28,202 nucleotides of DNA from a virus. Positions 1 to 28,202 of this stretch are shown here, in pieces. The position numbers and the translations under genes were made by a program. The DNA lies in IMG/VR virus record IMGVR_UViG_3300023172_003913, positions 1 to 28,202 of that record, one strand, 5' to 3'. Within the stretch, counting starts at the first letter, position 1; each line of letters opens with the position of its first letter. The notes beneath the pieces were generated by a model. That model was not told the DNA's origin. It saw only the letters and a list, made by a program, of their open reading frames with translations, and did not search any database.

Positions 1-125
1 TTTTGTATTTTAATATTATTATTAGGTAATCCTCCATGAATATTCCGTGGACACATAGGGCAAGATGCTTGGCAATTATTTGAAATTTCAATATGTATAC
101 TTTTTAATTCTACAAATTTAAACAT
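1..125 (-). CDS. Radical SAM protein, 3'-truncated by window edge
   Basis: Only the first 41 codons lie in the window; the gene runs off the left edge. It starts at the ATG at 125 and reads with no stop. The N-terminus carries the radical SAM cysteine motif CxxxCxxC (NNCQASCPMCPRNIHGG), which in this superfamily binds the [4Fe-4S] cluster that cleaves S-adenosylmethionine. It closely resembles the N-terminus of the next gene upstream (118-1224), so the two are tandem paralogues. Its start overlaps the stop of that gene by 8 bp (ATGTTTAA), implying translational coupling. Substrate unknown. The family call rests on the motif and on the intact paralogue. Confidence 0.8.
   Translation of the reverse strand, partial: MFKFVELKSIHIEISNNCQASCPMCPRNIHGGLPNNNIKIQ
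31..56. repeat. 26-bp direct repeat, copy 1
   Basis: Identical over 26 bp to 1130-1155. Both copies encode the CPxCPRNIHGG part of the radical SAM motif in tandem paralogous genes, which indicates recent duplication or gene conversion. Confidence 0.9.
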
Positions 126-1224
126 TTTTTACTTTTTGTTCCTCTAAAGATATAAAAGGACTTTTTTTATTGCACATTAAACTACATGATTTAATACCTG
201 TTGAATTCCATTTATTGTGCCATAATTTTTGCCAAGTCTCAGACGAGATTATACTTTTTAAAGACATTTTTTTACAATTTATTAAATCAAATCCTCCTAA
301 ACTTTCTATTAATTCAAACACTTCGTCTTTAATTTCTTGACCTATAATATTTACTGATGTATTTTCGTTATAAATTTTGTATTTTTTAAAAATATTATCA
401 TCAAAACTAGTATATACCCAGCTGGCTAATATGCAACACGGAAAAACAGTAAAATTAGCGTCAATGAATATACTTTTAGTGTTTATAGGAAAACAATCCA
501 ACTCTTGCATTGTAGACCAAAATAATTTTGTAGACAATAAATTATCTTTTGTAACAATAGGAATAGGATTAATAGTATTAGGTTCAAGATAATGAGAAAT
601 ATTACCTTTCCTGTCTAGCACTGGAAATTTATTAGTAGTAAATCTTCTTGTGTTTTTTAAAACAAATTTTTTAAAACCAATTTTTTTTGACAACAATTCT
701 GCTTGTTCAATTTGATGTTGATTGTGTTTAAAAAGTATAAATTGCCAATTTGCATTACCTCCTGAGGCTATAAAAGCCTTTGCATTTTCTATTATTTTAT
801 TAAAATCAGTATCTACTCTATATAAATGATTTGTATCAGCTAAGCCGTCTAATGCGAAAGTTACATCATGATTATAAGGTAAATATAAAATTAAATTTTT
901 CCACCAAGTAATATTTCTTAGACTACCGTTTGTATGAATATGAACATAAGTACTGGGATTATTTTCTTTTATATATTCTAAAATTTCTAGTAATTCAGTA
1001 TTAAGCAACGGATCTCCAAAATTACCACAAAACGTAAAATTTTCTATTTTATTTACAACATCTTTAGTAAATATATCTTTAAAATCATTAAAAGACCAAT
1101 CATTCAATTTTAATTCTTTATTTTCTATTCCTCCATGAATATTCCGTGGACACATCGGACATGCAGCTTGACATTTATTTGTAATTTCTAATTCTACAAT
1201 TTTTAATTTATCATAAGAAAACAT
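118..1224 (-). CDS. Radical SAM protein with SPASM-like C-terminal cysteines
   Basis: This 368-residue protein has the radical SAM motif at C18, C22 and C25 (NKCQAACPMC). A GNFGDP stretch at about residues 67-72 sits where the GGEP-type SAM-binding motif normally falls. The C-terminal half has C244, C263-C264, C317, C347 and C351, the spacing expected of a SPASM/twitch auxiliary iron-sulfur domain. SPASM enzymes commonly modify peptides or carry out sugar and cofactor chemistry; the substrate here cannot be read from the sequence. It is paralogous to the 10645-11877 gene, with a very conserved central block (DGLADTNHLYR near residues 126-136). The ATG overlaps the upstream stop by one base (TAATG), so it is probably translationally coupled to the B12-type radical SAM gene. 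Confidence 0.85.
   Translation of the reverse strand: MFSYDKLKIVELEITNKCQAACPMCPRNIHGGIENKELKLNDWSFNDFKDIFTKDVVNKIENFTFCGNFGDPLLNTELLEILEYIKENNPSTYVHIHTNGSLRNITWWKNLILYLPYNHDVTFALDGLADTNHLYRVDTDFNKIIENAKAFIASGGNANWQFILFKHNQHQIEQAELLSKKIGFKKFVLKNTRRFTTNKFPVLDRKGNISHYLEPNTINPIPIVTKDNLLSTKLFWSTMQELDCFPINTKSIFIDANFTVFPCCILASWVYTSFDDNIFKKYKIYNENTSVNIIGQEIKDEVFELIESLGGFDLINCKKMSLKSIISSETWQKLWHNKWNSTGIKSCSLMCNKKSPFISLEEQKVKNV
1130..1155. repeat. 26-bp direct repeat, copy 2
   Basis: Second copy of the 26-bp string at 31-56, located in the same codons of the upstream paralogue. Confidence 0.9.
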
Positions 1225-2765
1225 TATTCTTTCCAGTTTAATTTATTTTCAATATAATCATTTACAAAATTGATAAAAATTTCATCTGCCGTATCAATTT
1301 TTGTTATTAATTTATCATAAATGCTTTCATATTCCGTAGTTTTATAGTATACAAATAATCTATCACTAAGTATAGGGTTACATGCAAGTTTGCCTTTAAA
1401 TCCTTTATTCTTATCGTAAAATTCTTTTACTAATTCTTGCGCTCTATACCAATTCATTTCATTATGTTCCCAAATAACAATATTATCAAGCCTTGTTGTT
1501 CCTACACCGCCGCCTATAATACTCTTGAAAACAATTTGTCCTTTTTCATTCCTAGTAACATCATATCCAGGATTAGCTCTACTCGATTCCATTTGTTTTA
1601 TTCCGGCGTGTTTTAAATCTCTTGTAAATGTACTATCATTACTAAGATCAATTCCTGCTTCGGATATTTCTAAAATCCATGCACTTGAACTTTGTCTTAA
1701 CCAATTACTATTAAGCCATTCTAATGTGTTATACCAAGATTCTTCAGTTTCTAAGGGCAAGCCACAAATTAAATTTATTTGTCCTCTATACCTTCTAGGA
1801 GCATACTTATCAGTATATGTTTGAAAGTCTAAGAGCCCCTGTTTTAACCTATCAGGATCTATACCTTTCCTAATTAATTTACCAGCAGGACTACTAAATG
1901 TTTCAATGCCCATAGAATGGCCTAAAAAGCCTAATCTTAAATAATCATCCCAATATTTCTTATGCAAAACGACTAAATCACCTCTAGCAAATCCTGTAAA
2001 CCAAGGAGTAAAACTTAATTTTTCAACTACATCAGCATACTTTATTATTTTTTCAGGCCTATCATTAAAAGTTTCATCTATAAATCTCCAATTTTTAATA
2101 CCCCATTTGTCGTATCCCAATTTTAATTGTAATTGAAATTCATCTGCACTTATGCTTACATCTTTCGCCTGTCCTAATATTGGAAAATTACAATAAGAGC
2201 ATTGAAACATACACCCTCTAGATGTTTCTACTTGCGGACACTCATATTCTTTTAAAAAATCTCTTTTTTCATAATCAATCAAATAACTTTCTAATGGCGC
2301 ACTTGGATAAGCATGCAACCCTCTTATAACTTTTTTATCTTTTATTCTTGTGTCAAATGATAACGGAGTAGTTTTTGTTCCAATTAAAAATCTGCATAAA
2401 TTTAGCAGAGCATTTTCACCATAACTATCTATCCAAAAATCTACAGGTTCAGCAGGAGTAACAAGTGCATTTTGTCCACCGACTACTATAGGGATGTTTG
2501 GATACGTAGTTTTTAACCAAGACAAAAATTGATTCAAATGAACAGAATAAGGATTTAAAAATGAAGTTGCAAATACAAATGCTACTACATTATTGTTTAC
2601 TCTAGATTTTACAAATGCCTGTAACTGCTCTTCTTGCCAAAATGAGGTGAAATCAACAACTTCTGCATCCCAATCTTGTGTACGTAAAAAAGTAGCCACT
2701 CTATGAGACCAAATATTTCTTTCCCATCTTTTACCAGTTAAAGAGAAAAAAATAATTTTATTCAT
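1224..2765 (-). CDS. B12-binding-type radical SAM protein
   Basis: The 513-residue protein has an N-terminal Rossmann-like region (about 1-130, with IPIVVGGQNAL near 91-101) arranged like the cobalamin-binding domain of B12-dependent radical SAM enzymes. The radical SAM core follows, with C185, C189 and C192 in TSRGCMFQCSYC and further barrel landmarks: RFIDETFN near 227-234, MGIET near 285-289 and ICGLPLETEESW near 333-344. Class members catalyse methylations and ring rearrangements. I do not see the base-on DxHxxG cobalamin motif, so B12 may bind base-off without a histidine ligand or not at all. It starts at ATG 2765, overlapping the upstream stop as ATGA, and ends in TAATG with the next gene. 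The radical SAM call is firm; B12 dependence is inference. Confidence 0.85.
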   Translation of the reverse strand: MNKIIFFSLTGKRWERNIWSHRVATFLRTQDWDAEVVDFTSFWQEEQLQAFVKSRVNNNVVAFVFATSFLNPYSVHLNQFLSWLKTTYPNIPIVVGGQNALVTPAEPVDFWIDSYGENALLNLCRFLIGTKTTPLSFDTRIKDKKVIRGLHAYPSAPLESYLIDYEKRDFLKEYECPQVETSRGCMFQCSYCNFPILGQAKDVSISADEFQLQLKLGYDKWGIKNWRFIDETFNDRPEKIIKYADVVEKLSFTPWFTGFARGDLVVLHKKYWDDYLRLGFLGHSMGIETFSSPAGKLIRKGIDPDRLKQGLLDFQTYTDKYAPRRYRGQINLICGLPLETEESWYNTLEWLNSNWLRQSSSAWILEISEAGIDLSNDSTFTRDLKHAGIKQMESSRANPGYDVTRNEKGQIVFKSIIGGGVGTTRLDNIVIWEHNEMNWYRAQELVKEFYDKNKGFKGKLACNPILSDRLFVYYKTTEYESIYDKLITKIDTADEIFINFVNDYIENKLNWKE

Positions 2766-3424
2766 AATCGAAAACCACTTACTTTTTTTGTTGCATACTT
2801 ATTTGTGAGTAAAAGTTTAATTTTTTCAGCAAACCGTTTATTCTTTGATATAGTAAAATGATTTTCCACTATTTGATTTTCTCCTATAAGATGGTCATCG
2901 GCAAATTGAAATAATGCCTCGGACACTGTGATGCCTGTATGAAATTTTTTATTAGTTGGATATTTAAAACTATAAAAATGTATAACTTTTTCTATTGTTT
3001 TATATGATGAAATTATTTCGTCTAATTCTATATACCATTGTGTTACAGCCCATTCGCACCAAGGAGTAAAATATAAATGTTTGTAGTAATCTTTTGTGGC
3101 ATTCCATACTCCTAGAGGTATATTATTTGCAAATTTTTTAGTCTCATCGTACGTTGACATACTGTTTAAAGGATAGTTTTCATCACTCCATAATCTATTA
3201 GGATCAGTATGTATAATTATTAAAATACTAGGAGTGTAGTTATTTAAACAGTCAATTAACTGCTTTCTTGTAGACCACCACCCTGCACCTGAAAATCCAT
3301 TGCCCAAAGGTACATGATCATTATCATCTGGGAAAAGTAATTTTGTTAAATAATAAGGCCAATGTCTTTCTGTTTTCCTATAAGCACAAAAACTGTCGCC
3401 TACAATACATATGTTTTTATTCAT
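2762..3424 (-). CDS. SGNH/GDSL-like hydrolase family protein (short paralogue)
   Basis: The 220-residue protein opens with IVGDSFCAYR, resembling block I (GDS) of SGNH/GDSL esterases and acetyl-hydrolases. HTDPNR near 72-77 could be the block III equivalent, and NHF near 188-190 could supply the late histidine, but the classical DxxH spacing is not clear, so activity is uncertain. It is paralogous to the 265-residue gene at 4497-5294: both share GDSFC, a ...GWW/AWW block, the HTDxNR block and a final NH motif. In other systems such enzymes remove or transfer acyl groups on polysaccharides, which would suit neighbouring sugar-handling genes. It sits between the peroxidase (1-bp gap) and the B12-type radical SAM gene (ATGA overlap). 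Confidence 0.6.
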   Translation of the reverse strand: MNKNICIVGDSFCAYRKTERHWPYYLTKLLFPDDNDHVPLGNGFSGAGWWSTRKQLIDCLNNYTPSILIIIHTDPNRLWSDENYPLNSMSTYDETKKFANNIPLGVWNATKDYYKHLYFTPWCEWAVTQWYIELDEIISSYKTIEKVIHFYSFKYPTNKKFHTGITVSEALFQFADDHLIGENQIVENHFTISKNKRFAEKIKLLLTNKYATKKVSGFRL

Positions 3425-3425
3425 A

Positions 3426-3902
3426 TTATTTTTCTAAGATTTTTTCTATTTCTGATATTTCTGTAAAATGGTTAAAGCTATAAATTTTATTTTCATTTTT
3501 CCTAATTAAAAACTTATGGAAATTCCATTTAGGAGAAATTTTTACAATATTAAAAATCTCCTGATAATATTCTGAAATATTAGATCCAATTACATTTTTC
3601 TTAGGCAAAATCTCAAAAGTTATGTTATAAGTTGTTTTACAAAACTCTTGTATATCTCTATCATTTTCAAATTCTTGATTATTAAAATTACTAGATGGCT
3701 GGGCTATTATTAAAAGATCTTTTTGTTTGTAATTATTATGCAAAGCTTCTAAATCAGCATATTGTCTTGTAAACCCGCACTTACTTGCAGTATTTACTAG
3801 CAATATATTCGAAAAATTATATTTTTCAAAACATTTTGGTATATCTGTATCAAAAATTTTATTATCTTGCCATGTATTTTTTTTAAAAGTTTCAAAAGAC
3901 AT
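3426..3902 (-). CDS. Glutathione peroxidase-like thiol peroxidase
   Basis: The frame is open from a TTG at 3914, but the ATG at 3902 (fifth residue) is the more likely start and leaves an 11-bp overlap with the methyltransferase gene. The GPx fold signatures are clear. Numbering from the TTG, the peroxidatic Cys is C46 in NTASKCGFT, the catalytic Gln is Q80 in NFNNQEF, and the Trp-Asn pair W130-N131 lies in KWNFHKF, so the catalytic tetrad is complete. C92 in QEFCKTTY matches the resolving cysteine of two-cysteine, thioredoxin-linked GPx enzymes. The usual PCNQF block reads PSSNF. The size (about 158 residues) is normal for bacterial GPx. Known role: reduction of hydrogen or lipid peroxides. 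In a phage it may protect iron-sulfur enzymes or the infected cell, which is inference. Confidence 0.88.
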   Translation of the reverse strand: MSFETFKKNTWQDNKIFDTDIPKCFEKYNFSNILLVNTASKCGFTRQYADLEALHNNYKQKDLLIIAQPSSNFNNQEFENDRDIQEFCKTTYNITFEILPKKNVIGSNISEYYQEIFNIVKISPKWNFHKFLIRKNENKIYSFNHFTEISEIEKILEK

Positions 3903-4497
3903 TTTTTTTACCAATTATCATATATCTTGTATATTTTTCTGTTTCTAGTTCATCTTTAAGTAAAGTTGATATGTTAGATATTTTATCAAATTCATTTAAT
4001 GATTTAGAGCATCTTATGTGTTCTTCCAAACTAAAAAAATTATTACTTTGCAAAACAATCAAAGACGAACTACTTATCAAATTAAGCCAAGTATTGTAAG
4101 TATCTTGTTTAATATGTTCACAACTTGTATTAATTACAATATCTGCAGGATAATTGCAAACAGCCATGTCTGCTGTTACAGCTTCAAATCTACCTTCTAT
4201 TTCATAATTTTTATTCATTAAAGTAGCTATATCTTTACAACCTGGATCAATATCTACACTTATAATCTTATTAACATTTATGTCACTATTAAATATTAAA
4301 GACGATAAAACTCCATACCAACCGCCATAAATTACAATATTTTGTGGAGTATTATTACAATATTTCTTTAAATTTTCAATTAACCAAATCTTACTACGAA
4401 TTTGTCCTTTCCAAAAAGATTCTAAAGTTCTATAGCAATCATCGCTTTGTCTAATAGCATCCATCCAAAATAATATATCTTCTATCTTGATTTGCAT
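3892..4497 (-). CDS. Class I SAM-dependent methyltransferase-like protein
   Basis: The 201-residue protein has a Rossmann methyltransferase pattern: motif I as IYGGWYGVLSS (56-66), an acidic end of strand 2 as SVDIDP (80-85) that would bind the SAM ribose, TADMA (108-112) where the adenine contact is expected, and VINTSCEH (121-128) in the position of motif IV. An N-terminal helical stretch precedes the fold. The methyl acceptor cannot be deduced. Its ATG overlaps the stop of the upstream SGNH-like gene by one base (TAATG), and its end overlaps the peroxidase gene, so all three are probably cotranslated. I am fairly confident of the fold, not of the target. Confidence 0.72.
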   Translation of the reverse strand: MQIKIEDILFWMDAIRQSDDCYRTLESFWKGQIRSKIWLIENLKKYCNNTPQNIVIYGGWYGVLSSLIFNSDINVNKIISVDIDPGCKDIATLMNKNYEIEGRFEAVTADMAVCNYPADIVINTSCEHIKQDTYNTWLNLISSSSLIVLQSNNFFSLEEHIRCSKSLNEFDKISNISTLLKDELETEKYTRYMIIGKKNVF

Positions 4498-5294
4498 TAT
4501 TGCTGGTAGGGTCTAAGATACCGCATTGAAACATTATGTCCGTCGCGATAAGAAAAAGGGCTTAATAAATCACAAATAAATCTTGCAAACAATCTATTAT
4601 CTTGTATTGATAAATGATTACTAACTTCAATTTTAGGATCTTGTTCGCAGTAATGCCACAAAGAATCTCTTATAGTCATTCCATGCTGCCAAATAAAATC
4701 ACTACCTGCATTAAAACAATGGATATGTATTATTTTTTCGATACGTGGTGTTGTTTTCAATATGTTATCTAATTCTAGATACCATCTTATAGCAGCCCAT
4801 TGATGATATTCTGGTGAAAAAAGATACTTATAATAGTTTCCTGCTGCTTGCAGCCAATTCAAATCAACATCTTTGTAAATATGTTGCTTTCGTGTATTAA
4901 GATAATCTATAACTTCTATAGGCGATAATGGCAAGTTCTTTTCATTTGCTAATCGATTTAAATCGGTATGACAGATAATAAGAATTTTAGGAGTATGTAT
5001 TTTTATCTCTTTTAATAAATGCTCTCTAACAGCCCACCAGGCTCTACCTGGTAAACCCGTACCTCTTGGAATAAGTTCTTTATAATTGGAGACTTTTATT
5101 CCTTCATCTAGGGCAACTTGTTTAGCAACTATAAATGGCCAATGATTCTCATTCTCTCTATATAAACAAAAACTGTCACCTACTATTAACAAATCTTTCA
5201 TGCCTTCCATTTTTCGCTCGTTGCGTCTTGGTGTATATATATCCTTATTTGTTTTCTGTCCTATAAGAGGAAATTTAAGTTTGTTGGTTAACAT
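4497..5294 (-). CDS. SGNH/GDSL-like hydrolase family protein (long paralogue)
   Basis: The 265-residue protein is homologous along its length to the 2762-3424 gene but has about 30 extra N-terminal residues. The GDSFC block is at about 39-43, the HTDLNR block at about 109-114, and a late NHLS motif near residue 236 could hold a catalytic histidine. The ATG at 5294 overlaps the upstream radical SAM stop by one base (TAATG), which supports this start. The in-frame ATG at 5201 (residue 32) would align better with the short paralogue and cannot be excluded. A serine-hydrolase role on acylated sugars is a guess from the family; substrate unknown. Confidence 0.6.
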   Translation of the reverse strand: MLTNKLKFPLIGQKTNKDIYTPRRNERKMEGMKDLLIVGDSFCLYRENENHWPFIVAKQVALDEGIKVSNYKELIPRGTGLPGRAWWAVREHLLKEIKIHTPKILIICHTDLNRLANEKNLPLSPIEVIDYLNTRKQHIYKDVDLNWLQAAGNYYKYLFSPEYHQWAAIRWYLELDNILKTTPRIEKIIHIHCFNAGSDFIWQHGMTIRDSLWHYCEQDPKIEVSNHLSIQDNRLFARFICDLLSPFSYRDGHNVSMRYLRPYQQ

Positions 5295-6274
5295 TATTTT
5301 TCTTTAGGTATTTTACTATCTGCACTACTTACACAAGTATCTGTAATACATATATTTGGCCGATTATTTATTTTAAATCCTGTTACAATATCGCCGAGAT
5401 TTTGTTCTTTGCAACTATAACTTCTTTTAACTTCGGTATTTTTGATTATAATTCCTTGATAACCTGCATTACATTTCCAACCTTTAAATTTATTAAATCC
5501 AAAAGTATTTAACCGTTCTGCTTGATCTAACAAATATTTTTTATTTTCTTTATCATATAAATGTAATTGTGATATTTCTAAGCCTTTCCATTGTTGAACA
5601 AATCCTGTTTGCATTTTTTTAATATTATCAGCAGTGTATCCAGAAACAATCTGTGTTGCTGTAGTATTTGATTGCGGCTTTAAAGTTACATTTATCCCTA
5701 ATTTAAAAAATCTTTCACATCTTTCATAAAGGGAATCAAATTGTTCTGGAACCATTACTTGATTTATTGTAACAAATATATTATTATCTATAAGATACAA
5801 ACATTTATCAGCAAATTCATCTTCATTAGCAAATTCTGCATGAAAACTAGCCGTTATGCTAATTCTATGCAAGTTGTTTGTATTTTTTACAAATTTATTC
5901 CACCATTTTATTGCAGGAGATAAATTAGTAGTTAAGTGTAAACTTTGATAGTTAGGAGTTGAATCAGACTGATAAAAATCTATTAACTTGAGTAAATTTT
6001 TGTAAGCAGTAGGCTCTCCTCCACTAAAACTAAAATGGAAATTATTAAAACCATTTTCATTTGCTTGTTTTTTTATGTTAGTAATTGCATCAATATAAAT
6101 TTTTAGCTCCCGGTAGTCTACAATATCACTTCTAGCGTAAGGCCAACAATATGAACAATTATAATTACAAAATCTGCCTAAAATCCAAGACACTGTAAAT
6201 AAATCTGTTTCTAATAATGTAGATTGCCCAAGTTTGATAATATTATCAAACGGTATACTTTGAAAATTGCTCAT
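5294..6274 (-). CDS. Radical SAM protein with C-terminal auxiliary-cluster cysteines
   Basis: The 326-residue protein has the radical SAM triad C36, C40 and C43 (GRFCNYNCSYCWPY) and the SAM-binding GGEP motif at 85-88 (FSFSGGEP). The C-terminal part carries four more cysteines in the pattern KGWKCNAGYQG ... SYSC ... NIC ... DTC, a short twitch/SPASM-like arrangement likely to bind a second [4Fe-4S] cluster. Unlike several neighbours it has no N-terminal cysteine-rich extension. It starts at ATG 6274, overlapping the 3' end of the repeat-glycosyltransferase gene by 29 bp, and couples to the SGNH-like gene through TAATG. The reaction cannot be assigned. Confidence 0.85.
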   Translation of the reverse strand: MSNFQSIPFDNIIKLGQSTLLETDLFTVSWILGRFCNYNCSYCWPYARSDIVDYRELKIYIDAITNIKKQANENGFNNFHFSFSGGEPTAYKNLLKLIDFYQSDSTPNYQSLHLTTNLSPAIKWWNKFVKNTNNLHRISITASFHAEFANEDEFADKCLYLIDNNIFVTINQVMVPEQFDSLYERCERFFKLGINVTLKPQSNTTATQIVSGYTADNIKKMQTGFVQQWKGLEISQLHLYDKENKKYLLDQAERLNTFGFNKFKGWKCNAGYQGIIIKNTEVKRSYSCKEQNLGDIVTGFKINNRPNICITDTCVSSADSKIPKEK

Positions 6275-8132
6275 TTAACCATTGAAAATCATTTATTAAC
6301 TTCAATTTGTCTTTGTCTGTTTTAAATTTGCTTCCAAATTCTCTTCCTAGTATTGCACCACTTTTGGCATAATTACCATACTTTTTGTCTAACCCTATGT
6401 CAGAACACCAAATGTTTAATCTTTCTTCTGACTCCTCATTTTCTTGCCGATCAATTACTTTACTTGCAAGTTTTGCACATTCTCTAAATGCACTTTTCCA
6501 TGTACTAAATGGGTCTGTATTAAATACTGTTATATTTGATATAGCATCTACTAATTTAAACTTACTACTAATACTTGTGGTCATATCTGTAGAATTACGA
6601 TCCATATTTATAGTTAATTTCTTTGGTAATAATTTAACACCACCGTATCCATATACCAAACCATTTATAGGATTTGAACTTCTCCAAACATGAACAGCAT
6701 CTTGATCCCATTTAGCAACTTGATAAGAAAAATCAAAGTCATGCACAATATGAGCATCAGCATCTACTACCCAAAACATATTTGTATTAACTTTTTTTGC
6801 AGCAGCAATATGAGCATTATGGATTCCTTTAACATTTTCAACCCTGTGAATTACATAATCTTTAAATCTTTCTTCTAACATTTGAAAATTTTCATCTGCA
6901 TTTAGTTCAAAATATGATATGTAAACAATATCAAATTTTTTAGGAGAACTTATGTTTAAATTAATTTCTTTTTTGTTTGCAAAAAATTTATATTCTAACT
7001 CTTTTTCATAAATTTGCTTATTTTTGTTTAAACAAATTACTCCGTCAAAATATTTTTCATTTTTAAAAATATGAACTAAATCTTTTTCATTATATGGAAT
7101 TTGATAAGAAAAATTTAATTTAACATCTAAATCTTCTGATATAGCATAATAAAAATCTGTAGTAACTTTATCTCTTTTATGCATTAAATCATTATAGTTT
7201 TTATATGTAATTATATCATACTGTTTTGGAAAAGATGCTGATATTTCTATTTTTTTATTTTTTAAATAAAATCTGTAATTAAACTCTCTCTCAGTTATTC
7301 TTGAATCTTTATGACAAATTGATATACCATCATAATACTCTCCATGTTTAAAAACATGTACTAAATCCTTTTCGTAATAAGGAACTTGTTGTTCTAACTC
7401 TATATTTACTATTACATCAGAGTTAATTAAATAAAAAAAATCTGTTTTACAACTCTGCTTTGCTTCTAAGAAATCATAATAAGTATTACAAACAAATTTA
7501 TCATATTTCTTAGGCAAGCTAGCAACAATATCAATTTCTTTTTTATTTGCAAAAAATCTATATTCAAATTCTTTTTTGGATAACAAAATATCTTTATGTA
7601 CAATTATTATTCCATCAAAATAATCTTTATTTTTAAAAACATGAACTAAATCTTTTTCGTAGTACGGAACCTGATAATTAAAATTAAATTTTACATCTAA
7701 ATTATCCCATATTATGTAAAAAAAATCTGTTGTACTAATTTCTCTTGCTCGTAAATAATCATCATACGTTTTACAAGTATATGATTCATAATCTTTAGGC
7801 ACGCTTGCAACAATATCAATTTCTTTTTTGTTTACAAAAAATCTATAATTGCATTCTTTCTCTGACAACAAAGTATCTTTACTTAATAAAATTACACCAT
7901 CAAAATATTTTCCGTTTTTAAAGACATGAATATATTTTTCATCATGTTCATTTATTTTAAAATCTAAAATGACATCATCTTTAATGATTAAATTGTCCCA
8001 TAAAATCCAAAAAAACTTTGTAACTGATTTATCTTTTGCTTCTGAAATGCTAGACGCTTTTTTTAATGTTAAAAAATACTTCTTGTAAATTTTAAATATT
8101 TTATCTTGACCAATAAAAAAGATATCGTACAT
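6246..8132 (-). CDS. Glycosyltransferase-like protein with four degenerate N-terminal repeats
   Basis: The 628-residue protein has two parts. Residues 400-628 form a GT-A-like domain: a DAD metal-site motif at 457-459 (FWVVDADAHIV), YGYGGVKLL at 494-502 and TWKSAFREC near 544-551, all with counterparts in the 303-residue gene at 15836-16747. Residues 2-399 are four repeats. The last three are exactly 95 residues (115-209, 210-304, 305-399) and the first is longer (2-114). Each repeat resembles the middle of the GT domain (TDFFYxIxxDLDVxxNF ... DLVHVFKN ... FDGI), but the DAD site is degraded to WDN, NSD or SED, so the repeats look non-catalytic, perhaps binding or scaffold units. First gene of the left operon, starting at ATG 8132. 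Sugar and acceptor unknown. Confidence 0.65.
   Translation of the reverse strand: MYDIFFIGQDKIFKIYKKYFLTLKKASSISEAKDKSVTKFFWILWDNLIIKDDVILDFKINEHDEKYIHVFKNGKYFDGVILLSKDTLLSEKECNYRFFVNKKEIDIVASVPKDYESYTCKTYDDYLRAREISTTDFFYIIWDNLDVKFNFNYQVPYYEKDLVHVFKNKDYFDGIIIVHKDILLSKKEFEYRFFANKKEIDIVASLPKKYDKFVCNTYYDFLEAKQSCKTDFFYLINSDVIVNIELEQQVPYYEKDLVHVFKHGEYYDGISICHKDSRITEREFNYRFYLKNKKIEISASFPKQYDIITYKNYNDLMHKRDKVTTDFYYAISEDLDVKLNFSYQIPYNEKDLVHIFKNEKYFDGVICLNKNKQIYEKELEYKFFANKKEINLNISSPKKFDIVYISYFELNADENFQMLEERFKDYVIHRVENVKGIHNAHIAAAKKVNTNMFWVVDADAHIVHDFDFSYQVAKWDQDAVHVWRSSNPINGLVYGYGGVKLLPKKLTINMDRNSTDMTTSISSKFKLVDAISNITVFNTDPFSTWKSAFRECAKLASKVIDRQENEESEERLNIWCSDIGLDKKYGNYAKSGAILGREFGSKFKTDKDKLKLINDFQWLNEQFSKYTV
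6936..8129 (-). repeat. Four in-gene repeats, 285-bp period
   Basis: Within the 628-residue gene the coding sequence repeats with units at about 7791-8129, 7506-7790, 7221-7505 and 6936-7220. The last three have exactly equal length (95 codons). Similarity is visible in the DNA too, for example recurring catgaactaaatctttttc-like strings near 7081, 7360 and 7650. This indicates internal duplication of part of a glycosyltransferase-like domain. Confidence 0.85.
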
Positions 8133-8150
8133 AAAAACTCATTATAAAAT

Positions 8151-8176
8151 TACTTATACACATTACATAATAAATA
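8151..8176. promoter_or_regulatory. Divergent candidate late-promoter boxes
   Basis: The 64-bp gap 8133-8196 separates two divergent genes. On the plus strand 8169-8176 reads AATAAATA, which fits the NATAAATA late-promoter consensus of T4-like marine phages and lies 20 nt before the GTG at 8197. On the minus strand 8158 to 8151 reads TATAAGTA (one mismatch to TATAAATA), 18 nt before the ATG at 8132. A minus-strand TATAAT at 8146 to 8141 could instead be a sigma70 -10 box, but I see no good -35. The assignment rests on short AT-rich motifs in an AT-rich genome. Confidence 0.4.
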
Positions 8177-8185
8177 TCTGTAAAT

Positions 8186-8191
8186 AAGGAG
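8186..8191 (+). promoter_or_regulatory. Ribosome binding site deciding a GTG start
   Basis: AAGGAG at 8186-8191 lies five bases before GTG 8197 and supports this non-ATG start, the only start consistent with the beginning of the Rossmann motif. Confidence 0.75.
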
Positions 8192-8196
8192 ATAAC

Positions 8197-8847
8197 GTGA
8201 AAGCATTACTAATAGGAACAGGATCTAAATGGGGAGAATATTTTACAAATTTATTAGCTAACACCCATAATTACAACATAGACTTAATTACAAGCTCAGA
8301 CTATCCATCTACCGAAAATGTTACTTGTCATAAGGTAAATTGGTATAGCTTAGATTTACCTATGGTGCAATCTATCATACCATCTTTAAGAATCGATCCT
8401 TATGATATAGTTTTTTTCAATCAAAATACCGGTGGTCCGTTTGGTGAATCTGGTTTTAGAAGAGGTACTATGACTGGTTTAGCCGATTTCAATCAACACT
8501 TGTTTGTTAATTGTTATTTACCTTACATACTAATTAAAGAACTAACTGACTACATTACTCCTAATACAAAAATTTGTTGGATGCTTACAGGCTTAATAGA
8601 TGGCAAAGATCCAGACCTTTGGCAATATTCAGGGTACGGAGCAGTCAAATCTTTTAATGTACATATGCTAAAAGGTTTTGCTAATTCACATCCTGGAATT
8701 TTTACAGGAATCAATCCTTTTTGGTTTCCTGAAGGGCAAGAACAAAATGATGCAGAACTAATATATAATCTAATACAATCCTTAACTGCAGAAAGCAATG
8801 GTAGAATGTATTTTAAAGATAAAAGAGAATGGGAATTATCCAGCTAA
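8197..8847 (+). CDS. Short-chain dehydrogenase/reductase-like protein
   Basis: This is the only plus-strand gene in the window. The 216-residue product begins with a Rossmann dinucleotide-binding strand and loop (MKALLIGTGSKWG, with G7xG9xxxG13) and has the SDR catalytic pair in YGAVK (Y147 and K151). Residues MLTG near 129-132 lie where the active-site Ser/Thr is expected, and NQN near 75-77 resembles the SDR NAG-type motif. The length is near the short end for SDRs. Such enzymes oxidise or reduce alcohols, including sugar nucleotides, so a role in sugar tailoring with the neighbouring glycosyltransferases is plausible but unproven. It starts at GTG behind AAGGAG. Its last 12 bp overlap the 3' end of the convergent dioxygenase gene. 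Confidence 0.72.
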   Translation: MKALLIGTGSKWGEYFTNLLANTHNYNIDLITSSDYPSTENVTCHKVNWYSLDLPMVQSIIPSLRIDPYDIVFFNQNTGGPFGESGFRRGTMTGLADFNQHLFVNCYLPYILIKELTDYITPNTKICWMLTGLIDGKDPDLWQYSGYGAVKSFNVHMLKGFANSHPGIFTGINPFWFPEGQEQNDAELIYNLIQSLTAESNGRMYFKDKREWELSS

Positions 8848-9471
8848 GTACATTCCTAATAAAGCAGTATATCTTTGTGCATCTAATACTTTAGGAACTG
8901 CATGATAAGTTTTTTCGGTGTTAGTCCAAAAAGTTCCAGTAAATGCTGTTCCGTTAGCTTTGTAATAATATTTAGAAGCATCAGTACCTTCATCTTCCCA
9001 ATTATGGTTTTCATGAGAAAAAATAGTAGTTGTATGATTATCTTGTAAATTTATAGATCCTGCCCAAAAAGAAAACCTATTATCTAAGTGCCACGGTTGA
9101 GACCAATCTTTAAAATCAGATATAAGCATATATGCTTGTTTAGACCAATGATCGAAATTATTTTCGCGCCACCAATCATCGAAACCATAATGAATAGGAT
9201 ATCTAATTTTATCTAACTCTAAAAAAATTTTAGTTACTTCTTTATAAACTTTAAAATGATGCTGAATTAATAAATATTCTGATTCTTCACGATATTCTTT
9301 TTTTACTTGTTGCCTGCCTTTGTAGACTATTAAATTTTCAAAGGATAGTTGTTCTAATTTATCTATTGTTTTATACTTACTTAAAATATCAGAATGAACA
9401 GGATGGAATGTACATTCTATTATAGGAGGCTCATTCTGAATAACTTTATAACTTTTAATTCTATCTACCAT
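8836..9471 (-). CDS. 2-oxoglutarate/Fe(II)-dependent dioxygenase-like protein
   Basis: The 211-residue protein carries the double-stranded beta-helix signature in its C-terminal half: H128 and D130 in QPWHLDNRF as the HxD iron ligands, H190 in TYHAVPKV as the distal ligand, and R200 ten residues later in the position that binds 2-oxoglutarate. Such enzymes hydroxylate or otherwise oxidise proteins, nucleic acids or small molecules and are common in marine T4-like phages. The N-terminal ~100 residues are unassigned. It is the last gene of the leftward operon, overlapping the upstream radical SAM gene by 7 bp and the convergent SDR gene by 12 bp at its 3' end. Substrate unknown. Confidence 0.75.
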   Translation of the reverse strand: MVDRIKSYKVIQNEPPIIECTFHPVHSDILSKYKTIDKLEQLSFENLIVYKGRQQVKKEYREESEYLLIQHHFKVYKEVTKIFLELDKIRYPIHYGFDDWWRENNFDHWSKQAYMLISDFKDWSQPWHLDNRFSFWAGSINLQDNHTTTIFSHENHNWEDEGTDASKYYYKANGTAFTGTFWTNTEKTYHAVPKVLDAQRYTALLGMYLAG

Positions 9472-10661
9472 TTTTCTATCTTGTATTCTTCTGCTAAATC
9501 ATTAAAATATGGAACTGTTTGAAACAAGTTTTGATTTCTTTTACTATCAAATTTTTTTTGCTCTTTAAAAAAATCTATAATTTTATCTTTATCTTTTTTT
9601 ATTGTCAAAGCTTGTTTATATTGAGAAATTAAATCATTAATAGGTATATGTCTATAAACTGGTAACTCTGCTAATTTTTGCAAACCTTTTTCAATTATTA
9701 TATTAGGACAATTATTCAATATAGGTGTCCCTACAACAGGAATAAAGAAAAACGGTACCACTTTATTATGCATAACACAACATTTTTTTAGAAGTTTTGG
9801 AATAGATAATGCATTTATATTCTGTATTGTTGTAGCTATGCTTATTTGTACTTTTTCATTTTTAATTTTTTGCTGAATAATATTTAAATTCTTATAAACT
9901 TTGTCCCATTTTCCTGGCCATCTAATATATTCGTAAACTTCTTCTTCCCCATCTATGCTAACTTGTAAATTAATTTCTGCAAAATTATTCCATCTATCTA
10001 TAAAATCTTCAATTTTGTTTACCTGTAAATTTGTACTATAATTTATAGCTATTTGATTTGCTCTATTATTTTTTATAATTACATCTAATATTTCATCATG
10101 GAAATCATTTATTAAAGGTTCTCCACCTAACATGTAAATACATGCTAAATTTTTTGCTCTATAAATTAATTCTAAAACTTTATCTTTATTGTCTCTACTT
10201 AATTCGATATCATTTGGTATCTCTCTACCTTCTATTTCTGCTAATTGTTTAGCCAATAAACTACTGCTAGACCAATTACACATTCTACATGCAAGATTGC
10301 ATTTATTCCCTAATCCTATATCTAAATATCTTATATCCGAAAAATCTATTACTTTTTTCAAATTTAAGTTACTTACAGTATATCCATAAAATTTATTTTT
10401 ATTTGCAACATCTCTAAAACTTCTAGTACCTGCACTTTCCATTTGCCAACAACGATTACAAAAATTATGTTTTTTATTTTCTATAAAAGTTTCTCTAATA
10501 CCATAAATGTAATCATTATTAATTATTTCATCTACATTTAACGAATCTATATTCAATCCTGTTGGTATATATCCAGCATTGCAACAAACCCTAATCTCAC
10601 CATTAGATCCTAAGCTTACACTATTAAATGGTAATACACAATAGTTACTTAACACTATCAT
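9465..10661 (-). CDS. Radical SAM protein with N-terminal twitch-like domain
   Basis: The frame is open from TTG 10670, but ATG 10661 is the likelier start; GTG 10655 with AAAGGA five bases upstream is a real alternative. Numbering from 10661, the N-terminus has C8, C26-C27, C68 and C71 (SNGEIRVCCNAG ... FCNRCWQMESAGTRSFRD), the pattern of an N-terminal twitch domain that probably binds an auxiliary [4Fe-4S] cluster. The radical SAM core follows with C121, C125 and C128 (GNKCNLACRMC) and GGEPLIN about fifty residues later. It shares this architecture with the 11870-13084 gene. Its 5' end overlaps the upstream radical SAM gene and its end overlaps the dioxygenase gene by 7 bp. Substrate unknown. 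Confidence 0.87.
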   Translation of the reverse strand: MIVLSNYCVLPFNSVSLGSNGEIRVCCNAGYIPTGLNIDSLNVDEIINNDYIYGIRETFIENKKHNFCNRCWQMESAGTRSFRDVANKNKFYGYTVSNLNLKKVIDFSDIRYLDIGLGNKCNLACRMCNWSSSSLLAKQLAEIEGREIPNDIELSRDNKDKVLELIYRAKNLACIYMLGGEPLINDFHDEILDVIIKNNRANQIAINYSTNLQVNKIEDFIDRWNNFAEINLQVSIDGEEEVYEYIRWPGKWDKVYKNLNIIQQKIKNEKVQISIATTIQNINALSIPKLLKKCCVMHNKVVPFFFIPVVGTPILNNCPNIIIEKGLQKLAELPVYRHIPINDLISQYKQALTIKKDKDKIIDFFKEQKKFDSKRNQNLFQTVPYFNDLAEEYKIEKW

Positions 10662-11877
10662 CCTTTCCAATGTAACTATTACGCTTATTTCCTAATTCAC
10701 CAAAGTCTAATCCGTTCCATTCTACTCCACAGCATTGTCCACATTTATAAGGACGCATAGATGTATTTCCTCTTTCATTATCCCAAGTATCAGGCAAAAA
10801 TTTTTGAAAAGTATCTTTTTTTAATATATCCCATAAATTATTTTTATGAATATTAAATTCATCAACTCCTCCATCTAACTCTAACATTTTTAAATAATTT
10901 TCATCCGCACTCCTTTCCTTTTGATCTTGAAACGGTTCGGATCCTAAAAAACAACAAGGCGCAACAAACCCATTTGCGCTAATAAAAATTTCATTAAAAT
11001 TTATATTATCTCTTACTTTAGCAATACTTCTACATTTTATATTAAGAGAATTTAATGGAATTTGTTCCCACTTATCTTTTACCCATCGTAAATCATTTTG
11101 AATATGTCCTTGTAAATTCCTAAAATCATCAATAGTTATACTTTGCTTATCTTGATTTTTAAAATAAGTTGCATCCTCAAAATTATGTTTAAAGACACTG
11201 TCTAATGGCTGTTGTAAATCATACAAATATTTTCCATTTTCAAAAACTTGATAGCTTCCTTGATTATTATCATATCTTTGCCATCTTGTTGTTCTCTTTA
11301 CATTGAAATTTCGAAATCCCATCTCTTTAGCTAGTTGATAGGCTTCTTGTACCTGATGCTCATTGTGTTTAAAAACAATGTAATCCCAATGAGCTACTCC
11401 ACCTCCATCAATAAAAGCTTTTGCATTTTCTATTATTTTGTTAAAATCTGTTTTCCGTCGATATAAATGATTTGTATCTGCTAACCCGTCAATACTAAAG
11501 GTGCAATAATTTCCTAAATTATGTTCTCTACGCATTACTTTACCTAGTCTATGCCACCAATCTGGTGTTCTTAAACTACCATTAGTATTGCAAGCCAAGC
11601 CTATAGTTGGAGAAATTTCTCTAACATACTCATAAATATCTACAAACTCTCTGCAAGCGCAAGGGTCTCCAAAATTACCACAAGCTAAAATTTTCTTTAA
11701 ATTATTATTTAAAAAATCTTCAGGCCAAGAATTTATAAATCCTTCCAATGTCCACTCTGTATTAGCAAGAGTTTTTAATTCATATCCATCACTAGTAAAT
11801 CTGGGACACATTGGACATCTACTATTACATTTATCAGAAGGTTCCCAGTGAACCTGAAACTTTGTACCATTAAACAT
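10645..11877 (-). CDS. Radical SAM protein with SPASM-like C-terminal domain
   Basis: The 410-residue protein has C17, C21 and C24 (SDKCNSRCPMC), a CGNFGDP stretch near 66-72 in place of GGEP, and C-terminal cysteines C282, C308-C309, C379 and C382-C383 (GFVAPCCFLG ... YKCGQCCG) as expected of a SPASM-like auxiliary-cluster domain. It is the full-length paralogue of the 118-1224 gene 9 kb away; the block DGLADTNHLYR ... DFNKIIENAKAFI is nearly invariant between them and also similar in DNA. It starts at ATG 11877, overlapping the upstream stop by 8 bp (ATGTTTAA), the same junction found at 118-125. Likely modifies a peptide or sugar by radical chemistry; which one is unknown. Confidence 0.87.
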   Translation of the reverse strand: MFNGTKFQVHWEPSDKCNSRCPMCPRFTSDGYELKTLANTEWTLEGFINSWPEDFLNNNLKKILACGNFGDPCACREFVDIYEYVREISPTIGLACNTNGSLRTPDWWHRLGKVMRREHNLGNYCTFSIDGLADTNHLYRRKTDFNKIIENAKAFIDGGGVAHWDYIVFKHNEHQVQEAYQLAKEMGFRNFNVKRTTRWQRYDNNQGSYQVFENGKYLYDLQQPLDSVFKHNFEDATYFKNQDKQSITIDDFRNLQGHIQNDLRWVKDKWEQIPLNSLNIKCRSIAKVRDNINFNEIFISANGFVAPCCFLGSEPFQDQKERSADENYLKMLELDGGVDEFNIHKNNLWDILKKDTFQKFLPDTWDNERGNTSMRPYKCGQCCGVEWNGLDFGELGNKRNSYIGKDDSVK

Positions 11878-13084
11878 TAAAATAATCCTTTAACATATAA
11901 AAATATTCTGGAAATGTTTTTTCAAAAGATTCATTTCTAAATTTATCTCGCATTTTTATTTCTTTACACCAATTTGTCCATGCAATATTACAAAAACTGT
12001 TTTTCGAATTTTTTAATAAAGCACAAATCATATCTTTTTGTTTTTTCCAATCCATAGGATCATGCTTACTTTTTGTTTGAGAAATTTTTTCAATTAATTG
12101 CGATTTAATTTCCCATGGAAGAATTCTAACTCCTCTATGATCATGAACTGTATTAATATACATCCTTAAACCTTTTGCAGCATAGTGCTCATATGTTTCA
12201 AAAAAATCGAAAGCATTAAATGCACTTAAACTAAGACAGGCACCTACTAACCATTCTGTTTCATTTTTTTCTTTTTCTTTTAAAAAATTATCTATAACTT
12301 CTTCTGATTTATCCCAATTTGCCCCATGTCTTAAATATTCAAACTTAGGACCTACTCCGTCAGAGCTAACTTGTATATCTATAACTTTGAATTTATTTAA
12401 AATATTAATCTGTTTATCTGGGAAAATAGTTCCATTTGTATTATAATGAACTACTTGATTGTGACTGTATCCATTATCTACACAATACTTTAAAATTTTC
12501 CAATGTGATTCTATATAAAAAGGTTCTCCGCCTGCAAAATCAAAATGTTCTGCATATTCTAATAATTCTTTAATATCTTCCCAAACAAATTTATTATCTT
12601 TATGAAAGCTTTCTGTTCCAATTCTAAACTTATCCTGCTTCATAAAGCCTTTTACATCATTAGGACTTTGTAATTCAGCTTCTTCTTGTAACCACGGTGT
12701 ACTATGCGTAGGCGCACAAATTCTACATTTGATGTTACATAAATTGCCCATGCTTAAATCTAAAACAATTGGCAAAGATTTAAAAGATAAATCTAACTCT
12801 CTTTCTTGATATTTCTTATTATCACGTATCCGTTTACTTTCTTTACCTGCATCCTCTTCTTTCCAACAAGTAATACATTCTGGTATTCTCATACCTTTTT
12901 CTAATTGATCAGCAAAATCTTTTCTAGAATTACTAAACCAAAAATCTTTTATACTTGCTTCATTCAGACGTGTATGGCCTTCATTTGTTGTTAAGTATTT
13001 GTCTGTTAAACAACAAGGACGTATAGCACCGCTAGGATGAATACTTAAATTCATATACGCATTAACACATTTTGTATCACTCAT
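11870..13084 (-). CDS. Radical SAM protein with N-terminal twitch-like domain
   Basis: The frame is open from GTG 13105, but ATG 13084 is preferred because it gives an 8-bp ATGAGTGA overlap with the upstream stop, a junction type repeated in this operon. The resulting 404-residue protein has N-terminal cysteines C6, C24-C25, C70 and C73 (GAIRPCCLTD ... ECITCWKEEDAGKESKRIRD) as a twitch-like cluster site, then the radical SAM triad C116, C120 and C123 (GNLCNIKCRIC) and FAGGEPFYIES as the SAM-binding motif. The remaining barrel carries VSSDGVG, typical of this superfamily. Close in architecture to the 9465-10661 gene. Substrate not deducible. Confidence 0.87.
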   Translation of the reverse strand: MSDTKCVNAYMNLSIHPSGAIRPCCLTDKYLTTNEGHTRLNEASIKDFWFSNSRKDFADQLEKGMRIPECITCWKEEDAGKESKRIRDNKKYQERELDLSFKSLPIVLDLSMGNLCNIKCRICAPTHSTPWLQEEAELQSPNDVKGFMKQDKFRIGTESFHKDNKFVWEDIKELLEYAEHFDFAGGEPFYIESHWKILKYCVDNGYSHNQVVHYNTNGTIFPDKQINILNKFKVIDIQVSSDGVGPKFEYLRHGANWDKSEEVIDNFLKEKEKNETEWLVGACLSLSAFNAFDFFETYEHYAAKGLRMYINTVHDHRGVRILPWEIKSQLIEKISQTKSKHDPMDWKKQKDMICALLKNSKNSFCNIAWTNWCKEIKMRDKFRNESFEKTFPEYFYMLKDYFNV

Positions 13085-14444
13085 AATTCTTATATACCTT
13101 TTCACATAAAAGATAAAAATCTGTATATTCAGGAAAAGTTTTTTGTAAATTTGTACCTAATCTTTTATCATTTTCTGTAAAAAATACATAAAAATCTCTC
13201 CTACCTCTTTTTATCAATTCCTCAGACACTGGGTTAGCAAATGCATAATCTCGCACTCTTCGCATTTTCTCAAACTCTACATCTGTAAACCATTTTTTAT
13301 TTTCTTTTATAAAATCTAAATTAGCATCCATGTTTGATTGTAAAAAATCATTAGGCAAAATATTTAACATCCAATGTGGTGGTTCTTTTAAATAAGGCGT
13401 ATCAAATTGCAACTGGTGCATAGGAATTTTCATTCCTAAATTAGATCTCCAATCTATAACTTTTTCTAAAAAATTCTTAAATGTTGCAACACATAAAACA
13501 TTAAAAGTACACATTAAACCTACTTTAAAATCTCTACGAATAGCTTCTTTTAAATTATTTTCCCAATGTTCTGTTTTTAAACCTGTCCTCATATACTCTG
13601 CTTGCTCGCCCCATCCTTCAATACTAGTATACAAGGAAAAAGAACGTATTTTTTTATTATCTAATAAGCTTTGTATTCTTGTGTACAATCTATTAATTTT
13701 TTGTTTACTTACCCCTAAATTACTATTAAGACTTATATCTAACTGCGGCGCTGGTTCTTTTTCTAACAAATCAAAAAATTGCATTGCACCTGGATTCATT
13801 AGGGGCTCTCCTCCTGTTATTCTTAGCGTACTAAGGTCTTTTCTTAATTCAGGCCACCATTTCCAAAACGCTTCTATATAAGGATTATCATCTTTAGGTC
13901 GATAATATCTACCTGAATCTAAAAATTCGATCCCATATTGGTTATAAGTTAAATCATAATTACCATATTTTTCTATTTCTTCCATCCATAACGTGCTTGC
14001 TTGAGGACAACAGTAACCACATCTATAATTACATCCATTTCCAAAACTTACCTCAAGATATTTTGGATTTATATCGGCATCCCATGGCATCTTTCCTAGC
14101 TTTTCTATTTCATCGACTGCATAATCACTTGAACTATGTATCATTCTATCGCTAATATGATCTCCACCTAAATTTTCTATATTCCAACAATAATAACACT
14201 CTTCCGGCCTTTCACCTTCTAGCATTTTTTTACGTTGCTCTTTTTTCCAAGACGTGTTATGCAACGCACTAGGATTGTCCTTTATTTCATCTATGCTAAT
14301 ATGATGTGGTCTTGGATGATAACAACTATGATTATCACCTGTATGCAAATATAATGTTTGATGAAGCCACTTCATTGCACAAAAACCATTACCAATTTTA
14401 TTCAGTCTATCTCTTGTATTTTTTATTAAATCAACCTTTTGCAT
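13077..14444 (-). CDS. Radical SAM protein with variant N-terminal twitch domain (SCYHP type)
   Basis: The 455-residue protein has a distinct N-terminal cysteine set, C22, C41, C83 and C86 (FCAMKW ... HSCYHPRPHH ... ECYYCWNIENLGG), likely ligands of an auxiliary cluster. The radical SAM motif is C138, C142 and C145 with an extra adjacent C146 (GNGCNYRCGYCC), followed by ITGGEPLMNP. It is the intact sister of the frameshifted gene immediately upstream in the operon; both share SCYHP, NPSALHNT and EQRKKML/EQRKLML blocks. It begins at ATG 14444 inside the 3' end of that gene (19-bp overlap) and ends in an 8-bp overlap with the next. Function beyond radical SAM chemistry is unknown. Confidence 0.87.
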   Translation of the reverse strand: MQKVDLIKNTRDRLNKIGNGFCAMKWLHQTLYLHTGDNHSCYHPRPHHISIDEIKDNPSALHNTSWKKEQRKKMLEGERPEECYYCWNIENLGGDHISDRMIHSSSDYAVDEIEKLGKMPWDADINPKYLEVSFGNGCNYRCGYCCPQASTLWMEEIEKYGNYDLTYNQYGIEFLDSGRYYRPKDDNPYIEAFWKWWPELRKDLSTLRITGGEPLMNPGAMQFFDLLEKEPAPQLDISLNSNLGVSKQKINRLYTRIQSLLDNKKIRSFSLYTSIEGWGEQAEYMRTGLKTEHWENNLKEAIRRDFKVGLMCTFNVLCVATFKNFLEKVIDWRSNLGMKIPMHQLQFDTPYLKEPPHWMLNILPNDFLQSNMDANLDFIKENKKWFTDVEFEKMRRVRDYAFANPVSEELIKRGRRDFYVFFTENDKRLGTNLQKTFPEYTDFYLLCEKVYKNYE

Positions 14445-14836
14445 TCTTCAATAAACTCTTTTAATTCAGGAAACGTAGAAAATATATCTGTATTTCTTCT
14501 ATTATCATGTTGTTCAAAAAATAAATAAAAATTTTGCTTTGCTATTTTTTCTTGTTCTATATTTAGTGGCTCTTTTGCCCAGTTGTAAAGCCTTCTGATT
14601 TTATCAACTTCAAAATCTTTAAATCCTTTAAATCTGTTATTATTTGTCTCAGGGTTTTGTTCCATAAAATTAATACTTTTTGACAATTCTTCAAGCAAAA
14701 AACTAGGAGCTAATTTCATAGATAACCATAACGGATGATGTAACATAGGAACGTCAAACCATATTAATTGTCTATCATCATTTAATTCTATCCGTAAATT
14801 TAGTATTTCTTTTATAAAATTTAACCAGTTAGGCAA
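14426..14836 (-). pseudogene. C-terminal part of frameshifted radical SAM gene
   Basis: This frame encodes the missing C-terminus of the 14821-15843 gene. Its residues (PNWLNFIKEILNLRIEL, HHPLWLSMKL, NTDIFSTFPELKEFIEECKRL) align with the tail of the 455-residue sister (FKNFLEKVIDWRSNLG, EPPHWMLNI, GTNLQKTFPEYTDFYLLCEKV). The only start near its beginning is a TTG with no ribosome binding site, so it is unlikely to be a separate gene. Read together with the N-terminal part after a single-base correction near 14877-14881 it gives one protein of normal length for this family. It may be a broken gene or an assembly indel. Confidence 0.8.
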
Positions 14837-15843
14837 AGATAAAATATTTGCAGTAATAATAAATGTAAGGCTATGCTTTTTCCTGTTTTTAGATAATCAA
14901 CAATATTTTTATGCAAAACTGAAAAATCTAATCCATTCCTTATATATTCTGCTTGTTTACCCCAAGAGTCTAAACTACAAAACAACATAAAATGATCTAT
15001 ACAATTATTTTCTGTAATATATTTTAAGCTTTGTAAAAATTTTGACCATTGCTGACCTGGTGGACAACAGTTACTGGTAATACTTAAATTTAAATCGGCT
15101 TTCGGATGTTTTTTTATAAATTCAAACACTTTAAAAGTATTCTTATCCATTAAAGGTTCTCCGCCAGTCATCCTAAAAGTTTTTAAATCATTATATATAT
15201 TTGGAAACCATTGCCAAAACGCAAGTGTATATGGATTGTCTGGAGAATTATCTATTTTTAAGCTTTCTACCCAACTAGGATCATTGTGCTTTGAATCAAT
15301 TAATTTGTAAGCCCCATGTTCTAGCACTTCTTTATGCCATTCTGTAGATAAATGCGGACTACAATAAGAACATTTAAAATTGCAAGCTTGGTTAAAATTA
15401 ACTTCTAAATATCTAGGGTTAGGATTATCAGTTGGGCCTTTACTTAGAATATCATCTATTAAATTAGGCTCATATACGTCTTTACTTCGATATGCTCTAT
15501 CACTTATATTTCCTTGATCTTCGATTTCCCAACAAAAAGAACATTCATTTGGTCGCTTACCTTTTAACATTAATTTTCTTTGTTCTTTTTTGTATGCTGT
15601 ATTATGAAGAGCAGAGGGATTTTTATTCAATTCTTCTAAAGGAATATTATGCGACGGAGGATGATAACAACTATGAGTTTTACCCGTAGGTAAGTGTAAA
15701 CTTACGTTATACCATTTTGCTAAACAAAAACTTGGGCTTACATTATTTAAAATATCTAAAATATTTTTTGTTTTTTCAAAATACTCACTGTTGTATTTGC
15801 CTTTGTAAAGGTTAACTTTATCACCTTTAATATCTTCAAGCAC
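14821..15843 (-). CDS. Radical SAM protein, SCYHP twitch type, N-terminal part before frameshift
   Basis: As read, the product is 340 residues: a twitch-like N-terminus with C40, C59, C101 and C104 (FCLAKW ... HSCYHP ... ECSFCWEIEDQG), then the radical SAM triad C154, C158 and C161 (NQACNFKCSYC) and MTGGEPLMDK. The last ~23 residues (after LKTGK) do not match the sister gene at 13077-14444, while an adjacent frame does, so the reading frame is broken near residue 320. The start is GTG 15843, well supported by AGGAG shortly upstream and an 8-bp overlap with the preceding stop. The catalytic core is intact; the lost C-terminus is the end of the barrel and following helices. Confidence 0.85.
   Translation of the reverse strand: MLEDIKGDKVNLYKGKYNSEYFEKTKNILDILNNVSPSFCLAKWYNVSLHLPTGKTHSCYHPPSHNIPLEELNKNPSALHNTAYKKEQRKLMLKGKRPNECSFCWEIEDQGNISDRAYRSKDVYEPNLIDDILSKGPTDNPNPRYLEVNFNQACNFKCSYCSPHLSTEWHKEVLEHGAYKLIDSKHNDPSWVESLKIDNSPDNPYTLAFWQWFPNIYNDLKTFRMTGGEPLMDKNTFKVFEFIKKHPKADLNLSITSNCCPPGQQWSKFLQSLKYITENNCIDHFMLFCSLDSWGKQAEYIRNGLDFSVLHKNIVDYLKTGKSIALHLLLLQIFYLCLTG
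14877..14881 (-). other. Frameshift site in a homopolymer
   Basis: The coding strand reads GGAAAAAGC here. Adding one A (or slipping back one base on AAA) joins the two frames as TGKKHSLTF, which continues the alignment with the sister gene. A five-A run is a typical place for a sequencing indel or a phase mutation. Confidence 0.7.
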
Positions 15844-16747
15844 TAGCTCTCCTAATTACTCTAGGAGAGTTACTATACATTTTTTTAAAAAAAATACTTT
15901 GATCTTTATCTAACGGGTTTTCAGCGATTGGGATTGATAATTCTTCAATAAGATGGCTGCCCGTTTCTTTAATTTTATCTAGTAAATTTATTTCTTGTAT
16001 ACTTTCGTATTCTTCGTTCCACAACTTTTGTAAATAATCAAAATCTCTAACATTTACATAATTCCAATCTGTACACAAAGTTTTATATAAACCCTCCCGT
16101 GCACCATATATTGTCCATAATCCATTTTCAACATCTGCTCCTACCATGCACCAAATCATTAATCTATCAAAGTTTTGCCACCAAACCTTATTTATATTAA
16201 CAACTTTTGCTCCTTGATCTAATGACATCTTAACTCCTTCTCTAAAACCTGATCTCCATGCTTGATAAGGAGTAAAATTTGTGTAGCTTATTGAATAATT
16301 TTCGTTGAATTGATAATATTTTTCGTCAAAACAAAACTCTACTAACCCTTTTTCATCAGTTGATACAGCATTTTCGTGTGTTTTCATGTTATTAACAAAA
16401 GTCTTTGTCCATAATTTTAATCCACCATTACCGTACATTAGATTATTAACATAAATTTTACCACACCAACTAAAAACATGCTGAGGAGTTAGATTTAATT
16501 TTTGCAAATCGATTTCTACTTGTAAAAAATCTTGATTAATAATATTATCTGCATCAACTGTAACAAAATATTCAGTATCAGAGATGTTTGCACAAGCTTT
16601 ATGCGCCGAATCTGATCCTTTTACACCATGAACTCTTTTTGCCCAAGGAATTTTAGATATTAAATCTGTATAATTTTTTTCTGCATTAGGCTCATCATAC
16701 GACAAAAAAACTATATCGCAATCTATTATTTTTATTATATCTGCCAT
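15836..16747 (-). CDS. Glycosyltransferase-like protein (GT-A type, DAD motif)
   Basis: The 303-residue protein starts with DCDIVFLSYDEPNAEKN, then VHGVKGSDSAHKACA and a metal-site-like DAD at 65-67 (FVTVDADNII). YGNGGLKLWTK near 105-115 and AWRSGFREGVKMS further on match the C-terminal domain of the 628-residue protein at 6246-8132, so they are homologous; here the domain stands alone without the degenerate repeats. This layout suggests a nucleotide-sugar-dependent glycosyltransferase, although the family is divergent and the donor is unknown. It lies 4 bp after the 186-residue orphan gene and overlaps the frameshifted radical SAM gene by 8 bp. Confidence 0.65.
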   Translation of the reverse strand: MADIIKIIDCDIVFLSYDEPNAEKNYTDLISKIPWAKRVHGVKGSDSAHKACANISDTEYFVTVDADNIINQDFLQVEIDLQKLNLTPQHVFSWCGKIYVNNLMYGNGGLKLWTKTFVNNMKTHENAVSTDEKGLVEFCFDEKYYQFNENYSISYTNFTPYQAWRSGFREGVKMSLDQGAKVVNINKVWWQNFDRLMIWCMVGADVENGLWTIYGAREGLYKTLCTDWNYVNVRDFDYLQKLWNEEYESIQEINLLDKIKETGSHLIEELSIPIAENPLDKDQSIFFKKMYSNSPRVIRRASA

Positions 16748-16751
16748 TTAA

Positions 16752-17312
16752 TTATCTCATAAAACTATAGGTATTAAACCTTTTATTTGTGTATATACTA
16801 AACTCTTTTAAATTAGCCTCCCATTCATAGATAAAAGGAAGTATAAAATAATGATTTTTTACTAATTGGTCTAAACTTACTGTTAAAGTTTTAAAAAGAA
16901 TGTTAGGATTATTGTGTTCGCAAACACTAAAATGTAAAAATGAATCATTTAATGAAATATTATTATTATACAAAAATATTTCTAACTCTGAACTTATTAA
17001 AAATTTCCAACAAGTATTATCTTTATCATAAACAATAACAATTTCTGCATCTTTATTACCAAAAGGAACTTCATAGATAAGCTCGTTTATTTTAAAATCT
17101 CTTTCATCATACAATCCTTTAGGAATTAATTCATTAACTTTAGTTTTTAAATTAAATCCGACCATCCATTTAAATATTAATTCTTCTCCAGTTAATAAAA
17201 CTTTAACATCTTCCTGATCAACTAATATATATTTTTCTGATATATCTGGCTGCTCGGGGGTAATTTTTAAAATATCACCGTTATCATCATAACAAACAAA
17301 TAGTTCACTCAT
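16752..17312 (-). CDS. Hypothetical protein of the glycosyltransferase operon
   Basis: I do not recognise this 186-residue protein. It begins MSELFVCYDDNGDILKITPE, is acidic near the N-terminus and contains alternating hydrophobic and charged stretches that suggest a beta-rich soluble domain. There is no signal peptide, membrane segment, cysteine cluster or nucleotide-binding motif visible. It sits between two glycosyltransferase-like genes, overlapping the upstream one by 8 bp (ATGAGTGA) and followed 4 bp later by the next, so it is probably co-expressed with them and may assist them. It is a genuine gene by position and coding density. Confidence 0.75.
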   Translation of the reverse strand: MSELFVCYDDNGDILKITPEQPDISEKYILVDQEDVKVLLTGEELIFKWMVGFNLKTKVNELIPKGLYDERDFKINELIYEVPFGNKDAEIVIVYDKDNTCWKFLISSELEIFLYNNNISLNDSFLHFSVCEHNNPNILFKTLTVSLDQLVKNHYFILPFIYEWEANLKEFSIYTNKRFNTYSFMR

Positions 17313-18138
17313 ATCCTAAATATCTTTCATATTTACTTAATATTTGATCTGTAACAAAATCATTTTCGGTATAATGGAAAACGCCTGTTTGCTTATAATT
17401 TCCAATTAATAAATTTAAATCATCAGTAAGATAAGAACCAACTTGATTAATCCAACATTTACCCGGGTATTTCCATCCTTGCACATGAGGTTTCATATGA
17501 ACAAATTCAAATAAGTCTGTTTTTAAATTTGTTGTTAGTTCTGTACAATTTAAAATTTTGTTTACAATTGCTACAGATAAGTCATAACTGGGATATTTTG
17601 GATAATATTCTTTGCAAAAAGATCCATAAAATAACTCCCAGTTATGAGTCACTAACTCTAACCATTTAAAAAACTCATGACTAAAATCTGATTTTTTAAT
17701 AAAATGAAATCCTGTATAAATGTTAGGAAGATTGTTTTTTTCAAATGCTTTTCTATAATAATTGCTTGTAATAACTTCTTTTCTATATGAATAAGCTTTT
17801 GTTAAAAAGAATAAATCATAATTGTTTAAAAACTTCCACCACATATCTATATTTTGAAGAACTAAAGTATCAGTGTCTAACACAATAGTTTGATCATAAG
17901 GTGTTGCATGATATGTTTTCCATCTGTTATTAATTTGATAAAATGTATTATCGTTGTCGACCCAAGGTACAGGTATTATATTATCAAATAAAGAATTAAA
18001 CTTAGGATCAACATCATCATTTGTCATGATAGATATTAAGATATCTTTATTTGTAACTCTAATACTCATGGCAGAAAGAATTGCTTGTTTAACAAATTCT
18101 TCACCTTTCGCATAAAATAAAAATCCTTTACTTGCCAT
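17305..18138 (-). CDS. Glycosyltransferase-like protein (DTD motif)
   Basis: The 277-residue protein has an N-terminal alpha/beta region (GFLFYAKGEEFVKQAILSAM) followed by YDQTIVLDTDTLVL, where D88 and D90 form a DxD metal and nucleotide-sugar site as in GT8-like GT-A enzymes. NIYTGFHFIKKSD downstream resembles the N-x-G-x-x conserved strand after the DxD. HMKPHVQGWKYPG lies near the C-terminus. It is a distant paralogue of the adjacent 300-residue gene (YDETLLIDTDILII). It overlaps that gene by 11 bp and the next by 8 bp. The glycosyltransferase fold is likely; the sugar is unknown. Confidence 0.68.
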   Translation of the reverse strand: MASKGFLFYAKGEEFVKQAILSAMSIRVTNKDILISIMTNDDVDPKFNSLFDNIIPVPWVDNDNTFYQINNRWKTYHATPYDQTIVLDTDTLVLQNIDMWWKFLNNYDLFFLTKAYSYRKEVITSNYYRKAFEKNNLPNIYTGFHFIKKSDFSHEFFKWLELVTHNWELFYGSFCKEYYPKYPSYDLSVAIVNKILNCTELTTNLKTDLFEFVHMKPHVQGWKYPGKCWINQVGSYLTDDLNLLIGNYKQTGVFHYTENDFVTDQILSKYERYLGYE

Positions 18139-19030
18139 CTAATATCTCACATAAACATCTGTTATAGCTAAATTTATTCATAATATGAATATTATGATCT
18201 TTCCACATTATAGGTGTATATTCACCATGATAATTTTCTTTTTCAACTAAAAATAATATTTCTTTGTTTTTAATGTTAATATTCCAGCAGATATCTTTAT
18301 CAGTAGTGTAAAATAATTTGCCAGGCATTGGATAGGAAAAATTACCTGCAGTATATCCATTCATAATATGAATAGCAATACTGAAAGCATGATCATTTCT
18401 ATATATAGAACTGTATATTTGAAAAATTGATCTATAATGATTCCAATTTTCTTGGATATGTTGCAGTAAATTAAAAAAAATCTTGTTTATTTTTGTTTTC
18501 CTAAAAAATACTACAGTTGCCCAATAAAATTTTACACTGCAATCACTTAAATATTTAAATTCTGAGTAATCTCTAAAATTAGCCAAATCATATGCTGTAT
18601 CATATATTAAAAAATCATTATCTTGAGTAAAACAATGTTTATATAAATCATTAATTATTAAAATATCTGTATCTATTAGTAGTGTTTCGTCGTATGGAGA
18701 TACATCGTATGCTAAAGTTCTAGTTTCATTTTTAAACTGTAAACGCTTTTTTGACATAGCCCCATCAAAATACGTTCTAATGCAATGATCTTCAGATTTA
18801 CTCAGTGTTGTACTATCTGTTAAATCCTTTTCGTCCCACACAATTTGTATAATATTATCAAAAACTTTTTTTGCATCTGGAAAAGTACATTCTAAGTAAA
18901 AAATGCTATCAGTTACAATACTAGTAGGAAGATTTAAATGTGTTTTAGCTTGCTTTGCTAAAAAATAAGCTTGTTTTACATAATCAACATGAGAATTATT
19001 TCTAGCAAATAATAAAATACCTTTAGACAT
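18128..19030 (-). CDS. Glycosyltransferase-like protein (DTD motif)
   Basis: The 300-residue protein begins SKGILLFARNNSHVDYVKQA and has D120-T-D122 in YDETLLIDTDILII, the expected DxD of a GT-A fold. The later FYWATVVFFRKTK occupies the position of the acceptor-side strand. It shares layout and the KGxLxxAR/AK start with the next gene (17305-18138), so the pair probably arose by duplication. Its ATG overlaps the stop of the 117-residue gene by 8 bp (ATGTCTAA) and it overlaps the following gene by 11 bp. It could act on virion proteins, on host lipopolysaccharide or on DNA bases; the sequence does not say which. Confidence 0.66.
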   Translation of the reverse strand: MSKGILLFARNNSHVDYVKQAYFLAKQAKTHLNLPTSIVTDSIFYLECTFPDAKKVFDNIIQIVWDEKDLTDSTTLSKSEDHCIRTYFDGAMSKKRLQFKNETRTLAYDVSPYDETLLIDTDILIINDLYKHCFTQDNDFLIYDTAYDLANFRDYSEFKYLSDCSVKFYWATVVFFRKTKINKIFFNLLQHIQENWNHYRSIFQIYSSIYRNDHAFSIAIHIMNGYTAGNFSYPMPGKLFYTTDKDICWNINIKNKEILFLVEKENYHGEYTPIMWKDHNIHIMNKFSYNRCLCEILDGK

Positions 19031-19376
19031 CCGTTCCTACTAATTTACCAGTTGATCTTTTAACCTTTAATAAATTATATTCATTTAGAAATTTATTACT
19101 TGCATTGAAATATAAGTCTAAAATATCATTGTAAAATTTTTCTAAATTTTCGATTAAAATAGGAATTTTATTATCATCAATTAGTACTAAATCTTCTTGA
19201 TTTTTTTGTAACATGGTTGCACAAAAACAAATTAAATTTTGGGTGACTGTGAATTGTCCGCCAGCAAAATAAAAAATAATATTTTGATAATATTGTTCGA
19301 TAAGAATTTTCTTTTGGTTATTAAGAGTAACCATATAATTAGAAAATTCAAGTGCTTTTTTTAGTCTTTCATCCAT
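19023..19376 (-). CDS. Small hypothetical phage protein, first gene of accessory operon
   Basis: The 117-residue protein (MDERLKKALEFSNYMVTLNNQKK ... FAGGQFTVTQNLICF ... VLIDDNKIPI) has helical ends around a short GGQF segment. From memory, similar small proteins occur near tail genes of marine T4-like phages, but I cannot name a function. It has a strong ribosome binding site (AAGGAG, 9 nt before the ATG) and is the first gene after the promoter and inverted repeat at 19380-19430. It overlaps the first glycosyltransferase-like gene by 8 bp. No signal peptide or membrane segment is visible. Confidence 0.8.
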   Translation of the reverse strand: MDERLKKALEFSNYMVTLNNQKKILIEQYYQNIIFYFAGGQFTVTQNLICFCATMLQKNQEDLVLIDDNKIPILIENLEKFYNDILDLYFNASNKFLNEYNLLKVKRSTGKLVGTDV

Positions 19377-19379
19377 TAG

Positions 19380-19424
19380 ATTAATCTCCTTATACTACAT
19401 TAGTATATAGTATAATAGATTAAT
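19380..19424 (-). promoter_or_regulatory. Long inverted repeat covering -10 box and ribosome binding site
   Basis: The outer arms ATTAATCT (19380-19387) and AGATTAAT (19417-19424) are perfectly complementary, as are the inner arms TTATACTA (19390-19397) and TAGTATAA (19408-19415). They are separated by a CC/T bulge and a 10-nt loop (19398-19407). In a transcript reading through from the tail genes, this stem would bury AAGGAG of the 117-residue gene. A transcript starting at the internal promoter would lack the 5' arm and leave the site free. It could instead be an operator for a dimeric repressor. Confidence 0.7.
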
Positions 19425-19430
19425 CGTCAA
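19402..19430 (-). promoter_or_regulatory. Sigma70-type promoter for the accessory operon
   Basis: On the minus strand, TTGACG (19430 to 19425) is followed after exactly 17 nt by TATACT (19407 to 19402), each hexamer one base from consensus. The start point would fall near 19395, about 20 nt before the ATG at 19376. The spacer coincides with one arm of the inverted repeat. In T4-like phages sigma70-type promoters mark early transcription, so the accessory operon may be expressed before the late tail genes upstream. Confidence 0.72.
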
Positions 19431-19434
19431 GATT

Positions 19435-20346
19435 TTATAGATTAGATTCTAAATTATAGGTAGGAGCAGGCACTGAAACATTAGAACCTACTGCTCGCCT
19501 AACTCTTATATAGCTAGACAAAGTTCCATTATTAGCCTCGTCAAAATTAGGATTCACACCAGCTTCGTCATTGTATTCAATTCTAAACCAAAGTTTATTA
19601 GTTCCTTCTCGTTTTGCTCTAATTTTATAATTATTTGCAGCATAAACTCCACTTCCAAGTTTAGACATAATATCTTGATAATTTACGCCTAAATCATAAT
19701 TACCAATGTCGTATACTGTTCCAGAAGATCCAGTTTTAGTTGTTGTACTTGCTGTAAATTTTGTTGTACCTACAGCAGTAAACATAGTATTCCAATCTAA
19801 ACTTTTCTGTTCAGTTGCGCCTGTTATTGATGCATAAAACCAAATTTGTCCGCCTGTATTAAAAAAATATCTTCTTGCATTTTCATTCGCAAATGTTATA
19901 CTAATTTCATGATATATATTTGCATTCCAACCCGTTTTTGTGCTTGTTAAGCTAGTTTGTACAACACTTTCCATTTGATTATCATTAGCTACATCTCTAT
20001 TATTTACAATAGTAGACATAACTGCATCATAATCCATCCATCCAATTGGAGTTTGCTTTGTACCGGCATCAATAATAGGATAGTTACCTTCATTATCTAC
20101 TACAATATCTGCCAGTGACGGTGAAGTATCAAAAATGTGCAAATGTGCTTTACGCATGTCAGAAAATAAATTATTTAGATGGACTGCTTGGATGGTATTA
20201 CCAATTGATACTACACTACTAGTTAATGTTTGTCCATAACCACTGCTGCCACTTCCTACACCCATTACTGTTTCAATCTGCCCTTGCAGCAGATTATAAT
20301 CAGAGGCTGTTATTTCTTTACCTGTAAATGCATTAATAAACGCCAT
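19435..20346 (-). CDS. Virion structural protein (tail-associated)
   Basis: The 303-residue protein is rich in Thr, Ser, Asn and Gly with many short beta-strand patterns (ENARRYFFNTGGQIWFYASITG, SSYIRVRRAVGSN), typical of phage tail appendage proteins. It follows three tail-fibre-like genes in the same direction. It starts at ATG 20346 behind AAGGAA. A weak late-promoter-like box (ACTAAATA, 20376 to 20369) precedes it. From memory, marine T4-like phages carry similar proteins in the same position; the exact location in the particle is unknown. It is the last structural gene before the accessory operon. Confidence 0.7.
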   Translation of the reverse strand: MAFINAFTGKEITASDYNLLQGQIETVMGVGSGSSGYGQTLTSSVVSIGNTIQAVHLNNLFSDMRKAHLHIFDTSPSLADIVVDNEGNYPIIDAGTKQTPIGWMDYDAVMSTIVNNRDVANDNQMESVVQTSLTSTKTGWNANIYHEISITFANENARRYFFNTGGQIWFYASITGATEQKSLDWNTMFTAVGTTKFTASTTTKTGSSGTVYDIGNYDLGVNYQDIMSKLGSGVYAANNYKIRAKREGTNKLWFRIEYNDEAGVNPNFDEANNGTLSSYIRVRRAVGSNVSVPAPTYNLESNL

Positions 20347-20368
20347 ATTTTATTTCCTTAATTTTTTA

Positions 20369-20376
20369 TATTTAGT
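20369..20376 (-). promoter_or_regulatory. Weak candidate late-promoter box
   Basis: ACTAAATA on the minus strand in the 32-bp gap before the 303-residue structural gene matches TATAAATA at six of eight positions and lies 22 nt before the ATG. In so AT-rich a sequence this is only suggestive. Confidence 0.3.
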
Positions 20377-20378
20377 TC

Positions 20379-21896
20379 TTATTGAACAAAGATTTCTACT
20401 TTCTTGACACCTTCGTCTTCATTTGTTTCTAAAGCAGTTCCAACAATACACATTGCATGAGGTAGTTGTGCAGAACTAGTAACTGGCCAAACTGTAGCGG
20501 CACCGGCTGTAGTTGAGGTTACTAAAATATCTCCCTTATGTACTGGACCAACAACATTACATGGAACTCTTCCTTTTAATGCTATAGCTACACCCATAAG
20601 AGTACTATTCATTAAATATGCAGGATCTGTTGATACTACTCCTGCTAATTTATAATCACAATTAATTGTAGTAGTAGTAACTTCTTTTTCTCCACCAAAT
20701 ACTAAAACATAGCCAGGATCATACATTTGATCTGGCAAATATTTTTCAGCTAAGTCAGCATACTGAGCTTGAGTTGCTGTTCCAATAAAATAATTGGCTT
20801 CGATATTCCTGCTAGCATCTCTTGCAACAATAGTGCTAGCAACATTTCCGGTAGTTGCTGTTACTGCTATACCATTAAGTTCTAAAGAACCTGCTGAAGT
20901 TGCTCTACCTTTAAAATCAGTTGCGTAAACATTTCCAAAAGAAGCCGATTCGGATCCAATATCAACAGTGTTTACACCAGTAAGATTGTTAACATCTGCA
21001 TATCCGGGCAATACAACATTTGCATTCAATCGCAATGGCATTTTTTGCTGAGACAAAACATTATTAACTTGAAAGTACATTTCTGTACCTTGTTGATTAG
21101 AAATTAATGCTTTATCATCATTTACTACTCTAATTACAATATCATTTGAAGCACCAATTGTGAATCCTGTATCTGCAAATTCAACTGAGTCTGAAAAATT
21201 AGCCTCTCCAGATTTAATAAACTGATCTGCTGCTACTCCTCCTAATTTTTCTGCATTACTTGCTGTACCATGGAATCTGTGTCCTGTGCTAGTTACACCA
21301 TTATTTGCATTTACAGTATTTTTAAGAGTTATGCCTTGTCTAATTACATCAAATCCTGGATAATCAGGAGAATCTTGACCGCCTATTGTAAATTCATTTG
21401 AGCTGATTATATGAATGATTTCATCTTCTACAATAGAAACAATTACAGCTTTTGGAGTACCGTTTGTATCTAGAATTGTCCTACTTTGAAATCTAGTTAC
21501 AGAATCTCCTACACCTTGTGGCCCTACTAAAACAAAACTAGTACCATTGTATGCATACAATTGTTCATTATTGTTATCCCACCAAAAATCTCCTTCTGCT
21601 AACCCTGCTGGAGCAGAGTTATTTATTTCCGCACCACCAGTAGTTCGCCATTTTGTTCCGTCATAAAACTTTAATTTACTATTTGTACTATCGAACCAAA
21701 TTTGACCTGCAATAGCTTTTGGAGGTTCATTGCCTCCTGCAAAGTTTTCTAATAGAAATATAAAATTTTCATTTTGTATTTCTCCATATCCTGCATAATT
21801 TTTTCCAACTAACTTAATATCAGTAGTTTGATCTACAGTTCCGTCCTCAACTACAGTTAACTGGGCCGAATTAAATTTATTAATTATGTAAGCCAT
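20379..21896 (-). CDS. Tail-fibre-like structural protein
   Basis: The 505-residue protein has the N-terminal module shared with the two upstream genes: ENFIFLLENFAGG, GQIWFD (64-69), LKFYDGTKW and GDFWWD (102-107), then LVGPQG. The middle is beta-rich and the C-terminal part (YADLAEKYLPDQMYDPGYVLVFGG followed by GRVPCNVVGPVHKGDIL) resembles a compact terminal domain often seen on marine phage fibre proteins. The module probably anchors related fibres to the same tail structure, with different distal parts. It starts at ATG 21896 behind AAAGGAG. Adsorption role is inferred. Confidence 0.75.
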   Translation of the reverse strand: MAYIINKFNSAQLTVVEDGTVDQTTDIKLVGKNYAGYGEIQNENFIFLLENFAGGNEPPKAIAGQIWFDSTNSKLKFYDGTKWRTTGGAEINNSAPAGLAEGDFWWDNNNEQLYAYNGTSFVLVGPQGVGDSVTRFQSRTILDTNGTPKAVIVSIVEDEIIHIISSNEFTIGGQDSPDYPGFDVIRQGITLKNTVNANNGVTSTGHRFHGTASNAEKLGGVAADQFIKSGEANFSDSVEFADTGFTIGASNDIVIRVVNDDKALISNQQGTEMYFQVNNVLSQQKMPLRLNANVVLPGYADVNNLTGVNTVDIGSESASFGNVYATDFKGRATSAGSLELNGIAVTATTGNVASTIVARDASRNIEANYFIGTATQAQYADLAEKYLPDQMYDPGYVLVFGGEKEVTTTTINCDYKLAGVVSTDPAYLMNSTLMGVAIALKGRVPCNVVGPVHKGDILVTSTTAGAATVWPVTSSAQLPHAMCIVGTALETNEDEGVKKVEIFVQ

Positions 21897-21911
21897 TTTG
21901 ACACCTCTCCT

Positions 21912-23834
21912 TTAATTAAATATTGTCCTTGTTACATACGTCCAAATGTTTGCTTGTGCGTTAAATTCATATATATAACGAACCACGATTAATTGCACAG
22001 TCCCTGAAGTATCACTATTTGCTGCAATATCTTGGACAACTGCTTCAGTTCCAGTTCCTAATTGGTCTCTAACTGGAATATAACTAATTTGTAAAGTTCC
22101 TGTATTATTAGTTTCTACGGTAACTGGTATATTTTGAACTGTAGCTGAATCATATGATGTAACTAGTATTTTTGCTACAGTTCCAGCTTCTACAGTACTA
22201 GCAGGTCTTAACAATTCAATCAAACTTCTAATAGAATTAATTGGTCCATCACCAATTGATATATCATTAGGATCGGTTAAACCCGTCGCATCTATTTGAA
22301 AATTTAACTGTTGTGAATTTACTAAAGTATCTACATAATCCTTATGTGTGGCATCAGTTAAACCTACTGGTGTTGCAAGTCCGGTTATATTTAAATTATT
22401 AAGTGTTACAGGACCTCCTACATTTATATAAAGTCCGGTGCCATTTATTCTTTGTATACTATTACCGTCAAAATATAAATCATCAATTGTTAATTCTGAC
22501 AGTACACCGACTCTTTCTAAACTAAAAGCGTATCTTACATTAAGCTCATCTTTATCTAAAATTTTAGTTCCGTCTATCATAAAGCATGGCTGACTGTTAA
22601 CTGGAGTAGTTGTTAAATTAAAGTTTTGATTACTAGACCATGCAGCATAACTTCTGTTCCATATTAAATCTTTAGACGAATTACTACTTCTTAAAATAAT
22701 TCCGCCACCGTCTGCAGTTACATCGTCACCTTCTGTGCTATCGTCTAACAAGCCCAATTCAATATTTTTATCTAATACTCGCAATGTGGTTGTGTTAATA
22801 AATGCAGAATCACCTTGGACATATAATGATCCTCTTACTTGCATATCTCCATTTACATCCAAAGTATGCGTAGGAGCAGTTGTATACACACCCATATTTC
22901 CAGACGATGCATCAACATAAATTGGATTAATAAATGAACTACCTTGCCTTACTCTTAAGGCAAAATCAGCATTTATTTGTTGACATTCTAAAATACTTGT
23001 GTTACCAGTTACTTTTAAAACCACATATTCACTGTCTCCAACACCTACACTTAACCCTGCACTATTTTTAATTTTAAGACTTCCGATTGTAGTAGCATTT
23101 CCGTCGCTTGCCATAAAATTTTCAGCAGTTTTAATATTACCAACATCGTCTATTAAGCCTTTTGCACTTGTAGCAGTGCCGTTATACCAAAATCCAGAAG
23201 TGCCTGATTCATCGCTGCCACGTGCAACATTAAATCCTTTATACAATTTTTGTCTTGGTGGAAATTCTATATCATCAGGATCAGTAGAATACCCTGGTAT
23301 TGCAAAATTTATAGGAACAATAAATGTCTCGGGGGAATATACACCATAAAGTTGACCACCTATAAAGAGTTTTAAAATAACATGCGTTATATTATTAGTA
23401 TCAACTTGTGTATCAGTTTCAAAACCAGTTTTCCCTTGCCCTGCATTATATGTTGGCCCTACTAAAGTTAAATCCGTTCCATCAAAGAGATATAATCTAT
23501 TATTTTCATTATCAATCCAAATATCTCCTGCAATTAAATTTGTAGGTTGCGAACTATTTACTATTGTTCCGCTAGCTGAGCGAAATTGTGTTCCGTCAAA
23601 AACTTTCAATTTTTGATCTTGTTTGTCATACCATAATTGACCTGTAAGAGGATTTGTAGGATTAGAAGTTGATGCAAAATTTTCTAGTAATTTTACAAAA
23701 TTTTCATTTAAAAATTCTCCAAAGCCTTTGTAATTTTTTCCAATTAATGTCAAATCTGTTGTTGTTTCATCAACAATACCATCTGTTAAGTCAACAATTA
23801 ATTCGCCATCAGTTCTGTTTATCCTATAACTCAT
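21912..23834 (-). CDS. Tail-fibre-like structural protein
   Basis: The 640-residue protein shares the N-terminal module of its neighbours (ENFVKLLENFAST, GQLWYD at 65-70, LKVFDGTQF, GDIWIDNENNRLYLFDG, LVGPTYN). Further in, THTLDVNGDMQVRGSLYVQGDS and LRVLDKNIELGLL are typical of trimeric fibre shafts in marine phages. The C-terminus (ITGLATPVGLTDATHKDYVDTLV and beyond) also has the look of a fibre domain. It starts at ATG 23834 behind AAGGAT, 4 bp after the previous stop. No collar or peptidase domain is apparent. Confidence 0.75.
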   Translation of the reverse strand: MSYRINRTDGELIVDLTDGIVDETTTDLTLIGKNYKGFGEFLNENFVKLLENFASTSNPTNPLTGQLWYDKQDQKLKVFDGTQFRSASGTIVNSSQPTNLIAGDIWIDNENNRLYLFDGTDLTLVGPTYNAGQGKTGFETDTQVDTNNITHVILKLFIGGQLYGVYSPETFIVPINFAIPGYSTDPDDIEFPPRQKLYKGFNVARGSDESGTSGFWYNGTATSAKGLIDDVGNIKTAENFMASDGNATTIGSLKIKNSAGLSVGVGDSEYVVLKVTGNTSILECQQINADFALRVRQGSSFINPIYVDASSGNMGVYTTAPTHTLDVNGDMQVRGSLYVQGDSAFINTTTLRVLDKNIELGLLDDSTEGDDVTADGGGIILRSSNSSKDLIWNRSYAAWSSNQNFNLTTTPVNSQPCFMIDGTKILDKDELNVRYAFSLERVGVLSELTIDDLYFDGNSIQRINGTGLYINVGGPVTLNNLNITGLATPVGLTDATHKDYVDTLVNSQQLNFQIDATGLTDPNDISIGDGPINSIRSLIELLRPASTVEAGTVAKILVTSYDSATVQNIPVTVETNNTGTLQISYIPVRDQLGTGTEAVVQDIAANSDTSGTVQLIVVRYIYEFNAQANIWTYVTRTIFN

Positions 23835-23837
23835 TGA

Positions 23838-25853
23838 TTATCCTTGTCCAGCATAAATTATGTAATTCATTGTTAAAAACGGGTTGATTACATCAAACGG
23901 TTGAGCTAAAGCAGTATCCGTCAAAATACCACCACTATTTGGCAAAGCTTGCCCTGCACCAGTTGCTGTAGGTGCATCATACAATACAGCTTCTAAATCA
24001 TTAGGAGTACCTGGCAAATCTCTTACAGCATAATACTGATCTCCACTATCACCTCGTAAATTATGTTTATGGTCTGGTAAGTTATTTTTTTGAAGTGTAA
24101 CTGACGAAGCTCCGCCAACTGCACCAATTGTATCTGCTGCTATTGTGGTATTAATATTTGCACTATTACCTCCCATATTGTCAGCACCTAAAGCAAATCT
24201 ACCTCTCAAATCAGGTAAAGCAAAGTACCCTGTTTGCGGTATAGCCTTATATGTTCTTCCAATTATGTCAAATAAAGCAGTATAATCAGAAATTAAAACT
24301 TCCGCACCATCACACAACAACCAATTAACAGGAGCAGATAATCCAGCATATGGTACAATAGAACCTACTGGCAGTATTGGAACGGCTGCTAATAAATTTT
24401 GTCTTGAAATCTTTTTTAATCCAGTATTACCAGTAACTCTGTTAAACAAAAATTCGTCATCTGCTTGAGAAACTAAAATATTAGGCTTAGTTGCAACAAT
24501 TTCATTTGATATTGTAGTTTGAAAGTTTTTTATACTGGTGCCAGTTTGCCCATCAAAAACAATATCATCTGCACTTACATCTCCGGTTATCCTAAAAGTA
24601 GTAGGAGAAGTAAGCTTGTCAGCAGATCCGGCCCTTCCACTTACTGTTCCGCTTACATTACCTTCTAAATTTCCTACAAATTTTGTTGCATATATATTTG
24701 CATATGGTAAAGTTTTTGCTCCTACATCTCTAAAATTACTTTGATCAGGTACTACATTATTAGTTTTTGTTTCTGCTAAAACAGTTAATTTACCTCCAAT
24801 ATATACATCTTGACTTACAGAAAGACCTCCTAATGTTTTTATTGCTCCTGAATTTAAACTAATTGCATTTTCTGTACTATTTGACGAAACAGTTCCACTG
24901 GATAGTATATTTCCTGTTACATCCAATGCTTCTGCAGGAGCTAAATTATTAATTCCAACTTGTAAATCACTATCTATTCTTATAACAGTCTGAGACAATC
25001 CATCATTTTTAACTTTTACATCAATACTTGACCCTGCCACATTGTGTTGTATAACCCCGGTATTACCCGAAACTCCGATATTTAATTCTGCATTAATACC
25101 ATAGTTTATTCCTACGTTATTCCTAATATTAATTGGATAACTTGTATTACTAGTTGTGTCGCCTCTTAAAAAATTTCCTGCAGCAACAGTGTTATTATTA
25201 ATAATTAAATTTTCAGCTTTTTCAGCAATACCATAATATTTAGAAACACCTGAACCTGAAATGTTGTTTGCGCTTAAATTAAAACCTGGATTAATTACTG
25301 TAAACCCAGGAATTTTTATTTTAGGAGTAAAAGAATTTGTACTAACTATTGCCATTGTATTTGCAGCAATTTGTACTAACAAAATACTGTAATTTTGATC
25401 ATCAGTTCCTACAACAATATCTGCAGTAACACCTGTAACAAGTCCTTGGCTGAATTCTGGGCCTACTAAAACCCAACCGCTTCCGCTGAATAGATAAAGC
25501 TGTTGATTATCAGTATCTACCCATAAATCGCCTAATAAACTTTGATTTGCTTCAGGTGCAGTTTGTGCTTTCTTTAATCCTCCAGCTGAAACCCAATTTG
25601 TTCCATCAAATACTTTTAATTGTTCTACTCCTAAAGTAGAATCATACCATAACTGTCCTTCAACTGGATTCGAAGGCGCTGATGTTGCAGCAAAATTTTC
25701 TAATAAATGTAAAAAATTTTCTGCAATTGCTGTACCATACGCAGTTGTGTTTCTTCCTGGCAATTTGACACTGGTTTGTTGATTAATTGTATTGTCTTCA
25801 ACGTTAATTGTGCCTTTATTAGCTTCGTCCGTGTAAGGTATTGTATATGCCAT
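23838..25853 (-). CDS. Tail-fibre protein with phage tail collar domain
   Basis: The 671-residue protein has the shared N-terminal module (ENFLHLLENFAAT, GQLWYD at 66-71, LKVFDGTNW, GDLWVDTDNQQLYLFSG). The C-terminal ~179 residues, from about 493, match a tail collar domain: ILPVGSIVPYAG, WLLCDGAEV, FALPDLRGRFALGAD, LPDHKHNLRG and the terminal PFLTMNYIIYAG. Such domains occur in short and long tail fibres of T4-like phages and mediate trimer assembly or receptor contact. The central part contains fibre-shaft repeats (LDVTGNILSSGTV). It starts at ATG 25853 behind GAAGGA. Best-supported structural call in the window. Confidence 0.85.
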   Translation of the reverse strand: MAYTIPYTDEANKGTINVEDNTINQQTSVKLPGRNTTAYGTAIAENFLHLLENFAATSAPSNPVEGQLWYDSTLGVEQLKVFDGTNWVSAGGLKKAQTAPEANQSLLGDLWVDTDNQQLYLFSGSGWVLVGPEFSQGLVTGVTADIVVGTDDQNYSILLVQIAANTMAIVSTNSFTPKIKIPGFTVINPGFNLSANNISGSGVSKYYGIAEKAENLIINNNTVAAGNFLRGDTTSNTSYPINIRNNVGINYGINAELNIGVSGNTGVIQHNVAGSSIDVKVKNDGLSQTVIRIDSDLQVGINNLAPAEALDVTGNILSSGTVSSNSTENAISLNSGAIKTLGGLSVSQDVYIGGKLTVLAETKTNNVVPDQSNFRDVGAKTLPYANIYATKFVGNLEGNVSGTVSGRAGSADKLTSPTTFRITGDVSADDIVFDGQTGTSIKNFQTTISNEIVATKPNILVSQADDEFLFNRVTGNTGLKKISRQNLLAAVPILPVGSIVPYAGLSAPVNWLLCDGAEVLISDYTALFDIIGRTYKAIPQTGYFALPDLRGRFALGADNMGGNSANINTTIAADTIGAVGGASSVTLQKNNLPDHKHNLRGDSGDQYYAVRDLPGTPNDLEAVLYDAPTATGAGQALPNSGGILTDTALAQPFDVINPFLTMNYIIYAGQG

Positions 25854-25856
25854 TTA

Positions 25857-26471
25857 TTATCCTTCTATTATTCCAGATAAACTTTGAACTCTTACAGTGT
25901 AATCTATCTGTATTAATCTATTTAAGCTTTTTTGAACTGGATGGAAGACTACATGCGTTAAAAGTTTACCTTCGCCATTTGAGTCCCAACTTTTCAAACC
26001 TAACTCATCAAAAACATATAAACTATTAGCATCTGATGCTGTATCAAATGCATCTTGATTAGAAGGTTCTCCATAATCTAATAAACAAGTTATTAGAACA
26101 TCTGAATAATTCGTGCCACTTACGTGTCTAATTTCAAGTTTGTTTCTTATTGGATCGGTATTATTAATACTTCTATCATCAACTACTTTTGAGTAAGTTT
26201 TATTGTATAATGCTGCGTTAGTACCAACATTATTAGGAGTCAAGTAAGTAATTATTCCTGTAGGATCAACAATTGTACCCCCATTACCAAAATCCATTTC
26301 ATAAATCCATCCATTGCCTGCATTACCAATACTCTTTGCCAGTGCAACACTCATATTCTCATAATGAATTGCATTTCTTTTTTCTACTAATATATCATTT
26401 GACTCAGGGTCAAAAATTTTAATAAACCCTTGTATTAGCACACCGTTTTTATCTTGTATTTTATCTGTCAT
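25857..26471 (-). CDS. Virion structural protein
   Basis: The frame is open from TTG 26483, but ATG 26471 (MTDKIQDKNGVLIQGFIKIFDPE) is better placed behind GGGA. The ~204-residue product is beta-rich with NAIHYENMSVALAKSIGN and a glycine-rich segment DFGNGGTIVDPTG, features I associate with small tail or baseplate-attached proteins in marine T4-like phages. It has no enzymatic motif. It sits between a large virion protein and the collar-domain fibre gene, 3 bp before the latter. Specific T4 equivalent not identified. Confidence 0.7.
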   Translation of the reverse strand: MTDKIQDKNGVLIQGFIKIFDPESNDILVEKRNAIHYENMSVALAKSIGNAGNGWIYEMDFGNGGTIVDPTGIITYLTPNNVGTNAALYNKTYSKVVDDRSINNTDPIRNKLEIRHVSGTNYSDVLITCLLDYGEPSNQDAFDTASDANSLYVFDELGLKSWDSNGEGKLLTHVVFHPVQKSLNRLIQIDYTVRVQSLSGIIEG

Positions 26472-26486
26472 TTTATATCCCAAATA

Positions 26487-26494
26487 TATTTATC
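26487..26494 (-). promoter_or_regulatory. Candidate late-promoter box
   Basis: GATAAATA on the minus strand fits the NATAAATA late consensus of T4-like marine phages. It overlaps the stop of the upstream gene and lies 15 nt before ATG 26471, a spacing compatible with a short late leader. Confidence 0.45.
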
Positions 26495-28202
26495 TTGGTA
26501 ATTCTACCGTAAACGCTCTAATAAATTTTGCTAAACCATTTTCGCTTTCTGCAAGCGTTTTGCCTTCATCATTCCAAATTTTTCCTAACCTGCGAACAAC
26601 AAATATTTTTTGCTGCTCTAATGGAGTATCTAATAATACTAAAGTATTATTATCTAAAACAAATTCTGCTGGTAACGTTATGTCTCCTTCATTAGAGTCT
26701 TGGCTAACTTCTTCTCCTATACTAGCATACTTATCTCTATTTTCAGTTTCAAGTTGGTAGGATTGCAATGTTGTTTTCCTTAATCTTCTGCCTGCAACAA
26801 AAACTTCAAATTCATTTACTGAATTAGCTACAAAATCAAGTATAAATTGATTTGAAGTACCATCTCCAATATATGTAGATGTTACAATCTCATCTTTATA
26901 AGGTATAACAGTATCTTTACTTTGATTTGTAATTTTTGTTCCTACAGGATACGTATCTTTTATTCCAGTACCTAAAGTTCCTCTTCTTACCTGTGTAATT
27001 TTATTATCTTGTTTAATAAAATATTCTATTCTTTCATTATCAATAAACATAACGCCTGGTACAATATTTTGAACTGCAGGAGTCGGTAATAGGTTTTGAT
27101 CGGAAATATAAATATCTTTATCAAACCAATTCAGTTCTTGAGTTAGTTTCAATGTATTTGAATTAGCCAATACATGATATTGCGTTCTGTTTAATATATC
27201 CTTAAATTGTCTAAATCCAAATTTATCTTGGAAATTATTATTACCAAAATGTATTACTTCAACACGATCATTTTCTTGTAATCCACTAATTATCTTTACT
27301 TTATCTCTTGCATCATTTAATTTATAATCTATACTAGGAGTTAACAAAGTATTGTTTTTTACAACCCAAGTGTATTGATCATCAATTGCTTTTGATGCTA
27401 ACGGTACTAAGCCTAATTTCAACATTCTATATTCATACCAATCTGCTGTATTTCCATCAAATTCAATTACAGCATTTACATTTGATATTTTTATTACATC
27501 GCCTATTTCTAATTCTATATTAAAATCATTGATATTAATTTGTGTCTGCCCTGATCCTTCAATTGTCTTTACTTTTGCATTAGGATTAGTTGTTGGTAGT
27601 ATAGTATTGAAAACAGGATCATCAATTCTAATATTATTTAAGATTACTTTATATTTTTCTCCTAGTTCCAATTCTGCTGTTAATTCAAAAACAGTTGTTA
27701 TACCATCTACTATGATCACAATTTCACTTGGTATGTTTCCTTGACTCAATGGTGTTCTTTCTACAACATCAAAAGTACTTTTCCGCATGTTTAACAAATC
27801 GTGATTACTAAATTGAATTACCCTAACTACATCGTTTGGATTTAAAACCCTGTCAATATATAAGGTGTCTGGTGTTTTAATAAATTCATTGTTATCAAAA
27901 TAACCAAATCTATATTCACCTCCTGATACAGTATCAGACTTCAAACCAACAATATAAACATCTAATTGATCTCCAACATTACCTACACCATCAACTAGCG
28001 TTATTAAACTTCCTATTTGATCATATTCGGATCCTTCTTCTACAAATAAACCTGTTGACAATAAATTCCATTGTTGTAAAAAGGTAAGTTCTTTATTGTT
28101 TAAAAATACTCTTATATGTTCTCTTTTTAAAGAAGTAACTGGTACTTGATACAATTTAAGTCTATATTCTCGTTGAGCTGTTACATAAAACTTTTCTGAA
28201 TA
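26490..28202 (-). CDS. Large virion structural protein, 5' end beyond window
   Basis: The frame stays open to the right edge: before the TTG-initiated 554-residue portion there are 16 more in-frame codons (YSEKFYVTAQREYRLK) with no stop, so the true start lies outside the window and the TTG at 28154 is not a start. The visible ~570 residues are beta-rich, with phrases such as EHIRVFLNNKEL, NPNDVVRVIQFSNHD, DRVEVIHFGNN and EFEVFVAGRRLRK that recur as a loose internal pattern (strand, DxVxVIxF, strand), suggesting repeated domains. It is probably a tail or baseplate-associated protein of a T4-like phage. Leftward neighbour is 6 bp downstream. Confidence 0.75.
   Translation of the reverse strand, partial: YSEKFYVTAQREYRLKLYQVPVTSLKREHIRVFLNNKELTFLQQWNLLSTGLFVEEGSEYDQIGSLITLVDGVGNVGDQLDVYIVGLKSDTVSGGEYRFGYFDNNEFIKTPDTLYIDRVLNPNDVVRVIQFSNHDLLNMRKSTFDVVERTPLSQGNIPSEIVIIVDGITTVFELTAELELGEKYKVILNNIRIDDPVFNTILPTTNPNAKVKTIEGSGQTQININDFNIELEIGDVIKISNVNAVIEFDGNTADWYEYRMLKLGLVPLASKAIDDQYTWVVKNNTLLTPSIDYKLNDARDKVKIISGLQENDRVEVIHFGNNNFQDKFGFRQFKDILNRTQYHVLANSNTLKLTQELNWFDKDIYISDQNLLPTPAVQNIVPGVMFIDNERIEYFIKQDNKITQVRRGTLGTGIKDTYPVGTKITNQSKDTVIPYKDEIVTSTYIGDGTSNQFILDFVANSVNEFEVFVAGRRLRKTTLQSYQLETENRDKYASIGEEVSQDSNEGDITLPAEFVLDNNTLVLLDTPLEQQKIFVVRRLGKIWNDEGKTLAESENGLAKFIRAFTVELPR

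What the first reader, a model, noticed from the sequence alone, without database searches (positions are those of the whole stretch)
1..15843. Nine radical SAM genes of several architectures in one phage region
Seen: nine CxxxCxxC proteins (1-125, 118-1224, 1224-2765, 5294-6274, 9465-10661, 10645-11877, 11870-13084, 13077-14444, 14426-15843) within 16 kb. There are three cysteine layouts plus a B12-type and a shorter form: C-terminal SPASM-like, N-terminal twitch-like, and a twitch variant with SCYHP. Known: SPASM/twitch radical SAM enzymes often modify ribosomal peptides or build unusual sugars and cofactors, and each needs one or more [4Fe-4S] clusters. Inference: a phage-encoded multi-step radical pathway, costly in iron, with an undetermined product. 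This is the best candidate for an undescribed system in the window.
Basis: partly seen in the sequence, partly recalled or inferred. Interest (0 to 1): 0.88.

Follow-up and report, generated by a model that had tools for sequence, protein, structure and literature searches.

The report
Radical SAM genes behind phage tail fibres
A large uncultured T4-like phage carries at least eight radical SAM enzyme genes as the variable end of a conserved block of tail-fibre and glycosyltransferase genes, which points to an unusual chemical (probably sugar) decoration of its tail whose product is still unknown.

Summary
The cluster is real. Eight radical SAM genes plus a 41-aa fragment of a ninth lie in the first 16 kb; one (14426-15843) is frameshifted here but intact in a sibling contig. 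They are not a free-standing pathway. They are the variable 3' end of a conserved block: tail proteins, a 117-aa protein, two GT8-like and one GT-A glycosyltransferase, a protein of unknown function, often a fourth glycosyltransferase, then 0 to 9 radical SAM genes. In a scan anchored only on the tail protein, 32 of 33 distinct loci have both glycosyltransferases and radical SAM genes downstream. Of 119 blocks whose end is visible, 44 have none. Selection is strongly purifying (median dN/dS 0.04-0.08). There is almost no room for a peptide precursor and almost no membrane protein, so a separate RiPP or a phage-supplied Wzx/Wzy O-antigen pathway is unlikely. Best reading, at moderate confidence: the enzymes tailor a glycan (or residues) on the tail fibre. 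Radical-SAM-rich T4-like phages are already published; the tail-fibre/glycosyltransferase linkage, the with/without polymorphism and the shared gene set with chromosomal islands of Bdellovibrionota I did not find described. No product, substrate or activity is shown.

The parts
1..125 (-). N-terminal fragment (41 aa) of a ninth radical SAM gene, cut by the contig end; resembles the gene at 118-1224
   Evidence: translation, CQASCPMC; two sibling contigs also end just after the 118-1224 gene
118..1224 (-). radical SAM protein with C-terminal cysteine set (SPASM-like), family W118
   Evidence: PF04055 39.5 bits; 33% identical to 10645-11877; HMM matches in Pelagibacter phage Mosig and Campylobacter phage CP220
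1224..2765 (-). radical SAM protein with weak N-terminal B12-binding match
   Evidence: PF04055 37.0 bits; PF02310 18.7 bits, below cut-off; only 5 relatives in viral contigs
2762..3424 (-). protein with N-terminal GDSF motif (SGNH-hydrolase-like by motif only)
   Evidence: no Pfam hit
3426..3914 (-). glutathione-peroxidase-like protein
   Evidence: PF00255 86 bits
3892..4497 (-). putative SAM methyltransferase, family W3892 (assignment by eye)
   Evidence: no Pfam hit; homologue in Pelagibacter phage Mosig annotated as methyltransferase, E 5e-56
4497..5294 (-). second GDSF-motif protein
   Evidence: no Pfam hit
5294..6274 (-). short radical SAM protein with late cysteines, family W5294
   Evidence: PF04055 40.0 bits; 49% identical to a Bdellovibrionota chromosomal protein
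6246..8132 (-). repeat-containing glycosyltransferase-like protein, family W6246
   Evidence: weak PF00535 E 2e-4; C-terminal part resembles 15836-16747 by eye
8197..8847 (+). Rossmann/SDR-like protein on the opposite strand (by eye)
   Evidence: no Pfam hit
8836..9471 (-). 2OG-Fe(II)-oxygenase-like protein (by eye)
   Evidence: no Pfam hit
9465..10670 (-). rSAM-5, N-terminal twitch radical SAM
   Evidence: NF033640 263 bits, cut-off 170
10645..11877 (-). rSAM-4, radical SAM with C-terminal SPASM
   Evidence: PF13186 23.1 bits, cut-off 21.5
11870..13105 (-). rSAM-3, N-terminal twitch radical SAM
   Evidence: NF033640 275 bits; PF13186 25.2 bits at residues 13-81
13077..14444 (-). rSAM-2, N-terminal twitch radical SAM, SCYHP variant; the commonest radical SAM of the module
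   Evidence: NF033640 298 bits; 193 relatives in viral contigs; C22, C41, H43, C83, C86, C138, C142, C145, C312, C318 invariant in 14 sequences
14426..15843 (-). rSAM-1, N-terminal twitch radical SAM, SCYHP variant, split here by a 1-base deletion into 14821-15843 and 14426-14836
   Evidence: NF033640 256 and 45 bits for the two halves; intact in L003
15836..16747 (-). GT-A-fold glycosyltransferase, core of the module
   Evidence: AlphaFold2 pLDDT 85; best PDB matches glycosyltransferases SunS, TarP, WrtF, E about 1e-4 but TM about 0.3
16752..17312 (-). fast-evolving core protein of unknown function
   Evidence: beside the glycosyltransferases in 38 of 40 and 66 of 66 module loci; no Pfam hit
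17305..18138 (-). GT8-like glycosyltransferase, core of the module (assignment by sequence reading)
   Evidence: weak NF045582; present in 66 of 66 loci
18128..19030 (-). second GT8-like glycosyltransferase, core of the module (assignment by sequence reading)
   Evidence: present in 66 of 66 loci
19023..19376 (-). 117-aa conserved core protein
   Evidence: A3 alignment; at least 472 relatives in viral contigs
19435..20346 (-). tail structural protein; homologue in PA5oct detected in virions
   Evidence: HMM E 5e-87 to PA5oct gp360, which the record notes as ESI-MS/MS detected
20379..25853 (-). three related tail-fibre proteins (20379, 21912, 23838); the last has a tail-collar-like end
   Evidence: PHROG tail families; homologues in PA5oct, Phosso, Atu_ph07
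25857..26483 (-). tail/baseplate protein, 52-56% identical to Phosso and Atu_ph07 proteins in the same position

Best explanation
The radical SAM genes are the variable, tailoring end of a late phage module that decorates the tail fibre. The conserved core glycosyltransferases most likely build a short glycan in the cytoplasm on a tail-fibre protein (or on a soluble intermediate). The radical SAM enzymes, with the GDSx proteins, methyltransferases, oxygenases and epimerases that vary with them, then most likely change that glycan by steps such as dehydrogenation, epimerisation, deoxygenation or methylation, giving each phage a different surface. Shown: gene order, linkage, polymorphism, purifying selection, glycosyltransferase fold. 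Inferred: that the product is a glycan, that the tail fibre carries it, and every chemical step.
For: Conserved order of tail fibres, tail protein, 117-aa protein, GT, GT, unknown, GT(-A), [GT], radical SAMs in loci fetched by three independent anchors: 66 of 66 loci from the 117-aa protein, 22 of 40 from the glycosyltransferase, and 32 of 33 from the tail protein alone, a query containing no radical SAM or glycosyltransferase. Radical SAM count 0-9 over 119 blocks, 44 with none; in the one read in full (L239) the block ends at ThyX. GDSx-motif proteins occur in 37 of 110 blocks with radical SAM and 0 of 44 without, and are enriched over other proteins of the same contigs, 45/134 against 40/697. 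NAD-dependent epimerases (PF01370, 142 bits) occur in 11 loci. 15836-16747 models as a GT-A glycosyltransferase. Tail-protein homologues are virion proteins by mass spectrometry in PA5oct. 98.9% coding, mostly overlapping genes, no gap over 64 bp, as in one transcription unit with the tail fibres. In the isolates Phosso and Atu_ph07 the same giant gene, tail protein and fibre are also followed by several radical SAM genes. Median dN/dS 0.04-0.08.
Against: No radical SAM protein here can be tied to a characterised sugar-modifying enzyme: no solved-structure relative by sequence, and the rSAM-2 model is poor (pLDDT 66), its weak matches including peptide modifiers (anSME, EpeE) as well as sugar or nucleoside enzymes (AprD4, BlsE). 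The Phosso and Atu_ph07 operons show radical SAM genes behind the fibre without recognised glycosyltransferases, which would fit direct protein modification. GDSx and GT8 assignments rest on motifs, not Pfam. Loci were sampled by similarity and are not independent.
Confidence: 0.45

Rival explanations
1. Host-surface remodelling: the glycosyltransferases and radical SAM enzymes change the host's lipopolysaccharide or capsule late in infection, to keep other phages out or to stop progeny from re-adsorbing. This is what the pelagimyophage authors propose for glycosyltransferases of their host-recognition cluster.
For: Published reading for a neighbouring gene region (PMC7029224). GT8 enzymes are known for LPS core assembly (own knowledge), and core modification needs no phage membrane protein.
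Against: Only 5 of 936 module genes have a predicted membrane segment, while the same rule finds 7 in the flippase RfbX and 5 in the polymerase WbbH, so no Wzx/Wzy pathway is supplied. Tight linkage to tail-fibre genes and apparent co-transcription with late genes.
Confidence: 0.25
2. Direct radical post-translational modification of tail-fibre residues (cross-links, methylation, epimerisation) by the radical SAM enzymes, independent of the glycosyltransferases.
For: Many SPASM/twitch enzymes act on proteins or peptides (own knowledge). In Phosso and Atu_ph07 radical SAM genes with a cupin protein follow the fibre, and no glycosyltransferase was recognised there.
Against: In the window's own family the radical SAM genes appear only on top of a glycosyltransferase core. 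The GDSx proteins and epimerases that vary with them fit sugars better.
Confidence: 0.15
3. A ribosomal peptide natural product or other secreted small molecule.
For: Weak profile similarity to RiPP maturases such as PapB, mycofactocin, YhhB.
Against: No intergenic space above 64 bp for a precursor, no transporter or protease seen, and constant linkage to tail genes. A precursor embedded in a larger protein is not excluded.
Confidence: 0.08
4. Decaying or chance cluster of captured genes.
For: rSAM-1 is broken in two of three near-identical contigs, by different changes.
Against: dN/dS 0.04-0.08 across the radical SAM families, a recurring rSAM-1, 2, 3, 4, 5 order, and 66-78% identity of rSAM-2 across viral contigs.
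Confidence: 0.03

Closest known systems
Radical SAM clusters of Campylobacter phages CP220 and CPt10 (Timms et al. 2010, PMC2853527)
   Same: T4-related phage with 11-12 radical SAM genes, a five-gene interchangeable module mixed with nucleotide-sugar-transferase-like proteins; W118- and W10645-type relatives
   Different: Not placed behind the tail-fibre block; no N-terminal twitch SCYHP pair found; no glycosyltransferase core of the type seen here; function proposed there as metabolic advantage
Host-recognition cluster of pelagimyophages (PMC7029224; Pelagibacter phage Mosig)
   Same: Variable island beside tail-fibre genes with radical SAM cassettes and glycosyltransferases; Mosig has W118-, W5294- and W3892-type genes
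   Different: No match to the N-twitch enzyme rSAM-2 or to two core glycosyltransferases in any of 50,697 phage records
T4-like environmental genome TARA_ERS488813_N000010 with 12 radical SAM genes (PMC5332604)
   Same: Similar number of radical SAM genes in a T4-like phage
   Different: Read there as Fe-S cluster economy; gene context not described in the text I read; sequence not compared here
Glycosylated mycobacteriophage virions (Freeman et al. 2023, as cited in PMC12619734)
   Same: Phage glycosyltransferases linked to modified capsid and tail proteins
   Different: No radical SAM enzymes mentioned there; homology to the proteins here not tested
NCBIfam NF033640, twitch-domain radical SAM proteins, and their islands in Bdellovibrionota
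   Same: Same enzyme family; the islands also carry GT, methyltransferase and GDSx genes
   Different: Chromosomal; no tail genes seen in the islands; function unknown

Membership tests
Radical SAM superfamily (PF04055) | Profile match and CxxxCxxC | tested here: met
   CxxxCxxC in all eight full-length or split genes; six above cut-off and two slightly below in hmmscan; eight matches at E <= 1e-3
NF033640 N-terminal twitch radical SAM | Score above 170 bits | tested here: met
   9465, 11870, 13077, 14821: 256-298 bits
NF033640 N-terminal twitch radical SAM | Auxiliary [4Fe-4S] cluster bound by the N-terminal cysteines | not testable with these tools
   Four N-terminal Cys invariant in rSAM-2; cluster binding needs spectroscopy
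SPASM radical SAM | PF13186 above cut-off | tested here: met
   10645 (C-terminal) and 11870 (N-terminal) met; 9465 16.8 bits, not met; 118 no match
B12-dependent radical SAM | PF02310 above cut-off | tested here: not met
   1224-2765: 18.7 against 32.1 bits; fold-level B12 binding not tested
RiPP biosynthetic cluster | Precursor peptide gene next to the enzymes | tested here: not met
   No intergenic gap above 64 bp; embedded precursors not excluded
Wzx/Wzy O-antigen cluster | Membrane flippase and polymerase | tested here: not met
   5 of 936 module genes with any predicted membrane segment; control detected RfbX and WbbH
GT-A glycosyltransferase (15836-16747) | GT-A fold with DxD motif | tested here: met
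   Model pLDDT 85, top Foldseek hits glycosyltransferases though low TM; D65 and D67 invariant
Virion glycosylation system | Glycan attached to virion protein | not testable with these tools
   Needs mass spectrometry

The most novel reading that the evidence does not exclude
A phage-encoded radical glycan-tailoring pathway that writes a variable, chemically unusual decoration on tail fibres, built from an enzyme repertoire shared and exchanged with chromosomal islands of predatory Bdellovibrionota.
Probability: 0.33. Interest if true: 0.85.

Novelty: new variant of a known kind. Interest (0 to 1): 0.62.

Why it matters
Radical SAM genes in T4-like phages have been noted since 2010 without a function. 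Tying them to a tail-fibre/glycosyltransferase block, with a natural series of 0 to 9 such genes at the same place, turns the question into a direct test: look for an unexplained mass on tail proteins. If true it would be a new way for phages to diversify receptor binding or shield their tails, and a source of new radical chemistry. The isolated phages Phosso and Atu_ph07 have the same tail genes followed by other radical SAM genes, so a related case can be studied in the laboratory now.

Tried and rejected
Structure prediction of rSAM-2 (14 sequences): mean pLDDT 66, only weak matches to several radical SAM classes, so not used for function. Solved-structure sequence search: nothing for rSAM-2; for the GT-A protein only an ammonium-transporter fragment match judged spurious. 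Search of 50,697 phage records for the N-twitch enzyme and two core glycosyltransferases: no match. Pfam on the 117-aa protein, the 16752-type protein, the GDSx proteins and the core GT8-like proteins: nothing significant. Programmed frameshifting for 14426-15843: rejected because the sibling gene is open without it. DNA hypermodification: considered because some related contigs carry QueE-like genes, but the glycosyltransferases sit with tail genes and no link was found; not tested further. The paper on moraphages (PMC12619734) was read in part and describes another lineage. Host: not determined.
Full report
WHAT IS THERE. The window is a 28,202-base IMG/VR virus record, about 29% G+C, no tRNA, 98.9% coding, nearly all genes on the minus strand and overlapping. 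Profile searches confirm the superfamily. Four belong to the curated family NF033640, radical SAM proteins with an N-terminal twitch domain; one is a B12-like type with only a weak B12 match, one is short, and two carry cysteines at the C-terminal end. The gene read as 14426-15843 is split here by one missing A in a homopolymer. A near-identical contig (L003) has it whole, and another (L004) has a different in-frame stop. Two independent breaks in three close relatives may be sequencing errors or real loss; I cannot tell.

WHERE IT SITS. Upstream on the same strand come tail-fibre proteins and a tail protein whose homologues in Pseudomonas phage PA5oct were detected in virions by mass spectrometry according to the record. 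In a near-identical sibling contig the region further upstream is one open frame of at least 4,666 codons. The same arrangement (giant virion gene, small tail protein 52-56% identical, fibre, then radical SAM genes) occurs in two isolated jumbo phages, Sinorhizobium phage Phosso and Agrobacterium phage Atu_ph07. Their radical SAM genes are only distant relatives of the window's, so the position is conserved rather than the enzymes.

A CONSERVED MODULE WITH A VARIABLE END. Relatives were fetched from viral contigs with six queries. With families defined by HMMs, the order is: fibres, tail protein (19435), 117-aa protein (19023), GT (18128), GT (17305), unknown (16752), GT-A (15836), often another GT (6246), then radical SAM genes in a recurring order 14821, 13077, 11870, 10645, 9465. 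Starting from the 117-aa protein, 66 of 66 loci with enough sequence have radical SAM genes; starting from the glycosyltransferase, 22 of 40. To remove anchor bias I searched with the tail protein alone: 32 of 33 distinct loci had both glycosyltransferases and radical SAM genes downstream, the other only a glycosyltransferase. Over 119 distinct blocks whose end is visible (or that show over 9 kb) the number of radical SAM genes is 0 (44), 1 (30), 2 (8), 4 (13), 5 (10), 6 (4), 7 (5), 8 (3), 9 (2). In a block without them that was read in full (L239), the glycosyltransferases are followed directly by a ThyX-like gene and genes like those that also flank blocks with them. These counts depend on how loci were fetched and are not independent samples.

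SELECTION. dN/dS between moderately diverged pairs has medians of 0.081 (rSAM-1), 0.043 (rSAM-2), 0.076 (rSAM-3), 0.056 (rSAM-4) and 0.062 (rSAM-5), similar to the glycosyltransferases. dS is near saturation in some pairs, but decay is excluded for the families.

WHAT IT PROBABLY DOES. The neighbour at 15836 models with good confidence as a GT-A glycosyltransferase. Its best structural matches are glycosyltransferases, including peptide S-glycosyltransferases SunS and ThuS, but with low TM-scores, so only the class is supported. Genes that come and go with the radical SAM genes include GDSx-motif proteins (37 of 110 blocks with, 0 of 44 without), NAD-dependent epimerases, and by sequence reading methyltransferases, oxygenases and carbamoyltransferases. 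That is the gene company of sugar tailoring. Membrane proteins are nearly absent, 5 of 936, with a control that detects the E. coli flippase and polymerase, so a phage-supplied Wzx/Wzy surface polymer is unlikely and a cytoplasmic acceptor is favoured. There is no space for a separate precursor peptide gene. With the linkage to the tail, I favour tailoring of a tail-fibre glycan (0.45), over change of the host surface (0.25) and direct protein modification (0.15).

A SECOND RESERVOIR. Outside phages, close relatives of rSAM-2 come mainly from Bdellovibrionota. Strong NF033640 matches occur in 14 of 48 further Bdellovibrionota genomes, 1 of 149 Pseudomonadota and 0 of 147 Bacteroidota. Chromosomal islands there hold many N-twitch enzymes with the C-terminal-Cys, short and B12-like types, window-like glycosyltransferases and a methyltransferase. 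The window's short enzyme is 49% identical to one of them along its length. In a quick tree phage and bacterial sequences are interleaved, 13 label changes for cellular rows, so genes have moved repeatedly. Whether such phages infect Bdellovibrionota is unknown; similar gene types also occur in an isolated Pelagibacter phage.

PRIOR WORK. Many radical SAM genes in T4-like phages are known: CP220/CPt10 (PMC2853527), a 12-gene environmental genome (PMC5332604), pelagimyophage host-recognition clusters (PMC7029224). I found no description of the tail-fibre/glycosyltransferase/radical SAM block, of its with/without series or of the Bdellovibrionota link in the papers searched; the library is incomplete.

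Noticed in passing
L388/L389, L390/L391, L392 (Bdellovibrionota chromosomes): Islands with up to about a dozen N-twitch radical SAM genes in 30 kb plus glycosyltransferase, methyltransferase and GDSx genes; one genome has 18 strong NF033640 matches.
   Followed up: partly
window 14821-15843 / 14426-14836; L003; L004: rSAM-1 is disrupted in two of three near-identical contigs by different single-base changes (missing A here, TAT to TAA in L004).
   Followed up: partly
window 1-125; ends of L083 and L084: The window and two sibling contigs break just after the same radical SAM gene, where a further tandem paralogue begins, as if a tandem array defeats assembly; more such genes may lie beyond.
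   Followed up: partly
L393:2-13999: Sibling contig has one open frame of at least 4,666 codons upstream of the tail proteins; giant virion genes lie in the same position in Atu_ph07, Phosso and PA5oct.
   Followed up: no
window 6246-8132: Glycosyltransferase-like protein with several degenerate internal repeats ahead of a complete domain; its length varies widely among relatives (about 230 to 870 aa), perhaps by repeat number.
   Followed up: no
L389:9267-10343 and L002:14512-15573: An amidinotransferase-like protein occurs both in a Bdellovibrionota radical SAM island and in the Campylobacter phage CP220 radical SAM cluster, 24% identical, E 6e-27.
   Followed up: partly
window 3426-3914: Glutathione-peroxidase-like gene among the radical SAM genes; an annotated peroxiredoxin gene lies in the corresponding island of Pelagibacter phage Mosig.
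   Followed up: no
L018:17361-18224, L239:20241-20882: Radical-SAM QueE-like genes (by eye) close to the block in related contigs, suggesting deazaguanine DNA or tRNA modification in the same phages.
   Followed up: no
L219, L222, L200: An SCHHP-type relative of rSAM-2 sits behind galactosyltransferase-like genes in low-GC contigs with NDP-sugar epimerase-like genes, possibly phage contigs binned into bacterial genomes.
   Followed up: partly
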